A stretch of 64,000 nucleotides of DNA, taken from NCBI RefSeq assembly GCF_003386195.1, contig NZ_QRDX01000003.1, positions 124,001-188,000 of the forward strand. The letters run 5' to 3'. Under the pieces are notes generated by a model that did no database searches, was not told the DNA's origin, and saw only the letters and a program-made list of their open reading frames with translations. The stretch is from Seonamhaeicola aphaedonensis (GTDB lineage Bacteria > Bacteroidota > Bacteroidia > Flavobacteriales > Flavobacteriaceae). Made by a program: the position numbers and the translations under genes. Positions 1 through 64,000 of this stretch are shown here, in pieces. How positions within the stretch are numbered: the first letter of the stretch is position 1; each line of letters begins with the position of its first letter.

Positions 1-6
1 AAAAAA

Positions 7-1164
7 ATGTATAAACCAATTTCTATTACTGCTGTTGCTTCTATTTCGTCTTTAGGAAAAAACCATGAAGAGGTTTGGAAAAATTACAAGAACAACAATC
101 ATTGTATTTTAGAAAAAATATTTCAAGGAAACAGCGCGTTGGTGGCTTCCATTTCTGAGGATAACAAAAAGGAAATTGAGAAATTAAAGTTGTCAGACAG
201 TAAATACAAATCGTTGGATGATACGGTACTTTACGCCATTTACGCTTCACGTGAGGCAGTAAAACAAGCTGGTTGGAAATCTTCCGAAAACTTCGGAATT
301 AATATTGGGTCATCCAGAGGAGCCACATCTCTTTTTGAAAATTACCACAAAAGTTTTTTAAAAAATAACAAGGCTAAAACACTAAGTTCGCCAACAACTA
401 CTTTAGGCAATATTGCTTCGTGGGTAGCTCATGATTTACAAACTCAAGGCCCTGAAATAAGTCACTCCATTACTTGTTCCACGGCGTTACATGCCCTATT
501 GAATGGTATAGCTTGGATTAACTCAGGCATGTGTAACAAGTTTTTAGTTGGAGGCAGTGAAGCACCACTAACCCCGTTCACTATTGCACAAATGCAGGCC
601 CTAAAAATTTATGCCAACAATAATGAAGATTATCCCTGTAAAGCTTTAGACCTTTCTAAAAATCATAATACCATGGTGTTGGGAGAAGGTGCTGCTATGG
701 TTTGTTTAGAAGAAGGTGAAAAAGATAATGCTTTGGCTACAATTAAAGGAATAGGTTATGCCACTGAAATTCTAGAACATAACATTTCTATTTCAAGTGA
801 TGCTCAATGTTTTCAACGTTCCATGAAGATGGCTCTAGGTGATTTTCCTGCTGAAGACATTGATGTTATTGTTATGCATGCTCCAGGAACTATAAAAGGA
901 GATCTTTCAGAATATAAAGCTATCGAAGCTATTTTTAAAAATGATTTGCCTGCCGTAACATCTAACAAATGGAAAATTGGGCATACATTTGGGGCTTCGG
1001 GTACCTTAAGTTTAGAGTTGGCTATATTAATGTTACAACAGCAACAATTTATTGAAATACCATATTTAAAAAACCAAAAACAGCCTAAAAAAATTAAAAA
1101 TGTTTTAGTAAATGCTGTTGGTTTTGGTGGTAATGCTGTTTCTATTTTACTTTCTAAACTTTAG
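7..1164 (+). CDS. FabF-like beta-ketoacyl synthase
   Basis: This is a thiolase-fold condensing enzyme of 385 residues, slightly shorter than the usual 400-415 of FabF. The expected Cys-His-His triad is visible: Cys157 in ITCSTALHALLNG, His291 in MHAPGT and His326 in GHTFGASG. The sequence diverges from housekeeping FabF (an unusual N-terminus and Ser-Ile-Thr before the nucleophile), so it is probably a pathway-specific synthase. Ketosynthases of this kind are known to sit in flavobacterial biotin clusters, and bioB lies 2 kb downstream on the same strand. A role in making the pimeloyl precursor is therefore possible but is inference. The ATG is preceded by an A-run at the window edge, and the upstream genes are not visible. 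Family call is secure, substrate is not. Confidence 0.85.
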   Translation: MYKPISITAVASISSLGKNHEEVWKNYKNNNHCILEKIFQGNSALVASISEDNKKEIEKLKLSDSKYKSLDDTVLYAIYASREAVKQAGWKSSENFGINIGSSRGATSLFENYHKSFLKNNKAKTLSSPTTTLGNIASWVAHDLQTQGPEISHSITCSTALHALLNGIAWINSGMCNKFLVGGSEAPLTPFTIAQMQALKIYANNNEDYPCKALDLSKNHNTMVLGEGAAMVCLEEGEKDNALATIKGIGYATEILEHNISISSDAQCFQRSMKMALGDFPAEDIDVIVMHAPGTIKGDLSEYKAIEAIFKNDLPAVTSNKWKIGHTFGASGTLSLELAILMLQQQQFIEIPYLKNQKQPKKIKNVLVNAVGFGGNAVSILLSKL

Positions 1165-1243
1165 AGGCTAAATTTTCAGGGAAAAAAAACATAAAGACCT
1201 TAAAATACTTATATTTAAACCCCTTTTATAACATCAAAATAAA

Positions 1244-2131
1244 ATGTCAAAAAGAGATTATACTATTGCGGTTATCCAGTTAAATTTAAACAATACCCCT
1301 GAAAACAATCTTAAAAAATGTATTGAATGGGTTAAAAAAGCTGCTAAACAAGGAGCAGAAGTAATATGCTTACCAGAGTTATACAGCAGCCATTATTTTT
1401 GCCAAAGCGAAGACACTGATAATTTTAAATACGCCGAACCTTTATACAGTACATCTTTTAATGCCTTTAGTGAACTATCAAAGGTATTAGGAGTTGTAAT
1501 CGTTGTACCATTTTTCGAGAAGCGAATGGCTGGTGTTTACCATAACAGTGCTTATATTATTGACTCTGATGGAACTGAAGCAGGTTTGTACCGTAAAATG
1601 CATATTCCTGACGACCCGCATTTTTATGAAAAGTTCTATTTCACACCTGGCGATTTAGGTTTTAAAACTATAAAAACCAAAAAAGGTAATATTGGCACCT
1701 TAATTTGTTGGGATCAATGGTACCCTGAAGCGGCGCGTTTAACTGCTTTACAAGGAGCAGAAGTATTGTTTTACCCTACAGCTATTGGGTGGCATCCCAA
1801 AGAAAAAGAAGAATTTGGAAAAAATCAACATGGTGCATGGATGAATGTGATGAAAGGACATGCGGTTGCCAATGGTACGTATGTGGCTGCAGCTAATAGA
1901 ATAGGTTTAGAAAAATATGTACCAAATACCGATGGTATTCAGTTTTGGGGTTCTTCCTTTATTTGTGGCCCCCAAGGTGAAATTTTAGCACAAGCTTCGC
2001 ATGACCAAGAAGAAATTTTAATGGCTACTGTTGATTTAGATTTACAAGAAAATGTTCGTCAAAATTGGCCATTCCTTAGAGACCGTCGCATAGATATGTA
2101 CGATAACATCACCAAAAGGGTAATTGATTAA
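1244..2131 (+). CDS. aguB: N-carbamoylputrescine amidase
   Basis: A nitrilase-superfamily amidohydrolase of 295 residues, the normal length for AguB. It hydrolyses N-carbamoylputrescine to putrescine, CO2 and ammonia in the cytosol. The Glu-Lys-Cys catalytic triad is visible as Glu45 (PELYSSHYF), Lys118 (YRKMHIPDDP) and Cys155 (LICWDQWYPE). The DDP and the FYEKFYFTPG segment after the lysine are characteristic of the N-carbamoylputrescine amidase subgroup. The next gene, agmatine deiminase, begins 4 nt after the stop, so the two consecutive steps of the agmatine-to-putrescine route are almost certainly co-transcribed. The order amidase-deiminase makes assignment as AguB much safer than for a generic nitrilase. 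Confidence 0.93.
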   Translation: MSKRDYTIAVIQLNLNNTPENNLKKCIEWVKKAAKQGAEVICLPELYSSHYFCQSEDTDNFKYAEPLYSTSFNAFSELSKVLGVVIVVPFFEKRMAGVYHNSAYIIDSDGTEAGLYRKMHIPDDPHFYEKFYFTPGDLGFKTIKTKKGNIGTLICWDQWYPEAARLTALQGAEVLFYPTAIGWHPKEKEEFGKNQHGAWMNVMKGHAVANGTYVAAANRIGLEKYVPNTDGIQFWGSSFICGPQGEILAQASHDQEEILMATVDLDLQENVRQNWPFLRDRRIDMYDNITKRVID

Positions 2132-2134
2132 ATA

Positions 2135-3175
2135 ATGGATAGTAATGCTTGGCGGTTTCCTGCCGAATGGGAAAAACAACAAGGGATTTTATTGTGCTTT
2201 CCGCATAATGGCAACGATTGGCCCGGGAAATACGGCGCTGTTCAATGGGCATTTGTAGAGTATATTAAAAAAATCGCAACTTTTGAAGATGTTTTTGTTG
2301 TGGTGGCTAATAAAAAGCTTCAAGATAAACTACAGGCTATGTTGCAAATGGCCGCTGTTAATTTGAATAGAGTATCTTATATTATTCATAAAACCAATAG
2401 AAGTTGGATGCGAGATGCGGGTCCAATCATCGTTAAAAAAGGGACTAAAAGAAAAGCCTTGAACTTCAATTTTAATGGGTGGGCAAAATATACCAATTTC
2501 AAATTAGACAAACATGTTCCTAAAAAAGTTGCTTCATTTCTAAATATAGATTTAGAACAAGTGGTTTACAATGGCAAGCCAGTTGTTTTAGAAGGTGGAG
2601 CTTTAGAAGTAAACGGTAAAGGAACTCTAATAACCACCGAAGAATGTTTGTTAGACCAGAAAGTGCAGGTTAGAAATCCAGGACTAACAAAAGCTGACTA
2701 TGAGGCTATTTTTAAAACATATTTGGGAGTTACCAATACCATTTGGTTAGGCGATGGCATTAAGGGGGATGATACCCACGGACATATTGATGATTTGGCG
2801 CGTTTTGTTAACGAAAACACCATTGTAACGGTTGTAGAACCAAACAAAAGCAACAATAATTACAAACCTTTACAAGATAATTTAAAACGTTTGGAAAACG
2901 CTACCTTAGAAAATGGTAAAAAACCAAATATTATAACCTTACCAATGCCTAAAACCATCATTTTTGAAGGGTTGGAACTACCTGCTAGTTACGCCAATTT
3001 TTTAATTTTAAATAACTGTGTATTGATGCCAACGTTTAATGATGTGAACGATAGAGAAGCTTTAAACATATTATCAAACTGTTTTAAAGATAGAGACGTT
3101 ATTCCTATAAATGCCATAGACCTTATTTGGGGTTTTGGCACATTACACTGTTTAAGTCAGCAAATACCTAAGTAA
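2135..3175 (+). CDS. aguA: Agmatine deiminase
   Basis: A peptidyl-arginine-deiminase-like enzyme of 346 residues that converts agmatine to N-carbamoylputrescine and ammonia. The N-terminal P-E-W-E-x-Q motif (RFPAEWEKQQ), SWMRDAGP around residue 92, DGIKGDDTHGHIDDLARF near residue 210, and the C-terminal nucleophile Cys339 in FGTLHCLSQQ are all those of the agmatine deiminase family. It starts 4 nt after aguB, forming a two-gene putrescine operon. Polyamine synthesis from arginine through agmatine is the inferred role; no arginine decarboxylase gene is visible in this window. Confidence 0.93.
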   Translation: MDSNAWRFPAEWEKQQGILLCFPHNGNDWPGKYGAVQWAFVEYIKKIATFEDVFVVVANKKLQDKLQAMLQMAAVNLNRVSYIIHKTNRSWMRDAGPIIVKKGTKRKALNFNFNGWAKYTNFKLDKHVPKKVASFLNIDLEQVVYNGKPVVLEGGALEVNGKGTLITTEECLLDQKVQVRNPGLTKADYEAIFKTYLGVTNTIWLGDGIKGDDTHGHIDDLARFVNENTIVTVVEPNKSNNNYKPLQDNLKRLENATLENGKKPNIITLPMPKTIIFEGLELPASYANFLILNNCVLMPTFNDVNDREALNILSNCFKDRDVIPINAIDLIWGFGTLHCLSQQIPK

Positions 3176-3214
3176 GTTTTATTTACTAACGGTATACCTT
3201 ACATTTTAAATTAG

Positions 3215-3222
3215 TATTTTTG
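3215..3222 (+). promoter_or_regulatory. Bacteroidota -7 promoter motif before bioB
   Basis: TATTTTTG matches the Bacteroidota sigma-A -7 consensus TAnnTTTG and lies 22 nt before the bioB ATG. I do not see a clear -33 TTTG at the usual spacing. It separates bioB from the aguBA operon. Confidence 0.45.
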
Positions 3223-3244
3223 ATTTTGATTAACCCATCTGTTT

Positions 3245-4339
3245 ATGAGTGAAACAAGACACAACTGGACTAAAGAAGAAATTCTAAATATTTACAATAA
3301 ACCTTTAATGGAATTACTTTATGAAGCGGCTACGGTTCATAGAAAAAATCACGACCCCAATGTGGTTCAGGTAAGTACATTACTTTCGGTAAAAACAGGT
3401 GGTTGTAGCGAAGATTGTGGATACTGTCCACAAGCGGCGCGTTATCATACTAATATTGAAGGCAACGATTTAATGAGCGTGCAACAAGTAAAAGCGCAGG
3501 CATTAAGAGCTAAAGCAGGAGGAAGTTCTCGTGTTTGCATGGGAGCTGCTTGGAGAAACGTAAAAGATGGTGAAGAGTTCGATCAGGTTTTAGAAATGGT
3601 ACGTACCATCAACAAACTAGACATGGAAGTTTGTTGTACATTGGGTATGCTTACCGAAAATCAAGCTAAAAGGCTAGCAGAAGCAGGTTTGTATGCCTAC
3701 AATCATAACTTAGACTCTTCTGAAGAATACTATAAAGAAGTTATTTCAACCAGAGGTTATCAAGATAGATTGGATACTATTGATAACGTTAGAAAAACCA
3801 ATGTAACCGTTTGTAGTGGCGGTATCATTGGTATGGGTGAAAGCTTAGAAGACAGAGCTGGTATGCTAGTGGCACTCTCCACTTTAAATCCGCAACCAGA
3901 ATCTACTCCCATAAATGCCTTAGTGGCAGTTGAGGGTACACCTCTAGAAGACCAAAAACCGGTTTCTATTTGGGACATGATACGAATGGTAGCCACAACC
4001 AGAATTGTCATGCCAGAAACTCAAGTTCGTTTAAGTGCTGGAAGAACGCAAATGACACGCGAAGGGCAAGCCATGTGTTTCTTTGCGGGAGCCAATTCTA
4101 TTTTTGCAGGAGATAAACTATTAACAACACCAAATCCTGATGTAAATGAAGATATGGAAATGTTTGCGGTTTTAGGATTAGAACCTCAAAAACCGTTCAC
4201 TAAAAAAGTACAACCTCAAACAGTTGAAGCTGAAGACTCCCAGTTTAAAAGTTTAGGTGAAAAACCCAAATGGACACGACCAGACCACAAAATTGACCGT
4301 AACGAAGCTGCTAAAGAAAAAGCGAAGGATTTTAAGTAG
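3245..4339 (+). CDS. bioB: Biotin synthase
   Basis: A radical-SAM enzyme of 364 residues that inserts sulfur into dethiobiotin, the last step of biotin synthesis. The radical-SAM cluster motif CxxxCxxC is present as Cys54, Cys58 and Cys61 (GCSEDCGYCPQ). The family blocks GGSSRVCMGAAWR, EVCCTLGMLT, YNHNLDSSEEYY, CSGGIIGMGES and RLSAGRTQM are intact, including the cysteines and the arginine that hold the [2Fe-2S] donor cluster. The C-terminal 40 residues are a charged Lys/Glu-rich tail longer than in E. coli BioB. It has its own promoter motif. No other biotin gene is seen unless the ketosynthase at the window start is one. Confidence 0.96.
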   Translation: MSETRHNWTKEEILNIYNKPLMELLYEAATVHRKNHDPNVVQVSTLLSVKTGGCSEDCGYCPQAARYHTNIEGNDLMSVQQVKAQALRAKAGGSSRVCMGAAWRNVKDGEEFDQVLEMVRTINKLDMEVCCTLGMLTENQAKRLAEAGLYAYNHNLDSSEEYYKEVISTRGYQDRLDTIDNVRKTNVTVCSGGIIGMGESLEDRAGMLVALSTLNPQPESTPINALVAVEGTPLEDQKPVSIWDMIRMVATTRIVMPETQVRLSAGRTQMTREGQAMCFFAGANSIFAGDKLLTTPNPDVNEDMEMFAVLGLEPQKPFTKKVQPQTVEAEDSQFKSLGEKPKWTRPDHKIDRNEAAKEKAKDFK

Positions 4340-4458
4340 TTTACACGTTTTTCATACTGCGTTTAGGGTTGCAGGCAGGCGTGTAATGCCAAAAGCCCAA
4401 CCATGCTAAAGGCGTGGTAACATTCAAATATAATATTTCAAATTTATTAACGTTTTCT

Positions 4459-4466
4459 TAACTTTG
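4459..4466 (+). promoter_or_regulatory. -7 promoter motif before the cupin-like gene
   Basis: TAACTTTG fits TAnnTTTG and lies 19 nt before the TTG start at 4486, giving a leader of about 12 nt. The short leader supports that start. Confidence 0.5.
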
Positions 4467-4485
4467 GGCATCTAATTTCAACAAC

Positions 4486-5358
4486 TTGAAACTGAATCTA
4501 CAAGACATTCCAAGGGTTAAAACCATTACCAAACAGGATTTTATCAAGTATTATTTTAAACCACAAAAACCAGTGGTTATTGAACATTTAATTGAAGATT
4601 GGCCTGCATACCAAAAGTGGCGCTTAGACTATATTAAACAGATTGCCGGTGATATAACAGTACCTCTTTATGACGACCGACCTGTAGATTACAAAGATGG
4701 CTTTAACGAACCACATGCAAAAATGAAAATGGCAGATTATATTGATTTGCTAAAGCGCGAACCCACCAAATACCGTATTTTTTTATGGAATATCTTAAAG
4801 GAGATTCCACAGTTACAGAAGGATTTTAAATTTCCCGATTTTGGCTTGCGTCTCATGAAAGGAATCCCTATGCTATTTTTTGGCGGTGAAGATTCTCATA
4901 CCTTTATGCATTACGATATTGATTTGGCCAATATTTTTCATTTTCATTTTGAAGGCAAAAAACAATGCATCTTATTTGACCAAACCCAGAATGATTACCT
5001 TTATAAAATTCCACATTCCTTAATAACCAGAGAAGATATTGATTTTAAAAACCCAGATTTTAATAAATGGCCAGCCCTTAAAAAAGCCAAGGGCTATGTT
5101 ACAGAATTAAATCATGGTGAAATATTATATATGCCTGAAGGTTATTGGCATTACATGCGTTATATAACCCCAGGATTTTCTATGAGTTTGCGTGCCACGG
5201 CTAGAAACCCTAAAAATTTTAGTAAAGCTGTTTATAATATATTTTTTATGCGCCATTTTGATAATGCCATGCGCCGTTTAAAAGGTCAAAATTGGATTGA
5301 TTGGAAGAACAAACAAGCCATTATTAGAACTCACAAAACAAATGGTATTAGGGTATAA
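4486..5358 (+). CDS. Cupin-like (JmjC-type) Fe(II)/2-oxoglutarate oxygenase
   Basis: A 290-residue protein of the cupin_8/JmjC family. The start is TTG, chosen because the product begins with the conserved N-terminal segment and a promoter motif lies just upstream. The N-terminal part (PRVKTITKQDFIKYYFKPQKPVVIEHLIEDWPA) is typical of hydroxylase-like JmjC proteins. The iron-binding facial triad is visible as His142 and Asp144 (MHYDID) and His222 (GYWHYM). Such enzymes hydroxylate proteins or RNA-associated factors, but the substrate cannot be read from sequence. The 3' end overlaps the convergent recX gene by 11 bp. Family call is strong; function is open. Confidence 0.82.
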   Translation: MKLNLQDIPRVKTITKQDFIKYYFKPQKPVVIEHLIEDWPAYQKWRLDYIKQIAGDITVPLYDDRPVDYKDGFNEPHAKMKMADYIDLLKREPTKYRIFLWNILKEIPQLQKDFKFPDFGLRLMKGIPMLFFGGEDSHTFMHYDIDLANIFHFHFEGKKQCILFDQTQNDYLYKIPHSLITREDIDFKNPDFNKWPALKKAKGYVTELNHGEILYMPEGYWHYMRYITPGFSMSLRATARNPKNFSKAVYNIFFMRHFDNAMRRLKGQNWIDWKNKQAIIRTHKTNGIRV

Positions 5359-5821
5359 GCTCATTTACTTTTTTGTAAACCAAATCACTTTCCCAGCCTC
5401 TATACAATAAATAATCTGCTAACTTCTTTCTTTTCTTATATTTGTTTTTGTCTGTTATACTTAAAACTTGCTTTTGAGCTAAATGATTAAAGACATTATA
5501 ATAATTTTCATCATCAATTTCATTAATTGCTTGATTTATATTAGTTTTGGATATATCTTTTTTCTTTAGTTCTGAAGTTAATCGATATTTCCCCCATTTT
5601 TTAATACTGAACTTACCCCTTACAAATGCTTTGGCAAAACGTTCTTCATTGAGAAAGTTATGCTCTAATAGATGAACAATAATTACATCTATTGCTTCAG
5701 GAATCATATGCATTTCTTGAAGTTTTTGTCTAACTTCTTTATGACAGCGTTCCTGATATACACAATAGTTTTCAAGCTTTCGTTTAGCTTCCTCTAAAGT
5801 GTATGTCTGTTTTTTAACCAT
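5348..5821 (-). CDS. recX: Regulatory protein RecX
   Basis: A 157-residue all-helical protein with the three-helix repeats of RecX (LENYCVYQERCHKEVRQKL, HLLEHNFLNEERFAKAFVRGKF, KWGKYRLTSELKKK). RecX modulates RecA filament growth. The length and the RG-KF and KWG motifs match the family. It is transcribed toward the cupin-like gene and overlaps its stop by 11 bp, so the two transcripts are antisense at their ends. A -7 motif on the minus strand lies 51 nt upstream of its start. No recA is in the window. Confidence 0.9.
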   Translation of the reverse strand: MVKKQTYTLEEAKRKLENYCVYQERCHKEVRQKLQEMHMIPEAIDVIIVHLLEHNFLNEERFAKAFVRGKFSIKKWGKYRLTSELKKKDISKTNINQAINEIDDENYYNVFNHLAQKQVLSITDKNKYKKRKKLADYLLYRGWESDLVYKKVNELIP

Positions 5822-5871
5822 AGATTGGTGGTAAAGAATTGATTAATAGCAAATCTGAATTTTTATTTTAC

Positions 5872-5879
5872 CAAATCTA
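5872..5879 (-). promoter_or_regulatory. -7 promoter motif before recX
   Basis: On the minus strand this reads TAGATTTG, matching TAnnTTTG. It sits between the divergent recX and the secreted protein at 5898. No clear -33 partner is seen. Confidence 0.35.
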
Positions 5880-5897
5880 AAAATTAAACTTGACTGA

Positions 5898-8276
5898 ATG
5901 ATAAGAAATTGGCAAATTTCAATTATAACACTTTGTGCTATTTCATTTTATGGTTATTCTCAAAGTATTTTTTCTAATGATATCACAGGGAGCAATCCCC
6001 ATTTAGACAACCCATATATAATTGGACAAATTGTAGACCCTAATATTTCTGTAAATGGTATTGGCCGAGGAAGTGGATTGTTTAATCCACCTAATACAAA
6101 TGATAGGTACAACGCCAGAGGATGGGACTCTACTACTTTAGACGGTAATGATTATTTCGAATTTACTATAGTCCCTAATTCAGGATACGAAATAGATTTC
6201 GTTAGCTTTATCTTCAACTCTCAACCCTCTAATACTGGACCTGTAAATATCTCCGTAAGAAGTAGCCTCAATGGATATTCTAGTGACATTGGAACACCTG
6301 TTATTGGTGGCGTTGGAGTGTCGACTCAATCTTCCATTGATTTATCTAGTGCTACATACCAAGATATCTCTACTTCTATAACTTTTAGGATTTATGCATG
6401 GGGAGGATCTAACACCAACGGCACTTTCAGCATAAACGATTTTATATTCAATGGCACAGTTTCGCCACTATGCTCTACTACTACAACTTGGGATGGATCC
6501 TCTTGGGATAATGGCAATCCAAATATAAATAAGGCAGTTGTTTTAAACGGAGATTACAGTACATCTGCCGATGGCGGTAGCTTTAGTGCTTGTTCGTTAA
6601 CAATCAATTCTAGCACCTTATCTATAGATGATAACGATTATATAGAAGTTCAAAACCATTTAGATACCAATGGGGATATAATTGTAAGGCCGCAAGGTGC
6701 TTTTGTTCAGATTGAAGATTCAGCAACAGTTAACGCATCAGGTAACATTACCGTAGAAAAAAGGACAGCTCCAGCCAATAATTGGTATGAATATACTTAT
6801 TGGAGTTCTCCAGTAAATGGAGCAACTATCGCGAATGGATTGGCAGATGCTCAATCTGGAAGGATTTTCTCCTTTAATGCGCAAAACTATTTAGATGCCA
6901 CTATGGAGGTGAATAATGACAATACAGCCGCACCTGGACAAGACGATGTTGATGATGATAATAATGCTTGGCAATCTGTTTCTTCAGCAACTGTAATGTT
7001 ATCTGGATGTGGATATGCATCAACTCATAACCGTGTTATATTTGAAAGTAGCCCAGGGTCTCCTAAACAGTTTATTTACACATTTGAAGGCCCTTTTAAC
7101 AATGGTATTATTAACGTTCCCTTATACAGAAATGATTCTGAAACCAATGACAAAAATTGGAATTTTATTGGGAATCCCTACCCCTCTGCAATCGATGCAG
7201 ATGCCTTTTTTACAGCTAACCCTGACACGGATGGTATTATTTACTTATGGTCTCAAAACACCCCACCTAGTGCTACGGCTAATGGCAATGAAGTTTTAAA
7301 CTTTTCTGACTCCGATTACGCTATAATCAATTCAACTGGCGAATCGGCGGGTGGAGATGGCTTAACACCTTCGAGGTTTATACCTTCAGGCCAAGGTTTT
7401 TTTGTTAACTATAGTGATGCTGCCACCCCAATTTCTACTACTGGAAACATTAGTGAAGGCAGTGTTACCTTTAACAACTCGATGAGGGTTAGAGGCTTAT
7501 CTAATAATAGTCAATTCTTTAAAACTGCTAATTCAAAACCAAAAACAACTTCGAATTCAGAAAGTAATAATGTTGATAACAAATTATGGATTGATTTAAC
7601 ATCAAACAATGGCGCTTTCAATCAAATACTAATTGGTTATGTTGAAGGAGCAACTAACAAATTTGATGGATCTCGCTTTGACGCTGCCAAGACTAATTCA
7701 TTAGAAAGGTTTGTCTCTCTCTATTCCACCATTAAAGGATCCGATAAAAAATTGACTATTCAAGGAAAAAACCCTTCTGATTTAACTCTTAACGAAAAAA
7801 TTAGTTTAGGTTTCAGTACGACAATTCATGTTCCGACACAATACAAACTTTCTATTAATAAGTTACAAGGAGATTTTTTATCAAACAATACTATTTATTT
7901 AAAAGACAAAGTATTAAATAAACATCATGATTTGTCTACTTCAGATTATTCCTTTACTTCTGATATAGGTGAATTTAATAATCGATTTGAAATCGTTTTT
8001 AAAACTAATAATGGTTTTGAAAACTCTGAAAAGCAAATGAAAGATGGGGTCAAAATTTTCGAATCAAATAATGGCAATGTAACCTTTTCATCTATTAATG
8101 ATTTAAACATCAAATCTGTTAAAATATTTGATTTTTTAAGCACCCCTTTATACGACTTAAAAGGTACATTTAATTCTAAAACCTTTGAATTATCTAAACT
8201 CCAAAATGCAGTTTATATAGCTAAAATTGAGTTTTCCAACGGAGCAACCATTACAAAAAAATTCATTAAAAAGTAA
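5898..8276 (+). CDS. Large secreted protein with T9SS sorting domain
   Basis: A 792-residue protein with a signal peptide (hydrophobic segment to about residue 21, ending YGYSQ). Its C-terminal 80 residues (KSVKIFDFLSTPLYDL...ELSKLQNAVYIAKIEFSNGATITKKFIKK) are a type A T9SS sorting domain, so it should cross the outer membrane by the PorSS and be attached or released at the surface. The body is Ser/Thr/Asn/Gly-rich and probably beta-sandwich in nature, with WSSPVNG and NFIGNPYPSAIDADAFF blocks that recur in large flavobacterial surface proteins. No catalytic motif is visible. It converges on the TonB-dependent receptor gene with only 2 bp between stops and no terminator hairpin. Confidence 0.83.
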   Translation: MIRNWQISIITLCAISFYGYSQSIFSNDITGSNPHLDNPYIIGQIVDPNISVNGIGRGSGLFNPPNTNDRYNARGWDSTTLDGNDYFEFTIVPNSGYEIDFVSFIFNSQPSNTGPVNISVRSSLNGYSSDIGTPVIGGVGVSTQSSIDLSSATYQDISTSITFRIYAWGGSNTNGTFSINDFIFNGTVSPLCSTTTTWDGSSWDNGNPNINKAVVLNGDYSTSADGGSFSACSLTINSSTLSIDDNDYIEVQNHLDTNGDIIVRPQGAFVQIEDSATVNASGNITVEKRTAPANNWYEYTYWSSPVNGATIANGLADAQSGRIFSFNAQNYLDATMEVNNDNTAAPGQDDVDDDNNAWQSVSSATVMLSGCGYASTHNRVIFESSPGSPKQFIYTFEGPFNNGIINVPLYRNDSETNDKNWNFIGNPYPSAIDADAFFTANPDTDGIIYLWSQNTPPSATANGNEVLNFSDSDYAIINSTGESAGGDGLTPSRFIPSGQGFFVNYSDAATPISTTGNISEGSVTFNNSMRVRGLSNNSQFFKTANSKPKTTSNSESNNVDNKLWIDLTSNNGAFNQILIGYVEGATNKFDGSRFDAAKTNSLERFVSLYSTIKGSDKKLTIQGKNPSDLTLNEKISLGFSTTIHVPTQYKLSINKLQGDFLSNNTIYLKDKVLNKHHDLSTSDYSFTSDIGEFNNRFEIVFKTNNGFENSEKQMKDGVKIFESNNGNVTFSSINDLNIKSVKIFDFLSTPLYDLKGTFNSKTFELSKLQNAVYIAKIEFSNGATITKKFIKK

Positions 8277-8278
8277 AA

Positions 8279-10690
8279 TTACAAGCTATACTTTAATGAT
8301 AGAATAAAGTTTCTTCCAGGTGCTGCAATTCCAGATGAATAAGTTCTGTATCGTTGGTTGGTAATATTTTCTAAGGCAGCTGTGAGAGTAGTATTTGTAT
8401 TTAATAGATATTGCGTTCTAAAATTACAGGTATACCATGATGGGCTATAAGGATTCCCATCAGCATCCAAAGCATATAAATACTCCTTCTGAATTTCAGA
8501 AGGGGCCAAGTCATTAAAAGCTAGGTCATCATTGTAGTTTAGAAAAAAATCAAGTTTAAAATCTTTGTAATTCCAAACCAAATGGGTGTTACCAAAACTA
8601 GGAGCTACATGTCTAATGGGAACTTCAACAGACCCTGCTTCTTCAGTGCCACCAATAATACTATACTGCGATGATAACTCCAAACGATTAGTAATAGGCA
8701 TTTTTAGCCCAACTTCAAAACCATAAATCCAAGCTTTAGAGGCGTTTTGAATAGCTTGTACGGTACTTAACTCACCGTCATACACAATATCACTTTCACC
8801 ATTTAAGGTATAATACCTTCTCACCAAAGCATTGTCAAGATAGGTATAATATGAACTCAGATCTAAAATTAACTTGCTATCAAAGTCTAATTTCAAACCC
8901 AGTTCACCACCATAAGCATACTCAGGTTTTAGGGTTTCATTGGGCACCACAACTGTTCCAGGTTGAGAGTCGAAAACTTTACCAATATCATCAATATTGG
9001 GTGCTCTAAAGGCAGAAGATGCATTTAATCTCCATTGCATAATTTCGTTAGGTGACCAACTTATACCAGCAGTTCCGGTAAGTGCACCCGCTGTATTTTT
9101 AGAAGTACTAAATGGTAAATTTAAAAAGATATTATTTTCTTCAAAATTGGCTTTTGAAACAATATGATTGAACCGAAGCCCAGATTGAAACACGAACTTT
9201 GGATTAGGCTTATATTTGATGCTGCTGTAAATTGCTGAAGATTGCCAACTAGCTCCATTTGGATATCTGGATACTGTAGGAGAAATAGCGCTATTAGATA
9301 TGTTCTCTTCTTTTCCTTCAGATCTTACTTTATTAAACACATACTCTAACCCATAATAAAACTGCGTTTTTGGGCTCAATCGCTTTTCTAAATCTACATT
9401 GAACGAATAGGCATCTACAGATTCTGCTCTAATATTTCTAGATACAGACTGGAAGTTTCGGTCTTTTCTACTTTCCTTAAAGTTTTGGTACGCCATGGTG
9501 GTATTAATTTTATCGTATAAATTAGAACGACTACTTAATTTGGTAATCTGAAAATTAGATAAAAACCATTGCTGTGGGCCATAATTCCATTCTGCAGAAC
9601 GTAGGATGTCGTCATTATATCTAATGAGTCTATCATATCTGGGAATATCAGAGGTAGTGGTATAATACAGCCCTAAATCAAAAGTTAAATTTTCGTAGGG
9701 TTTGTAGCGAGCTTTTTGCATCAAATTTAGTTGATTATAAGCTGTGTACCTTTGAATTAAAGGGTTACTATTTTGAATAACCTCATCACCATTTTGGGTT
9801 GTTATAACAAATTCTGGCCTTAAATATTCGTCTGGTCCATATTTTCCCATTTTTAAATCTCCAAAATCAGAATAACTAGCACTGGTAAAAAATCCAAATT
9901 TCTTATAACCTAAATTTAAATTAAAGTGACTTGTCTTTTCATCATTGGCAGAAGCATACCTTACAACGACATTCGATTTTATGAGCAAAGAATCTGTATG
10001 GGATAACCTTGGCTTTTGAGTATAGAAGCTCATGACACCTCCAATGGCATCACTACCATAAATAACAGAGCCCGCACCCAAAGTCACTTCGGTATCTTGA
10101 ATTGTGAAAGGGTCAATAGAAATGACATTGTGTAAATTACCGCCTCTAAAAATGGCATTGTTCATTCTAACACCATCTATAGTAATTAATAAACGGTTGG
10201 TTGAAAAACCTCTAATCATTGGACTTCCTCCACCTAACTGACTTTTTTGAACATAAACTTGTCCCGTATTTGCTAATAAATCAGCGCTAGTTTGTGGGTT
10301 AGCAAATTGAACACTCTGTGAGCGGATGCTTATTATTTTTTGAGGAATATCTTTTTTATACTGTTGAAATTTGGAGGCAGAAATTACAATTTCGTTCAGT
10401 CCTTGGGTGTTAGATTCTAAGAATACTGTTCTAGATGGGGTTAGTTCTTGTTTTGTAAGTTTTTTTAGTACGTGTGATAAGTGCTTAAAGTAAATCACCT
10501 CGGCATCGTCGAATTCGCTTATATCTGCCTCACCTCTAAAATTGGTGATAATACTTTTAGATTTATCAATGTTATAAATGGCCACATTAATAATGGGCTC
10601 TTGAGTTACTTTGTTTAAAACCTTAATGTTTTGAGCCTGAATATTTAAAAAAGCTATTAAGAAAAAAGAAAATGTAAATAAAAACTTCAT
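8279..10690 (-). CDS. TonB-dependent outer-membrane receptor
   Basis: The start is placed at 10690, where a clean signal peptide begins (MKFLFTFSFFLIAFLNIQAQ), rather than at an upstream in-frame codon inside recO. This gives about 803 residues. After the signal comes a short carboxypeptidase-like regulatory segment, then a plug domain (TSADLLANTGQVYVQ, GGGSPMIRGFSTNRLLITIDGVRMN, GAGSVIYGSDAIGGVMSF) and a 22-strand-type barrel ending in an aromatic residue pattern (GRNFILSLKYSL). The plug motifs resemble receptors of the haemoglobin/transferrin or siderophore-vitamin group more than SusC; the true substrate is unknown. It is the last gene of the porZ-recO-receptor unit, starting 4 nt after recO. 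Confidence 0.88.
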   Translation of the reverse strand: MKFLFTFSFFLIAFLNIQAQNIKVLNKVTQEPIINVAIYNIDKSKSIITNFRGEADISEFDDAEVIYFKHLSHVLKKLTKQELTPSRTVFLESNTQGLNEIVISASKFQQYKKDIPQKIISIRSQSVQFANPQTSADLLANTGQVYVQKSQLGGGSPMIRGFSTNRLLITIDGVRMNNAIFRGGNLHNVISIDPFTIQDTEVTLGAGSVIYGSDAIGGVMSFYTQKPRLSHTDSLLIKSNVVVRYASANDEKTSHFNLNLGYKKFGFFTSASYSDFGDLKMGKYGPDEYLRPEFVITTQNGDEVIQNSNPLIQRYTAYNQLNLMQKARYKPYENLTFDLGLYYTTTSDIPRYDRLIRYNDDILRSAEWNYGPQQWFLSNFQITKLSSRSNLYDKINTTMAYQNFKESRKDRNFQSVSRNIRAESVDAYSFNVDLEKRLSPKTQFYYGLEYVFNKVRSEGKEENISNSAISPTVSRYPNGASWQSSAIYSSIKYKPNPKFVFQSGLRFNHIVSKANFEENNIFLNLPFSTSKNTAGALTGTAGISWSPNEIMQWRLNASSAFRAPNIDDIGKVFDSQPGTVVVPNETLKPEYAYGGELGLKLDFDSKLILDLSSYYTYLDNALVRRYYTLNGESDIVYDGELSTVQAIQNASKAWIYGFEVGLKMPITNRLELSSQYSIIGGTEEAGSVEVPIRHVAPSFGNTHLVWNYKDFKLDFFLNYNDDLAFNDLAPSEIQKEYLYALDADGNPYSPSWYTCNFRTQYLLNTNTTLTAALENITNQRYRTYSSGIAAPGRNFILSLKYSL

Positions 10691-10694
10691 GTTT

Positions 10695-11414
10695 TTAGTT
10701 AAAAACCTGATTAAATATAGCGAGTGATTTAGGCTGTTTAAAGTTCCCCAAATGTAGCTCAAAATATAGCAAAATCATATTTAAAAAAGATTGTCTTTGT
10801 TTTGAATGTATTTGTAATAGAGTAAGGTCATCAAATGTTGTGCCTAACAATTGTTTTAGGAGTGTTAAATTTTCACCTGAAATACTGTAATCATTGGTTT
10901 TTTTTACATCAAACTGTCCTTCACTAAGATTAAAAAAGGAAGCTTCTTTCTGAGTTGTATCTGGGTAAAAACCTAAGTATTTGGTTAGTTTGAGTAAAAA
11001 CAACAAATGAAAGTTGGCAAAATTGGTTTGTGCATCTAACCAAAGCAAGGTGTTTTCTATATAACTAAACATTGTTTTGTTGGGTTCCTCTTCTTGTAAA
11101 ACACTAGACAGCACCTCGGCCAAAAATATTACAATTGAGCTTTTTAAAACATTGGTGTGTAAACTGGTATAAACTTGATTGAGTTTGGTTTCCCTAATAG
11201 ATTGTAAAGACCGATTATTTTTATATTGAATAACAAGTTGTAATTGTGATAGTAACTGAAAATAAGCTGCTTTAGTGTTGCCTTTTTTACCTCTTAAAAC
11301 CCCTTTTAATATAAAACTAACAACACCAAGTTCTTCTGTATAACATTTTACAATAAGGTCGTAGTCTTTATACTTTAATTTTGAAAGAACAATGGCATTT
11401 GTAGTTATAAGCAT
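10695..11414 (-). CDS. recO: DNA repair protein RecO
   Basis: A 239-residue protein with the N-terminal OB-fold of RecO (TTNAIVLSKLKYKDYDLIVKCYTEELGVVSFILKGVLRGK). It is followed by the helical C-terminal domain. RecO loads RecA on SSB-coated single strands together with RecR. Its ATG overlaps the porZ stop by one base (TAATG), indicating translational coupling. Adjacency of recO to porZ is a conserved Bacteroidota arrangement. The zinc-finger cysteines of some RecO proteins are absent, which is normal in this phylum. Confidence 0.9.
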   Translation of the reverse strand: MLITTNAIVLSKLKYKDYDLIVKCYTEELGVVSFILKGVLRGKKGNTKAAYFQLLSQLQLVIQYKNNRSLQSIRETKLNQVYTSLHTNVLKSSIVIFLAEVLSSVLQEEEPNKTMFSYIENTLLWLDAQTNFANFHLLFLLKLTKYLGFYPDTTQKEASFFNLSEGQFDVKKTNDYSISGENLTLLKQLLGTTFDDLTLLQIHSKQRQSFLNMILLYFELHLGNFKQPKSLAIFNQVFN

Positions 11415-13765
11415 TATCTAACAACCATTAGTTTTATAACTTTTGTTTCAAAAGTATCAAGGTCTGAGAGCATTACTAAATATACTCCAGACGCTACTAT
11501 ATTATTAGCTAGATTTTTACCATTCCAGTAAGCAGTTCCCCCATCAATTTCTAGGTTATAACCTCTGTATCTTTGATTTACCCTAGATTGCGCTTCGGCA
11601 ACTAGGTTACCTTCTATGTCGGTTATCTTAATATTAACGTTTTGAGAAATATCTTTAATTTTAACTTTTTCATCAACAATATTAAAGTTTGGTCTAACCG
11701 GATTAGGATATGCAAATGCAGAAGCTAGATCTTCAGTTGGACTAGAACCCCCAGAACGATAAGACACTAAGCCTCTACTGGTTGCAATAAAAACAATACC
11801 TTTGGTCTCATCTAAGGAAATATCATTAATTGTATTTGACGGTAATGGCGAGTTGCTTCTTGTAAAATGATGAATAGTATTTTGTCCATCTGATGAAAAA
11901 TAAAATAATCCAGAATCTGCAGTTCCAATCCATTTATTATTAGAACCATCAACTTCAATGTCGGTAATTAGTTGCTGAAATAAAAGCTCTTTAGCAATGC
12001 CATCTTCTTCAATAATTATTTCTTCAACTTGAATATTATCATCTTCAAAAAAACTGGATGTATTGTATAACACTCGAAGGCCACGGGCTGTTCCAATCCA
12101 TAATTGATTGCGTTTATCAAGAGCTACAGCCCTTACATCATTAGAAGGCATATTTTCATCCTCACTCTGTATATGTTTGATTTTTGGAGTATTATTCTCA
12201 TTAAACCCAATTATTCCATGATTATGACTCGCAACCCATTTCGTATTGTCGTTACCGACAAACAATTTTTTATAGCCTAATTCATCATTCAATCCATCTT
12301 GAATAATATCGGTAAAACTAAATGAATTCCATTGATTCGTATTAGTATTAAACGATTTTAACGGGTTATCTATTCTGCTAACTAACATCCATAAAACTCC
12401 ACTTTCATCAAAATCTGCACCACCAACTCTTATATCCCCAACATAGCCTGGGTTATTTGGCAATACCAAATCCTCTAAGGTACTATTTGATTCATTAAAT
12501 AAGTCTGTAGGAACATCATCATTTATCAGTAACAATCCATCAATAAAGGAACTTATAAATACTTGACTTGTATTAAAAGGATTTATATTAATCGTATTTA
12601 AACATCGAGCATCAAAATTAATATCAGAATACCTTGTATTAAGCCAATAGTTTTCTTTCAAATGGCTAATTCCTCTACTATTAAGAGGATAAGGATTTAA
12701 GGTTGCAGTGTACTCTCCAAAAGTAACCCAAACCCCACCTGGTTCTGCTTCAATAGAAAAAGGAATATTCATTAAAGGCCCTTTTGGATGTATTTCTTCA
12801 AATTCTATAGGATTGTCGATAGTGGTTTTTAGAACCCCAAAATCCTTTGTACCTATATAAACATTATTTGAATATTCAATTGCTGACGTATATTCTGTTT
12901 CAAAATTAATTCCTGTATTTATTTGTGATAATAAAGAAAAATTCTCATCGTAAACATAAACATTATTTTTGGTTGTAACAGTTAAGTGTTGATCTACAGA
13001 TTTAATATATAAGGGAGTATCACTATATATAAATAGTTCATTTAATATATCATTAGTAATATCATAAATTCTTCTACTAGTATTTATAGCGTAAAGTCTT
13101 TGTTCCTGTTCCTCTATAAACAGATAATTACCTGTAAAAACCGTCTGCCAGTTTTGAAAATCAATTAAATTAGGGTTTGATGCCTGAGCCCTTTTAATTC
13201 CATTTCCACCTGAACAGGCCGCATAAATGAAGTCATTAAAAATAGCTGTTTGGTTTACTTGTATTTGACTACCATTATTCCCAATAAAATAAGTATCACC
13301 AAACTCTAATCTTTCTAAGTCAAATACAGAAATTCCGTAGTTTGTAGAAATGTAAATTAAGTTTTGATAAGGACTAAAATGATTAATTCTTTTGTCTGTT
13401 GGAGGAATTGTAGCTTTCTCAATAATATCTACTACAGATAAGACCTCATCACCATTATTAAATACTATTTCAATCAAGCCAGTTTCATAGCCTATTACCA
13501 ATAACCCATAATCTTCACTATAATATGTGGTTGAAATGGTTTCACCAGACAATCCATTAATTGTATTAAACTCTTCAATTTCGTTTGTTTGAACATCTAA
13601 ACTAAAAATAGCGTTATCTGCAACGGCATAAATTTTGTTATGCCCATTTACTACTTCCTTAACGTTATAATAAGAAAAATGTCCTTGCCATAAAGCAGAA
13701 TAATCTTGAGCAAGTGATAGCAACGAAATAAAACTAAGTATTAAAACAAAATACTGCTTTTTCAT
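11414..13765 (-). CDS. porZ: T9SS protein PorZ
   Basis: A 783-residue surface protein with a signal peptide (MKKQYFVLILSFISLLSLAQ), two beta-propeller-like regions made of two-component-regulator-type repeats (WIGTARGLRVLYN, KWIGTADSGLFYFSSDGQ, IFIATSRGLVSYRSGG), and a C-terminal sorting domain (AYPNPVRPNF...SGVYLVMLSDLDTFETKVIKLMVV). PorZ is part of the outer-surface attachment complex that joins T9SS cargo to anionic LPS in Porphyromonas. The length, propeller composition and position directly before recO fit. Its presence agrees with the T9SS cargo at 5898. A -7 motif is found 18 nt upstream. Confidence 0.87.
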   Translation of the reverse strand: MKKQYFVLILSFISLLSLAQDYSALWQGHFSYYNVKEVVNGHNKIYAVADNAIFSLDVQTNEIEEFNTINGLSGETISTTYYSEDYGLLVIGYETGLIEIVFNNGDEVLSVVDIIEKATIPPTDKRINHFSPYQNLIYISTNYGISVFDLERLEFGDTYFIGNNGSQIQVNQTAIFNDFIYAACSGGNGIKRAQASNPNLIDFQNWQTVFTGNYLFIEEQEQRLYAINTSRRIYDITNDILNELFIYSDTPLYIKSVDQHLTVTTKNNVYVYDENFSLLSQINTGINFETEYTSAIEYSNNVYIGTKDFGVLKTTIDNPIEFEEIHPKGPLMNIPFSIEAEPGGVWVTFGEYTATLNPYPLNSRGISHLKENYWLNTRYSDINFDARCLNTININPFNTSQVFISSFIDGLLLINDDVPTDLFNESNSTLEDLVLPNNPGYVGDIRVGGADFDESGVLWMLVSRIDNPLKSFNTNTNQWNSFSFTDIIQDGLNDELGYKKLFVGNDNTKWVASHNHGIIGFNENNTPKIKHIQSEDENMPSNDVRAVALDKRNQLWIGTARGLRVLYNTSSFFEDDNIQVEEIIIEEDGIAKELLFQQLITDIEVDGSNNKWIGTADSGLFYFSSDGQNTIHHFTRSNSPLPSNTINDISLDETKGIVFIATSRGLVSYRSGGSSPTEDLASAFAYPNPVRPNFNIVDEKVKIKDISQNVNIKITDIEGNLVAEAQSRVNQRYRGYNLEIDGGTAYWNGKNLANNIVASGVYLVMLSDLDTFETKVIKLMVVR

Positions 13766-13782
13766 AGTAGATTTATAAACTC

Positions 13783-13790
13783 CAAATATA
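13783..13790 (-). promoter_or_regulatory. -7 promoter motif before porZ
   Basis: Minus strand TATATTTG matches TAnnTTTG, 18 nt before the porZ start. It lies after the gdhA terminator, so the porZ-recO-receptor operon has its own promoter. Confidence 0.45.
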
Positions 13791-13827
13791 CTAACGAGTT
13801 TTACTTTAAAATAATATATTAATGAAA

Positions 13828-13853
13828 AAGCTTCTCTATAGAGAAGCTTTTAA
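13828..13853 (-). terminator. Terminator hairpin after gdhA
   Basis: A perfect 26-bp palindrome with a GCTTCTC core, flanked by A-runs and T-runs, lies 20 bp beyond the gdhA stop and before porZ. Its symmetry means it can act in either direction. Confidence 0.8.
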
Positions 13854-13872
13854 AAATTAAAATTCATTTGTA

Positions 13873-15216
13873 CTAAACAATACCCTGAGCTAACATAGCA
13901 TCGGCTACTTTAACAAAACCAGCAATATTTGCACCCTTAACATAGTTTATATAGCCATCTTCTTCTTGACCATATTCAATACATGAATCATGAATGTTAC
14001 CCATAATTTCTTTTAATTTTTTATCCACCTCTTCTCTGGTCCAGTTAAATCTTAACGAATTCTGGGTCATTTCTAAACCAGAAGTAGCAACACCTCCTGC
14101 GTTAGAGGCTTTTCCAGGAGCAAATAATATTTTCGCCTTATGAAATGTGTTAATTGCACCATTGGTAGAGGGCATATTGGCTCCCTCGCTTACACAAATG
14201 CAGCCATTACTTAACAACGATTTTGCATCGTTTAACTTTAATTCATTTTGTGTAGCGCAGGGAAGAGCCACATCACAAGGTACTTTCCATGGCGTCTCTC
14301 CTTCTGTATATTGGGCATTGGGGTATTCATTTAAGTATTCTTTTATTCTACCTCTTTTTTCATTTTTTAAGTGCATAACAAACTTCAGTTTTTCGGTATT
14401 GATACCATCAGAGTCATATATATAACCTGAAGAATCTGAGAGCGTTAAAACTTTGCCTCCCATTTGAATGACTTTTTCAGCAGCATATTGGGCAACATTA
14501 CCAGAACCAGAAATGACTACGTTTTTCCCTTTTATAGAGTCATTTTTAGTGTTTAGCATGTTTTCAGCAAAGTAGACGGTACCATAACCTGTAGCCTCTG
14601 GTCTAATTTTAGAACCACCCCACGAGAGTCCTTTACCAGTTAATACGCCCGTAAAACCATTACTTATTTTTTTGTACATACCAAAGAGATATCCAATTTC
14701 TCTAGCACCAACCCCTATATCTCCTGCAGGAACATCAGTATTGTGACCTATGTGTCTAAATAATTCGCTCATAAAGGCATGACAGAAACGCATAATTTCA
14801 TTATCACTTTTGCCTTTAGGATCAAAATCGCTACCTCCTTTTCCACCTCCCATAGGTAGCGTAGTTAAACTATTTTTAAACACTTGTTCAAACGCCAAGA
14901 ACTTAAGAATACTCATATTAACCGTGGGATGAAACCTTAGTCCTCCTTTATAGGGTCCAATAGCAGAATTCATTTGAATTCTATACCCTCTATTGACTTG
15001 TATTTCTCCATTGTCATCAACCCAACAAACTCTAAAAGTTACTACACGTTCTGGCTCAACCATTCTTAACAAAATGTTTTTACCGTAGTAAATATCATGC
15101 TTAACTATATAAGGCAAAACAGTTTCAGCAACCTCTTCTACTGCTTGTAAAAATTCTGGCTCATTAACATTACGTTGTTTTACCAGATCTAAAAACTCAT
15201 TTATAATACTTTTCAT
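13873..15216 (-). CDS. gdhA: NADP-specific glutamate dehydrogenase
   Basis: A 447-residue hexameric-type glutamate dehydrogenase that aminates 2-oxoglutarate with ammonium. The substrate pocket block PMGGGKGGSDFDPKGKS (catalytic lysine), the GPYKGGLRFHP block and the nucleotide-binding GSGNVAQYAAEK are intact. The S-D in place of an acidic residue after the glycine-rich turn (LSDSSGYI) is typical of NADP-preferring enzymes. It stands alone as a transcript, with a promoter motif upstream and a strong hairpin downstream. Confidence 0.95.
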   Translation of the reverse strand: MKSIINEFLDLVKQRNVNEPEFLQAVEEVAETVLPYIVKHDIYYGKNILLRMVEPERVVTFRVCWVDDNGEIQVNRGYRIQMNSAIGPYKGGLRFHPTVNMSILKFLAFEQVFKNSLTTLPMGGGKGGSDFDPKGKSDNEIMRFCHAFMSELFRHIGHNTDVPAGDIGVGAREIGYLFGMYKKISNGFTGVLTGKGLSWGGSKIRPEATGYGTVYFAENMLNTKNDSIKGKNVVISGSGNVAQYAAEKVIQMGGKVLTLSDSSGYIYDSDGINTEKLKFVMHLKNEKRGRIKEYLNEYPNAQYTEGETPWKVPCDVALPCATQNELKLNDAKSLLSNGCICVSEGANMPSTNGAINTFHKAKILFAPGKASNAGGVATSGLEMTQNSLRFNWTREEVDKKLKEIMGNIHDSCIEYGQEEDGYINYVKGANIAGFVKVADAMLAQGIV

Positions 15217-15261
15217 ACATAGAATTTACGTTAATATTAAAAAATATTCAATTTACACCAA

Positions 15262-15269
15262 CAAAGATA
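15262..15269 (-). promoter_or_regulatory. -7 promoter motif before gdhA
   Basis: Minus strand TATCTTTG matches TAnnTTTG, 46 nt before the gdhA start. The -33 box is not clear. Confidence 0.45.
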
Positions 15270-15352
15270 CATTATCTTTAAAAAAGACGTACATTTTTTT
15301 TATATTCTTCAATTGTGAATTGCTTAATATTTATTCACCTACTAAACCGTTG

Positions 15353-15383
15353 TTTGTTAGTTGATTCTGTTTTTATATATTTG
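15353..15383 (+). promoter_or_regulatory. Complete Bacteroidota promoter
   Basis: TTTG, then 19 nt, then TATATTTG: both elements match the -33/-7 consensus at ideal spacing. It is the clearest promoter in the window and lies 33 nt before the gene at 15416. Confidence 0.75.
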
Positions 15384-15415
15384 TTCATTAATGCTCCAAA
15401 AAAGTAAAGCCTATT

Positions 15416-16246
15416 ATGCTTAACTTGAAACAGTTAGTTTTTTTGTTTTGCTTGTTAGTTACATATCAAGCAATGTACTCTCAATTAGGTTTTTCCCATG
15501 AAATTGGTGTGATAGCTGGTCCCGTAGAATTTAGAGCGGACTTTGGTAGTCGTTTTGATGAAGAAACTAATCTTGGTAACTCTGGGATTGGCATCGGTAT
15601 TGTGCATTATATAAACTTTGCCTATCGTGCCGATTGTAATTGTTATTCAACAGACACGTATTTCAATGACCACTTTAAATTAAGAAATGAAATTTCATGG
15701 AACTATACTAGGTTAGATCACCATGGAGAATGGGTGAAGCCTAAATATACTTCGGCTAATGCAGATAAGTTAAGAGCTCACCATGGAGTAGCTGAGAATT
15801 TTGACATAGGAACTCAATTAGAGTACTTTCCAAGAAGTATTAGATCCTTTCAAGCTTTTAGTTACTTACTAGCTCCATATGTTAGCTTAGGAATCCATTA
15901 TACAACGTCCTCTCCTCAAGGATGGACCGATTATGGTGACCAAGACATCTTTAATGCTGCAAACATTTATTCTTATTGGTATCAAGACCCACGGTTTTTA
16001 CCTGCTGTTCCTGCAGGCGAACAAAGGGAATATCCTGTTAATGTAAACTCATTCTCAGATTGGTCTATGGTAGCAAGTGTAGGAGCACGATACAAAATTG
16101 GGGTACTTTCTGATCTATTAATTGATTTACGTTGGCAGCTTTATTTTAATGATTGGGTTGATGGATTCAACCACAAACTAAGCTACAATAAATTTAATGA
16201 TTGGTTGATATGGCTAAATGTAGGCTATATCTATTATTTAGACTAA
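15416..16246 (+). CDS. Outer-membrane beta-barrel-like protein next to gdhA
   Basis: A 276-residue exported protein with a signal peptide (to about residue 22, TYQAMYSQ). The alternation of aromatic and polar residues (EISWNYTRLDHHG, YVSLGIHYTTSSP, SMVASVGARYKIG, LIDLRWQLYFNDWVDGF) and the terminal strand ending in YYLD suggest a small outer-membrane barrel. It resembles a flavobacterial protein family that lies beside gdhA and is sometimes misnamed after it (I recall the label THC0290_0291 family). No function is known to me. The gene is divergent from gdhA and is driven by a consensus promoter. Confidence 0.7.
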   Translation: MLNLKQLVFLFCLLVTYQAMYSQLGFSHEIGVIAGPVEFRADFGSRFDEETNLGNSGIGIGIVHYINFAYRADCNCYSTDTYFNDHFKLRNEISWNYTRLDHHGEWVKPKYTSANADKLRAHHGVAENFDIGTQLEYFPRSIRSFQAFSYLLAPYVSLGIHYTTSSPQGWTDYGDQDIFNAANIYSYWYQDPRFLPAVPAGEQREYPVNVNSFSDWSMVASVGARYKIGVLSDLLIDLRWQLYFNDWVDGFNHKLSYNKFNDWLIWLNVGYIYYLD

Positions 16247-16257
16247 ACCTTCACCCA

Positions 16258-16716
16258 TTACACCGCTTTTAGTAAAGACATTACAATTCCCAAGTGCATC
16301 CCTTCATGGAATAAAATAAACTGTAACGATTCATCTATGTCCGTTAATGTATTCCCAGTGGTTGAAACGGTATACTCATTAAAGTTTTTAAAAACACCTT
16401 TTTTGTAGTTCTCAATCGTTTTTTCTAAAGAAACTTCCAATAAACCATTTATTTCATCTACCTCATCTTGAGTCACAGGTCCTTCTGGCGTAGTTCCTTT
16501 TCTATATTTGTCAATTAAAATATCACTAACCATGGTTGGTAATCCAGACAATTTATAAGCCAAAAGTTGTTCTGTAACAAGAATGTGTCCAATATTCCAA
16601 ATAATGTTATTTCTATGACCTTCTGGGATTTTATTTAGGCTCTCTAACGAAGTATTTTCTATAATTTTTTTAAATGATTTTCTCGTTTTTTGTAAAATTT
16701 CTAATGGAAAAGCCAT
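16258..16716 (-). CDS. DinB-like four-helix-bundle protein
   Basis: The start is set at 16716 (MAFPLEILQKTRKSFKKI) because the 35 residues encoded upstream are hydrophobic filler without homology to the family and overlap the divergent promoter. The 152-residue product has the DinB/YfiT metal-binding histidines: one in NIGHILVTEQ and two in LFHEGMHLGIVM. Members of this family act as thiol-dependent transferases or have no known activity. It converges on the outer-membrane-type gene, 12 bp from its stop. Confidence 0.8.
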   Translation of the reverse strand: MAFPLEILQKTRKSFKKIIENTSLESLNKIPEGHRNNIIWNIGHILVTEQLLAYKLSGLPTMVSDILIDKYRKGTTPEGPVTQDEVDEINGLLEVSLEKTIENYKKGVFKNFNEYTVSTTGNTLTDIDESLQFILFHEGMHLGIVMSLLKAV

Positions 16717-16764
16717 AATCTTTATTTTTGAAGTAAATATAGTTTTAAATGCTATAATAGCGTT

Positions 16765-16772
16765 TATTTTTG
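16765..16772 (+). promoter_or_regulatory. -7 promoter motif before the ArsC-like gene
   Basis: TATTTTTG matches TAnnTTTG and is 22 nt before the ATG at 16794, in the 77-bp divergent gap with the DinB-like gene. Confidence 0.45.
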
Positions 16773-16793
16773 TAGCAAATAGTATTATTATAG

Positions 16794-17147
16794 ATGAAAA
16801 AAGTTTATTACTTAAAAACATGTAACACCTGTTTAAGAATATTAAAAGAGCTTAACCTTTCTTCAGATTTTATGCTTCAGGACATCAAGATAGAGCCAAT
16901 AACTGTAAAACAGTTAGAAGAAATGCGAGAACTAGCCGATAGTTATGAGTCTCTTTTTAGTAAGCGCTCTAAGCTATATACAGATATGGGGTTAAAAAAT
17001 CAAGTCTTAGAAGAGCGTGATTTTAAACATTACATATTGGGGCATTATACCTTTTTGAGTCGACCGGTTATAATAATTAACAATGAAATTTTTATAGGTA
17101 ATTCTAAAAAAACCATAGAAGCGGTAAAGGCAAAAATCAACAAATAG
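16794..17147 (+). CDS. ArsC/Spx-family thioredoxin-fold protein
   Basis: A 117-residue protein of the ArsC/Spx/YffB group. The CNTC motif at the N-terminus (YLKTCNTCLRIL) sits where ArsC has its catalytic cysteine, and the C-terminal part keeps the cis-proline strand (LSRPVIIINNEIFIGN). True arsenate reductases keep a set of arginines after this region that I do not clearly see, so arsenate reduction is not assured. It could be a glutathione- or thioredoxin-linked reductase. No ars genes are nearby. Confidence 0.75.
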   Translation: MKKVYYLKTCNTCLRILKELNLSSDFMLQDIKIEPITVKQLEEMRELADSYESLFSKRSKLYTDMGLKNQVLEERDFKHYILGHYTFLSRPVIIINNEIFIGNSKKTIEAVKAKINK

Positions 17148-17181
17148 CATTGTTAATTAGTTTTTAGAGTGAATTAAAGAT

Positions 17182-17211
17182 AAAGACTATTGATTATAAT
17201 CAATAGTCTTT
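17182..17211 (+). terminator. Terminator hairpin after the ArsC-like gene
   Basis: A perfect 30-bp palindrome with a GACTATTGATT core lies 35 bp after the stop, followed by TAATTTT. Confidence 0.8.
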
Positions 17212-17324
17212 AATTTTAAAAAGTATTACGTTCTAAATTAAGCGCTTTTGTTTTTATTTTACCTACTATTTCTCTATACACTGAGTCGTCCTAAAATAGG
17301 TTGACAGTTTTAGAATAAATTAAA

Positions 17325-18139
17325 TTAAACCGATGAAGCTAGCTTCATCGGTTTTTTGTTGTGCATAAAGTTAGGTGTTTTCATATTAAGACTCAAATGA
17401 GGTCTTTTGTTGTTATAAGTGTTGATTGATTCTTTGACTAATTGTTCTAGTTCATTACCATTGTTACATTTATAAATCAAGAACTCTTGTTTTAAGATAC
17501 CATTGATACGTTCTGCCAAGGCATTTTGTAACAATCATAACCATCAGTCATCGAAGGTCTAACATTGTATTTTTTTAAGGCCTTTTGATATATAGAGGCA
17601 CAGTATTGCAATCCTCTATCAGAGTGGTGAATGAGTTCTTTATTTGAACCCCTATTTTTGACAGCCATATTAAAGGCCTTTACCACGTGTTCTGCGTTCA
17701 TATTATCACTTAATTTATAGCCTACTATTTTTCTGCTATACGCATCTGTGACCAAGGACAAATAATGTGTTTTCTCTCTGCTTTTTATATAAGTGATATC
17801 GCTTACGAACACATGTTCTGGTCTTTCTGGTATAATAGTCTTTAAAAGATTAGGATATTTCTTCAACAAATGTTTTGAATTGGTGGTCTTTGTATAATTC
17901 TTTTTAGGCCTTATTAATAAATGTTCTGTTTTTAAATAAGCAAATAAGGCATCTCTCCCTATTTTTATTCCAAGTTTATCAAATTCTGGTTTTAACAGAT
18001 GGTAAAGTTTACGTGTACCTATTCTTGGCATATCCTTACGAATATCAAGAACTAAAGATTTTACCTGTGATAAAACCTTAGTGCGTACTTCTCTTCTGTG
18101 TTGAGATTGATAAATGGCTTGTCTACTTATCCCTAACAA
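17325..18139 (-). pseudogene. IS3 transposase orfB (DDE integrase), frameshifted
   Basis: The upstream part (17492-18139) encodes the IS3 orfB fold from the LGISRQAIYQ start through the rve catalytic core: the first Asp in VFVSDITYI, the second in IHHSDRGLQYCA. The reading frame then leaves the family sequence after TDGYDCY. The remaining part continues in another frame at 17325-17534 with NALAERINGILKQEF, which holds the final catalytic Glu, and ends with the normal PHLSLNMKTP tail. One base lost from the A-run at 17524-17527 (plus-strand T-run) explains the break. A sequencing error in the homopolymer is the alternative. In an intact copy orfB would be made by -1 frameshifting from orfA. 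Confidence 0.88.
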
Positions 18140-18159
18140 CCTACAAGAACGGGATATGG

Positions 18160-18573
18160 CTATCTGTTTTTCTTATTTGATGATTTGGATTGTTGGGATA
18201 AAAACTTTTTTCTAATAGAAGTGCCGTGGTGTTTATCTGATACATCTATCATGGTATTAAGTAATAAGTTCTTTAAACGCTCATCTTCCAGCTCGCATTC
18301 TAAGCGCTTTATCTTTTGGGCAGGGGTTTCTTTAGATTTTGGCAAAACTCTATTCTTTGGATTGTTCCAATCTAAGGTACCATATTTTCTCAGCCATACC
18401 AAAACGGTACTCCTTCCTTGGATACCATAGACCTTTTGAATCTGTTTGTAGGTGTAACTGCCTTTTTCTACTTCAGATACAATGCTCAATTTAAAGCCCA
18501 AATTGTAATCGCGTTGGGTACGCTTAACCCTTTTTCCTAATGGATCTTTCATAATAAGTCGATTTTGTTTCAA
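18160..18573 (-). CDS. IS3 transposase orfA (HTH protein)
   Basis: A 137-residue helix-turn-helix protein of the IS3/IS150 orfA type: DYNLGFKLSIVSEVEKGSYTYKQIQKVYGI followed by a tryptophan-containing HTH (VLVWLRKYGTLDW) and a C-terminal leucine-zipper-like stretch (AQKIKRLECELEDERLKN). The end of the gene contains G-AAA-AAC on the minus strand (18166-18172). A -1 shift there reads KKKQIAISRSCRLLGISRQAIYQ, which runs straight into orfB, so this is the likely programmed frameshift site. Confidence 0.88.
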   Translation of the reverse strand: MKQNRLIMKDPLGKRVKRTQRDYNLGFKLSIVSEVEKGSYTYKQIQKVYGIQGRSTVLVWLRKYGTLDWNNPKNRVLPKSKETPAQKIKRLECELEDERLKNLLLNTMIDVSDKHHGTSIRKKFLSQQSKSSNKKNR

Positions 18574-18601
18574 CTTATTTTAGGACGGGACACACAGCAT
18601 A

Positions 18602-18633
18602 ATAAAAAAGCCCAACATTTCTGTTGGACTTTT
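18602..18633 (-). terminator. Terminator after the small membrane protein gene
   Basis: On the minus strand a GTCCAACA...TGTTGGGC stem is followed by TTTTTT. It lies 20 bp beyond the stop of the gene at 18652 and just outside the IS right end. Confidence 0.7.
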
Positions 18634-18651
18634 CTGCTGAATTGTTTGGAA

Positions 18652-18840
18652 TCAGGAACTCTTCTTGTCAATAGACAATTGAATTAAAATTGCCATAAGT
18701 ATCCAAATTATCCATGTTTCCCCATGAGTCATTTCATAGTTTGACCCTGCTAATCTAGCTATTGTGAGCACAACATAAACAACAATTGGAGAAAGAATAA
18801 GGGCTACTAAAAGATTAATAACTGTTTTTTTAATATTCAT
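18652..18840 (-). CDS. Small two-helix membrane protein
   Basis: A 62-residue protein with two hydrophobic segments (about residues 8-30 and 43-56) separated by a short polar loop, and a Lys/Ser tail. I do not recognise the family. It is supported as a gene by the ATG start, membrane composition and a well-formed terminator just downstream. Confidence 0.55.
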   Translation of the reverse strand: MNIKKTVINLLVALILSPIVVYVVLTIARLAGSNYEMTHGETWIIWILMAILIQLSIDKKSS

Positions 18841-18930
18841 GACATATGGTATTAGTTAGTCTTGTAAATATACTGAAATTCTAATAAGACAAACTTAAGA
18901 CATGTAATAGTTTCTATTTTTTTTTGTCTA

Positions 18931-19770
18931 TTATAGAGGTAACAATTCTACAGTACCTACATCTAATACCTGTCCAACAGTTACTCCTATATTTTCAGAT
19001 TCATAGCCTTGATAACCTTCTACAGCTATTTTAAGCTTATAACTTCCTGCTTCCAGTCCTTGAATTAAGAAATTACCTAAATCATCTGTCATGGTGTCTG
19101 TTACCTTAGTATCATCTAATTTATAAACCTCTACGGTAACATTCTCCTTAGCTACAAGAGATTCTTCAATAGTTTCTAGAACCGTACCACTAATAGAACC
19201 AGAATTAACTTGAGCATTTACTCTTATAACAGGTTTCAAATTATACATTCCAGAATTACCAGCTTCTACTACTGACTCGCTTACAACCCAGTCCAATATA
19301 AAGGTATATGAGAAGCCTCCTTGTAATTCTTCATTTAAATTCAACTTTAAACCAGATTGTAAGGCACTTGGGGTGTCAAGAGGAATTGGTTCTCCTCCCT
19401 CTCCATTTTCTCTTTCCATGACTAATGTGTTGTTTTCTCCTAGTACCAATCTTATCTGTTTTAACATTCCTGAAGGAATTATTTGGTCTACTAATAATAA
19501 GTCATTTCCAGCTACTAATTCTGTTAAATCCACATTGATAGGATATCCATTTTCTGGAATGAAACTCATCCAACCTTCTTCACTATCCGAAGTATTATAT
19601 TGAATATCTACAATCTCAACATTAACTTCAAGATAATCTCCTGGCTCATCCACTAATTTTAATTGTACTCTTGCTGTATTATCCCCATCATTATTGCAAC
19701 TTTGTATCGCAACTATTGATAATAACATAATACCAACACCTATAAAGGCTTTTAAACTTTTTAAATTCAT
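18931..19770 (-). CDS. DUF4382 lipoprotein with carboxypeptidase-regulatory-like domain
   Basis: The start is set at 19770 (MNLKSLKAFIGVGIMLLSIVAIQSC), which gives a clean lipoprotein signal with lipobox AIQSC, so the protein is a surface or periplasmic lipoprotein of 279 residues. The body begins with RVQLKLVDEPGDYLEVNVEIVDIQYN, the DUF4382 beta-sandwich. The last 80 residues (GSISGTVLETIEESLVAKENVTVEVYKLDDTKVTDTMTDDLGNFLIQGLEAGSYKLKI) are a carboxypeptidase-regulatory-like repeat. Function is unknown. A paralogous-looking lipoprotein lies at 21897, and both genes share a near-palindromic site before their starts. Confidence 0.85.
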   Translation of the reverse strand: MNLKSLKAFIGVGIMLLSIVAIQSCNNDGDNTARVQLKLVDEPGDYLEVNVEIVDIQYNTSDSEEGWMSFIPENGYPINVDLTELVAGNDLLLVDQIIPSGMLKQIRLVLGENNTLVMERENGEGGEPIPLDTPSALQSGLKLNLNEELQGGFSYTFILDWVVSESVVEAGNSGMYNLKPVIRVNAQVNSGSISGTVLETIEESLVAKENVTVEVYKLDDTKVTDTMTDDLGNFLIQGLEAGSYKLKIAVEGYQGYESENIGVTVGQVLDVGTVELLPL

Positions 19771-19795
19771 AACTTCTTTTTTTGTATGTATTTTA

Positions 19796-19805
19796 TATAC
19801 GTACA
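19796..19805. promoter_or_regulatory. TATACGTA-type site upstream of DUF4382 gene
   Basis: TATACGTACA, 26 nt before the start at 19770, differs by one base from the perfect palindrome TATACGTATA at 21867-21876 before the second gene of this type. A shared regulator site is inference. Confidence 0.25.
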
Positions 19806-20137
19806 ATAATACTTAACAGGTTATTTTTCTGAAAATTTATTGCTTTTTTTCGTTAAAGTGCACAGTATAAATTGCTATTTTTTGGTTGAAATACATAACA
19901 AGACTAAGTAAAGTACAAAGAAGCTATTCCATTAAAATAAAAAAGACTGTCTTATCATTAAAAACAGCCCTTTATATTGTTCTTCTTAACTAGAACAGAT
20001 TTGATTAATAGTATTACATATATAGAAACTATTTAACCAGTAAAAAATTATAGGATAAAGTTATAGTTAAATCAGATAGTCAATCATTTACAGCCAACTA
20101 TCTAGTTTAATTACTTCTCAAGCATATATCCATAAAG

Positions 20138-20163
20138 AAAGGTGAACTAATTAATTCACCTTT
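20138..20163. terminator. Strong hairpin in gene-free stretch
   Basis: Nine-base-pair arms AAAGGTGAA/TTCACCTTT around an 8-nt loop, followed by CTTTG on the plus strand. No plus-strand gene feeds it, so it may end a small RNA or belong to a lost gene. Confidence 0.45.
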
Positions 20164-20322
20164 CTTTGCCCCAAATCTACCATGAACTTAACCTACTTAT
20201 GTTATGGTATCCGAAAAGTAAACATCATATTTGACTCACAAATAAAATTAACGACCAATAACCAAAATATTAGTTCATTTTAACATTTAAATTCATTCTC
20301 TATATTTTTCAAAAAACAAAAA

Positions 20323-20341
20323 GCCACTTTTTACAGTGGCT
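20323..20341 (-). terminator. Minus-strand terminator-like hairpin
   Basis: GCCACT/AGTGGC stem followed on the minus strand by a T-rich tail. It may end transcripts from 20745. Confidence 0.45.
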
Positions 20342-20558
20342 CATGTAACATATAATAAGTTTTATTAGGGGGCATTTGTTCATGGAGAATATATTTATTG
20401 AGTAAATTTGAGGCACTTTACTATAAAACAATTAATAAGCCTTATACACTACCTATTTAATTAACTTTTAGCCAACATGCATGATATAAACGATAAAATG
20501 AATGAAATAATGTTATTCTAGTTTTTAAAAAGAAAAGTTTTGGGTACAAAAAAACCAC

Positions 20559-20648
20559 CTAATTTCTTAGATAGTTTTTAAAGGTTGATCGATTAATATT
20601 GTTTTGTCGAGCCAATTTAATGAGGAATTGGAGCGTTTTGCCTTACTC
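20559..20648 (-). pseudogene. Decayed 3' fragment of an unknown gene (copy 1)
   Basis: In one minus-strand frame this reads GKTLQFLIKLARQNNI followed by NRSTFKNYLRN and a stop, with a stop codon just upstream. The same peptide pattern LQ-x-F/L-I-K/E-L-A/V-RQNNI is encoded at 21544-21597. The DNA of both copies aligns over about 50 bp. It looks like the end of a helix-turn-helix-containing protein, but the parent gene is not in the window and I do not recognise it. Confidence 0.4.
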
Positions 20649-20744
20649 TATATAAACAAATATAAATATTATGGTCTTACTCACTAGATACAAGAATTCA
20701 ATTACAGAGCCATAATGAGTTTATTAGTGATTTTTTGGAAATCG

Positions 20745-21206
20745 TTAATTTCTCTCAAAAGTCAAATAATCTGTTCCTCCGTTGCCTCCACTAATATCAA
20801 TTAACTCAATTTTTATAGCTGACTGTGAAATAATATCCCAATCATCCGTCAATTCCTCAAAATCAATAGGAGCTGCAAAGAAAATATTAAAATCCAAATC
20901 ATTTGAACTATCATCACTACTACTGTCATTTGTAATACTCCATGTGCCATTGTAGGTATTCGAACCATTTGTTGCAGTTAGTACACCGTTATCTCCAAAT
21001 GTGAAATTATACCCAGTGAAATGATTTAACTCATCATCCCCACTATCAATATATTTTGTAATTCTCCATGTATCCTTCTTTACATTATTTTCAATTTCAC
21101 TAATTACAGCTTCATTATTTGTGGTACTATCATCAGAAGAACATGCCATTATTACAATTAATGTCATAACAATAAAAAAATTGTTTTTGATAATTCTAAA
21201 TTTCAT
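20745..21206 (-). CDS. Lipocalin-like lipoprotein
   Basis: A 153-residue lipoprotein with signal and lipobox (LIVIMACSSDDS). The mature part (WRITKYIDSGDDELNHFTGYNFTFGDNGVLTATNGSNTYNGTWSIT...YLTFERN) has the strand pattern of the lipocalin-like small lipoproteins that are abundant in flavobacteria. Ligand and role are unknown. It is a single-gene transcript as far as can be seen. Confidence 0.75.
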   Translation of the reverse strand: MKFRIIKNNFFIVMTLIVIMACSSDDSTTNNEAVISEIENNVKKDTWRITKYIDSGDDELNHFTGYNFTFGDNGVLTATNGSNTYNGTWSITNDSSSDDSSNDLDFNIFFAAPIDFEELTDDWDIISQSAIKIELIDISGGNGGTDYLTFERN

Positions 21207-21543
21207 GTCGTTTTAATGTTTTCGTTTTAAATCTTACTTATATAACAATTCAAACGAAAAATTTCCTACCATTCGTATAAAAAAGTTTGTTTAAAAATTA
21301 TAAATCCCCAATAAACAATCAATATTTGAATTATGGAATCCCCTAGGTTTTTCGACAAAAAAAGCTAAACAGTTGTGTTGAACTTTTTTCTATTTGCTCC
21401 CCCTCCCTCCCCTCCCGAACGACTCAAATCGTTCAGTAGAGTGGGTTTGGCTTCCCCCTTGCAACGAGACAGGCTTCTTCGCTCAAAAGTTAAAACTAAA
21501 AAAGCCCACACTTTCATGTAGTCTTTTCTATTGTTGCTCCCCC
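21207..21543. other. Non-coding stretch with C-rich repeat-flanked segment
   Basis: No supported gene. Positions 21383-21404 and 21523-21544 are direct repeats ending in TTGCTCCCCCT. Between them is a segment of unusual composition, C/G-rich against the AT-rich surroundings, with a GAACGA/TCGTTC hairpin near 21416-21433. A 66-codon open frame crosses it on the minus strand, but its composition and the repeats argue against a gene. It resembles a small non-autonomous repeat. Confidence 0.4.
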
Positions 21544-21597
21544 TAATATTATTTTGTCGAACCAATTCAATGAAGAACTATTGAAGTTTGCTTCATT
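21544..21597 (-). repeat. Decayed repeat, copy 2
   Basis: This stretch aligns with 20594-20648: both contain TTTTGTCGA followed by G/A, CCAATT and AATGA on the plus strand. The minus-strand translation keeps RQNNI. See copy 1 at 20559-20648. Confidence 0.45.
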
Positions 21598-21866
21598 TTA
21601 TGAAAGCATGTAAATAGCCTTATTATCAAGTGGGTAGGTTTCAATTATCCTACTAAAAATTTAAATTCAAGACCTTTGCAAGTTGCCATTTTTAGGAGTT
21701 AATGCACATAATACATATAATGCAGTTATTTATAATGTGTAGCTCATTTTACTGCATAAAAAACTCCAAGCCACAAATGTAATTTCGGCTCATACTTCAT
21801 CTTATTTTACTTTTCATCTCTGATAAAAAACAATAAAAGGTAGGAGTTTCAGTTATTTAGTTGTTA

Positions 21867-21876
21867 TATACGTATA
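21867..21876. promoter_or_regulatory. TATACGTATA palindrome upstream of DUF4382-like gene
   Basis: Perfect 10-bp palindrome 21 nt before the start at 21897. A one-mismatch version precedes the related gene at 19770. Confidence 0.25.
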
Positions 21877-21896
21877 AACCCAAATTATTTAAAATC

Positions 21897-22601
21897 ATGA
21901 AAAATTTAAATTTTAAAATTTTATACCTACTATCAATCTTAGTTTTAAGTTGTTCTAATAATGATGAAAACGGAGGTGTTAATTTAACTATAAGTGCCAG
22001 TAATTCAAGTGCTTCTAAACTTACTTCAGGTATTAAAACATCTAATGCCGAAGTTGTTTTTACTGACTTCAAGATTTCTATAAGGGACGTTGTATTTAAA
22101 AACGATGACGACATTAATAGTAGTCTTGATACAGATGAAATTCAATTTAGAGGTCCGTACCAAATTGATTTATTGGATAACACAGATGCATTATCTCAAA
22201 CCATAGGAAATGCATTTGTTCCTGATGGAAAATATAAAGAAATGCGATTTAAATTTCACAAAGATGAGGACCTGCCTGCTTCGAATGACCTATTTGACAA
22301 ATCTATTTATATAGAAGGCACGATAGATGGGACTCCATTTGTTTTTTGGCATGATACCAGTGAAAATCTTGATGTTGGCAGAAGTACAGGTGTTTTAGTT
22401 CAAGGCAATACGGTTAATTTTACCGTACAATTTAATATTTCCCAATTTTTGAGCTCTCTTAATCAAATTGATTTAAGCCAAGCAACTGACAATAATAATG
22501 ACGGGTTGATTGAAATTTTCCCTAATGATGAAGATGGAAATCAGGATATTGCTGATGCTTTAAAAGACAATATTAAGATGGCTGCTGATTTGTTAAATTA
22601 A
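21897..22601 (+). CDS. DUF4382-like lipoprotein
   Basis: The ATG at 21897 gives a lipoprotein signal (MKNLNFKILYLLSILVLSC) and a 234-residue product. An upstream in-frame TTG would add 12 unlikely residues. The mature protein shares layout with the DUF4382 protein at 18931: an early strand-helix-strand (NAEVVFTDFKISIRDVVFKND), then a YQIDLLDNTDALSQTIGNAFVPDGKYKEMRFKF block that parallels VDLTELVAGNDLLLVDQIIPSGMLKQIRLVL. It has no regulatory-repeat tail. Function unknown. It ends at a clear terminator, and before the integration it would have faced tRNA-Asn. Confidence 0.75.
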   Translation: MKNLNFKILYLLSILVLSCSNNDENGGVNLTISASNSSASKLTSGIKTSNAEVVFTDFKISIRDVVFKNDDDINSSLDTDEIQFRGPYQIDLLDNTDALSQTIGNAFVPDGKYKEMRFKFHKDEDLPASNDLFDKSIYIEGTIDGTPFVFWHDTSENLDVGRSTGVLVQGNTVNFTVQFNISQFLSSLNQIDLSQATDNNNDGLIEIFPNDEDGNQDIADALKDNIKMAADLLN

Positions 22602-22627
22602 TTTTTTAAAAAGAAAATAATATGTTT

Positions 22628-22655
22628 AAAGGCCATCTATGTAGATGGCTTTTTT
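22628..22655 (+). terminator. Terminator of the lipoprotein gene
   Basis: GCCATCTA/TAGATGGC stem (22632-22649) with a 2-nt loop and six T residues after it. Confidence 0.85.
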
Positions 22656-22674
22656 AGCACCCCCCTTTAAAACC

Positions 22675-22706
22675 AAAAATCCCCACTATTTCTAGTAAGG
22701 ATTTTT
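22675..22706 (-). terminator. Original tRNA-Asn terminator stranded at attL
   Basis: On the minus strand this folds as a 14-bp stem with a GAAA loop and a U-rich 3' side, using two G-U wobbles. On the plus strand the same positions would be C-A mismatches, so it is built to be read on the minus strand. It lies 5 bp beyond the attL repeat, exactly where the tRNA-Asn transcript would have ended before the island came in. Confidence 0.65.
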
Positions 22707-22711
22707 GCTAG

Positions 22712-22728
22712 TTGCTCCTCAGGTTGGG
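22712..22728. repeat. attL of the tRNA-Asn island
   Basis: TTGCTCCTCAGGTTGGG, identical over 17 bp to the 3' end of tRNA-Asn at 58763-58779. The integrase gene starts 166 bp inside. Confidence 0.92.
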
Positions 22729-22843
22729 AAGGCTATTTCTGAATCTCTACAAATCTCAGAAAACTCAAACACTCTGAAACACTACAAGTTTCAAGATTAA
22801 ACATTTGTACAAATTTCACAGGATTTCAAATAATTTCCATTTG

Positions 22844-22865
22844 GTTGGATAAACCGTTGGATAAA
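22844..22865 (+). repeat. Paired 10-bp repeats inside attL (integrase arm-site candidates)
   Basis: GTTGGATAAA occurs at 22844-22853 and 22856-22865, 12 bp apart. The same doublet (one mismatch) with the same spacing occurs inside the other end at 58688-58709. Both are preceded by TCCATTT. Confidence 0.6.
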
Positions 22866-22893
22866 AATTAACTTTACATAAATACAAAAGAAT

Positions 22894-24216
22894 ATGGCAA
22901 CAATTAAGTTCTACCCGTATTTGAAAACAGGAAAGTCTAAGGTTTATGTTCGTGTAACTATTAAACGTGGACAAGATTTTAGACTATCAACAACGCTTAC
23001 AATTAAAGATGCTACAAAATGGAATCCAAAATCTGGATTACCAAGAAAGAATGAAATATCTAATAAGAAATTATATAACTCTTTGTTAAGATTAGAAGAA
23101 AGACTTGAAAACGAAATATCAGAAGTTGAAAAAAATCAAACAAAAAGCACTACAGATATATCAAGTCAATGGGTAAAAGAAATTATACTCGATGAGTTTA
23201 ATGAATCCGTACCAACAGACAAGGAATTACTCGTTCCTTTTGGGCAGTCATTTGTAGATAGTCTTCCTAACAGAACTTATCAAAAAAACGGAGTGCGAAA
23301 AAAGTACTCTATTAAAACAATTAATAAATATCAAAACATAGTAAATAAAATATCTGACTTTCAAGATTTCTCTAAAAAGAAATTTAAAGTTAATATGGTT
23401 GATGATAATTTCGCTGACTCATTTTTAAACTATTTAACAGATGAAATGGGGCTGTCGGTAAATACCAAAGGTGGATATATAAAACGGCTTAAAAAACTCA
23501 TAAAAGAGGCTGAAATAAGTGGTTTAAAGGTTAACTCAAAATACAGACTCATTAGAGGTTTTGAAGATGAAACCATAGTGACCTTTTTAACCTTTGATGA
23601 AATAGATAAAATCATTGAAAAAGAAATGCCAAACAAACGGTTAGAAATAGCTAAAGACTGGCTAATCATTGGTTGTTATACGGCACAAAGAGTTTCAGAT
23701 ATGTATCGCATGAAAAAGAATATGATCGTAACAGAAAAGGGCATTAAATACATTTCATTAAAGCAATATAAAACTGGCAAGCAAGTTTTTATTCCCGTAC
23801 ATCATCATGTCGAAGATGTATTAAAAAAATATGATAACAACTTCCCTCCTAATTTTTCCGATAATGAACAAAGCCACAGATCATTATTATCTGCATTAAT
23901 GAAAAAGGTTTGTGAAATAGCTGAAATTAATGAAAAGGTAAGAGGTCGATTCAATGGCAAAATAGGAATCTACCCAAAATATAAGTTAATTCAGAACCAT
24001 AGCTGCAGGCGCTCGTTTGCAAGTAACTTTTATGGATTAGAAGGCTGGACAACACCGATGATCATGGAGATCACAGGTCATGACACTGAAAAAAGCTTCT
24101 ATAGATACATTGATAAGGACAATTTTTATTTGAGTATAAAAGCAGCCGAAAACTTTGCTAAAATGAAAGAGGATGCCGAAAAGGCAAAGAAAGAAACAAA
24201 ACTTAAAAGAGCATAA
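22894..24216 (+). CDS. Tyrosine recombinase / integrase
   Basis: A 440-residue site-specific recombinase with the flavobacterial/Bacteroides layout: an N-terminal arm-binding domain (FYPYLKTGKSKVYVRVTIKRGQDFRLSTTLTI), a SAM-like core-binding domain around residues 110-215, and a catalytic domain. Catalytic residues are Arg266 (TAQRVSDM), His369 and Arg372 (NHSCRRSFAS), His396 (TGHDTEKS) and the nucleophile, likely Tyr405 (FYRYI). It drives integration and excision at the tRNA-Asn site, consistent with its place beside attL. The next gene starts 3 nt after its stop. Confidence 0.95.
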   Translation: MATIKFYPYLKTGKSKVYVRVTIKRGQDFRLSTTLTIKDATKWNPKSGLPRKNEISNKKLYNSLLRLEERLENEISEVEKNQTKSTTDISSQWVKEIILDEFNESVPTDKELLVPFGQSFVDSLPNRTYQKNGVRKKYSIKTINKYQNIVNKISDFQDFSKKKFKVNMVDDNFADSFLNYLTDEMGLSVNTKGGYIKRLKKLIKEAEISGLKVNSKYRLIRGFEDETIVTFLTFDEIDKIIEKEMPNKRLEIAKDWLIIGCYTAQRVSDMYRMKKNMIVTEKGIKYISLKQYKTGKQVFIPVHHHVEDVLKKYDNNFPPNFSDNEQSHRSLLSALMKKVCEIAEINEKVRGRFNGKIGIYPKYKLIQNHSCRRSFASNFYGLEGWTTPMIMEITGHDTEKSFYRYIDKDNFYLSIKAAENFAKMKEDAEKAKKETKLKRA

Positions 24217-24219
24217 TTA

Positions 24220-24930
24220 ATGTCTGATAGTCACATTAAATTTTTTCAAAGTCTAAGAGGTAAAAAAATTGAAACATTAAACGTTTTAAATAGGCTTCTT
24301 GTTCATCTGACATCATTTAACAATAATTCTATTAGAAAAATTCAAATAGAATTAGACCTTTATTTAAACTCAGAGAAAGAAAAGGAAGCCAAGAAATACT
24401 CAATTGAGGATATCAATAAAAGAGTTAGCTATCTAAAAGAAAACAACCTTCCTATTCCATATTTAGGAATAGCGCGGACAGATGATAATCCATACGATGT
24501 TGAAAAGCTATTCTTTGAATTTGAGTTTTACTCATTGGAAAGACTTTATGAAGTGCTTTACGTATTTGATAACCATTTAGGGACTAAGAACTACCCTGCT
24601 TTTGAAGAATATTTCAACCATGTTACAAATAAAAATGAAAAATTAGATCATCTTAGAAAGCACTTTGCATACAGAGAAAGCTATGTAAGTTATGCTATTT
24701 TAATATTGGCCTTAATCGATTTAAATATTTTAATCATTGAACCTGGACAGCAAAAAAATTTATTTAGAGCATGGTACGATTTTATAGGAAAAATACATCT
24801 AAAAGAAGAAAAATTCACAAGTATTTATAATCATATTGATACAACTCCAGATGGCAAACTCACCTATTATGAGAAGGACAAGATCCTCTTCAATACTATA
24901 AAGAAAAAAATAAAAGACATTTTCGACTGA
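24220..24930 (+). CDS. Unknown protein co-transcribed with the integrase
   Basis: A 236-residue soluble protein that I do not recognise. It is rich in Lys, Glu, Tyr and Phe and mostly helical in appearance, with a hydrophobic stretch near residues 162-178 (YAILILALIDLNILIIEPG) that is too polar at its edges to be a sure membrane helix. It starts 3 nt after the integrase stop, so co-expression with recombination is likely. A role as recombination accessory factor is inference only. Confidence 0.7.
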   Translation: MSDSHIKFFQSLRGKKIETLNVLNRLLVHLTSFNNNSIRKIQIELDLYLNSEKEKEAKKYSIEDINKRVSYLKENNLPIPYLGIARTDDNPYDVEKLFFEFEFYSLERLYEVLYVFDNHLGTKNYPAFEEYFNHVTNKNEKLDHLRKHFAYRESYVSYAILILALIDLNILIIEPGQQKNLFRAWYDFIGKIHLKEEKFTSIYNHIDTTPDGKLTYYEKDKILFNTIKKKIKDIFD

Positions 24931-24941
24931 AGAATCTCAAT

Positions 24942-24966
24942 AATGGACTTTAATGGACTGTCCATT
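24942..24966. promoter_or_regulatory. AATGGAC operator-like cluster
   Basis: Two direct copies of AATGGAC exactly 10 bp apart, then the inverted copy GTCCATT one base after the second. It sits 68 bp before the HTH gene at 25034. Helical-turn spacing and symmetry suggest a binding site for a dimeric regulator or excisionase. Confidence 0.45.
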
Positions 24967-25033
24967 TTATATTATTCTAAATAGATCATGTTGGTTTTAA
25001 TTTTGATACAGAAGAATAAAAAACTGAATCAAA

Positions 25034-25297
25034 ATGAAACAATTAATATTTACTATTGACCCCGAAAATTTTAAAAACGAAATCGTTTCAGATATTGTTA
25101 AGCAGCTAACAATTTCAAAAACCAATCCTAATCCTGCTTCAAGATTACTCACAAGAAAGGAAACTTCAAAGCGATTGAGGATTGCTTTATCCACACTCTG
25201 GCGACTTACTAAAGATGGACAAATTGAAGCCGTTTATTTAGGTAATCGTGTATTCTACACAGAAGAGGCCATTGAAAATGCTTTAATTAAAATATAA
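25034..25297 (+). CDS. Excisionase-like helix-turn-helix protein
   Basis: An 87-residue protein with a C-terminal MerR/HTH_17-type domain (LLTRKETSKRLRIALSTLWRLTKDGQIEAVYLGNRVFYTEEAI). It has the N-terminal segment (FTIDPENFKNEIVSDIVKQL) shared with the island proteins at 28971 and 58391. Proteins of this design act as excisionases or small regulators on Bacteroidota elements. It is followed 7 bp later by the primase-helicase, which suggests one operon. Confidence 0.8.
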   Translation: MKQLIFTIDPENFKNEIVSDIVKQLTISKTNPNPASRLLTRKETSKRLRIALSTLWRLTKDGQIEAVYLGNRVFYTEEAIENALIKI

Positions 25298-25304
25298 TAG
25301 GGCC

Positions 25305-26603
25305 ATGAATACAAATACACACAACCCTAATAATCGCTCCAACGATCAGGTTAAAGTTAATAAAAATAATCCACAATTCTTTGAATATGAACATAGTCCT
25401 ATTAAAAATTTTATGAGAGTAGGACACGACTATTTTGAAAAGATTTACAAAACTGACAGATATGGAATAATAAGACAAGAACTGAAGGTTAGAAAGAAAA
25501 GTGAACTAATATCTGATTTTGGACAAGAATTAGTAAAGCAAATCAAAAAGTACAAAGACTTCATTTTAGTCCCGGATAATATTAATTACAAAGAGGTAAT
25601 TAGTGATTGCTATAATCTTTATCAACCTTTTACCCACAAACCCTTAGAAGGTGATTGGAAGTGGACCAAAATCTTCTTGGAACATGTATTTGGTGAACAA
25701 TATCATATTGGATTGCAATATATCCAAGCGCTATATCAAAACCCAGATAAAACGCTTCCTATATTGGTATTAGTTTCAAAAGAGAGGGAAACAGGTAAAT
25801 CCACATTCATAGATTGGCTTACAAGCTTGTTTGGAAGTAATATGATAATAATTGATTCCAAGCATTTATTGAGTAATCATAATGCAATTATTGCAAGAGC
25901 CAATATAATTGCAATTGAGGAAACTTTTATCGACAATCCAAAATTGATGGAATCTATAAAAGCTCTATCAACGCAAAAAACTATTACTGTTAACCCTAAA
26001 TATGTGCAAACCTATACGAGCCCTTTTTTTGGAAAAATTATTATGGCTTCAAACAATGAAAGAACTTTTATTAAAATTGAGGAAGAAGAAATTAGATATT
26101 TCATTAGAAAATTGACTAAACCAAAAATCACCAACTTCAATATACTCGATGATATAATAAATGAGACTCCCGCATTTGTATTTTCTTTAAACAGCCTTCC
26201 TAAACTGAATTGGAATAGATCAAGACAACTTTTTACAAAAGATGAACTGCAAAATGATTTTCTCTCAAAAGTTAAGGATGAAAGCAAAAGCAGGTTATAT
26301 CACGAGCTGTATGAAATATTTGCTAATGAGTTCAATACCAATTCAAAAAACAGGCTTCATGTCCTATATACCTTGAAGGAAATTAAAGAAGCTTGGTTCA
26401 ACAACAATCCTAAAGTCGACAGTACTGAAATAAGAAAAGTGTTAACGGATGAATTCGGTTTTAACAATCATAAGAATACAATAAGATATGGATTACAGAA
26501 CCAAAAAATTGGCAAACCATATATCATTGAACGAAGTTTTTTTGAAAATGACATAATTAACATAAACGAGAATTTGCCACCACCCCCTCCTATAATGCCT
26601 TAG
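25305..26603 (+). CDS. SF3-type primase-helicase replication protein
   Basis: A 432-residue protein of the primase-helicase/DUF5906 group. The Walker A motif is near residue 160 (KERETGKSTFIDWL), Walker B-like IIAIEETF near residue 207, and the superfamily-3 motif C ending in an Asn (FFGKIIMASNNERTF). The tail KIEEEEIRYFIRKL is also typical of phage and satellite replication helicases. The N-terminal 100 residues do not show a clear primase core. Such proteins replicate phages and satellites after excision. It ends at a strong terminator. The C-terminus is a run of prolines (LPPPPPIMP). Confidence 0.82.
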   Translation: MNTNTHNPNNRSNDQVKVNKNNPQFFEYEHSPIKNFMRVGHDYFEKIYKTDRYGIIRQELKVRKKSELISDFGQELVKQIKKYKDFILVPDNINYKEVISDCYNLYQPFTHKPLEGDWKWTKIFLEHVFGEQYHIGLQYIQALYQNPDKTLPILVLVSKERETGKSTFIDWLTSLFGSNMIIIDSKHLLSNHNAIIARANIIAIEETFIDNPKLMESIKALSTQKTITVNPKYVQTYTSPFFGKIIMASNNERTFIKIEEEEIRYFIRKLTKPKITNFNILDDIINETPAFVFSLNSLPKLNWNRSRQLFTKDELQNDFLSKVKDESKSRLYHELYEIFANEFNTNSKNRLHVLYTLKEIKEAWFNNNPKVDSTEIRKVLTDEFGFNNHKNTIRYGLQNQKIGKPYIIERSFFENDIININENLPPPPPIMP

Positions 26604-26640
26604 CCTCAAAACTTTTGAGATGTAACTTTGTAACAACAAT

Positions 26641-26680
26641 ATCCAAAATCTTTTCTTGAAATTTGATTTTGGATTTTTTA
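26641..26680 (+). terminator. Terminator of the early replication operon
   Basis: ATCCAAAATC/GATTTTGGAT arms of 10 bp (26641-26674) followed by TTTTTTA. Confidence 0.85.
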
Positions 26681-26724
26681 TGTTTTAGTTGGTTACTTAG
26701 TTACAAAAGACAAAAATTAATAAG

Positions 26725-26979
26725 TTAACATTTAATTGTTTTTGAGTTATTATCAAAATCAAACAATTCCTTAACCGGAATTTCTAAAGCAATTGCTAAT
26801 TTGTTGGCTGTACTGATTTTTGTATTAATAATGCCCCTTTCTATTCTGCTAATTTGCGAGTATTCCATTTCAGATTTATAAGCAAGATCTTCCATACTCA
26901 TCCCTTTACGCTGACGAAGCCTTCTTAAATTAAATCCAAAACTAACGATAAACTCTAAATCTTCTTCCGTATTACTCAC
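26725..26979 (-). CDS. XRE-family transcriptional regulator
   Basis: A lambda-repressor-like HTH protein (FGFNLRRLRQRKGMSMEDLAYKSEMEYSQISRIERGIINTKISTANKLAIALEIPVKELFDF). The frame stays open to a TTG at 27063 (112 residues), but I prefer the GTG at 26979 (84 residues). That start gives the usual short N-terminus (SNTEEDLEFIVSFGFNLRRLR), and it leaves the palindrome at 27014-27031 in the leader. It points toward the primase-helicase and away from the Sel1 gene, the place of a master repressor in satellites and prophages. The exact start is uncertain. Confidence 0.8.
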   Translation of the reverse strand: MSNTEEDLEFIVSFGFNLRRLRQRKGMSMEDLAYKSEMEYSQISRIERGIINTKISTANKLAIALEIPVKELFDFDNNSKTIKC

Positions 26980-27013
26980 GGAAATAAAGGTCGTTAGTAG
27001 GTTTAAATTATAG

Positions 27014-27031
27014 TGTGGCACTGATGCCACA
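27014..27031. promoter_or_regulatory. TGTGGCA palindrome, likely autoregulatory operator
   Basis: TGTGGCA-CTGA-TGCCACA, perfect 7-bp arms around 4 nt, located between the XRE gene (GTG start 26979) and the divergent gene at 27094. A weak -7-like TAGTTTAA on the minus strand lies just upstream near 27065. Confidence 0.5.
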
Positions 27032-27093
27032 TTATTATTATCTTTAACAAGGCAATTATTCAATTTAAACTATTGCCATAAATACATATTATA

Positions 27094-28419
27094 ATGAAAC
27101 ACCTCCTAATTATTTTGTTTATTATTACTATAAAGATTGGTTTTTCCCAAAGCCAAAAATCAAGTTATAGTCTTAGCCTAAAAGAGATTCACAAAGAAGT
27201 GAATACAATTGCATATATCCCCGATTCAATTTCTGTTAAAACTTTCCATTTTAATTTTCAAAACTACAAATTCAATGTAAAGCAATCCTCTGTAAAGGAA
27301 TCTACATGGTATAATGACGAAACGTTATCAATCACAATTTTGGATCCCAGAAAAATTAGTTCTGAAATCATAATAAAGGACAAAAGTATTGTGGGTGATA
27401 TATCTGTATTATATAATGAAAACTCAATTTACCTTTATTTTGAACACTTCACAATGGGAGCTACAGCTGGCCCAATGGCAGGTCATGGTTTTTTATACAC
27501 GTTTACTCTTTTTGATATTCTTGAAAATAAGCATTACGAATTAATCTATAAAGGCAGAGGGGATTTCAGCGATCCCATGGTGTACAAAGGAGAATTTATT
27601 ATTGATCACTTAATTAATCACCCAAAAATATTAAGCTTTTTATACATCAAGTCAATACACTCGAAAAATATCCATGACTCAAAATACTCTGTTAAGTCTA
27701 ATTTAGAAAATGGGGACCCGGAATTTTTACTTGCTTTGGCAAAAATATATCACAATGGAAGGTACACTGCCAAAAACCATGAAGATGCTTTACATTGGTA
27801 TACTAAAAGTGCTGAACAAGGCAATGCAGATGCCCAATTGGCATTAGGCTGGATGCATTATTATGGTGAAGGTGTGTATCAGGATAAAGAAAAAGCACTA
27901 AAACTATTTAACAAAAGTGCAAATAAGGATAATTATGAGGCACAAAATGCTCTTGGCCAAATCTATTATAGAGGTGAGGTGGTTCAAAAAGATTATAATA
28001 AAGCTTTTTATTGGTTTGATAAAAGTGCCTCACATGGTTATTATTTGGGGGAAAACAATTTAGGGTTAATGTATCAATATGGGCATGGCACATTAACTGA
28101 TAAAAAGAAAGCCATTTATTGGTATAGAAAAAGTGCTAATAAGGGTTGTAAGATAGCACAACACAATCTCGCTACTATGTACTATAATGGTGATGGCATA
28201 TTAATAGATAAAGAAAAAGCTTTTGAACTTTTCAAATATAATGCAGAAAGAAACTATATGGCCTCACAATTCAACTTGGGATTAATGTATTTCCGAGGGG
28301 AAGGAACCGAAGTAAACAAAAGTCTGTCGGCTCATTGGATAAGAAAAGCTTATGAAAATGGAAACAAGGAGGCTAAAAACTTTTGGGAAGAATTTGAATT
28401 ATGGAAATATGATAATTAA
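27094..28419 (+). CDS. Secreted Sel1-repeat protein
   Basis: A 441-residue exported protein with signal peptide (MKHLLIILFIITIKIGFSQS). Residues 20-200 form an unrecognised beta-rich domain that includes a Gly/Pro stretch (HFTMGATAGPMAGHGF). Residues 205-430 contain six Sel1-like helical repeats of about 36 residues (for example DAQLALGWMHYYGEGVYQDKEKALKLFNKSA and AQHNLATMYYNGDGILIDKEKAFELF). Sel1 repeats bind other proteins; exported ones are often signalling or interaction modules. It has a terminator after it and stands as a single unit. Confidence 0.8.
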   Translation: MKHLLIILFIITIKIGFSQSQKSSYSLSLKEIHKEVNTIAYIPDSISVKTFHFNFQNYKFNVKQSSVKESTWYNDETLSITILDPRKISSEIIIKDKSIVGDISVLYNENSIYLYFEHFTMGATAGPMAGHGFLYTFTLFDILENKHYELIYKGRGDFSDPMVYKGEFIIDHLINHPKILSFLYIKSIHSKNIHDSKYSVKSNLENGDPEFLLALAKIYHNGRYTAKNHEDALHWYTKSAEQGNADAQLALGWMHYYGEGVYQDKEKALKLFNKSANKDNYEAQNALGQIYYRGEVVQKDYNKAFYWFDKSASHGYYLGENNLGLMYQYGHGTLTDKKKAIYWYRKSANKGCKIAQHNLATMYYNGDGILIDKEKAFELFKYNAERNYMASQFNLGLMYFRGEGTEVNKSLSAHWIRKAYENGNKEAKNFWEEFELWKYDN

Positions 28420-28468
28420 TACAACTTTACTATGACATAAACCGCAACTAAAATACATTTATTAACCA

Positions 28469-28499
28469 AAGGGTAGCATTAACGTGCTGCCCTTTTTTA
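28469..28499 (+). terminator. Terminator after the Sel1 gene
   Basis: AAGGGTAGCA/TGCTGCCCTT stem with one wobble and a 6-nt loop, followed by T residues. Confidence 0.75.
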
Positions 28500-28512
28500 A
28501 TGCTTTAAAATC

Positions 28513-28959
28513 ATGAAACATTCAATTGCAGAAATTAAAGTGAATTACACCCCAAGAAAATTAAAATCTAATACTAAAATCACATGCAGTCAAAAAGCAT
28601 ATGAAGTGCTATTAGAATCTTGGGACAAAGGAACATTAGAACTCCAAGAGGAATTCAAAATTTTGCTTCTAAACAACTCAAATGAACCTCTGGGACTCTA
28701 TGCGCTCTCTAAGGGAGGAATTACATGTACACCTGTTGACTTGAAAATCATGTTTGGTGTTATTCTAAAAAGTGCTGCCACAGGATTTATATCGGTTCAT
28801 AATCACCCTAGCGGAAAGCTTCGACCTAGCAATCAGGATTTAGCTCTACACAAAAAAGTAAAAAAGATTGCCAATTTTCATGAGATTAATTATTTAGACA
28901 ATTTAATCATTACGGCTAAAAATGGTTACTATAGCTTCCAGGATGAGGGCGATTTCTAA
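28513..28959 (+). CDS. RadC-like JAB/MPN-domain protein
   Basis: A 148-residue RadC-family protein with the JAMM metal site H-x-H-x(7)-D (FISVHNHPSGKLRPSNQDLALHKK) and the upstream strand ISVHNH fold. It lacks the N-terminal helix-hairpin-helix region of chromosomal RadC, as is common for RadC copies on mobile elements. Activity is unproven; some element-borne homologues influence recombination. It forms a unit with the HTH gene 12 bp downstream. Confidence 0.88.
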   Translation: MKHSIAEIKVNYTPRKLKSNTKITCSQKAYEVLLESWDKGTLELQEEFKILLLNNSNEPLGLYALSKGGITCTPVDLKIMFGVILKSAATGFISVHNHPSGKLRPSNQDLALHKKVKKIANFHEINYLDNLIITAKNGYYSFQDEGDF

Positions 28960-28970
28960 ATTAGACACAT

Positions 28971-29258
28971 ATGGAAAAATCAATTTTATTACACAACATC
29001 ACCCCAAATGAATTAAAAGATTTAATCATTGCTGATTTAAAAATTGAATTGGAAAAAATTCTTAATCGAGTAAATGAACAAGAAAACTATTCGGTTGATG
29101 AGGTTTCCAAACTACTTGATTGTTCTAAGCTAACAGTCTATAACTACATTAAGAAAGGTGTATTACCAGCTTCAAAAATAGGCAGACGCCATATCATCAA
29201 AAAAAGTGATTTAGATGCATCAATTAAAGAAGTAAAATCTTTAAAATATAAGAGATAA
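28971..29258 (+). CDS. Helix-turn-helix protein of the excisionase type
   Basis: A 95-residue protein: an N-terminal helix (ITPNELKDLIIADLKIELEKIL) and an HTH_17/MerR-like domain (YSVDEVSKLLDCSKLTVYNYIKKGVLPASKIGRRHIIKKSDLD). It is one of three related small DNA-binding proteins on the island. Likely a regulator of the cargo or of excision. Confidence 0.8.
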   Translation: MEKSILLHNITPNELKDLIIADLKIELEKILNRVNEQENYSVDEVSKLLDCSKLTVYNYIKKGVLPASKIGRRHIIKKSDLDASIKEVKSLKYKR

Positions 29259-29400
29259 AACATTCTGCTATTTTGAAAATCCTATACACTTACATTAAAT
29301 AAACCTTTTCCCTTTTGAATATTTTTAATGCTATATTCAGTATTTAAATGCTCGATATAGTTCACTCATCCAAAAGTGCCTTTCACTAATTGCCTCTTTA

Positions 29401-29437
29401 TTATTTGAAGTTTAATAATGAGCTTTACTTCAAATAA
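29401..29437. promoter_or_regulatory. 11-bp inverted repeat before the first VIT-VWA gene
   Basis: TTATTTGAAGT and ACTTCAAATAA are perfect inverted copies separated by 15 nt, 12 nt before the start at 29450. It could be an operator for the HTH protein encoded just upstream or a hairpin that hides the start. Confidence 0.45.
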
Positions 29438-29449
29438 ATCAACACCACC

Positions 29450-32400
29450 ATGAAACCACTTTTACGCTATCTTCTGTTCCTTATCTGTTTATATTCATTT
29501 TCTCAAAATGCACCACAAGTCGTTTTAAAAGACTCTGGAAAACTAAAGCTGTCACATTTGAATGTTGCTGTTAATATCACTGGTAATTACGCAACTACAA
29601 CATACGACATGAAGTTTTATAATGGACTGAATAGAACATTAGAAGGCGAACTGGTATTTCCTTTAGGTGAAGGACAAACCGTTTCACGCTTTGCTATGGA
29701 CGTCAATGGAAAACTACGTGAGGCCGTAATCGTAGAAAAAGAACTAGCAAGAGTAGCTTATGAAAATACCGTAAGACAAAATATAGACCCAGGGTTATTA
29801 GAAAAAACCGAAGGCAACAATTACAAAGCCAGAGTCTATCCCATTCTACCAAAATCATATAAGCATCTTGTTATAACCTATGAGCAGGAGTTGTTCTCAT
29901 CAAATGAAAAGCTTATTTATGAATTGCCATTAGGTATAAATGAGACCATAGATCAGTTTTCATTGGCTATAGACGCATATACCGATCATTTACCAAGAAT
30001 GGAAAACAATGCTTATAATAAGCTCTACTTTAGAAAAAAAGATCAAACCTACAGAGCTAATTTTGAAGAAAAGCACTCCCTTCCTAATAAACCTATAATT
30101 ATTGAAATTCCCAATAAGTCAGGTCAGGAAAGTGTACTATCCCACAGTGATTATTTCTATATAAATAAAACACTTACTCCCAATCTAAAATTAAAAGACA
30201 AACCAAAAGACATTACAATACTTTGGGATGCCTCCTACTCCATGCGTAATCGTAAGTTAGAGGAGGAATTAAAGCTTTTAGGGAATTATATAAGCTACTT
30301 GCAAAATGTCAATATTAACTTAGTAAGCTTTAGTAATGCCGTTCATTCCAACACCATGTTTAAAATTAAAAATGGGAAATGGCATACTTTAAAAGAACAC
30401 ATTAATAACATTACCCATGATGGTGGAACAGCATTTAATAGTTTTCAAAACTTAGATGTTAGCACCGATGAAATTCTTTTGTTTACCGACGGATTATCAA
30501 ATTTAGGATCCTTTTCAAACATTAACAAAGGAGCTATTTACACTATCAATTCAGTAGTTTCAGCTAACCATAGCAACCTTAATACCATTGCAACTAATTC
30601 AGGAGGCAATTACATTAACTTGGTGAGACTTGATCATCAGAGAGCCCTAGAACTTTTAAAACAGGAAACGTTTCAGTTTTTGGGCATTACAGCTAACAAA
30701 TTTGTCTCCGAGGTTTACCCCAATAAAAAAACAAACATTACCAATAATTTTAGCCTTACTGGAAGGTTTTCACAAAACACAACTTTAGAGCTCCTATTTG
30801 GATATGGCGGAAAAGTTACACAGAAGATCCCTATTTATATTGGATCAGCCGAAAGCTCTAAATTGGTGAAACGGCTATGGGCTAAACAAAAACTTAAAGA
30901 CCTAAACACAAATAAAAAAGAAAATAAGGACCGTATCATTAAACATGCTAAACAACACCATCTGATTTCAGATTATACTTCTATGCTAATATTGGATAGA
31001 CTGGAAGATTATGTACGCTATAGAATAGAGCCTCCGCAAGAATTGAAGCGAGAATACAAACAGCGTATTAAAGAGTTAGATGACATCGAAGCTGAAAGAA
31101 AAGAAGAAATACAGGAAAGAAGAGCAGATCTATTTGAAGAGTATCAGGATATTTTAAACTGGTATAAAACAAAATTTCCATTAAAATCTAAGAAAGTCAA
31201 AAAGATTACACAAAGTGCAGAACAAAGCAATACTAATACAACCCAGAATACACAGGAAGCATCACCCAGAACTCAAACTACCATTCCAGTTAATCAAACA
31301 AGGAATCGTACCCATATTGATTCCACAAAGAGAATAGTTAGCGGTCAAGTTCTAGATACATCAGGGCAACCATTACCGGGAACAAACATCTATGTAAAGG
31401 GAACTTCAAGAGGTGCCCAAACAGATTTTGATGGTTACTTTGCAATTAATGCAGAAGTAAATGATGAATTGGAATTTTCATTTTTAGGATTTACTCCAAA
31501 AAGCGTTACTGTAGGTACCCATAGCAATATTCGTATTAATCTTGAAGAAGATGCTTCCATGCTCGAAGAGGTTGTTGTAATGGGGTATGGTGTGCAAAAG
31601 AAATCCTATGTAACAGCTGCAGTTACAACAGTGGTTACACAGGCTTTAGCTGGACGTGTTTCCGGAGTGCAGATAACCACTAATGCTGGAACTCCAGGGG
31701 ATGGTTCTACTGTTAGTATTAGAGGCAATACTTCCATAGCAAATAACTCCCCTCTTTTTATTGTTGATGGAGTTGTATCAGAAACCAATCCATTAGCTAA
31801 ATTAAAACCAGAGGACATAGAATCTATGCAAACACTAAAAGATGATGCCGCCACAGCATTATATGGGTCAAGGGCGAGTAATGGCCTTATTCTTATTGTA
31901 ACCAAAGACGGTAAGGATAAAAATCAAGATGCCATTGAAAAATTAAACGAGGAAATAGCCGAAAAGATTGAATTAAAGCCATGGAATCCAGACACGCCAT
32001 ATATTCACATTTTAGAAAAAGAAGCAACAGTGGAGTCTGCATACAATGTGTACTTAAACTTACGAAATCAATATAGCAATAGTCCTTCATTCTTTCTGGA
32101 TGTTGCCGACTTCTTTGATCAACGAAAATCACCTGAACTGGCTATTAGGATTATAAGCAACCTCATTGAGGTAGAGCTTCATAACCATGAATTAATGCGA
32201 GCGCTTGCATACAAATTAGAGTATTTTAAGCAACACCAATTGGCTACTATTGTTTATGAAAAGGTCCTTGAATTAAGACCGGAAGAACCACAATCGTATA
32301 GAGATCTAGCATTGGCATATGAATACACAGGAAGCCCTAAAAAAAGCTTTGACTTACTATATAAATTATACAACGGTGACTTATTGGAAAAGGATGAAGA

Positions 32401-32887
32401 TGAACGCTTTTATGGCATTGAACATGTAGCCTTTACGGAACTAACACGTCTGGTTTCCAAATACCAGCATAAGCTTAATTTAAGTGAGGAACAACAAAAA
32501 GAATTTACTGATATGCCCCTAGATGTTAGAGTCGTTATTGACTGGAATCATAACGACACCGATATTGATTTATGGGTAACCGACCCCAATGGAGAAAAAG
32601 CGTACTACAGTAACTCTGAAACTAAAATTGGTGGTAGAATGTCCGAAGATTTAATGGAAGGCTATGGCCCGGAATCTTTTTCTCTTAAAAAGGCAATCAA
32701 AGGTAATTATGAGGTTATGGTGGATTATTATTCAGATAACGTTCAAAAAATATCAGGGCCAACAATTCTTAAAGTAACCCTGTTTACAAACTATGCCAAA
32801 CCCAATGAGCAAAAGGAAACTATTGTTGTTAGATTGGATAAAGAAGAAGATGAGGTTGAAGTAGGAAATTTAAGGTTTAATGAATAA
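29450..32887 (+). CDS. VIT-VWA protein with inserted SusC-type plug module
   Basis: A 1145-residue exported protein (signal peptide to about residue 19). Domains in order: VIT (about 20-150, with LEGELVFPLGEGQTVSRFAMDVNG and LLEKTEGNNYKARVYPI); VWA with MIDAS DASYS near residue 260 and the DGGTAFNSF loop; a charged linker; a carboxypeptidase-regulatory-like domain (about 627-700, SGQVLDTSGQPLPGTNIYVKG); a SusC-like TonB-receptor plug (about 705-820, with VVMGYGVQKK, LAGRVSGVQI, PLFIVDGV, LYGSRASNGLILIVTKDG). No barrel follows. Instead there are TPR-like helices (860-1010) and a C-terminal DUF2135/YfaP-like domain (VVIDWNHNDTDIDLWVTDPNGEK). The paralogue at 53121 has a TonB C-terminal domain at the same place. 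Function unknown. Confidence 0.88.
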   Translation: MKPLLRYLLFLICLYSFSQNAPQVVLKDSGKLKLSHLNVAVNITGNYATTTYDMKFYNGLNRTLEGELVFPLGEGQTVSRFAMDVNGKLREAVIVEKELARVAYENTVRQNIDPGLLEKTEGNNYKARVYPILPKSYKHLVITYEQELFSSNEKLIYELPLGINETIDQFSLAIDAYTDHLPRMENNAYNKLYFRKKDQTYRANFEEKHSLPNKPIIIEIPNKSGQESVLSHSDYFYINKTLTPNLKLKDKPKDITILWDASYSMRNRKLEEELKLLGNYISYLQNVNINLVSFSNAVHSNTMFKIKNGKWHTLKEHINNITHDGGTAFNSFQNLDVSTDEILLFTDGLSNLGSFSNINKGAIYTINSVVSANHSNLNTIATNSGGNYINLVRLDHQRALELLKQETFQFLGITANKFVSEVYPNKKTNITNNFSLTGRFSQNTTLELLFGYGGKVTQKIPIYIGSAESSKLVKRLWAKQKLKDLNTNKKENKDRIIKHAKQHHLISDYTSMLILDRLEDYVRYRIEPPQELKREYKQRIKELDDIEAERKEEIQERRADLFEEYQDILNWYKTKFPLKSKKVKKITQSAEQSNTNTTQNTQEASPRTQTTIPVNQTRNRTHIDSTKRIVSGQVLDTSGQPLPGTNIYVKGTSRGAQTDFDGYFAINAEVNDELEFSFLGFTPKSVTVGTHSNIRINLEEDASMLEEVVVMGYGVQKKSYVTAAVTTVVTQALAGRVSGVQITTNAGTPGDGSTVSIRGNTSIANNSPLFIVDGVVSETNPLAKLKPEDIESMQTLKDDAATALYGSRASNGLILIVTKDGKDKNQDAIEKLNEEIAEKIELKPWNPDTPYIHILEKEATVESAYNVYLNLRNQYSNSPSFFLDVADFFDQRKSPELAIRIISNLIEVELHNHELMRALAYKLEYFKQHQLATIVYEKVLELRPEEPQSYRDLALAYEYTGSPKKSFDLLYKLYNGDLLEKDEDERFYGIEHVAFTELTRLVSKYQHKLNLSEEQQKEFTDMPLDVRVVIDWNHNDTDIDLWVTDPNGEKAYYSNSETKIGGRMSEDLMEGYGPESFSLKKAIKGNYEVMVDYYSDNVQKISGPTILKVTLFTNYAKPNEQKETIVVRLDKEEDEVEVGNLRFNE

Positions 32888-33047
32888 AAAAATAACCATA
32901 TTAATTCTTTCTAGGATTAGGTCCTCAACGTAGGATTTTCATTTCGTTTTATTAAATTAGATGCGTTAGTAGAAAAGATTTGTTTTTTCCTATTAGGGTG
33001 GAATAACAAGAAATCTGTTATGTCTGAATAAATTAAAGCTCAATGCA

Positions 33048-33956
33048 ATGCCTTGGAATCAATTACAGTACACTACCGAAAAAGAAATAGAGAATGCTCT
33101 TAGTGACTTAGTAACAGTTGCTTCAAGGCCTAAGGAAGGAGGAGGAATGGTTATTGGCACAGCTTTTCCAATTTTTGCTTCTGACAACCATACTATGATG
33201 CTTACTGCAGCTCATGTTATTGAATTTGCTTTCAAAAAATCTTCTCACTATTCAGAAAGAAAAGATGCAAGAAGCCTCTCCTATTTGCCCGGATCAAGTA
33301 ACAAACCATATAAAATGATAGATAATTGGATTAATGAAACCGATGATCTATGGTGTCTAATTGCAGAGGGGAAAGAGGTGGTTAAATGCAATGTAATAGG
33401 AATTTGTCTTAGACCTCCATTAGATATGGCTTTATTAATCTTGGACACTAGCCATTTAAAGAAAAAAACAGCTGTTTTTCAGATTAATTCCGATATTCTT
33501 AATGTAGGTGATAAAATAGTCCTGACTTCATTTAAGACATCTGGAACAACAAGAGATCTTGTTGCAAAACAAGGAATTATTACAGAAGTAAAATCAAATG
33601 GAGCCTTAGTAAATGCGCCAGTTTATCAAACTAATATTCCTATTGAAGCTGGAGCAAGCGGTGGACCAGTATTTAAATTTAACGGAGATTTTTATGGAAC
33701 TAAAGATGTCGTTGGGGTGGTTTCATCCGATTTTTCTCCACAAGAAGCATTTGAAAACCCAAAGATTGACGGATGTTCCTATATATCAATTATTTGCTCT
33801 GCAACACCTCTTCAAGTAGTAAGCACAAATGGTGAAACCATGACTTTTCAAGATATGTGCAATCGAGGATTGATAAGTGATATTGGCAGTTATATAAAAA
33901 AGGTTAAACTAACCTATTTTGAGGATGGCAATTGGTCGCAGACTTTTCCAAAATGA
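33048..33956 (+). CDS. Trypsin-like serine protease
   Basis: A 302-residue chymotrypsin-fold protease without an evident signal peptide, so probably cytosolic. The triad is visible: His56 in MLTAAHVIE, Asp126 in PPLDMALLIL and Ser204 in EAGASGGPVF, which includes the oxyanion GxSGGP motif. Residues 1-40 are a short pre-domain (ENALSDLVTVASRPKEGGGMVIGTAF). Cytosolic trypsin-like proteases occur in several anti-phage systems, where a partner activates them. The next two genes are membrane-associated and on the same strand with a 97-bp gap, so they could be one unit. Confidence 0.85.
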   Translation: MPWNQLQYTTEKEIENALSDLVTVASRPKEGGGMVIGTAFPIFASDNHTMMLTAAHVIEFAFKKSSHYSERKDARSLSYLPGSSNKPYKMIDNWINETDDLWCLIAEGKEVVKCNVIGICLRPPLDMALLILDTSHLKKKTAVFQINSDILNVGDKIVLTSFKTSGTTRDLVAKQGIITEVKSNGALVNAPVYQTNIPIEAGASGGPVFKFNGDFYGTKDVVGVVSSDFSPQEAFENPKIDGCSYISIICSATPLQVVSTNGETMTFQDMCNRGLISDIGSYIKKVKLTYFEDGNWSQTFPK

Positions 33957-34053
33957 TAAGGTAACACACAATGAAGATTCTGCAACCCCAGTATTTACTT
34001 AAAGCTGTGATTGTATATATTTATTAGGTATTTACATAAATATTTCACATCCA

Positions 34054-34596
34054 ATGGAAATTATAGACAAAGCAAAAGAAAATATCAAAAAGGAAGTTAC
34101 GGATATTGAAAACCGTACGGATATGACTGACGACCAAAAAGTAACTCGTATTTGTACCGTATTTGGAACCACTTGCGCAGCGATTGCAGTACAGCCCATA
34201 CCTTTTGCGGATATATTTGTGTTGACACCTATCCAAGCATATATGGGCAAGAAAATTGCAGATATCAGAGGGTTTAATATATCTGAAGCTGGGGCAAAGG
34301 AAATTTTTAAAGAGCTTGCAGGTCTAGTGGGATTAGGTTTTTTATCTCAACAATTAGTTATTGGAGCTTATAAAACAGTTCTACCATTTATTTCGGGCGT
34401 AACCACAATTCCACTCGTTTTCGGACTTACTTACGGCATGGGAAAAGTGATGGATTACTACTTTGAAAGAAAGGTAAAAGGACAAAAAATAGATCCTGAA
34501 ATGATGAAAGATATCTTCAAAAAAGCAAAGGCGGAAGGAAAGCAAAAGTCAAAAGAGCATAAGGATGAAATCAAGAGAAAAAAGGACAAATTATAA
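34054..34596 (+). CDS. DUF697-like membrane protein
   Basis: A 180-residue protein resembling DUF697/YcjF-type proteins. The signature AAIAVQPIPFADIFVLTPIQAYMGKKIADIRG spans about residues 45-80, followed by Gly-rich hydrophobic helices (LAGLVGLGFLSQQLVIGAYKTVLPFISGVTTIPLVFGL). The C-terminus is strongly basic and charged (KAKAEGKQKSKEHKDEIKRKKDKL). In other bacteria this region is attached to or encoded beside small GTPases; here no GTPase is present. Its stop overlaps the next start by one base, so the two proteins are made together. Confidence 0.75.
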   Translation: MEIIDKAKENIKKEVTDIENRTDMTDDQKVTRICTVFGTTCAAIAVQPIPFADIFVLTPIQAYMGKKIADIRGFNISEAGAKEIFKELAGLVGLGFLSQQLVIGAYKTVLPFISGVTTIPLVFGLTYGMGKVMDYYFERKVKGQKIDPEMMKDIFKKAKAEGKQKSKEHKDEIKRKKDKL

Positions 34597-35420
34597 TGCC
34601 AACAATTAAATACATAAAAAAAGAATTTGACAATCTTTTAATTGTTTCAACATTGGCAAAAATTGCTTACCAAAACTTTGATGCTTTAAGTGAAGAAGAA
34701 ACATATATTCTACAAGCTCTTAAACGAGCTAACCCAGAATTAGAAAATCAAACAACAGAAGAAATAAGCGAACACCTTCAAGATTTAGACGAAACCCAGC
34801 TTTTAGGTTTGAGTAATAATGTTAAAGGAATTTTACACGAAATCCAATTCGTTGAAATGGAAAACAATGATGGAGATAGCGTTACAGCCGCCATGTTTGG
34901 AGACACCAATCACCAAAATACAGATATTCTTTTGACCGATAATAACACTGGAGAAGTAACAGAGATCCAATTAAAAGCAACTGATAATCCTTCTTATGTT
35001 CAAGATTGGATAGACAATCATCCCGAAGGAGAAATTCTTGTTACAGAAGAACTAGCTGAAAAAATGAATTTAGAAACCAGTGGCATATCCAATGAAGAAT
35101 TAACCACGGATGTTCATGATTTTTTAGATAAGCTAATTGAATTGGATGAAAATGACGAACTTTGGGATTACATTCCAACGTTACCGGCAATCTCCATTGC
35201 TGTTTCCTCATTTTATTTATTCAAACTATATAGAGACAATAAAATTTCTTTTAATACTTTAAAAATAAAATTCATCAAACTGACCGGAATGAAAGTGGCT
35301 AAATTCACAATAATTGCAGGGTTAATGATGATACCGGTAATTAATGTAATTGTTGGCGCTGGAATTTTATTTAAGCTCTTATACGGAGCAGGAACATTAG
35401 CAAATAAATATGTCCCTTAA
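34596..35420 (+). CDS. Putative PD-(D/E)XK-like protein with C-terminal membrane helices
   Basis: A 274-residue protein, family not recognised. The N-terminal 70 residues are acidic and helical. Residues 85-135 (ILHEIQFVEMENNDGDSVTAAMFGDTNHQNTDILLTDNNTGEVTEIQLKAT) contain an E...D-I-L-L...Q-L-K series that could be a degenerate PD-(D/E)XK nuclease core with Q-x-K in place of E-x-K. Residues 190-270 hold two or three hydrophobic helices (IPTLPAISIAVSSFYLF, IIAGLMMIPVINVIVGAGILFKLLYGAG). It is translationally coupled to the DUF697-like gene. Nuclease activity is a hypothesis. Confidence 0.6.
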   Translation: MPTIKYIKKEFDNLLIVSTLAKIAYQNFDALSEEETYILQALKRANPELENQTTEEISEHLQDLDETQLLGLSNNVKGILHEIQFVEMENNDGDSVTAAMFGDTNHQNTDILLTDNNTGEVTEIQLKATDNPSYVQDWIDNHPEGEILVTEELAEKMNLETSGISNEELTTDVHDFLDKLIELDENDELWDYIPTLPAISIAVSSFYLFKLYRDNKISFNTLKIKFIKLTGMKVAKFTIIAGLMMIPVINVIVGAGILFKLLYGAGTLANKYVP

Positions 35421-35446
35421 TTAATTAGGTGTATTTAACAATTAGA

Positions 35447-36514
35447 CTACCTAAACCCACAAGAAACCTCAACAGGCTCATTTATATAACAATCAAAATA
35501 AGGACACTTTTTACAATCAAAAGGATCTACAAACACCTCTCTTCTTAGTTCATTCAAAATAGCCCAAGTACGTTGAATCTCTTTTTGTTTGTGCGAAGGA
35601 AGAAATTCTTCACTCTCATTTGATGGAGAAAAAAACCATTTAACATCGTTAATAATTGTGTAATCAGCTCCACTTCGTGTCTTGCTTAACATACCATCCC
35701 ATGTAACACATCTTTTTAATTTATTAAAAATCATATGCTCTGCATGAATATCCTGCAATTTTGATTTCATGATTTTTGGGCAGCATATGACATCGTCATA
35801 ATTAGTTTTTAGAATTTTAAAGCCTTTACGTCTCGACTCACCAACTTTATATTCATATAAGGCTTTTTCGTAATCTTCTTGGGCTTTTTGGGCTTTCCTT
35901 AACCTTTCCTGTCTCTTATCATATCTCTCTTTCAAAAAAGCCTCTTGGTTGCTATAAATCCATTTTTTCAAATCCACAGACTCTATGAGCTTATCCCTTA
36001 AAGTAGTTTTATCAAAGTTTGGTTCCAGTTTAGATAAATCTATTTCAATCGTCGAGACTCCAAAATTTTTTAACTTTTCAAGTTTTTCATCATCAACAAA
36101 ATGCGTAACAGCTATTTCTACAAAAACTTTTTTATTGCCAATATTTAAAACAATATCTGGTCTAAAGTTCCCAAAAGAAACTTCTAACTCAACAGAATCA
36201 ACTTCTACTTCACAACTCTTGGTCAGAACAACACTAATTCGATGTTGATGATCATAAACTTTCAAAGCGGGAATTACAAAACGTTTTTCTGCTTCAATAA
36301 TCTCCTTTGCTAATAAATGCAGCATGGATTCATAGGCCCCTTCACATTCTTCAGCATGATAATGGGCGAAATGATGCTGTTTAATTTTACCCTTTCTGGC
36401 AACTAAAGCCGACTTACAATATGGACAAACACAGTTACAGGCTTTTCCAGAAACAACCTGACTAATATGAACAAGTTCCTTCTTATGAAGTGCATAGGTT
36501 AATTCAATAGACAT
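35447..36514 (-). CDS. CoiA-like nuclease-fold protein
   Basis: A 355-residue protein with the N-terminal zinc-ribbon-like segment of competence protein CoiA (NCVCPYCKSALVARKGKIKQHHFAHYHAEECEG). Then comes a PD-(D/E)XK-like core (SFGNFRPDIVLNIGNKKVFVEIAVTHFVDDEKLEKLKNFGVSTIEIDLS). The C-terminus holds a cysteine cluster (FDCKKCPYFDCYINEPVEVSCGF). Homologues on mobile elements are not linked to competence and may act in defence. Its gene is divergent from the DUF2779 gene and converges on the previous one, with a 26-bp gap. Confidence 0.75.
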   Translation of the reverse strand: MSIELTYALHKKELVHISQVVSGKACNCVCPYCKSALVARKGKIKQHHFAHYHAEECEGAYESMLHLLAKEIIEAEKRFVIPALKVYDHQHRISVVLTKSCEVEVDSVELEVSFGNFRPDIVLNIGNKKVFVEIAVTHFVDDEKLEKLKNFGVSTIEIDLSKLEPNFDKTTLRDKLIESVDLKKWIYSNQEAFLKERYDKRQERLRKAQKAQEDYEKALYEYKVGESRRKGFKILKTNYDDVICCPKIMKSKLQDIHAEHMIFNKLKRCVTWDGMLSKTRSGADYTIINDVKWFFSPSNESEEFLPSHKQKEIQRTWAILNELRREVFVDPFDCKKCPYFDCYINEPVEVSCGFR

Positions 36515-36671
36515 AATCCAATAACAAATTCAGATTTGAGCTAAACAAAAATACACTTCTCATGTCTTTTTTGTGATTTTTCTTATACTTTTTTCTCATA
36601 AATGGGTATATTTAAACTCTCTCTCATTTTATAAAAATAGCTGGCAAAAATTATTATGTAGTAGTTTATTA

Positions 36672-38144
36672 ATGCAACTAACAAAAACCAATTTTATACA
36701 GTATTTGCAATGCCCTGAATCATTGTGGCTATTAAAAAACAAACCGGAAAACTATCCCAATGGGGAATTTTCATTGTTTCTTGAAAAATTAGTAACCGAG
36801 GGTTATGAAGTTGAAGCTTATGCCCAAGATTTGTTTCCGGAAGGATTGAAGCTAGAATCATTTGTCTCACCCGAGAAAACCAAAGCCAAATTATCTGAAA
36901 ACCACTCACACTTTTTTCAACCGGCTTTTGAAACGGCTAAAGGTGCTTTGGCAGTTATAGATATTCTTGAAAAGAATCAAGATGGCTCATACAATATTTA
37001 TGAGGTTAAATCATCTACCTCCATTCATACCGATAAAAAACACAATCACCTAAAAGATGCTTGTTTTCAGAAGTACGTGATGACGGAATGTGGTTATAAT
37101 ATCTCAAAAGTATTTATTATTCATTTGAATAAGGAATATGTAAAGAATGGAGAGATCAATCCCAATGAATTATTAGAGATTAAAGATGTAACCGATAAAT
37201 TAGATGAAATCTATTCCGAAACGGTTAATGAAATTAATGCTGCTTTAAACTTTCTTACAAAACAAATTGATACCTCATCAAACTGCTCATGCATTGAAAA
37301 TACCAGAAACAATCATTGCGACGCCTTTAAATATTTTAACCCAGAGGTCCGACAGCATAGTATTTATGAAATAAACGGAATACGGGCTAAAAAAATAATC
37401 GAGTTACGCGATTTAGGAGTTTTAAATATTAAGGATATTCCTTCTGATTTTGTACTTAGTGAAAAACAACAACTTCAGGTCGTTTCTAATATCCAAAAAA
37501 AACCATTAATTCAAAAAGATGTAATTAATGAAACACTGAATAGTTTAAAGTTTCCACTTCATTTTATAGATTACGAAACCTTTCCAACAGCTATTCCCAA
37601 AGTTGATGGCATGAGACCGCATCAACATCTAACATTTCAAGTATCTATTCATACATTAGCAGAAGATGGAATGATTTCTCATTTTGAATATTTGGCTGAT
37701 AAAATGGAACTGCCCAAAAAGTTAATTGAGGGCATGGAACAATTTACAGGAAGCACCGGAACTTTTGTTTCTTGGTATGCTCCCTTTGAAAAAAAGCGAA
37801 ATGAGGAAATGGCAAGTTTATTTCCAGAACATAAATCATATTTAGAATACATAAATAGTCATATGTTTGACTTGGAGAAACTATTCTATACAGCTTATGT
37901 AGATTATAGGTTCTTAGGTCGAACCTCAATAAAAAATGTATTGCCTGTTTTGGAACCAGAGCTATCGTATAAAAATCTTGAAATTCAAAACGGAACTATG
38001 GCATTAGACACATGGGGTAGATTAATGTTGGAACCTGAATCCTTTGAAGATACAGAAACGGTAAAAAAAGACCTTCTAGCCTATTGTGAATTAGATACCG
38101 AGGCTATGGTTAGGATTTACCAGAAATTAAAAAATTTAAATTAA
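36672..38144 (+). CDS. DUF2779 nuclease
   Basis: The start at 36672 (MQLTKTNFIQYLQCPESLWLL) is chosen because this is the conserved Cas4/RecB-like beginning; the 33 upstream codons encode unrelated hydrophobic residues. The 490-residue protein has an N-terminal PD-(D/E)XK region (VIDILEKNQDGSYNIYEVKSSTSI, with E-V-K) and a cysteine (SCIENTRNNHCDAF) that may join an Fe-S site. The C-terminal DUF2779 domain is of the RNase H/DEDD type (PLHFIDYETFPTAIPKV ... YCELDTEAMVRIYQKL). The family is repeatedly found in defence contexts. It leads directly (18 bp) to the type ISP gene. Confidence 0.82.
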   Translation: MQLTKTNFIQYLQCPESLWLLKNKPENYPNGEFSLFLEKLVTEGYEVEAYAQDLFPEGLKLESFVSPEKTKAKLSENHSHFFQPAFETAKGALAVIDILEKNQDGSYNIYEVKSSTSIHTDKKHNHLKDACFQKYVMTECGYNISKVFIIHLNKEYVKNGEINPNELLEIKDVTDKLDEIYSETVNEINAALNFLTKQIDTSSNCSCIENTRNNHCDAFKYFNPEVRQHSIYEINGIRAKKIIELRDLGVLNIKDIPSDFVLSEKQQLQVVSNIQKKPLIQKDVINETLNSLKFPLHFIDYETFPTAIPKVDGMRPHQHLTFQVSIHTLAEDGMISHFEYLADKMELPKKLIEGMEQFTGSTGTFVSWYAPFEKKRNEEMASLFPEHKSYLEYINSHMFDLEKLFYTAYVDYRFLGRTSIKNVLPVLEPELSYKNLEIQNGTMALDTWGRLMLEPESFEDTETVKKDLLAYCELDTEAMVRIYQKLKNLN

Positions 38145-38162
38145 TACACCTACAGATTATAA

Positions 38163-41100
38163 ATGACCACGTTTAAATCCCTACTTAAAAAATATCGAGA
38201 CTACGCTTTTTCAGAACATGATAAAGGCAATAAGTTCGAGCGTCTTATGGCAGCCTATTTGCAAACAGACCCCAAATATGCGAATAAATTCCAAAAAGTC
38301 TGGTTATGGAATGAATTTCCAGGCAGAAAAAATTTAGGAGGCACTGATACGGGAATCGACATCGTAGCATTGACCAATGAAGGCGATTATTGGGCCGTTC
38401 AATGTAAATGCTATGCTGAAGGTACGATAATAGATAAAAAAGCAGTCGATAGTTTCCTTTCAACGTCTAGCAGACAGTTTAAAAATGAAAATTTACAAAC
38501 CGTTAGTTTTAAACATCGCCTTTGGATAGATACTACTGGTAAAAGATGGTCCTCGAATGCTGAACAAGTTATACTAAATCAAAACATTCCTTTAACACGA
38601 CTAGGTTTATTTGCTTTAGAGGAAGCACCTGTGCAATGGGATAAGTTGGATGAAGGTATTTCTGGAAAATCTGCACAAACAGTAAAATACGCTACAAGAC
38701 CTCATCAAGGAACGGCATTGCAAGCAACCCATGACCATTTTAAAGAATTTGATAGAGGGAAACTTATCATGGCATGTGGTACTGGTAAAACCTTTACCGC
38801 TTTAAGAATTGCAGAACATGAAACTAATAGCAAAGGACTGATTCTTTTTTTAGTGCCTTCTATTGCGTTAATTGGACAGACATTAAACGAATGGACAGCA
38901 CAAGCTATAAACCCCATTAACCCTATTTGTATTTGCTCACAACCAGACATTACCCAAAAAAAGAAGAAAGGTGAAGATGCTGGTTTTGCAAGTGTGGTGG
39001 ATTTAGCCTTACCGGCTTCTACGGATATCGATAACATCGTTAAGCAATTCAAGTATTATAAAACCCATGATAAAGGTGGTATGACGGTGGTATTCTCTAC
39101 CTATCAATCTATCGATGTCATCGCCAATGCTCAAAATGCCCTTCAAAAAGAAGTTGGAGAGGCTTCCATGTTCGATTTGATCATTTGTGATGAAGCCCAT
39201 AGAACTACTGGTGTAACGCTTAGTGATGAAGATGAATCTGCATTTGTGAAAGTCCATAGAAATGATTTTATAAAAGGCAAGAAGCGTCTTTATATGACGG
39301 CTACACCAAGACTGTATGACCCAAAAGCCAAGGACAAAGCCGCACAAGAAGATGTGTATCTCTGCTCTATGGATGATGAGGATATTTATGGGGAAGAGAT
39401 ATATCGTATTGGATTTGGAGAAGCTGTTGAAAAGAATTTACTAACAGATTACAAAGTACTTATCCTTACACTCAGTGATAAAGACGTGCCACCTTCTGTT
39501 CAAAAAATGATCTCAGATCAAGAACAGGAAATCAATGCCGATGATGCTTCTAAGTTAATTGGTTGCATTAATGCTTTGGCAAAACAAATGATTGGTGATG
39601 ATGGTAAGCTTCGAGAGGTTGATCCTGGACCAATGAAACGTGCCGTAGCTTTTTGTTCCCGAATTAACCCAACTGCTTATTCAGCCGCTACGGCATCCAC
39701 AACCATCGCTAATTATTTTAATACGGTTTCAAACGAATATATTGAATCCTTACCAGAAGAAGAACAATACCAACGTATCAGTACCGAAGCAAAACATATA
39801 GATGGCACCATGTCTGCCACAGAGAGAGAAGAACTTCTTACTTGGTTAAAGGAGGACAGTAAGGATACCCGAATCTTAACGAATGTGCGTTGTTTGAGTG
39901 AAGGTGTCGATGTGCCTTCATTGGATGCCGTGATGTTTCTATCTGCTAGAAATTCAGAAGTAGATGTGGTACAATCCGTTGGACGAGTCATGAGACGTTC
40001 TGAAGGTAAAAAATACGGATACATTATTATTCCTGTATTAGTACCTTCTGATGTTGAACCAGATAAGGCATTAGATGATAATAAGCGCTATGCTGTTGTT
40101 TGGACAGTACTGAATGCACTACGTGCGCATGATGATCGTTTTAATGCTACTATAAATAAAATAGACCTCAACAGAAAACGTCCAGATCAAATTCTAATTG
40201 GTCGTCCGGACTATTCTTTCGATGAAGAAGGCAATTGGGTCAATGAAAATGAAGATGGTTATAAAACAGAAAGACTGAATGAACAATTCACCTTTCAATT
40301 TGAAGCTTTACAAAATGTCCTTTACGCACGTTTGGTTAAAAAGGTTGGAGATCGACGCTATTGGGAACAATGGGCTCAAAATGTAGGTGAAATTGCCACA
40401 AGATTAGTAGAAAGAGTCAATTATCTTATTGAAGAAAAGACCGAGCATAAAGATGCTTTTGAAGCTTTCTTGAAAGGCTTACAATCAAATATTAACTCTA
40501 GTATAACCCAAGATGATGCAGTGCAGATGTTATCCCAACACATGATAACGAAGCCTGTTTTTGAAGCATTATTTGCAGGCTATTCATTTGTGGAGAACAA
40601 TACCATTTCTCAATCAATGCAAAGGATGGTTACTTTATTGGAAGAAGGTGCTATTGAAAAGGATACTAAGGAGTTAAACAGGTTTTATGATTCTGTAAGG
40701 ATGCGTGCTTCAGGAATAGACAATGCTGAAGCAAAGCAAAGCATCATTTTAGAACTTTACGATAAATTCTTCTCAAATGCCTTTCCTAAAATGCGTGATC
40801 AGCTGGGTATTGTTTACACTCCAGTTGAGGTTGTTGATTTTATTTTGCATTCGGTTAATGACGTTCTGAAAGATGAATTTGGTCAAAGCATTTCTGATGA
40901 AAATGTCCATGTATTAGATCCGTTTACCGGAACAGGGACTTTTATTACTCGTTTGATTCAATCAGGATTGATTAAAAAAGAGGATCTTCCAAGAAAATAT
41001 GAAAGCGAACTACATGCCAACGAAATAGTATTATTGGCCTACTACATTGCGGATGTTAATATTGAAAATGCTTATCATGATATTGTGGGCAACGAAGATG

Positions 41101-43037
41101 ATTATAAGCCCTTTGACGGCATAGTCTTAACCGACACCTTTCAATTAGGAGAAACTAAAGATTCTGTAATCTTTTCTGAAATGTTCCCGCAAAACTCTGA
41201 ACGATTAGAAATACAGAAAAAAGGCCCCATTCGTGTGATTGTTGGAAATCCCCCTTATTCAGTTGGTCAGAAGTCTGAAAATGATGATGCAAAAAATCAA
41301 GAATATAAAATATTGGATTCTAAAATTGCTTCAACATATGTACGAGAATCAAATACTACAATGAATAAAGCATTATATGATGCTTATATTAAAGCTTTTC
41401 GTTGGAGTACGGATAGATTGACCCATGATGAGGGTGGGGTTATCGCTTTCGTAACAAATGGCTCTTGGCTAGATGGCAAAGCTACATCTGGTTTTAGAAA
41501 AACAATTGAAAAAGAGTTTGATTCTATATATGTATTCAATTTAAGAGGAAACCAACGAACTTCTGGTGAATTGTCTCGAAAAGAAGGCGGTAAAATTTTT
41601 GGTTCTGGTTCACGAACACCTATTGCAATAACCTTTTTGATTAAAAACCCAGCTAAAAGAAAAGAAAAAGCATTTATTAAATACCATGACATAGGTAATT
41701 ATTTAGCACGTGAGGAGAAACTTAATATTATTTCAGACTTTGGTTCCATATCCAATCCAATAATGGAATGGAAGAATCTTAGGCCTAATGATGAAGGTGA
41801 TTGGATAAATCAAAGAAATGAATTGTTTGATACATTCATTGAAATTGCAAGTAAAGAAAATAATAAGCAGGTTTTTTTCAATTCTAATTCTAACGGAGTT
41901 GTTACAAGTAGAGATGCTTGGGTATATAATTTTTCTAAAGCAGAGCTTTCTAAGAACATGAAAAACACAGTGACTTTTTATAATTCTCAATTGGTAACTT
42001 TTAAACCTGAAAAAGAGAAAAATAAGGATGCTAAAGTTGAAGATTATATTGATAATGATTCAAATAGTATTAGTTGGTCAAGAGCGCTTAAACAAGCATT
42101 AAGAGCTCTTAAAACGAGGGATTTTGAGTTAAAATCAATAATAACGGGAGATTATCGCCCTTTTGTCAAACAAAATTTTTACTTCAATAGAGATTTTAAT
42201 GAGTGTGTTTATCAGCAACCTTCATTATTTCCAGATGAATCAACAAAAAATATTGTAATTGTAGCAACAGGGATAGGTTCTTCAAAGCCATTTTCAACTC
42301 TTATTTGTAAGGATGTCATTAATTTGGATATGATTGAAAAAGCACAATGTTATCCATTATATTTTTACGAAGAACGAATTAAGCAAACTCCAGGCTTATT
42401 TGACCAAGAAGGCGAAAGCGAATATATAAGGCATGATGGGGTGAGTAATTTTATTTTAGATCGTGCCCATAAACAATATGGCAAATCCGTTACTAAAGAA
42501 GATATTTTCTATTATGTTTATGGCATCCTACATAGTCCAGATTACAGAGAAACTTTTGCCAACGATCTTAAAAAAATGCTACCACGTATTCCTTTGGTTG
42601 ATAAGCCTAATGACTTCTGGAAATTTAGTAAATCTGGAAGAGCTTTAGCAAATTTACACATTAATTATGAGTCAGTGCCACCTTATCCCAATGTTGAGGT
42701 TAAAGGTGCAGAGAAAGAGCATTTCCAAGTTACCAAAATGAAATTTCCAAAGAAAGATCAAAAGCATACCATTCTATACAATGGGCAAATAATTATTACC
42801 AACATTCCAGACAAAGCTTATGAATATGTTGTTAATGGAAAATCGGCCATAGAATGGATAATGGAACGCTATCAAGTTAAAACAGATAAGAAATCAGGTA
42901 TCAAAAACGATCCTAACGACTGGAGCAAAGAACACAACAACCCAAGCTATATTTTCGACTTGTTATTGAGCATCATAAACGTCTCAGTTCAAACAGTTGA
43001 TATAGTTAATGAGTTACCTAAATTGAAGTTTGAGTAA
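38163..43037 (+). CDS. Type ISP restriction-modification enzyme (single chain)
   Basis: A 1624-residue enzyme similar in layout to LlaGI/LlaBIII. Domains in order: Mrr-like nuclease (about 30-110, TDTGIDIVALTNEGDYWAVQCK with D and Q-x-K); SF2 helicase with Walker A ACGTGKT near 203 and DEAH near 341 and helicase C-terminal block SVGRVMRRSEG; a helical coupler; an N6-adenine methyltransferase with DPFTGTGT near 918 and NPPYS near 1029; and a C-terminal target-recognition region. One protein reads an asymmetric site, methylates it, and translocates and cuts unmodified DNA. No separate specificity or methylase gene is needed. The specificity cannot be read from sequence. A 5-bp gap precedes the next gene. 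Confidence 0.9.
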   Translation: MTTFKSLLKKYRDYAFSEHDKGNKFERLMAAYLQTDPKYANKFQKVWLWNEFPGRKNLGGTDTGIDIVALTNEGDYWAVQCKCYAEGTIIDKKAVDSFLSTSSRQFKNENLQTVSFKHRLWIDTTGKRWSSNAEQVILNQNIPLTRLGLFALEEAPVQWDKLDEGISGKSAQTVKYATRPHQGTALQATHDHFKEFDRGKLIMACGTGKTFTALRIAEHETNSKGLILFLVPSIALIGQTLNEWTAQAINPINPICICSQPDITQKKKKGEDAGFASVVDLALPASTDIDNIVKQFKYYKTHDKGGMTVVFSTYQSIDVIANAQNALQKEVGEASMFDLIICDEAHRTTGVTLSDEDESAFVKVHRNDFIKGKKRLYMTATPRLYDPKAKDKAAQEDVYLCSMDDEDIYGEEIYRIGFGEAVEKNLLTDYKVLILTLSDKDVPPSVQKMISDQEQEINADDASKLIGCINALAKQMIGDDGKLREVDPGPMKRAVAFCSRINPTAYSAATASTTIANYFNTVSNEYIESLPEEEQYQRISTEAKHIDGTMSATEREELLTWLKEDSKDTRILTNVRCLSEGVDVPSLDAVMFLSARNSEVDVVQSVGRVMRRSEGKKYGYIIIPVLVPSDVEPDKALDDNKRYAVVWTVLNALRAHDDRFNATINKIDLNRKRPDQILIGRPDYSFDEEGNWVNENEDGYKTERLNEQFTFQFEALQNVLYARLVKKVGDRRYWEQWAQNVGEIATRLVERVNYLIEEKTEHKDAFEAFLKGLQSNINSSITQDDAVQMLSQHMITKPVFEALFAGYSFVENNTISQSMQRMVTLLEEGAIEKDTKELNRFYDSVRMRASGIDNAEAKQSIILELYDKFFSNAFPKMRDQLGIVYTPVEVVDFILHSVNDVLKDEFGQSISDENVHVLDPFTGTGTFITRLIQSGLIKKEDLPRKYESELHANEIVLLAYYIADVNIENAYHDIVGNEDDYKPFDGIVLTDTFQLGETKDSVIFSEMFPQNSERLEIQKKGPIRVIVGNPPYSVGQKSENDDAKNQEYKILDSKIASTYVRESNTTMNKALYDAYIKAFRWSTDRLTHDEGGVIAFVTNGSWLDGKATSGFRKTIEKEFDSIYVFNLRGNQRTSGELSRKEGGKIFGSGSRTPIAITFLIKNPAKRKEKAFIKYHDIGNYLAREEKLNIISDFGSISNPIMEWKNLRPNDEGDWINQRNELFDTFIEIASKENNKQVFFNSNSNGVVTSRDAWVYNFSKAELSKNMKNTVTFYNSQLVTFKPEKEKNKDAKVEDYIDNDSNSISWSRALKQALRALKTRDFELKSIITGDYRPFVKQNFYFNRDFNECVYQQPSLFPDESTKNIVIVATGIGSSKPFSTLICKDVINLDMIEKAQCYPLYFYEERIKQTPGLFDQEGESEYIRHDGVSNFILDRAHKQYGKSVTKEDIFYYVYGILHSPDYRETFANDLKKMLPRIPLVDKPNDFWKFSKSGRALANLHINYESVPPYPNVEVKGAEKEHFQVTKMKFPKKDQKHTILYNGQIIITNIPDKAYEYVVNGKSAIEWIMERYQVKTDKKSGIKNDPNDWSKEHNNPSYIFDLLLSIINVSVQTVDIVNELPKLKFE

Positions 43038-43042
43038 ATAAT

Positions 43043-43672
43043 ATGATTAAAATTAATAAAGTCAAGGAACCTGATTTTTTTAAATCTAGCAAAGCAAAAA
43101 CTATTACAAATACTATTTCAAGTCATTTTGCCGAGCCACTATCTAGGCGTAGTCAATCAAAATTTCCTATTGGTGACATTGAAGAAAAATTTATTTCCGG
43201 AAAATTGGATTATTTCCCTCTTTCAAATGACGATAAAAGAGCTACTTATGGCAATGACTTAGATGACGAAGAAAAAGTTAGACTATTAATAAACCCTTGT
43301 ATAGACAAACCGGAATCCATAATAGGATATAATGATGACGGGGAGATATTACCCAAACCAGATATTACAGATAAAGAAGAAAAGATGGTCCAGAAGTCAG
43401 TTAAGATATTTGGACTGCAAAGAAGTGAATTACATAAGTCTAGAAGAGAAAAATGGAAAGATATTCAAGTTCAGATTGAAAGGATAAAAAGAGCCTACAA
43501 AAACTACATTAAGCATTCAGATCCAGACTTTCTAACTGATTGCCAACGAGAATTTGAAGCATTAAAGAATTATAAATCGAAGGACAAGGAGCACCTAGGG
43601 GTTGTTAGGTTTGTAATAAGGCAGGAACTATCAGAATTAAGAAAAATATTAATAGCTATCCAAGAAGTTTAA
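43043..43672 (+). CDS. Unknown protein between the type ISP and McrBC genes
   Basis: A 209-residue soluble protein, Lys/Glu/Asp-rich. The start (MIKINKVKEPDFFKSSKAK) recalls the N-terminus of the HNH proteins that accompany retrons and Septu systems, but no HNH histidines or zinc cysteines follow. Residues 130-209 look like a long amphipathic helical pair (REKWKDIQVQIERIKRAYKNYIKHSDPDFLTDCQREFEALKNY). It starts 5 bp after the restriction enzyme gene and 45 bp before mcrB, so it belongs to one of the two systems. Role unknown. Confidence 0.65.
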   Translation: MIKINKVKEPDFFKSSKAKTITNTISSHFAEPLSRRSQSKFPIGDIEEKFISGKLDYFPLSNDDKRATYGNDLDDEEKVRLLINPCIDKPESIIGYNDDGEILPKPDITDKEEKMVQKSVKIFGLQRSELHKSRREKWKDIQVQIERIKRAYKNYIKHSDPDFLTDCQREFEALKNYKSKDKEHLGVVRFVIRQELSELRKILIAIQEV

Positions 43673-43717
43673 AATTTATAGTTTTTATGAGATTAAAAAG
43701 AAACAAAAAAACAACAC

Positions 43718-46279
43718 ATGGATAAAATCAATGTAAAACATGAATTTGCAGAATGGCTTTTAGAAAATGCTCCTATTTCCTACCATCAATATTTAGGAAG
43801 TTCTATTAACTCCATTTTGGAAAGACTTGACGAAATTAGTTCATATTTCCCTGATCAAAATTTCTTCGTGGTTAAAACGTCACAAGTTGATCTGCTAATC
43901 AAAGAATTATTAATAACGTTTGGTAAAAAAGAGCGAACCAAAAACCCAGATTTTATTGAATATGATAAACTAAAGGGTAACGGCAGACCAAAAGCAATTA
44001 TGGGTAAAAATAATTATTTGAAGTTTCTACATGAGAAATTTAATAAAGGGGGCATTAAAGGAGATCCTTACTCTTGGGTGCGAACTCATAAAGAACTTTC
44101 TGAATATCTTTTAGATAAAGAAAAAGACCAACTAGAACTTATTGAAATTTTAAAATCTGCAGGATCAACATTATTCAATGATCAAGATCCAAAAGATAAT
44201 ATTATTCCACTAGAAGAAATTGACCCATTCACATTTTATTGTTATATAAATAAATATGGTCCAGAAACGAGACTAAAAATTTTACAGAATATTGCCAAAA
44301 AACTAGGTTTATTTGTTCCTAGTGGTGAATCAGGGCTACCTTCGACTAACCCGCAAAGAGTTTGGGTGTTTCCCTATAGGTATTTAAGAAAAAATGACGA
44401 AATAAATAGGCTGTGGAAATTTTTCTATGCTGTAATGAACAATTCTTTGAATGACGAATTGTTTCATGATACTCTAAAAATAAGAGGTATTGCTAATACT
44501 AAATTAACTGAAGTATTATTTTATGTCGATCCTGAAAACTTTTTTCCAATTAATGGGCCAACAAAACCATATCTAAATGATGTCTTTAATATTGATCCAA
44601 ACTTTAATTCATTTTCAGATTACAAAGGTATTTTATCTCAATTAAAGTCAAAATCGAACAAACCATATTATCAGCTATCACATGAGGCTTGGCAATGGAA
44701 CAATAACACGGTTGAGGAGCAAGCCGATCAATACCAAACAGAAAGTACTATGAAAGAAACTAAATCTTTAAACACAATTTTATTTGGTCCTCCAGGTACA
44801 GGAAAAACATATAAGTTGATATCTGAATACATTGATAAAGCAGAAACTATTTTGGCCAATGCCGACGATTCAAAAATTTTTGTAAATGACAAAAGTATAT
44901 TTTGGCATTTGGCTCCTGGGCAATCCGCCTATTTATGGGATCAATTAAAGACACAAGATTATTTAGGTTATGAATGGTGCGATAAAAGTCTTGGAGATTT
45001 ATCTAAAATAGATAAGGATATTGATCATTTTGATATGAAGTTTAGGTTCTCTAAAGTCCGCAAAGGAGATTACTTTTGTATTCTTTCAGGTAAAAATTTA
45101 TATGCGATAGCTGAAGCTCTGCATGATTATGACCATAACCAAGCTTTGAACGCAGACTTCCCTTTTCAAACAATAGAAGTAAGATGGATAAAACAATTTG
45201 AAACTCCCCCTCTACTTAACGTCTCCAGTACGCAAAGTTTTTCTCGATTAAATGGTAGTAAAAGATGGGAATCACTAATAGACAAATTAGAAAAAGAAGA
45301 TATTTATCTTAGTTCAAAAAGAGGTTCTACTCTAAAAAAATCAGATAACAACTATGCCTTGGTAAGTTTCCATCAATCCTTTAGTTATGAAGATTTTATT
45401 GAGGGTATTAAACCAGACCTAAACCAGAGTGATGATGATTCAGAGAGTAAAGTTTTAAGCTATGCAATACAAGATGGATTATTCAAAACTGCATGCGACA
45501 ATGCTGCTTTCTTAGCTGGCTACAAAAACCTTAATGACTGTTTATCTGATACGAAAGAAAATAGGCAACAAAAATTATCAAAGGCTAAACCCTATTATTT
45601 GCTCATCGATGAAATTAATAGGGGTAATATCTCTGCAATTTTCGGGGAATTAATTACACTATTGGAAGATGATAAAAGGCTAGGCGGAAAGCATGAATTG
45701 ATATTAGATTTACCCTATTCTAAAAACTCATTTGGAGTTCCTCTAAACCTCCATTTAATTGGCACTATGAATACTGCTGATAGAAGCGTAGAAGCCTTAG
45801 ATACGGCTTTAAGAAGAAGGTTTTCTTTTGCTGAGGTAATACCGGATTCCAATGCATTAATCGATGCACATCCTAATAAAGGAATAGTGCTATCCAATAG
45901 TAGTGGAATAAATTTGGCAGAACTTCTGGACTCAATAAATAACAGAATAGAACTGCTTATTGATAAGGATCATAAAATAGGGCATTCCTACTTTATAAAT
46001 GTTCTAAATATTGAAGATTTGATCAAAACGTTTAAGGATAAAGTAATCCCTCTTTTAGAGGAATATTTTTATGGTGATTTTGGTAAAATAGGGCTGGTTC
46101 TTGGAGAAGCTTTCATTGAAGAAGTCAAACAAGAAAGCAAGACAGTCTTTGCAAAATTTGGCCATGATGATAAAGAACTGTTTTTAGATAAAAAAATATA
46201 TCGATTTACAGAGTCCAGTTCATGGACTTCAGAATCTTTTCATTCAATTTATAATAACAATAAGAAATTGAATGAATAA
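43718..46279 (+). CDS. mcrB: McrB-like AAA+ GTPase with inserted EVE-like domain
   Basis: An 853-residue McrB homologue. The N-terminal 340 residues are two domains of unclear family that should recognise DNA. The McrB AAA+ core follows: Walker A FGPPGTGKTYK near 355, Walker B YLLIDEINRGNISAIFGE near 629, and sensor MNTADRSVEALDTALRRRF near 684-700. Between Walker A and Walker B, residues about 390-500 (IFWHLAPGQSAYLWDQLKTQDYLGYEW, GDLSKI, KGDYFCILSGKNLYAIAE) match the pattern of an EVE/PUA-type modified-base reader. The gene overlaps mcrC by 8 bp. The pair should cut DNA with modified bases. Confidence 0.88.
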   Translation: MDKINVKHEFAEWLLENAPISYHQYLGSSINSILERLDEISSYFPDQNFFVVKTSQVDLLIKELLITFGKKERTKNPDFIEYDKLKGNGRPKAIMGKNNYLKFLHEKFNKGGIKGDPYSWVRTHKELSEYLLDKEKDQLELIEILKSAGSTLFNDQDPKDNIIPLEEIDPFTFYCYINKYGPETRLKILQNIAKKLGLFVPSGESGLPSTNPQRVWVFPYRYLRKNDEINRLWKFFYAVMNNSLNDELFHDTLKIRGIANTKLTEVLFYVDPENFFPINGPTKPYLNDVFNIDPNFNSFSDYKGILSQLKSKSNKPYYQLSHEAWQWNNNTVEEQADQYQTESTMKETKSLNTILFGPPGTGKTYKLISEYIDKAETILANADDSKIFVNDKSIFWHLAPGQSAYLWDQLKTQDYLGYEWCDKSLGDLSKIDKDIDHFDMKFRFSKVRKGDYFCILSGKNLYAIAEALHDYDHNQALNADFPFQTIEVRWIKQFETPPLLNVSSTQSFSRLNGSKRWESLIDKLEKEDIYLSSKRGSTLKKSDNNYALVSFHQSFSYEDFIEGIKPDLNQSDDDSESKVLSYAIQDGLFKTACDNAAFLAGYKNLNDCLSDTKENRQQKLSKAKPYYLLIDEINRGNISAIFGELITLLEDDKRLGGKHELILDLPYSKNSFGVPLNLHLIGTMNTADRSVEALDTALRRRFSFAEVIPDSNALIDAHPNKGIVLSNSSGINLAELLDSINNRIELLIDKDHKIGHSYFINVLNIEDLIKTFKDKVIPLLEEYFYGDFGKIGLVLGEAFIEEVKQESKTVFAKFGHDDKELFLDKKIYRFTESSSWTSESFHSIYNNNKKLNE

Positions 46280-47522
46280 AAAAAACTTCATACAAGTTTT
46301 TGAATTCCAAAAGTTGAGATATACAGATGAAACCTCATTTAAGGAACATCACTTTGAAGCAATGGTCAAATTCAATGAAAAGAATCAAAATAAATATTTT
46401 ACCATTATTCATAAGGGCGTGCAATTTAACAACTATGTTGGTGTGATTCAAATCGGTGGTCTTACCGTTGAGATTCTTCCTAAAGCTGATAATAATGATA
46501 ATGCAGACGCAAATCTTTGGCAAGGAGTGCTCTTAAATATGCTACGGGTATGTAAACATATAAATGTTGCAAATATTTCCGAAACTGCTTTAAAAAAGAG
46601 ATATAATTCAATACTTGAAATTTATTATGAGATGTATCTTAATGAGGTTGAAGATTTAATCAAGAAAGGACTTATAAAGAAATATAAGCGTGTTCAGAGT
46701 AATCAGTTGGCGCTAAAGGGTAAAATCATATTTGCCAAGAATATTCAGAAAAATTTAGTTCATGGAGAGAGGTTTTATTGCGAACATCAAATCTATGATA
46801 GAGACCATTTATTCCACAATATAATCTTTAAGGGCCTAAAGGTTCTCTCAAATCTTATTAAGGATAGTCTTAGAGACAAGCTAAATAGAATTTTATATGA
46901 GTTTATGGATTTTAAAGAAATAAATATCACATCTCAACATTTTGAAAAACTTAGCTTTAACAGAAAAAGCAACTCCTATAAAAAAGCAATAGATATTGCC
47001 AAAATGCTAATACTAAACTATTCTCCTAATCTTAATACAGGAAAGGATAATATGCTTACTCTACTTTTTGACATGAATATATTATGGGAGGAGTTTATAT
47101 TTAGAACCTTGCAAAGACATAAACCAGATAATTTTTCAGTTTCCTTCCAGAACAAAAAAAACTTTTGGACCAGTATTGGTAGGACTAAAACAATTAGACC
47201 TGATATTGTAATAGTTGAAACAAAAAATGATTCAGATGTCACATATATACTTGATACCAAATGGAAGATCAGGGACACAAACAATCCCGATGATGGAGAC
47301 TTAAAGCAAATGTTCGCTTACAACCTATATTGGGGTGCAGAGAAAAGCATCTTATTATTTCCAAAAATTAAACAAGAGGATAGTGAGTACGGATCATATC
47401 ACGTTTCATTAAATCCTGTTAATCAAAATCAATGTAAACTGGGGTTTATAAACATTATATCCGATAACAACCTTTCTCCATCAAAAAAAATTGCTGAAGA
47501 GATTCTTTATAAACTAAATTAA
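46272..47522 (+). CDS. mcrC: McrC nuclease subunit
   Basis: A 416-residue McrC. It has the N-terminal beta-rich domain that contacts McrB (VFEFQKLRYTDETSFKEHHFEAMVKFNEKN...GVIQIGGLTVEILPKAD) and a C-terminal PD-(D/E)XK nuclease with RPDIVIV and YILDTKWK (Asp...Asp-x-Lys). It overlaps mcrB by 8 bp, a standard arrangement for McrBC. McrC stimulates McrB hydrolysis and makes the cut. Confidence 0.9.
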   Translation: MNKKNFIQVFEFQKLRYTDETSFKEHHFEAMVKFNEKNQNKYFTIIHKGVQFNNYVGVIQIGGLTVEILPKADNNDNADANLWQGVLLNMLRVCKHINVANISETALKKRYNSILEIYYEMYLNEVEDLIKKGLIKKYKRVQSNQLALKGKIIFAKNIQKNLVHGERFYCEHQIYDRDHLFHNIIFKGLKVLSNLIKDSLRDKLNRILYEFMDFKEINITSQHFEKLSFNRKSNSYKKAIDIAKMLILNYSPNLNTGKDNMLTLLFDMNILWEEFIFRTLQRHKPDNFSVSFQNKKNFWTSIGRTKTIRPDIVIVETKNDSDVTYILDTKWKIRDTNNPDDGDLKQMFAYNLYWGAEKSILLFPKIKQEDSEYGSYHVSLNPVNQNQCKLGFINIISDNNLSPSKKIAEEILYKLN

Positions 47523-47536
47523 CTTTTTTGAAAAAA

Positions 47537-48055
47537 ATGAAAATTAGATTTTTAATAATACTAGTAACATTTACCACAATAAGAATGGCATCCCAAAATA
47601 GTGAACAGGGAAGTTTTTATCCTTTAATCAAAGGTCAGAGCAAGACACTTACATGGTATAAAGATAAATATAGAGAAGTTATAAAAGATACTGTGACTTT
47701 AGGTGGAGAAATTTATAATCACATTGCTCAAATATTTCCTCCTAAAAACACTATAGATATTTATCTAAGAAACTCGAATGACACCATCTATTTTTATAAT
47801 ACAGTAAAAAAAACACATATGCCCTTTTTTGGTATAAGACCAGTTGTTGGAGAAACTATTGGGAATGGAACCATAGTTGAGGTTGAGGCCAAACTTAAAA
47901 CACCAAAAGGTAAATTGACTGATCTTTTGGTTGTGGAAATGAACTATTCAAATGGTGCACAAGATACCAGATATTATAAAAAGGGCTTAGGTTTAGTAGC
48001 GGTAAAAAATAAGAACAAACTAATATGTTATTATATCGCAGATGAAACAAAGTAA
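47537..48055 (+). CDS. Secreted protein of unknown function
   Basis: The ATG at 47537 (MKIRFLIILVTFTTIRMASQ) gives a signal peptide and a 172-residue product; a TTG 9 nt upstream is the alternative. The mature part is beta-rich (LTWYKDKYREVIKDTVTLGGEIYNHIAQIFPP, VVEMNYSNGAQDTRYYKKGLGLVAVKNKNKLICYYI). The last part resembles the repeated lipoprotein strand motif Y-Y-K-K-G-L-G-L-V. I do not know the family. Its end overlaps the next gene by 14 bp. Confidence 0.7.
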   Translation: MKIRFLIILVTFTTIRMASQNSEQGSFYPLIKGQSKTLTWYKDKYREVIKDTVTLGGEIYNHIAQIFPPKNTIDIYLRNSNDTIYFYNTVKKTHMPFFGIRPVVGETIGNGTIVEVEAKLKTPKGKLTDLLVVEMNYSNGAQDTRYYKKGLGLVAVKNKNKLICYYIADETK

Positions 48056-48659
48056 ATTGATTAATTGGTTTTTGAAGGTGAAGCATTGGAAGCTTTTTCT
48101 TCTTATGATTGGCTTTCCAATTATTGCTCAAATAATAACCATTGTGCTGATGGCTTTGGAAGTTCATTCTGGCGAAAATAACCAATCAGGGTTCCCCATT
48201 TCTTTTTTTGGGCTATTTCCCGTTATAATGTTATTATATGTTTTTTTTCATTTTGGTTGGTTTTGGTCTATTTCAATTGGTCTGCAAGAATATATCCCTA
48301 CCGATGTCAAAATGAAAGTGAAAAAATTCAAGATTCTCTTTTGGATTCCTGTTATATATATAGCACTACTCGTTGTTTTTATGGGGCTATCATATATAGG
48401 TGTTCAATATAATGATAGTGCAAGTAAGGCAACTATTTCTGGAGCATTAATTGCCATGATACTTATTGTTCCGCTTCATTTATTTTCTATGTTTTGCATT
48501 TTTTATTGTCTCTATTTTACAGCCAAGACATATAAAACAGTCCAACTTCAAAGGGAGGTGAATTTTGGTGACTTTGCCGGAGAGTTTTTCTTGTTTTGGT
48601 TTTACTTTGTCGGTATATGGATAGTTCAACCAAAGATTAATAAGCTATTAAATAAATAA
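48042..48659 (+). CDS. Four-helix inner-membrane protein
   Basis: A 205-residue protein with about four to five hydrophobic segments (LFLLMIGFPIIAQIITIVLMAL, PISFFGLFPVIMLLYVFFHFGWFWS, FWIPVIYIALLVVFMGLSYIG, LIAMILIVPLHLFSMFCIFYCLYF, FFLFWFYFVGIWIV). Family not recognised. It overlaps the upstream secreted-protein gene by 14 bp, and 7 bp separate it from the next, so it is in the middle of an operon. Confidence 0.7.
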   Translation: MKQSKLINWFLKVKHWKLFLLMIGFPIIAQIITIVLMALEVHSGENNQSGFPISFFGLFPVIMLLYVFFHFGWFWSISIGLQEYIPTDVKMKVKKFKILFWIPVIYIALLVVFMGLSYIGVQYNDSASKATISGALIAMILIVPLHLFSMFCIFYCLYFTAKTYKTVQLQREVNFGDFAGEFFLFWFYFVGIWIVQPKINKLLNK

Positions 48660-48666
48660 TTTCTCA

Positions 48667-49290
48667 ATGAAAAAATATTTCATCATTCTAATTGCTTTGG
48701 CAATCCATTTTCCAATAGCTCTTTTTAGCCAAGAAACCTTTAATGATGGAATAATCAGTATTGAATATTTTGAGACGGAACAAGTCTCGAACAAGTTAAA
48801 TTTAAATTCTTCAACTAAAATTAGAGGTGAAGGGGTTCAAAAGATAAGCGTAAAATGCAAGATTAAATCATTAAATAAGCAACGGATTGATATAAATAAG
48901 TTTTCGTTAGTAGATACAATAAATAAATTACGATATCGCCCTACAGATGTATCTTATCAACCAGTTGCTGGTTATATGGTTTATGGAAAACTTTTAAAAT
49001 CAGATATAAAAAAGAAAGGATTAGTAGGTCATTATTCATTAGGAGCCTCTTATAAACCTGAAGTTAAAGATTCGTTTTTGGATTATAATATTGAAGGCTA
49101 TACTAATATAGAACCTACATTCAATTTTTGGACGGACAAGGACCCATTGTTATCTAAAATATATTTTAAGCCCCATAAGTTTAAAAAGTTTAAGGCTTTA
49201 TTCTTTTTTGCAATCATAAAGGACGCACCTATTCCAAATTTAGCTTTGTATTATGGAGATAATAAAGTAACGGACATAAGGGTTAAATAA
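48667..49290 (+). CDS. Secreted protein of unknown function
   Basis: A 207-residue protein with a clear signal peptide (MKKYFIILIALAIHFPIALFSQ). The mature domain is beta-rich (GVQKISVKCKIKSLNKQRIDINKFSLVDTINKLRYRPTDVSYQP) and resembles the extracellular Ig-like or DUF4352-type domains that have a conserved Leu-Val-Asp core, but I cannot assign a family. Part of the 47.5-50.1 kb envelope operon. Confidence 0.68.
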   Translation: MKKYFIILIALAIHFPIALFSQETFNDGIISIEYFETEQVSNKLNLNSSTKIRGEGVQKISVKCKIKSLNKQRIDINKFSLVDTINKLRYRPTDVSYQPVAGYMVYGKLLKSDIKKKGLVGHYSLGASYKPEVKDSFLDYNIEGYTNIEPTFNFWTDKDPLLSKIYFKPHKFKKFKALFFFAIIKDAPIPNLALYYGDNKVTDIRVK

Positions 49291-49304
49291 ATTGTTATTA
49301 GACA

Positions 49305-50099
49305 TTGAAGAACCTTCTCCATATAGTAATCATTTTAATACTTACGGTTTTGACCCAAATAGGTGGGTTAGTTTATTTGATTGCATTACTCCTTATTAAA
49401 AAGTCTGTAAATCAGAGACGATTAAAGGGAATTTGTGTTTTTGTTTTTCTGTATTTACTTGTAACGTTTTTAATCGTACCATTTGTTGCTCCAATCTTTG
49501 GGCGTGAAAGAATAAAAGAAACTGAATTTGTTCAGGCACATTCATTCTTTTTTAAACTAGCTAATAGAAATTATGTAAAGTCAGAATTAAACAATGCCAT
49601 TGAAGAAATTGCAAAGGGTTTTGAAAAGCAAAACGCAGGTATTAAGATAGTCTATTTGGATGCCAACTTCCCCTTTATTGACCAATTTCCTTTATTGCCA
49701 CATTTAAGCCATAATGATGGAAAGAAAATTGACATTTCCTTAATCTATGAAAACCCAAACGGAAAGTTGACCAATAAGAAGCCTTCCACAAGTGGTTACG
49801 GAGTCTATGAAGATCCAAAACCAAGCGAATATGATCAAGTATCTGTTTGCCAGAGTAAAGGAAATTGGCAATACGATTTCCCAAAGTATTTAACTTTTGG
49901 CAGAATTAATAAAGACATTAAATTTTCGGAGAGAGGAACACGCAATTTGATAAACCTCATTGTAAAGCAACCTGAAATTGGGAAATTATTCATTGAACCC
50001 CACCTTAAAACGAGGCTGAATTTAACAAATAACAAAATACGTTTTCATGGTTGCCGGGCAGTTAGACATGACGACCATATACATTTACAGTTGAAATGA
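49305..50099 (+). CDS. Membrane-anchored MepA/M15-like zinc peptidase
   Basis: A 264-residue protein from a TTG start, with two N-terminal membrane helices (about residues 4-32 and 44-65) and an extracytoplasmic domain. The domain holds the zinc-peptidase series H-x(6)-D with His136 and Asp143 (SHNDGKKIDISL) and the C-terminal His255, His258 and His260 (VRHDDHIHLQL). This matches the D,D-peptidase/penicillin-insensitive endopeptidase layout (MepA, VanY). It should cut peptidoglycan cross-links or toxin-like cell-wall targets. It overlaps the next gene by 4 bp (ATGA). Confidence 0.7.
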   Translation: MKNLLHIVIILILTVLTQIGGLVYLIALLLIKKSVNQRRLKGICVFVFLYLLVTFLIVPFVAPIFGRERIKETEFVQAHSFFFKLANRNYVKSELNNAIEEIAKGFEKQNAGIKIVYLDANFPFIDQFPLLPHLSHNDGKKIDISLIYENPNGKLTNKKPSTSGYGVYEDPKPSEYDQVSVCQSKGNWQYDFPKYLTFGRINKDIKFSERGTRNLINLIVKQPEIGKLFIEPHLKTRLNLTNNKIRFHGCRAVRHDDHIHLQLK

Positions 50100-50488
50100 T
50101 ATCCAAGAGCAGAGCCCATAAAATGTTCAATTACCTTATTGCCTTGGTTTGGCTCGCAAATGGACTTTTCTGTAAAGTCTTAAACCTTGTTCCGAGACAT
50201 GAACAAGTTGTAGGTAGAATTTTAAGTCATCAGTATTCAGGGGAATTAATATTTATAATTGGCATATTGGAAATTGGTATGGCAATTTGGATTATAGGTC
50301 GTATTAAAACAAAACTAAATGCAATCACACAGATTGTAATTGTCATGACCATGAATATTCTTGAATTTCTGCTGGTTCCTGAATTACTGCTATGGGGTAA
50401 AGCTAATATCCTATTTGCAATGCTTTTTGTTATATTGATTTACTATAATGAATTTGTTTTGGGCAAGAAATTAAACCAACAAAACTGA
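50096..50488 (+). CDS. DoxX-like membrane protein
   Basis: A 130-residue protein with four membrane helices. The motif IALVWLANGLFCKVLNLVPRHEQVVGRIL and the central ILEIGMAIWIIGR match the DoxX-like family (PF13781 type). Function of the family is unclear. It overlaps the peptidase by 4 bp and the DUF2071 gene starts 1 bp after it. Confidence 0.75.
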   Translation: MISKSRAHKMFNYLIALVWLANGLFCKVLNLVPRHEQVVGRILSHQYSGELIFIIGILEIGMAIWIIGRIKTKLNAITQIVIVMTMNILEFLLVPELLLWGKANILFAMLFVILIYYNEFVLGKKLNQQN

Positions 50489-50489
50489 T

Positions 50490-51227
50490 ATGTTCAACAC
50501 CTTAAAGAACCATCCCTTTGCCGTCGAAGCTTTTTTTAAAAGCTCTATTGTATTGACATTTGCCGTTCCTAAAAAACAACTCGAACATCTTATTCCGGAA
50601 TGTTTGGAGTTGGATGCCTTTAATGATAAATGGGCATTTGTAGCTATGGCCATGGTACAAACCAAAGCTTTACGCCCCAAAGGTTTTCCTGAATTTACTG
50701 GTAATGATTTTTTCCTAATTGGCTATCGTGTGTTTGTGAGATATACCAATAATAAGGGAAAGAGGTTGAGAGGCTTATATATTCTTAAATCCGAAACCGA
50801 TAAAAAGAAAATGGAATTTTTTGGTAATATATTTACTCATTATAATTATACCACAACAGACATTTTGCAAACCAAAAATGACAATATACAGACCATTGCA
50901 TCTACACTTTCTAATTTCTGTATTCAATTAGAAGAAGTTGACGAAGATATTACATTGCCTTTAGGCTCCCCTTTTAAAGATTGGAAAGAAGCTAGACGGT
51001 TTGCAGGTCCGTTACCTTTTACGTTTACATATAATGAAGAAAACAAGGAGATCTTAATCATTGAAGGTGTAAGACAAAATTGGAAACCAAAGCCAATCAA
51101 GGTCATAGGTTATGATATTTCATTTTTAAAAGATTTAAGTCTCGAAAATGCTACTTTGGCAAATGCGTTTATAATCAAAGACATTCCATACTATTGGAAA
51201 AAAGGCAATATTGAACAGTTAAAATGA
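50490..51227 (+). CDS. DUF2071 (YqjF-like) protein
   Basis: A 245-residue protein of the DUF2071 family, which has an acetoacetate-decarboxylase-like fold. Recognisable blocks are FAVPKKQLEHLIPECLELD, WAFVAMAMVQTKALRPKGFP, IGYRVFVRYTNNKGKRLRGLYILKSETD and GVRQNWKPKPIKVIGYD. The start overlaps no upstream gene but lies 1 bp after it, and its 3' end overlaps the methyltransferase by 4 bp. Catalytic role unknown. Confidence 0.8.
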   Translation: MFNTLKNHPFAVEAFFKSSIVLTFAVPKKQLEHLIPECLELDAFNDKWAFVAMAMVQTKALRPKGFPEFTGNDFFLIGYRVFVRYTNNKGKRLRGLYILKSETDKKKMEFFGNIFTHYNYTTTDILQTKNDNIQTIASTLSNFCIQLEEVDEDITLPLGSPFKDWKEARRFAGPLPFTFTYNEENKEILIIEGVRQNWKPKPIKVIGYDISFLKDLSLENATLANAFIIKDIPYYWKKGNIEQLK

Positions 51228-51970
51228 AACGAAGAAAATTCCAAGGAGTTTTAAATATTTTGAGCTTTAACAGGCACTTTTACTATTCTGGATTAGGGGT
51301 TTTAGCTTTAATCATTAGCAGTAAGTTGTTTTTTGATTGGCCAGATGTATTATTTTGGACAATTATTTTAGCGTTTCTCTACGGGCTTATAATGCCCTTA
51401 ATAGTTTCTGCATATGTGTATGATTTTTCAGGATATTATAATTTTCTGTGGTTAAAAAACCTTGACATTGCCGATTCAAATGAAAACCAATTTATAAATA
51501 TAAATGCCGGTTTTGATGAAACAAGCTTTATCATAAAAGACAAGTTTCCCCTTTCTAATTTAAAAGTATATGACTTTTACAATGCCAAACAGCATACCGA
51601 GGCTGCAATTATAAGAGCTAGAAAGGTAAGCCTGATATATCCTAACACGGAGCAAATAACTACAAATTTAATTCCTCTTGGTAACAAAAGTGTTGATGTT
51701 ATTTTTCTGTTATCTGCTGTACATGAAATAAGGAATCATGAAGAAAAAATTCAATTTTTAAAGGAATGTAATCGCGTTTGTAAACCCGATGGAAAAGTTA
51801 TCATGGTAGAGCATTTAAGGGATTTTCCAAACTTCTTGGCATTCTCGATTGGCTTTACCCACTTTTTCTCTTTAAACACATGGAGGCGTGCGTTTAAAAG
51901 TGCAGGTTTCTCTTCATTTGAAGAAACCAAGTTTACCTCATTTATGTCTATTATTAAATGCAAACTTTAA
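51224..51970 (+). CDS. Membrane-anchored class I SAM methyltransferase
   Basis: A 248-residue protein with two N-terminal hydrophobic helices (residues 22-42 and 44-66) and a Rossmann methyltransferase domain. The domain is somewhat divergent: motif I (LSNLKVYDFYNAKQHTEAAI) lacks the usual GxGxG, while NKSVDVIFLLSAVHEIRNHEEKIQFLKECNRVCKPDGKVIMVEHLRD is the standard motif II-III region. Lipid or quinone substrates would fit a membrane anchor. Overlaps DUF2071 by 4 bp. Confidence 0.75.
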   Translation: MKRRKFQGVLNILSFNRHFYYSGLGVLALIISSKLFFDWPDVLFWTIILAFLYGLIMPLIVSAYVYDFSGYYNFLWLKNLDIADSNENQFININAGFDETSFIIKDKFPLSNLKVYDFYNAKQHTEAAIIRARKVSLIYPNTEQITTNLIPLGNKSVDVIFLLSAVHEIRNHEEKIQFLKECNRVCKPDGKVIMVEHLRDFPNFLAFSIGFTHFFSLNTWRRAFKSAGFSSFEETKFTSFMSIIKCKL

Positions 51971-51990
51971 CTTAAATCTCCTCTTTTAAT

Positions 51991-52398
51991 ATGCAAATAC
52001 ATTTAAAAATAATTGGTTCGCTTTTAATAGTTCTTTCTTTGATCCATATTATTTTTCCAAAGTATTTTAAATGGAAAGAAGAACTTAATTCGTTAAGCCT
52101 GATGAATCGGCAAATGACCTATATCCATACGCTATTCATTGCTGTAACGGTCTTGCTCATGGGTGTTTTGTGCCTGACATCTACAGATGATTTGATAAAA
52201 ACCGAATTGGGCAATAAAATAGCTTTAGGCCTTGGGGTATTTTGGACGTTGAGGTTGTTCATTCAGTTTTTTGGGTACTCGTCTAAATTATGGAAAGGCA
52301 AAGTGTTTGAAACAGTTGTTCATGTATTGTTTTCAATATTGTGGGTATATATAAGTTTTGTTTTTCTGTGGATCTATTTGAATAGTATAAAAAGCTAA
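51991..52398 (+). CDS. Small four-helix membrane protein
   Basis: A 135-residue protein with four hydrophobic segments (IIGSLLIVLSLIHIIFP, YIHTLFIAVTVLLMGVLCL, IALGLGVFWTLRLFIQFFGY, VVHVLFSILWVYISFVFLWIYL). Family not recognised, but gene order suggests it works with the DoxX-like/DUF2071/methyltransferase set. It ends 6 bp from the convergent glycosidase-like gene with no terminator. Confidence 0.7.
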   Translation: MQIHLKIIGSLLIVLSLIHIIFPKYFKWKEELNSLSLMNRQMTYIHTLFIAVTVLLMGVLCLTSTDDLIKTELGNKIALGLGVFWTLRLFIQFFGYSSKLWKGKVFETVVHVLFSILWVYISFVFLWIYLNSIKS

Positions 52399-52404
52399 AA
52401 CCTT

Positions 52405-53121
52405 TTATTTAGTCTCCCCTATGATTACCCCAAAGTTTCCATCTAATTGCTGCCAGTTTTTTGAAGGCAAATAGGTTTTTGATACAAATCCATCTAAATA
52501 AAGAGCATTCTTACACCCCATTTGTTTGAAGAAAGTTGCAAAGTCATAGAAATTAATCTTTGTTTTAGACATTGCAAAAAGAAGTTTACCGTTGGGTAGA
52601 ACCCCAACCCCATTTCTAATATTTAGGTTTTTTGAACCTTGCCTAAATTTAGGGTGAATTTTTCCTTCTATCAGTAGTAACGGTCCTGATTGTGTGGCAT
52701 ATTTAATATTATCATTTCTAAAATCTTCGGTTTTACATACGACACCTTTGTTTTGGTTAGTAATGTAAAATATACCATTGGGTTGTAAATAAAAATTACC
52801 ATAGCCATTTTTCATTGTATCGATTTCAGACAATGTTAGGCCTTCTTCAATATATAACCCTTGTGGGGATAGATTCTTATCATACATCCCTCCATTCATT
52901 GCGAAAACTAAAGTTTTATTCTTTGACACCAACCAATCCTTTAGATGTTTAAAATTCTTGAAATTTTCACCCAAATCATTTTTCCAATAGAACTTCAAAT
53001 CTTGTTCTTTCCAGTTTACTTCATGAAAAAGTATATTGTCATTTTTGTTATGGTCTATATTGTTATAGGCAAGAAAGCCTAAAACTATTAAGACTAATAA
53101 AATTATTTTTGGAAACTTCAT
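52405..53121 (-). CDS. Phosphodiester glycosidase (NAGPA) family protein
   Basis: A 238-residue protein with an N-terminal hydrophobic anchor or signal (ILLVLIVLGFLAYNN). The conserved family blocks are FAMNGGMYDKNLSPQGLYIEEG, YATQSGPLLLIEGKIHP, NIRNGVGVLPNGKLLFAMSK and CKNALYLDGFVSKTYLPS. The Asn-Gly-Gly-Met-Tyr and Leu-Asp-Gly motifs are those of the NAGPA fold, known for removing sugars from phosphodiesters. It lies after the VIT-VWA gene on the same strand (stop and start overlap at 53121), so the two are probably co-expressed. Confidence 0.82.
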   Translation of the reverse strand: MKFPKIILLVLIVLGFLAYNNIDHNKNDNILFHEVNWKEQDLKFYWKNDLGENFKNFKHLKDWLVSKNKTLVFAMNGGMYDKNLSPQGLYIEEGLTLSEIDTMKNGYGNFYLQPNGIFYITNQNKGVVCKTEDFRNDNIKYATQSGPLLLIEGKIHPKFRQGSKNLNIRNGVGVLPNGKLLFAMSKTKINFYDFATFFKQMGCKNALYLDGFVSKTYLPSKNWQQLDGNFGVIIGETK

Positions 53122-56100
53122 TATATACTCAATTTAGCAATCATTTCCTCATTATCCTTTTTAGTGAGACGAATTATTGTAATTTTCTTTTCCTCATTTT
53201 TAGTTCCATAATTTTTATACATGGTAACTTTCATGAAAGTAGGGTTCTCCTCTTTTTGATACCTGTCCCCGTAATATTTGATTTTAATATAATAATCCCC
53301 TTTTATGGCATTAATCAATGTGAACTCCTCTGGACCAAATCCTTGGGTCATATCTGGTGAAATATGTCCCCCAATATTAGTGGAAGTATGCTTATAAAAA
53401 CACTCTTCAAGATTAGGGTCTATAACATGTAAGTCTATGTCCGTATCATTGTGATTCCAATCTACAACAACCCTTACATCATACACCACTTCATCTAACA
53501 ATCGCTTATCCACTCTACTCAAATCTAAATCGTTTCTATATTTTTTGATGAGGTGTTTTATTTCATTTTCAGCTATTAATGCCACCCCTTTAAAAATACG
53601 TCTATAAGCATTCTCATATATCTTTCCGGTAATAATATCATTATATAAATCTAATGCTCTTTGACACTTACCAACGGCCTCATAAGCCAAAGCTAAATCT
53701 CTGTATGATTGGGAATCTTCAGGTCTTAAATCTAAAATGCGTTTAAAAATGAATAAGGCTAAACCATCATACTTGTTTTCTTGTAAATGATATCCATATA
53801 CTTTTAAAAGCTCATAATTATCAAAGTCAGTTTCAGCAATATTAGAAGCTATTATCGATGAATATTTATGATCTTTAAATCGATTTTGAAAATAATTTGA
53901 CACATCGATATAATATGCAGGGACATCTAAATAATTGTTTCGCTGTTTTAAATATAAAAGATAGGCTTCATCTTTATTATTAGCATGTTTTAATTGCGAA
54001 ATATATTCTGCTTTAACCTTTCGATCACGCACCTCCAACTTTCCAGAATATTTCTTATAATCTATTACGGAAACAACAATACTGGTATCTATTGCTATAC
54101 TTCCTCTTTCTCCTTTTAACTCAAACATTATAGGTAGTGAATAACGGACGTCCACAGGTTTCCCTCGTTGCTCACCTGGTTTCATCTTTGGAAGTAATCT
54201 AATCACTCTCATAATTTCATCGGTTATATCCGGGTGTGGAGATCTTACCCGAATATCGCCTATTTCGCCTTCTGCAGTAATATCAAATAAAACACTTACT
54301 CGCTGCCGACCTGAAAGCCCCAAATCATTGGCAAGTTCTAAATTGAATTTATCTCTAACATGATTACTAACATTTTCAGAAAGACACTTTTTCAAGGCTT
54401 CATTGTTACCCTGACATCCTGGAAATACTGGTGATTTTTCAATTGTCACAAAAGGAATTTGTTCTTCATATCTGGTAATATTATTTGATGGAATATATGC
54501 CCTATCCTCCGTTTCAACTACTTCATCTGAAACTTCAGAAGCAAGTATTCCAAATTGATGAACATTACCTACAACTTCCATTTCCTCAACCTCAACTATT
54601 TCAGAATCCATCTCAAATTGTGTTTCATCCCCAGCATTAAGCATTAGTGGGGATTCCAAAAAACCCTGATGCGCTGATTCGTAGCGCTTACTTTTCTCTG
54701 ATTCAATTCTAGCCAACAAAGCATTATACTCATCCTTTAGTTCATCAGGCGGTGTTATTCTATAGGTAATATAATCCATGACATTCTCTAAAACTATAAG
54801 AGAAGTATAATCTGAAACCAAATCATATAGTACCCCATGTTTTTTTATTTGATTCTTGTTTGCCTTAGAATCTATTTCAAGATGGTCCAATTTCTTTTGA
54901 GCCCAAATACGCCTAACTTGATCACTTTGATTATTTGATTTATCAATACTTATTGCTATGCTTTCCTGAACTTGGTTGCCATATCCAAAATTCAACCTAA
55001 TGGTTTCATTATTTTTTAAATATTTGCCCGAAATAGAGAAATCATTAGTTACACTTACAGGTGCTTTTGGATATACTTCTAAATTTTTTGATTGACTTTC
55101 ATATCCTAAAAACTTATAATTCTCATATTTCAAAGAAGCCATAACATCCTCATTGGATTTAGTATTCAAATTAAGATAAGCTCCATTAGAAGATTCCGCT
55201 AAATGATTTAAAGCCGAATGATTGGATTTAGTAAGGCTATTAACAATAAATAATGGTTTACTTAAATCTAAAGAAGTAGTGCTTAACGATGTGATTCCTT
55301 CTGAAAACAAAAGTTTAGAATCTACATTGTTTTTACGATTATAGATAATATCATAATTCGTTCCTCCATCATAGATAGTTTCTATTATTACTTTTCTAAG
55401 ATCATCCCATGCTCCATTTACAATTTCAAATTGTTCATCATGGATAACCACATTACTAAAGGACACATAATGAACCGTAACATTATTCAAGTGCTTAAAA
55501 TAATTATCTAGTACCTCTGTTTCCTTTTTAATATCCCTATCCTTCATCGAGAGCGAAGCATCCCAAAACAGGGCAATATCCTTTGGTTTAGCTCTCAATC
55601 TCTTTTTAGGGTTTAGTGTTTTATAGATATAGAAATAGTTATCATATGTAAGTGTTTTTTCGGAATTTATTGGAACTGGAATTTTGATCAAAATATTCTT
55701 ATTAGCCTTAAAATTCTTTTTAATCACCTTGGTACTATAGTTCTTATTCCATGTAGAAAATTCAAGACCAGAAATTTGACCTTCAGCAATAATAGGTTTG
55801 GATTTCTGATCGAATACTGTTATCTCCAAACTGAAATGTTCCAATACATTTTTGAAGCCTAATGGTAAATTATAAAAATGATCTCCCTTTCTATATACTA
55901 ATTCCTGTTCATATGCCAATACCACTCTTTTATGACCAGTAGCAGGAATAGGATAAATTCGTGCCTTATAATTATTTCCAGTTCCTTTTTCCAATAAAGC
56001 TGGATCTACACGACGTCTAACAACTTGTTCAAAAGCAATTCTCCCTAACTCTTTATCAACAACAACAGCCTCTCTAAGTTTACCATTAACATCTAAAGCG

Positions 56101-56342
56101 AACCGAGATACATCATGTCCTTCACCTAATGGAAAAGAAAGCTCTCCCTCCAATACATTTTTGGTAGGATTATAAAATAGCATATCATAAGTTGTAGTAG
56201 CAATGTTTCCTACTACATCCACTTTTATATCCAGAGAGGTTAGACCCAATGGTTTGTCTTTTACTTTAACCGTTGGAATGTTTTGAGTGTATCCAAATGT
56301 CATTATCAATAACACAAGAATAAGGGGGAGTCTTGTTTTCAT
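53121..56342 (-). CDS. VIT-VWA protein with inserted TonB C-terminal domain
   Basis: A 1073-residue exported protein (signal MKTRLPLILVLLIMTFGYTQ). Order: VIT domain (LEGELSFPLGEGHDVSRFALDVNG, LLEKGTGNNYKARIYPI); VWA with MIDAS DASLS near residue 260 and YDGGTNYD; linker; TonB C-terminal domain about 635-745 (SPVFPGCQGNNEALKKCLSENVSNHV, VSVLFDITAEGEIGDIRVRSPHPDITDEIMRVIRLLPKMKPGEQRGKPV); TPR-like helices (790-950); DUF2135-like C-terminus (VVVDWNHNDTDIDLHVIDPN). It is a paralogue of the protein at 29450, which has a receptor plug in place of the TonB domain. The gene leads to the glycosidase-like gene. Confidence 0.88.
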   Translation of the reverse strand: MKTRLPLILVLLIMTFGYTQNIPTVKVKDKPLGLTSLDIKVDVVGNIATTTYDMLFYNPTKNVLEGELSFPLGEGHDVSRFALDVNGKLREAVVVDKELGRIAFEQVVRRRVDPALLEKGTGNNYKARIYPIPATGHKRVVLAYEQELVYRKGDHFYNLPLGFKNVLEHFSLEITVFDQKSKPIIAEGQISGLEFSTWNKNYSTKVIKKNFKANKNILIKIPVPINSEKTLTYDNYFYIYKTLNPKKRLRAKPKDIALFWDASLSMKDRDIKKETEVLDNYFKHLNNVTVHYVSFSNVVIHDEQFEIVNGAWDDLRKVIIETIYDGGTNYDIIYNRKNNVDSKLLFSEGITSLSTTSLDLSKPLFIVNSLTKSNHSALNHLAESSNGAYLNLNTKSNEDVMASLKYENYKFLGYESQSKNLEVYPKAPVSVTNDFSISGKYLKNNETIRLNFGYGNQVQESIAISIDKSNNQSDQVRRIWAQKKLDHLEIDSKANKNQIKKHGVLYDLVSDYTSLIVLENVMDYITYRITPPDELKDEYNALLARIESEKSKRYESAHQGFLESPLMLNAGDETQFEMDSEIVEVEEMEVVGNVHQFGILASEVSDEVVETEDRAYIPSNNITRYEEQIPFVTIEKSPVFPGCQGNNEALKKCLSENVSNHVRDKFNLELANDLGLSGRQRVSVLFDITAEGEIGDIRVRSPHPDITDEIMRVIRLLPKMKPGEQRGKPVDVRYSLPIMFELKGERGSIAIDTSIVVSVIDYKKYSGKLEVRDRKVKAEYISQLKHANNKDEAYLLYLKQRNNYLDVPAYYIDVSNYFQNRFKDHKYSSIIASNIAETDFDNYELLKVYGYHLQENKYDGLALFIFKRILDLRPEDSQSYRDLALAYEAVGKCQRALDLYNDIITGKIYENAYRRIFKGVALIAENEIKHLIKKYRNDLDLSRVDKRLLDEVVYDVRVVVDWNHNDTDIDLHVIDPNLEECFYKHTSTNIGGHISPDMTQGFGPEEFTLINAIKGDYYIKIKYYGDRYQKEENPTFMKVTMYKNYGTKNEEKKITIIRLTKKDNEEMIAKLSI

Positions 56343-56487
56343 GAAGAGTTGTTTGTTAAATTAATAGCTGTAAGATATTTGATACAAATTTTATGCCATT
56401 AACAGGATTACTTAAAGCCTTAATTAGTTAACGACCTTGTTCTTCAATTATTCTTAATTACGCTTTCTCATAGCACATACTATATAA

Positions 56488-56521
56488 CCCCCGCCCCATA
56501 GTTCATTTTTGGGGTAGGGGG
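56488..56521. other. GC-rich hairpin in AT-rich intergenic region
   Basis: A CCCCCGCCCC arm (56488-56497) faces GGGGTAGGGGG (56511-56521), giving a strong stem in a region otherwise AT-rich. It lies between the divergent VIT-VWA gene and the gene at 56595. Could be a regulatory structure or a protein or origin site. Confidence 0.4.
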
Positions 56522-56573
56522 CATCATATATATAAACTTCAAAAGAGAGTCTTTAAAAATTAATCAAAAAAGC

Positions 56574-56905
56574 CCTGGAAACAGGCAATTCATTATGGAA
56601 ACAAATCAAGATGGACACATCGTAATTGTACTGTCCAACAAAGGCTATGTAGCCGTTGAAAACAATCAAATGTTCCAACTCTGGAAAAACAAATGTCTAA
56701 AGGATATCTACCAAGAGTTAAAAACAAGATATCCAAAATTCAAAATTTCATTGGGAAGCTTAGAAAAAATACACTTCAATAAAGTCGTTGAGGTATGTAA
56801 TAAATATCTAAATAAAACTCCTGAAACAGAACTTATTACTGAAACAACAGAAGTTTCATCACAAAAATCAAATACTAATTCTAATAAAGACCTGGAAACA
56901 GGCAA
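56574..56905 (+). repeat. Direct repeat CCTGGAAACAGGCAA at two gene-start positions
   Basis: The 15-bp sequence occurs at 56574-56588, just before the ATG of the gene at 56595, and at 56891-56905, before an internal ATG of the same gene. Each copy contains CCTG-GAAA-CAGG, a small hairpin with a GAAA loop, and both are followed by a similar ATG-containing stretch. Confidence 0.55.
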
Positions 56906-57233
56906 CAACAAAATGAAAGCAAATCAAAAAGTAAAAATCAAAGCAGCAACAGTTATCGGTATAAACATCACGGCCGGTGTATTCCATTTAGGGTTTCAAT
57001 CCATGGCAGACCTCATTTGCTACGGTGAAGCTAAACTCATTGACCAACTTAATGTCTTCGATAAAACTGTAGAAGAAATCATGAAAGCCAGAAAAGATAA
57101 AACACTGGAAACGCAACAATATCTTCTAAAGACACCCGAAAAGGCAAAACAAAAAGCCAGTCAATTCTATTGTCGCATAAAAGAGATTAAGGACAATGCA
57201 AAATCAGAATATAATCAATTTCAAACCTCATAA
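56595..57233 (+). CDS. Unknown protein, possible internal duplication
   Basis: A 212-residue protein, not recognised. Residues 1-75 (METNQDGHIVIVLSNKGYVAVENNQMFQLWKNKCLKDIYQEL) look like a small soluble domain. A Thr/Ser/Asn linker follows, then residues 106-212 (MKANQKVKIKAATVIGINITAGVFHLGFQSMADLICYGEAKLIDQL) with a long charged helix at the end (KARKDKTLETQQYLLKTPEKAKQKASQFYCRIKEIKD). Met106 is preceded by the same 15-bp repeat as Met1, so it may be a second translation start. The gene is first in a three-gene unit that ends at 58162. Confidence 0.65.
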   Translation: METNQDGHIVIVLSNKGYVAVENNQMFQLWKNKCLKDIYQELKTRYPKFKISLGSLEKIHFNKVVEVCNKYLNKTPETELITETTEVSSQKSNTNSNKDLETGNNKMKANQKVKIKAATVIGINITAGVFHLGFQSMADLICYGEAKLIDQLNVFDKTVEEIMKARKDKTLETQQYLLKTPEKAKQKASQFYCRIKEIKDNAKSEYNQFQTS

Positions 57234-57235
57234 CT

Positions 57236-57655
57236 ATGATACTATTTAAAGAAGAATTAAAGGAACTAATGAAGGCTCCTTCTAAAGAGAAGAAATCCAA
57301 AAAGAAATCAAGGCTAAAATTTAAGAAGGCTCCTAAGGTAAAACCAATATCATATACTAAAGGAGCTTTATTATTTATAGGTCTGTCGTGGTTTGGCATG
57401 TTACTAAGTGCTGCTATTGCTACCTATGTATTCTTTGGTATTGCAACCTTAGCTGGATTAATAGCAATCTCTGAAAACAGTACTTATATAAGGCATTGCA
57501 TCATTAAGAGCAATAGATTAATAGACATCTTAATTTTTCTATTGACTATATACTCCACTTTAACATTAGGAGTGACCATTACGGCTTCATTAACCATTGC
57601 AGGCCTAGGCTATTCTTTAGTTTACGCTCCTTGGTTGAGGTCGAGATTTAAATAA
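57236..57655 (+). CDS. Membrane protein with basic N-terminus
   Basis: A 139-residue protein: a very Lys-rich cytosolic head (residues 8-38, KAPSKEKKSKKKSRLKFKK) and three hydrophobic helices (GALLFIGLSWFGMLLSAAIATYVFFGIATLAGLIAI; LIDILIFLLTIYSTLTLGVTITASLTIAGLGYSL). Not recognised. It follows the previous gene after 2 bp and precedes the next by 3 bp, so the three are an operon. Confidence 0.68.
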   Translation: MILFKEELKELMKAPSKEKKSKKKSRLKFKKAPKVKPISYTKGALLFIGLSWFGMLLSAAIATYVFFGIATLAGLIAISENSTYIRHCIIKSNRLIDILIFLLTIYSTLTLGVTITASLTIAGLGYSLVYAPWLRSRFK

Positions 57656-57658
57656 TTC

Positions 57659-58162
57659 ATGTTAATTCAAATTATTATGGAAACAAATAATGAAACACAA
57701 GTTCTCTACTTGTTGGAATCTGTAGATCTTGTTAAGAAAACAGGTGTCCTCAAAATAAAGGAGGATAGAAAGTATGCCCATTGGATAAGACTAAAGGTGT
57801 CCATTTCCCCACTTTTACTCTATAGAATAAGAAAGAAGAGTTACAAAGGCTTAGGGAGAAATAAAACGTTTATAGGTACCGAATTCAAGAGTACACTAAA
57901 TAGCCCCAAGTATTCTAAAAACCCCTTTAGATTGGTTGAATTTGTACCAGATGAGCATTCAGACATCCCTTTAAACTATCGTTTGGAATTAGTCTTTGAA
58001 ATGTTCTCTGAAAGGATTGAAAAACTCAATGCTTTTCATAAACCGGTATTAATCGGTTATAGAAACAGGGTTTTAGAACCTTCAAAGTATATTAGGTTTA
58101 TTCAAATAACAGTAACAAAGAAAAAGTCAGAGTGCAAACGCAAATTATCGTTTTCGAGTTAA
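57659..58162 (+). CDS. Unknown basic protein
   Basis: A 167-residue protein rich in Lys and Arg. The start at 57659 is close to the upstream stop; an internal ATG at 57677 (METNNETQ, resembling the start of the gene at 56595) is a good alternative. No motif is recognised; the centre (YRLELVFEMFSERIEKLNAFHKPVLIGYRNRVL) is helical. It ends the three-gene unit. Confidence 0.62.
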   Translation: MLIQIIMETNNETQVLYLLESVDLVKKTGVLKIKEDRKYAHWIRLKVSISPLLLYRIRKKSYKGLGRNKTFIGTEFKSTLNSPKYSKNPFRLVEFVPDEHSDIPLNYRLELVFEMFSERIEKLNAFHKPVLIGYRNRVLEPSKYIRFIQITVTKKKSECKRKLSFSS

Positions 58163-58211
58163 AAGAACCTTTTATTATCCCTCTCGATTAGCTAATTTTC
58201 AGACACAACTT

Positions 58212-58301
58212 TACTGTCTAAAACAGGTAAATTTAGGCTTAAATACAGTAAACCATTCCTACAGTAGGGGATGTTTTTAGGATCTTCATGAAATATACTG
58301 T
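58212..58301. repeat. Four TACTGT/ACAGTA hexamers upstream of the last HTH gene
   Basis: TACTGT lies at 58212-58217 and 58296-58301, ACAGTA at 58245-58250 and 58261-58266. The 228-bp gap at 58163-58390 has no gene, and these hexamers are its most obvious order. They could be a regulator or replication-protein site. Confidence 0.3.
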
Positions 58302-58390
58302 TTTAACTATCATGAAAACGCTCAAAAAATAACAATCTCTCATACATGATTTTAGGACGAACGATTTAAATAACTTAAAAACCATTAATT

Positions 58391-58678
58391 ATGATAACAA
58401 AAACCATTCAAATCAACGAAATAACTTTTGATGAATTAGCAGAGAAAGTAGCTGACAAACTTTTAATTAAAATTGAAGATTATTTAAAGCAACTTAGCGA
58501 AAGTGAAGCTGATGTTTATTTAACCAGACATGAGACTGCTGCCCTATTTAAAGTTGATATTTCAACAATTCATAATTGGCGAGTAAAGGGAAAATTAAAA
58601 TCTTATGGATTCGGAAATAGAATTTACTATAATAAGCAAGAACTACTCGATCAGTTAAGAGCAAATAGATTAAGTTAA
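58391..58678 (+). CDS. Helix-turn-helix protein next to attR (excisionase type)
   Basis: A 95-residue protein: N-terminal helix (ITFDELAEKVADKLLIKIEDYL) and HTH_17/MerR-like domain (VYLTRHETAALFKVDISTIHNWRVKGKLKSYGFGNRIYYNKQELLDQL). It is the third related small DNA-binding protein on the island and the last gene before attR, 10 bp from the end-proximal repeats. Role as recombination directionality factor is plausible; it could equally be a cargo regulator. Confidence 0.8.
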   Translation: MITKTIQINEITFDELAEKVADKLLIKIEDYLKQLSESEADVYLTRHETAALFKVDISTIHNWRVKGKLKSYGFGNRIYYNKQELLDQLRANRLS

Positions 58679-58687
58679 AATCCATTT

Positions 58688-58709
58688 GCTGGATAAATGG
58701 TTGGATAAA
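58688..58709 (+). repeat. Paired 10-bp repeats inside attR
   Basis: GCTGGATAAA (58688-58697) and GTTGGATAAA (58700-58709), 12 bp apart, matching the doublet at the other end. An adjoining inverted half-site makes TGGATAA-AAC-TTATCCA at 58702-58718. Confidence 0.6.
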
Positions 58710-58729
58710 ACTTATCCATGATAAATGAA

Positions 58730-58757
58730 AAACCCTAACAAATCTATGTTAGGGTTT
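58730..58757 (-). terminator. Present-day tRNA-Asn terminator, supplied by the island
   Basis: AAACCCTAACA/TGTTAGGGTTT stem, 6-nt loop, T-run on the minus strand, 6 bp beyond the att repeat. It lies inside the island boundary. Confidence 0.75.
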
Positions 58758-58762
58758 ATTAC

Positions 58763-58779
58763 TTGCTCCTCAGGTTGGG
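58763..58779. repeat. attR of the tRNA-Asn island
   Basis: TTGCTCCTCAGGTTGGG, covering the 3' acceptor and T-arm of tRNA-Asn; identical to 22712-22728. Confidence 0.92.
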
Positions 58780-58839
58780 CTCGAACCAACGACCCTCTGA
58801 TTAACAGTCAGATGCTCTAACCAACTGAGCTACTGAGGA
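58766..58839 (-). tRNA. tRNA-Asn(GTT)
   Basis: A 74-nt cloverleaf on the minus strand: acceptor TCCTCAG/CTGAGGA, D-arm GCTC/GAGC, anticodon stem TCTGA/TCAGA with loop CTGTTAA (anticodon GTT), T-arm GTTGG/CCAAC with TTCGAGC loop. CCA is not encoded. The 3' half is the island's integration site and remains intact. Confidence 0.95.
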
Positions 58840-58912
58840 AGGTTATCTTTCGCTTTTGCGAGCGCAAATATATATATATTTTTAATTACTGCAATGTAAT
58901 TTTTAAAAATTT

Positions 58913-60256
58913 TTAATTGAAAATGGCTTTATAAATGTCGTTACCATTGGCAAATAAAACCAAAGCAATAAGGATAAAAAAACCAACCAATTGAGCATAC
59001 TCCATAAACTTATCTCCTGGTTTTCTTCCAGATACCATTTCATAAAGTAAGAACATAACATGGCCCCCGTCTAAAGCTGGTATTGGTAATAAGTTTAAAA
59101 TAGCTAACATAATAGATAAAAAGGCTGTTAAATTCCAGAAATCTTGCCAAATCCATTGGTCTGGAAAAATATCAAAAATAGCCTTAAAACCACCCACGCC
59201 TTTGTAAGCTCCTGTTTCAGGAGAAAATATTTTCCCTAATTGCTCCCAATAACTCGCAATTTGTTCAATGAACTTATTTAAACCACCACCAAAACTCTCC
59301 AAAAAGGTGTACTCTTTTCTGGTTATCTCAAAATAACCAAGTTCATCAAAACGCTCAGGGTGGCTGGCAGGTGCTATTCCAAATTTACCATTGGCATCAA
59401 CTTTTAATTCTCTCGTAATCTTATCTGAACCTCTTAGAAATACAGAGGAAACGGTTTGGTTTTTATACTTCTCCAGTGTAGAGGATAATTGGTCAAAGTA
59501 TCTAACCTCATCATCGTTAACTGTTAACAAAATATCGCCTTTTTCTAAATCTACGCCAGCGTTATGTAAGGTGTCAATAACATTATTTACCATAAAAGGT
59601 ATCCTTAGTTTAAATAAACTACCTTTAATTTTTTTTGAAGATAACTGTCCCAAAAAGTCAACAGGCATTTCTATGGTTTCTGTAACACCATTTTTTTCTA
59701 CCATGTACTTTTCACCACTAATAATCTTTTTTACTACATCAGAGTGGCTATGAACAGTTACATCATCAATAGCAATAATTTTATCTCCTGTTTCAAAGCC
59801 CAATTCGTTTAACAAGGGGTTGTCTATCCAGTAACCATCTTTTAAACTTTCACTTGAAAAATCGGTATCACCGTATACGAATGAAATCATTACGTATATG
59901 ATGTAGGCCAAAACAAAATTAACAGTAACACCACCAAGCATAATAATTAAACGCTGCCATGCAGGTTTAGAACGAAACTCCCAAGGTTGCGGCTCTTTAG
60001 CCATTTGCTCGGTATCCATACTTTCATCTATCATCCCCGAAATTTTCACGTAACCACCTAAAGGCAACCAACCAATACCGTAAACAGTCTCGCCTATCTT
60101 CTTTTTAAATAGTGAAAACTTAACATCAAAAAACAAATAAAACTTTTCTACTCTAGTTTTAAAGGCTTTGGCGGGTACAAAGTGCCCAAGCTCATGTAAT
60201 ACAATTAGTAGTGAAAGACTCAATAAAAACTGAGATATTTTTATAACAAACTCCAT
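58913..60256 (-). CDS. rseP: RseP family site-2 zinc metalloprotease
   Basis: A 447-residue inner-membrane protease. The zinc motif HELGH (His21, Glu22, His25) lies in the first helix, and the third ligand motif NLLPIPALDGGHV lies near residue 400. Between them are a second helix (IIMLGGVTVNFVLAYIIYVMISF) and two PDZ-like domains (GDKIIAIDDVTVHSHSDV; LEKGDILLTVNDDEVRYFDQL). It cleaves within membranes, classically anti-sigma factors. Immediately beside tRNA-Asn with no gene between. Confidence 0.94.
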   Translation of the reverse strand: MEFVIKISQFLLSLSLLIVLHELGHFVPAKAFKTRVEKFYLFFDVKFSLFKKKIGETVYGIGWLPLGGYVKISGMIDESMDTEQMAKEPQPWEFRSKPAWQRLIIMLGGVTVNFVLAYIIYVMISFVYGDTDFSSESLKDGYWIDNPLLNELGFETGDKIIAIDDVTVHSHSDVVKKIISGEKYMVEKNGVTETIEMPVDFLGQLSSKKIKGSLFKLRIPFMVNNVIDTLHNAGVDLEKGDILLTVNDDEVRYFDQLSSTLEKYKNQTVSSVFLRGSDKITRELKVDANGKFGIAPASHPERFDELGYFEITRKEYTFLESFGGGLNKFIEQIASYWEQLGKIFSPETGAYKGVGGFKAIFDIFPDQWIWQDFWNLTAFLSIMLAILNLLPIPALDGGHVMFLLYEMVSGRKPGDKFMEYAQLVGFFILIALVLFANGNDIYKAIFN

Positions 60257-60287
60257 AAATTTTCAATCAAAATTTTTGATAACCGCA

Positions 60288-60295
60288 CAAAAGTA
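60288..60295 (-). promoter_or_regulatory. -7 promoter motif before rseP
   Basis: Minus strand TACTTTTG, 32 nt before the start at 60256; -33 not clear. Confidence 0.45.
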
Positions 60296-60392
60296 AACTT
60301 TTAAAACAAGTATAAAAAGACATTTATTCTTTGTACGGCTATTTAACACTAATTTAAGGGTATAAGCATCTGTAGATATTCTAATTTCGTTG

Positions 60393-60400
60393 TATTTTTG
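60393..60400 (+). promoter_or_regulatory. -7 promoter motif before the SCO gene
   Basis: TATTTTTG, 24 nt before the ATG at 60424. Confidence 0.45.
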
Positions 60401-60423
60401 CTAAAATTTTCGCCTAATTTTTC

Positions 60424-61098
60424 ATGTTGTCATTTTTTAAAGATTACAAGTTATTTGCTATTGTTTTTGTTGTTATTTCAATTATTATAATTGGCATTAT
60501 TTATAACACCTTAAATGTATATCAGCCGCTTCCAGTATATCAACCGTCTATGGTTAGTACAGAGTTGGTAGATAGTACGCTTCAATACAAAAAAAAATAT
60601 CATAAAATAGCCGATTTCTCCTTAATCAATCAAAACGGAAAAACAATTACCCAAAAAGACTATGAAAACAAAATTTATGTAGCTGATTTCTTTTTTACAA
60701 CCTGTCCTACCATTTGCCCTATTATGACTAAAAATATGACGCTTATTCAAAAGGAAATTTTAAATGATGACGAGGTTATGCTACTATCTCATTCCGTAAC
60801 TCCTGAAATTGACACCGTAGCACAGCTAAAAAAGTATGCCATCAAAAAAGGGGTAAACGACAAAAAATGGAATTTGGTAACAGGTGACAAAAAGCAAATT
60901 TATGCGTTAGCGAGAAAAAGCTATTTGGCAGTAAAAGACAATGGCGATGGTGGCCCTTTTGATATAATACATACCGAAAATTTTATGCTCATTGATAAAA
61001 AACGCCAAATTAGAGGGTTTTATGATGGCACCAATACTGAGGAAATAAAACGCTTGCTTGACGATATTACCATATTAAAAGAAGAGTACAATCAATAA
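60424..61098 (+). CDS. SCO family copper chaperone
   Basis: A 224-residue membrane-anchored thioredoxin-fold protein (N-terminal helix residues 8-29). The SCO copper ligands are present: Cys94 and Cys98 in FFTTCPTICPIM and His183 in IIHTENFML. SCO proteins deliver copper to the CuA centre of cytochrome oxidase or act as periplasmic reductases. A lone gene followed by feoAB. Its -7 motif lies in the divergent gap with rseP. Confidence 0.9.
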   Translation: MLSFFKDYKLFAIVFVVISIIIIGIIYNTLNVYQPLPVYQPSMVSTELVDSTLQYKKKYHKIADFSLINQNGKTITQKDYENKIYVADFFFTTCPTICPIMTKNMTLIQKEILNDDEVMLLSHSVTPEIDTVAQLKKYAIKKGVNDKKWNLVTGDKKQIYALARKSYLAVKDNGDGGPFDIIHTENFMLIDKKRQIRGFYDGTNTEEIKRLLDDITILKEEYNQ

Positions 61099-61189
61099 AT
61101 ATCAAGGTGTTTACTACTAATTAGTAGCCTATTTATTATTAAACTCAAAACTTTGAACTTGAAACTTTTTTACTTAAAAACTTTTACAC

Positions 61190-61197
61190 TACTTTTG
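61190..61197 (+). promoter_or_regulatory. -7 promoter motif before feoA
   Basis: TACTTTTG, 27 nt before the TTG start of feoA. Confidence 0.45.
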
Positions 61198-61223
61198 CTT
61201 CTTTAAAATCAATCTAAATAAGC

Positions 61224-61460
61224 TTGCACGATACTTTAGCACATTTAAAAAAGGGTGAACGCGCAGTAATCATGGATGTTTCCTCTAACCTCATTCCGTT
61301 AAAACTTCTTGAAATGGGGTGCCTTCCAGGTAATTCTGTAGAGCTTGTTCAAGTAGCTCCTTTTTCAGATCCTATGTATTTAAATATAAATGGATCGCAT
61401 TTAGCTATAAGAAAGGAAACCGCTATTCATATTTTAATTGAAAAAGTAGCCAATGAGTAA
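61224..61460 (+). CDS. feoA: Ferrous iron transport protein FeoA
   Basis: A 78-residue SH3-like protein from a TTG start (MHDTLAHLKKGERAVIMDVSSN). It contains the FeoA pattern L-x-x-G-x-x-G-N-S-V-E-L-V-Q-V-A-P and LAIRKETAIHILIE. FeoA binds FeoB and stimulates transport of Fe2+. It overlaps feoB by 8 bp. Confidence 0.92.
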   Translation: MHDTLAHLKKGERAVIMDVSSNLIPLKLLEMGCLPGNSVELVQVAPFSDPMYLNINGSHLAIRKETAIHILIEKVANE

Positions 61461-63552
61461 ACAAATAAATGTAGCTCTAATAGGCAACCCTAACACAGGT
61501 AAAACTTCGGTTTTCAATGCGCTTACCGGTTTAAATCAAAAAGTAGGCAACTATCCAGGGATTACTGTTGAAAAAAAGGAAGGTATTTGCAAGTTACCTC
61601 GTGGTGTAAAAGCCCACATTATTGACTTACCCGGCACCTATAGCTTAAATGCATCGTCTCTTGATGAGAATGTAGTTATTGAATTGCTGTTAAACAAGAA
61701 CGATAAAGATTTTCCAGATATAGCCGTTGTAGTTACAGACGTTGAAAACTTAAAACGGAACCTACTACTTTTTACTCAAATAAAAGACTTAGAAATACCA
61801 ACCATATTGGTAATTAACATGGCCGATAGGATGTCTAGAAAAGGGATTTCATTAGATATTGCATATTTAGAAACACATTTAAAAACTAAAATAGCCTTAA
61901 CAAGCACACGTAAAAAAGAAGGCATCGACAATTTGAAGGAGCTTATCTCAAATTATAAAGAAATTTCTACGCAACCTTGCTTAGATACTACAACCATAGA
62001 CCTAAGCTACTTTGATAGTTTAAAAAAGGCATTCCCAAACCAATTACTTTATAAATTATGGTTGGTAATCACACAAGATGTTAACTTTGGAAAAACTGAT
62101 AGAAAGGAAATTAATGCTGTTAATGATTTTAAAACGAAAAGTAAAACTGATTTAAAAAGATTACAGCAAAAAGAAACTATTAAACGATATCAGTTTATAA
62201 ATAACGTTTTAAAAAAAGGGCAGACTATAGACTTGTCTCAAGCTAAAGATTTACGCATTAAATTAGACCGAATAATCACTCATAAGGTTTGGGGCTATCT
62301 TATTTTTGGTATTATATTACTGTTGATATTTCAAGCTATTTATGATTGGTCTGAAGTACCCATGGACTTTATTGATGGCATTTTTGCTTCCTTAAGTGAG
62401 TGGACAAAAAACATACTACCCAAAGGGGCATTTACCAACTTAATTGCAGAGGGTATTATTCCCGGTCTAGGAGGTATTGTCATCTTCATTCCACAAATTG
62501 CCTTTTTATTCCTATTCATTTCAGTACTGGAAGAAAGTGGTTATATGAGTCGCGTGGTGTTTTTAATGGATAGGGTGATGCGTCGTTTTGGATTGAGCGG
62601 AAAAAGTATTGTGCCCTTAATTTCTGGTACTGCTTGTGCTATTCCTGCTGTTATGGCAACACGCAATATAGAAAACTGGAAAGAGCGTTTAATTACCATT
62701 TTAGTTACGCCTTTTACTACGTGCTCTGCTAGGTTACCGGTTTACTTAATTATTATTTCATTAGTAATCCCTAAAGGACGCTTCTTAGGGTTAAGCTATC
62801 AAGCATTGACTTTAATGCTTCTTTACCTTATTGGCTTTGCTACAGCAGTATTTTCAGCATACATTTTAAACAAAATTCTCAAAATTAAAAGTAGGACATT
62901 TTTTGTAATTGAAATGCCCAACTACAAATTACCACTGTTAAAAAATGTTGCTTTAACTGTTGTTGAAAAAACAAAATCTTTTGTTTTTGGAGCCGGTAAA
63001 ATAATTTTAGCTATATCAATCATATTATGGTTTTTAGCATCTTACGGCCCTGGTGAAAACTTTAATAATGCTGAAGATATTATTAGAACAAAATTTGCTA
63101 CTGATAATTTAAGTGATAATGATTTACAGCAAAAAATAGCATCTTATAAATTAGAAAATTCCTTTATTGGCATTACAGGAAGAGCTATTGAACCTGTTAT
63201 AAGACCATTGGGTTATGACTGGAAGATAGGTATTGCCATTATTAGTTCATTTGCAGCACGAGAAGTTTTTGTAGGCACACTGGCAACCATTTATAGTGTT
63301 GGAAATGATGATGAAGCAACTATTAAAAACCGAATGGCAGCAGAGGTAAATCCTATTTTGGGAGGACCGCTTTTTACCTTTGCGTCAGGTATATCACTGT
63401 TATTATTTTATGCGTTCGCTATGCAATGTATGAGTACTTTAGCTATTGTAAAACGTGAAACCAATAGTTGGAAGTGGCCTATTTTACAACTAACAATAAT
63501 GTCTACTTTTGCATATATTGTGGCTCTATTAGCGTTTCAATTTTTGAAATGA
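61453..63552 (+). CDS. feoB: Ferrous iron transporter FeoB
   Basis: A 699-residue inner-membrane Fe2+ transporter. The G-protein domain is at the N-terminus: G1 GNPNTGKT (residues 10-17), G3 DLPGTYSL, G4 NMAD. The membrane domain has the two gate blocks (LEESGYMSRVVFLMDRVMRRFGLSGKSIVPL and KIGIAIISSFAAREVFVGTLATIYSVG). Length is normal. It is coupled to feoA by an 8-bp overlap and followed by the FeoB-associated small protein. Confidence 0.96.
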   Translation: MSKQINVALIGNPNTGKTSVFNALTGLNQKVGNYPGITVEKKEGICKLPRGVKAHIIDLPGTYSLNASSLDENVVIELLLNKNDKDFPDIAVVVTDVENLKRNLLLFTQIKDLEIPTILVINMADRMSRKGISLDIAYLETHLKTKIALTSTRKKEGIDNLKELISNYKEISTQPCLDTTTIDLSYFDSLKKAFPNQLLYKLWLVITQDVNFGKTDRKEINAVNDFKTKSKTDLKRLQQKETIKRYQFINNVLKKGQTIDLSQAKDLRIKLDRIITHKVWGYLIFGIILLLIFQAIYDWSEVPMDFIDGIFASLSEWTKNILPKGAFTNLIAEGIIPGLGGIVIFIPQIAFLFLFISVLEESGYMSRVVFLMDRVMRRFGLSGKSIVPLISGTACAIPAVMATRNIENWKERLITILVTPFTTCSARLPVYLIIISLVIPKGRFLGLSYQALTLMLLYLIGFATAVFSAYILNKILKIKSRTFFVIEMPNYKLPLLKNVALTVVEKTKSFVFGAGKIILAISIILWFLASYGPGENFNNAEDIIRTKFATDNLSDNDLQQKIASYKLENSFIGITGRAIEPVIRPLGYDWKIGIAIISSFAAREVFVGTLATIYSVGNDDEATIKNRMAAEVNPILGGPLFTFASGISLLLFYAFAMQCMSTLAIVKRETNSWKWPILQLTIMSTFAYIVALLAFQFLK

Positions 63553-63575
63553 TACTATTTATTCTACTTTAGAGT

Positions 63576-63710
63576 ATGAATCAAATTATTCAGAACATAT
63601 TACTTTTTTTAGCTATAGTATTTGCTGTTGCCTTTTTATTTAAGAAGTTTTTTCCAAAAAACACAAAATCAAAGAAAAGTTGTGGTCATGATGACTGCGG
63701 TTGCCATTAA
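63576..63710 (+). CDS. FeoB-associated Cys-rich membrane protein
   Basis: A 44-residue protein: one membrane helix (residues 4-22, IIQNILLFLAIVFAVAFLF), a basic stretch and a Cys/His tail (SCGHDDCGCH). This matches the FeoB-associated Cys-rich family (PF12669 type). It lies 23 bp after feoB and is too short for routine gene calling. The tail may hold iron or another metal. Confidence 0.88.
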   Translation: MNQIIQNILLFLAIVFAVAFLFKKFFPKNTKSKKSCGHDDCGCH

Positions 63711-63784
63711 TTTTAATGTGAATTAAATCTTCTCACATTCATTTTTACTATTTTAGTGGCTTACCTAATACTAAATATACCTTT

Positions 63785-64000
63785 ATGAAACACTCAATTA
63801 TTTCTGGTCTAATTTTAATATTCTTCACCAACAATATAAACGCTCAAAATAATGAAACAATTAAATTATTAGATGCTAACTTAACCCATTTTGAAAAATT
63901 TTTGGGAGTACCTCATACTACCGTTTTAGGGCTTCCTAAAGACACTCCACAGTCTGAAGATGTTACCAAAGGAACACCTTTAGGGCTAAATAACGACATA
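63785..64000 (+). CDS. Secreted DUF1080-like protein (cut by window end)
   Basis: The first 72 residues are visible: a signal peptide (MKHSIISGLILIFFTNNINAQ) and the start of a domain (ETIKLLDANLTHFEKFLGVPHT) that resembles 3-keto-disaccharide hydrolase/DUF1080 proteins, with LLDANLTHFE in the place of their LFDGKSLDGW. The frame is open to the last base. The family call is tentative. Confidence 0.6.
   Translation, partial: MKHSIISGLILIFFTNNINAQNNETIKLLDANLTHFEKFLGVPHTTVLGLPKDTPQSEDVTKGTPLGLNNDI

Follow-up and report, generated by a model that had tools for sequence, protein, structure and literature searches.

VIT-VWA proteins of a Seonamhaeicola aphaedonensis tRNA-Asn island and a proposed envelope protein family with swappable Ton-circuit modules

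Results and Discussion

Two proteins (A and B) encoded in a 64,000-nucleotide stretch of the Seonamhaeicola aphaedonensis genome (contig NZ_QRDX01000003.1, positions 124,001 to 188,000; hereafter the window) may belong to a widespread, probably exported family resembling the heavy chains of the blood protease inhibitor inter-alpha-inhibitor (ITIH) and using swappable Ton-circuit modules as docking handles, a reading to which we give an even chance. The family plan is VIT-VWA-slot-TPR-DUF2135. Its slot can be filled by an N-terminal extension (NTE) with TonB box and plug, by a TonB box on its own, or by the C-terminal domain of TonB (TonB_C). Because the slot in relatives holds one module, the other or neither, swappable parts are likelier than a private lock-and-key pair. 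The original prediction had suggested that A and B, carrying complementary halves of a TonB-receptor contact, may dock with each other; in the genome survey described below such partnering was not the rule.

Table 1. Features of proteins A and B and of the surrounding island (window coordinates)
Feature	Position	Strand	Description
Left attachment-like repeat of island	22704..22728	.	17 bp exact core 22712-22728
Tyrosine integrase	22894..24216	+	just inside left repeat; Pfam Phage_integrase 5.5e-10
Protein A	29450..32887	+	1145 aa; VIT, VWA, CarbopepD (NTE) + TonB box + plug, TPR helices, DUF2135
A: VIT domain	29552..29881	+	residues 35-144; Pfam 1.8e-24
A: VWA domain	30209..30460	+	Pfam residues 254-337, 1.5e-5; DASYS at 260, DGGT at 324
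A: CarbopepD_reg_2 (SusC NTE, PF13715)	31337..31579	+	residues 630-710; Pfam 1.4e-19
A: SusC-type TonB box LEEVVVMG	31562..31585	+	residues 705-712; predicted disordered
A: plug domain	31628..31885	+	residues 727-812; Pfam Plug 1.6e-13
A: TPR-like helices	31997..32500	+	residues about 850-1017; AF2, TPR structures among Foldseek matches
A: DUF2135	32693..32836	+	residues 1082-1129; Pfam 1.4e-11
Protein B	53121..56342	-	1073 aa; VIT, VWA, TonB_C, TPR helices, DUF2135
B: DUF2135	53166..53309	-	residues 1012-1059; Pfam 2.9e-9
B: TonB C-terminal module	54099..54449	-	residues 632-748; Pfam TonB_C 673-742, 4.4e-8; AF2
B: VWA-like region	55170..55580	-	residues about 255-391; DASLS at 261, DGGT at 325; alignment, motifs, fold
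B: VIT domain	55911..56243	-	residues 34-144; Pfam 2.4e-19
Right attachment-like repeat	58755..58779	.	exact core 58763-58779; overlaps 3' end of tRNA-Asn
tRNA-Asn gene	58765-58839	-	right repeat copy at its 3' end

Common body of the two proteins

The shared VIT and VWA domains, TPR-like helices and DUF2135-like C terminus that had been predicted for both proteins were borne out by Pfam, alignment, AF2 models and Foldseek (Table 1). Both open reading frames had been delimited correctly, with the amendment that the second lies on the minus strand, the plus strand of this interval being riddled with stops. The two proteins are 38% identical overall and 43% identical over VIT-VWA, account for all VIT matches in the genome, and have N termini that look signal-like by eye. 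In both, VIT is followed by a VWA with a MIDAS motif within an overall heavy-chain fold, which extends to the domain following the VWA; however, the likeness to the ITIH heavy chains is one of fold at 14% identity, and A and B bring a bacterial slot, TPR helices and a DUF2135 C terminus. The heavy chains themselves are known for a covalent transfer chemistry. The best Foldseek match for both proteins was inter-alpha-inhibitor heavy chain 1 (6fpy; E of 5.8e-23 for A and 7.1e-23 for B, TM by target of 0.52 and 0.51).

The VWA of B gave no Pfam match at E 0.01 and is backed by its alignment to that of A, by the DxSxS and DGGT motifs, and by the match of the model to the VWA-bearing heavy chain; LLFSEG stands at the position of LLFTDG in A, exchanging Asp for Glu. 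Across the 145 rows of the family alignment, a loose pattern search found DxSxS in all 145 and [DGNEH]GxT in 143. Pfam detected TPR weakly and in B alone (0.0059), and helical repeats were predicted by AF2 for both proteins.

Modules in the slot

The plug module of A and the TonB_C of B occupy the same gap of the A-B alignment, and profile searches agreed with the predicted difference between a SusC-type NTE plus plug lacking a barrel in A and a TonB C-terminal domain in B. The order of NTE, TonB box and plug in A is that of SusC/RagA transporters (Bt1763; PDB 8aa4, 5t3r, 6ytc, 9hfj), with the NTE matching 8aa4 and 5t3r by sequence and the NTE structures 9hfj and 6ytc by fold (Foldseek). In contrast to these transporters, the module lies inside a VIT-VWA-TPR-DUF2135 chain, and the plug is followed in the AF2 model by TPR-like helices in place of the barrel. 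No beta-barrel family was matched in A by Pfam (up to E 0.01) or likewise by NCBIfam, whose SusC/RagA model was matched at positions 3-210 of 981 alone. The AF2 model shows a disordered TonB box adjoining the folded NTE, with pLDDT below 50 over residues 706-765 and the second half of the plug (769-818) predicted to be folded.

TonB boxes occur on transporters and also on colicins. An NMR structure has the same arrangement of a disordered TonB box adjoining a folded NTE, and deletion of the Bt1763 TonB box VDEVVV, or its replacement by all Ala, gave a strong growth defect on levan (PMC7782687); the box of the VIT family corresponds to this VDEVVV.

The TonB_C of B is entire, running from a P-x-FPGC start to a last strand YxLPI. 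The genome encodes a TonB-like protein that has both of these features and aligns with it. It is folded in the AF2 model and flanked by low-confidence linkers (554-626 and 755-761). Unlike that of a TonB energy transducer, this domain is internal, and the sequence and model give no transmembrane anchor and linker directly ahead of it, nor the ExbB-facing N-terminal arrangement of anchor and linker, so the usual energising of B is impossible. The N-terminal helix of B (4-18) runs straight into the VIT region.

If the modules are docking handles to the Ton machinery of the cell, A, which has no barrel, would offer its TonB box to TonB on a flexible tether, and TonB-ExbBD could then recruit or pull it. 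B would offer a free TonB domain able to hold the boxes of A-like proteins as well as those of receptors, and the VIT-VWA-TPR body may bind the functional ligand. The two proteins would not need to pair, and a meeting would be possible where one genome has both.

A further likeness is to vWA periplasmic force transducers, in which a VWA fold is linked to Ton/Tol-type motors; a transmembrane helix, in many cases with an SHLS motif, anchors these proteins in the inner membrane (PMC12204202). Their C-terminal domain is itself the VWA and is unrelated to TonB_C, whereas A and B join a VWA to a TonB contact. Among the open-literature matches listed, no title or abstract opening dealt with VIT-VWA-plug, VIT-VWA-TonB_C, A2M-plug or M56-plug proteins.

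Genomic setting

Both genes lie on a 36-kb tRNA-Asn island, as had been proposed: the direct repeat encloses them, one copy lying at the 3' end of the tRNA-Asn gene and the integrase just inside the other (Table 1). Also on the island are a type IIG restriction enzyme, parts of McrBC and an HNH ORF whose weak resemblance to PtuB fell below the model's cut-off. Such company could fit a decoy or exclusion device within a defence island, in which the TonB system is blocked by a plug without a barrel or by a TonB domain without an anchor, perhaps as protection from bacteriocins or phages that depend on TonB; free TonB domains would be expected to compete. We consider this very unlikely. A and B matched none of the PADLOC defence families (E 0.001), so only the island's company speaks for an exclusion or defence role, and the same modules are present in A2M and M56 proteins.

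No neighbourhood partner was established from the 30 largest neighbour clusters, most of which were confined to one clade; two clusters, of 12 and 9 loci, crossed clades, and one of 13 loci appears antisense to the VIT gene. A search with 30 window genes found homologues of 7 elsewhere among the fetched loci, many of which include no more than about 1.5 kb of flank. The NAGPA gene, which overlaps the end of B by one base in the window, was rejected as a partner, having no homologue in the other fetched loci.

Slot census and TonB box conservation

The family alignment was built from 147 distinct ORFs minus three fragments (L194, L197 and L198) and L001 (B of the window itself), plus the two window proteins, giving 145 rows, some of which stop at a contig or locus edge; for a Dokdonia MAG gene interrupted by an early stop, the longer open piece alone was used. 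Slot labels came from custom iterated profiles, with L026, L119 and L153 called plug-bearing by hand from partial matches. Of the 145 rows, 62 hold a full plug (58 with NTE) and 17 hold TonB_C. The remaining 66 have neither module, and 10 of them gave a partial match to the beginning of the profile for the plug. Because the architectures of A and B recur in independent genomes, they are neither chance nor assembly artefact. By eye, candidate remnants of other-receptor plugs were noted in the slots of five more relatives, with sub-cut-off Pfam scores for L191 (0.0018) and L131 (0.097) and no Pfam support for L061, L136 and L138.

A strict TonB box was found in 52 of the 62 plug slots, 14 of the 66 slots with neither module (missing from 10 and 52, respectively) and none of the 17 TonB_C slots, counts that describe related sequences and not independent events. 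Shuffling of the 66 gave a mean of 0.019 boxes and a maximum of 1 (1000 shuffles). In these slots, the TonB box outlives the plug and is missing where TonB_C sits. Among the rows with NTE and plug, V708 is conserved in 58 of 58, L705 in 57 and E707 in 53. The box columns (mean 2.43 bits) are conserved on par with the NTE core (2.27) and above the segment following the box (1.88), the plug averaging 2.11.

All 17 TonB_C rows fall into one starred set of 23 rows nested among plug-bearing rows, suggesting that TonB_C probably took the place of the plug, a direction read from a quick LG tree with SH-aLRT support alone and a root that was not inferred. The fewest changes required were 4 for TonB_C, 3 of them forced by starred branches, and 28 for all labels compared with 75 when shuffled. 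A crude motif split of the SusC plug subtypes gave 6 changes among 43 classed rows, with 15 unclassed.

The modules could instead be passengers, in which abundant SusC/TonB segments recombine into permissive linkers and decay without function in these proteins, which we regard as unlikely. Donor plugs are indeed plentiful, the genome having 37 matches of which 35 exceed the cut-off, numerous slots contain a partial module or none, and the A2M slot of congeners also varies. Additionally, the modules have changed more quickly than the body, with mean identities over 324 pairs of 48% for the plug and 52% for the NTE compared with 62% for VIT-VWA and 70% for the C terminus, which weaker constraint also fits. 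However, VIT proteins and A2Ms alike retain the TonB box where the slot lacks a full plug, loss of the plug with retention of the box is not what decay predicts, and the 17 TonB_C rows retain the whole domain.

Co-occurrence of the plug and TonB_C types

Among 397 evenly drawn family genomes, both types were found together in one, that of the window; 27 genomes including the window bore the plug type, and the other 26, together with 3 TonB_C-bearing genomes, had one type each, although three best candidates were scored per genome and second copies could be missed. Surveys of Kordia and of 39 relatives' genomes scored all candidates, the latter starting from 80 of 111 relatives, with 42 of those 80 loci submitted and L010, L033 and L047 left out. 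In total, 17 genomes had the TonB_C type, and the plug type was present too in 10 of them (7 Kordia, one Aquimarina, Aureibaculum and the window).

A dedicated pair, in which the TonB_C of B grips the TonB box of A in a two-protein envelope complex, would draw on the completeness of both contact elements, on the shared island, and on the higher frequency of the plug type among TonB_C genomes (10 of 17) than in the family sample (27 of 397). It nonetheless seems decidedly improbable, since 7 of the 17 TonB_C genomes are without the plug type, 4 of these 7 also being without a near-full-length protein of a third type (C), and no TonB_C type was found among the three scored candidates of the 26 other plug-bearing family genomes. 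The two types are therefore not obligate partners.

Kordia has evidence of both kinds. Both types occur in 7 of 11 genomes, with a Fisher p of 0.15 for Kordia alone and genomes that are not independent, and in the two single-contig genomes with both types the gene copies lie more than 1.6 Mb apart. Of the 8 A-type proteins of Kordia, 6 have a box that has drifted to LEAVT- or LQEVAV-like forms; drift was seen in 6 of the 7 genomes with both types, and LDEVVV was kept in the Kordia genome with A alone, a pattern that could mark a private contact. However, no box drift was seen in the window, Aquimarina MMG016 or Aureibaculum.

The same modules in unrelated proteins

The TonB_C or plug modules of A and B are also found on unrelated bodies in Flavobacteriaceae and relatives, namely M56/BlaR1-like peptidases and alpha-2-macroglobulins (A2Ms), which favours a general connection with the Ton system over a private pair. 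Long A2Ms had a plug match in 8 of 17 loci and a TonB box in 11 of 17, five of these without a plug match. The window genome's own A2M carries NTE and plug between the bait region and the A2M domain, and across congeners this slot holds a plug, NTE only or neither.

Among 46 M56/BlaR1-like peptidases, the module, located in the C-terminal part, was TonB_C in 18, a half-plug in 14, both in 1 and neither in 13. The M56 plug consists of the second half only and no TonB box was found in any of the 46, so a plug acting as a TonB-box handle leaves the M56 proteins unexplained. The M56 types co-occur weakly across 39 genomes (both in 10, TonB_C alone in 9, plug alone in 5 and neither in 15; p = 0.11), which also counts against a dedicated pair.

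Conclusions

The preferred reading, of ITIH-heavy-chain-like proteins with exchangeable docking handles, can be extended tentatively, though with low probability, to the Ton system as a whole. In this extension, TonB-ExbBD of Bacteroidota would also serve non-transport envelope proteins such as ITIH-like VIT-VWA proteins and A2M protease traps. A TonB box acquired from a receptor would act as a portable pull-tab by which the motor recruits, opens or resets them by force, and TonB_C-bearing relatives may be unpowered clamps on the same boxes. This offers an exact test, with two unrelated bodies sharing one short motif and two sharing one TonB domain. If the extension is true, non-transport functions of the envelope would draw on the Ton motor or on the code of its contacts.

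Architecture of proteins A and B

Domain searches of the two VIT-VWA paralogues, proteins A and B, bore out the original prediction on their architecture: VIT, VWA, helical repeats and DUF2135 are common to both (38% identity overall, 43% across VIT-VWA), and the slot after the VWA half holds a different module in each. In A this slot comprises CarbopepD_reg_2 (the SusC N-terminal extension, NTE), the TonB box LEEVVVMG and a plug, after which domain search found no barrel; at the same gap, B carries a TonB C-terminal domain (TonB_C). The A module (residues 629-823) matched SusC structures best by sequence (8aa4, 2.1e-37), and the best fold match of both model bodies was inter-alpha-inhibitor heavy chain 1 (6fpy, E 5.8e-23 and 7.1e-23, 14% identity). 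In the AF2 models (mean pLDDT 77.8 for A and 80.6 for B), the NTE and second plug half of A are folded and the box and first plug half (706-765) are of low confidence; the TonB_C of B is folded, with low-confidence linkers on both sides. Together, A and B account for all VIT matches in the whole genome. The box motif of A corresponds to the Bt1763 box VDEVVV, which has been mutated experimentally (PMC7782687).

Features of the window and of related loci (L-numbers, fetched loci; C1 and C3, contigs of the window genome)
Feature	Position	Strand	Description
Direct repeat	22704-22728 and 58755-58779		25 bases
Integrase	22894-24216		
Protein A	29450-32887	+	1145 aa
Trypsin-like ORF	33048-33956		
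DUF697 ORF	34054-34596		
PDC-M72B-matching ORF	34596-35420		
Four-gene cluster	50096-52398		near B
Same four-gene cluster	L013:13398-15648		another flavobacterium
NAGPA-like ORF	52405-53121	minus	phosphodiester glycosidase
Protein B	53121-56342	minus	1073 aa
Type C	L202:2023-4995 (C3)	minus	NTE, VWA, NTE, diverged plug, TPR
A2M (alpha-2-macroglobulin)	L239:4462-11007 (C1)		2181 aa; SusC NTE + plug between bait-region domain and A2M domain
NTE + plug ORF	L241:1644-4448 (C1)	minus	934 aa
M56/BlaR1-like peptidase	L238:208-1716 (own genome)		
M56/BlaR1-like peptidase	L316:1080-3248		two TonB_C + half plug, single chain

Genomic setting

Both genes lie on one island, as proposed: the direct repeat (88% alike, 17-bp exact core) encloses them, its right copy overlaps a tRNA-Asn gene at the 3' end, and the integrase stands just inside the left copy. 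The interval between A and B holds a type IIG restriction enzyme, McrBC parts and a weakly PtuB-like HNH ORF. Because none of the six congeners searched has a full-length VIT-VWA match, the sequences suggest that the VIT-VWA genes were gained recently.

Several other features of this 36-kb tRNA-Asn-integrated island (22704-58779) were recorded, including a DUF5906/VapE-like protein and RadC. The NAGPA-like ORF and the end of B share one base, an operon-like arrangement, and the ORF has no counterpart in the other fetched loci. The four-gene cluster, with a DUF2071 protein and a methyltransferase, also adjoins an A-type VIT gene in the other flavobacterium. One ORF matches the PADLOC candidate PDC-M72B (7.6e-27), and the trypsin-like and DUF697 ORFs lie upstream of it.

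Slot contents and TonB box retention

The VIT-VWA profile (A2) matched 39 of 397 genomes in the family sample (E 1e-40), 21 of 246 in the order sample (E 1e-20) and 33 of 395 in the phylum sample (E 1e-40), and named relatives extend to Acidobacteria, Ignavibacteria and one Desulfobacterales MAG. From 147 distinct ORFs extracted, 145 slots were labelled: NTE with plug (58), plug without NTE (4), TonB_C (17), NTE alone (8), NTE with box (7), box alone (9) and nothing recognised (42); the last four of these classes include 10 rows with a partial match to the plug-profile start. All 17 TonB_C rows fall inside one starred set of 23 rows, placed among plug-bearing rows in a VIT-VWA tree whose root was not inferred; the other six comprise five labelled 'none' (two with a partial plug match) and one plug-bearing Nonlabens protein (Pfam, 2.7e-13). 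The simplest reading would be a single replacement, which we infer from this unrooted placement to have run from plug to TonB_C, followed by losses and perhaps one return.

Counting sequences rather than events, among relatives that are not independent, a strict box occurs in 52 of 62 plug-bearing slots, in 0 of 17 TonB_C slots and in 14 of the 66 slots that lack both a full plug and TonB_C (shuffled mean 0.019), and the box columns of the 58 NTE and plug rows retain V708 in 58, L705 in 57 and E707 in 53.

Co-occurrence of the two types

The proposal was sustained in part: the domain reading and the shared island hold, but partnering of the two types is not the rule. In the family sample (n=397; the three best candidates scored per genome), the plug type was found in 27 genomes, the TonB_C type in 4 and both in the window genome only; the remaining matching genomes carried other slots (7) or unlabelled fragments only (2). 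Two copies were present in 3 of 39 named genomes searched as wholes, namely plug and TonB_C in Aquimarina MMG016 and Aureibaculum flavum, and a plug copy with a copy lacking any recognised domain (loose box match only) in Aquimarina 4R5-1-G. Among 11 Kordia, seven have both types, one A only, one B only and two neither (p = 0.15). Since the plug type accompanies TonB_C in 10 of 17 genomes overall, and the family sample holds a single genome with both, the pairing is enriched in a few lineages and is neither general nor needed. Three of the seven TonB_C genomes without the plug type contain a near-full-length type C, the third VWA paralogue, which is not always plug-bearing (no recognisable plug in L327 at E 0.01).

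In six of the seven Kordia with both types, the A-type box shows drift, towards LEAVT- or LQEVAV-like forms (L016, L021, L029, L140, L152, L153), and it is kept as LDEVVV in the genome with A alone (L028). This drift may reflect a private contact or relaxed constraint, which the sequences do not tell apart.

The same modules in other proteins

Plug matches in the window genome number 37, with 35 above the cut-off; few were examined. Besides A, they include the genome's A2M and its type C protein, which has NTE + plug and in which an NTE replaces VIT; type C also occurs in several Aquimarina and one Dokdonia MAG. A scan of three further plug-matching ORFs identified a barrel family in two; the third (L241) has neither barrel nor plug over the cut-off. 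L241 contains an NTE, its plug lies slightly below cut-off, and Pfam reports no barrel family in it. Besides B, the TonB_C matches (five in total) comprise one M56/BlaR1-like protein and three ORFs around 250 aa long.

Across 39 genomes, own included (30 of 38 A2M matches fetched, one fragment left out), 8 of the 17 loci with long A2M proteins show a plug match and 11 show a box, five of the latter without a plug match; none of the 12 shorter A2M ORFs scanned has a box. The 46 M56 proteins, from 25 of the 39 genomes, carry TonB_C (18), a C-terminal plug half (14), both (1, Pfam-confirmed) or neither (13, one a contig-edge fragment), and none of the 46 has a box.

Implications

All component parts are known families. 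In the titles and abstract starts of the open papers listed by the literature searches, we found no report of complementary TonB-contact modules alternating in one slot of ITIH-like proteins, with a box that outlives its plug and recurs in A2M. A simple handle model is opposed by the M56 proteins that lack a box yet carry half a plug, by the faster divergence of the modules and by the many slots with nothing recognisable. The reading with the best support makes the slot a socket that receives handles to the Ton system, whereby A would offer a TonB box on a tether and B an unanchored TonB domain, and recruitment, force or clamping may act through these handles.
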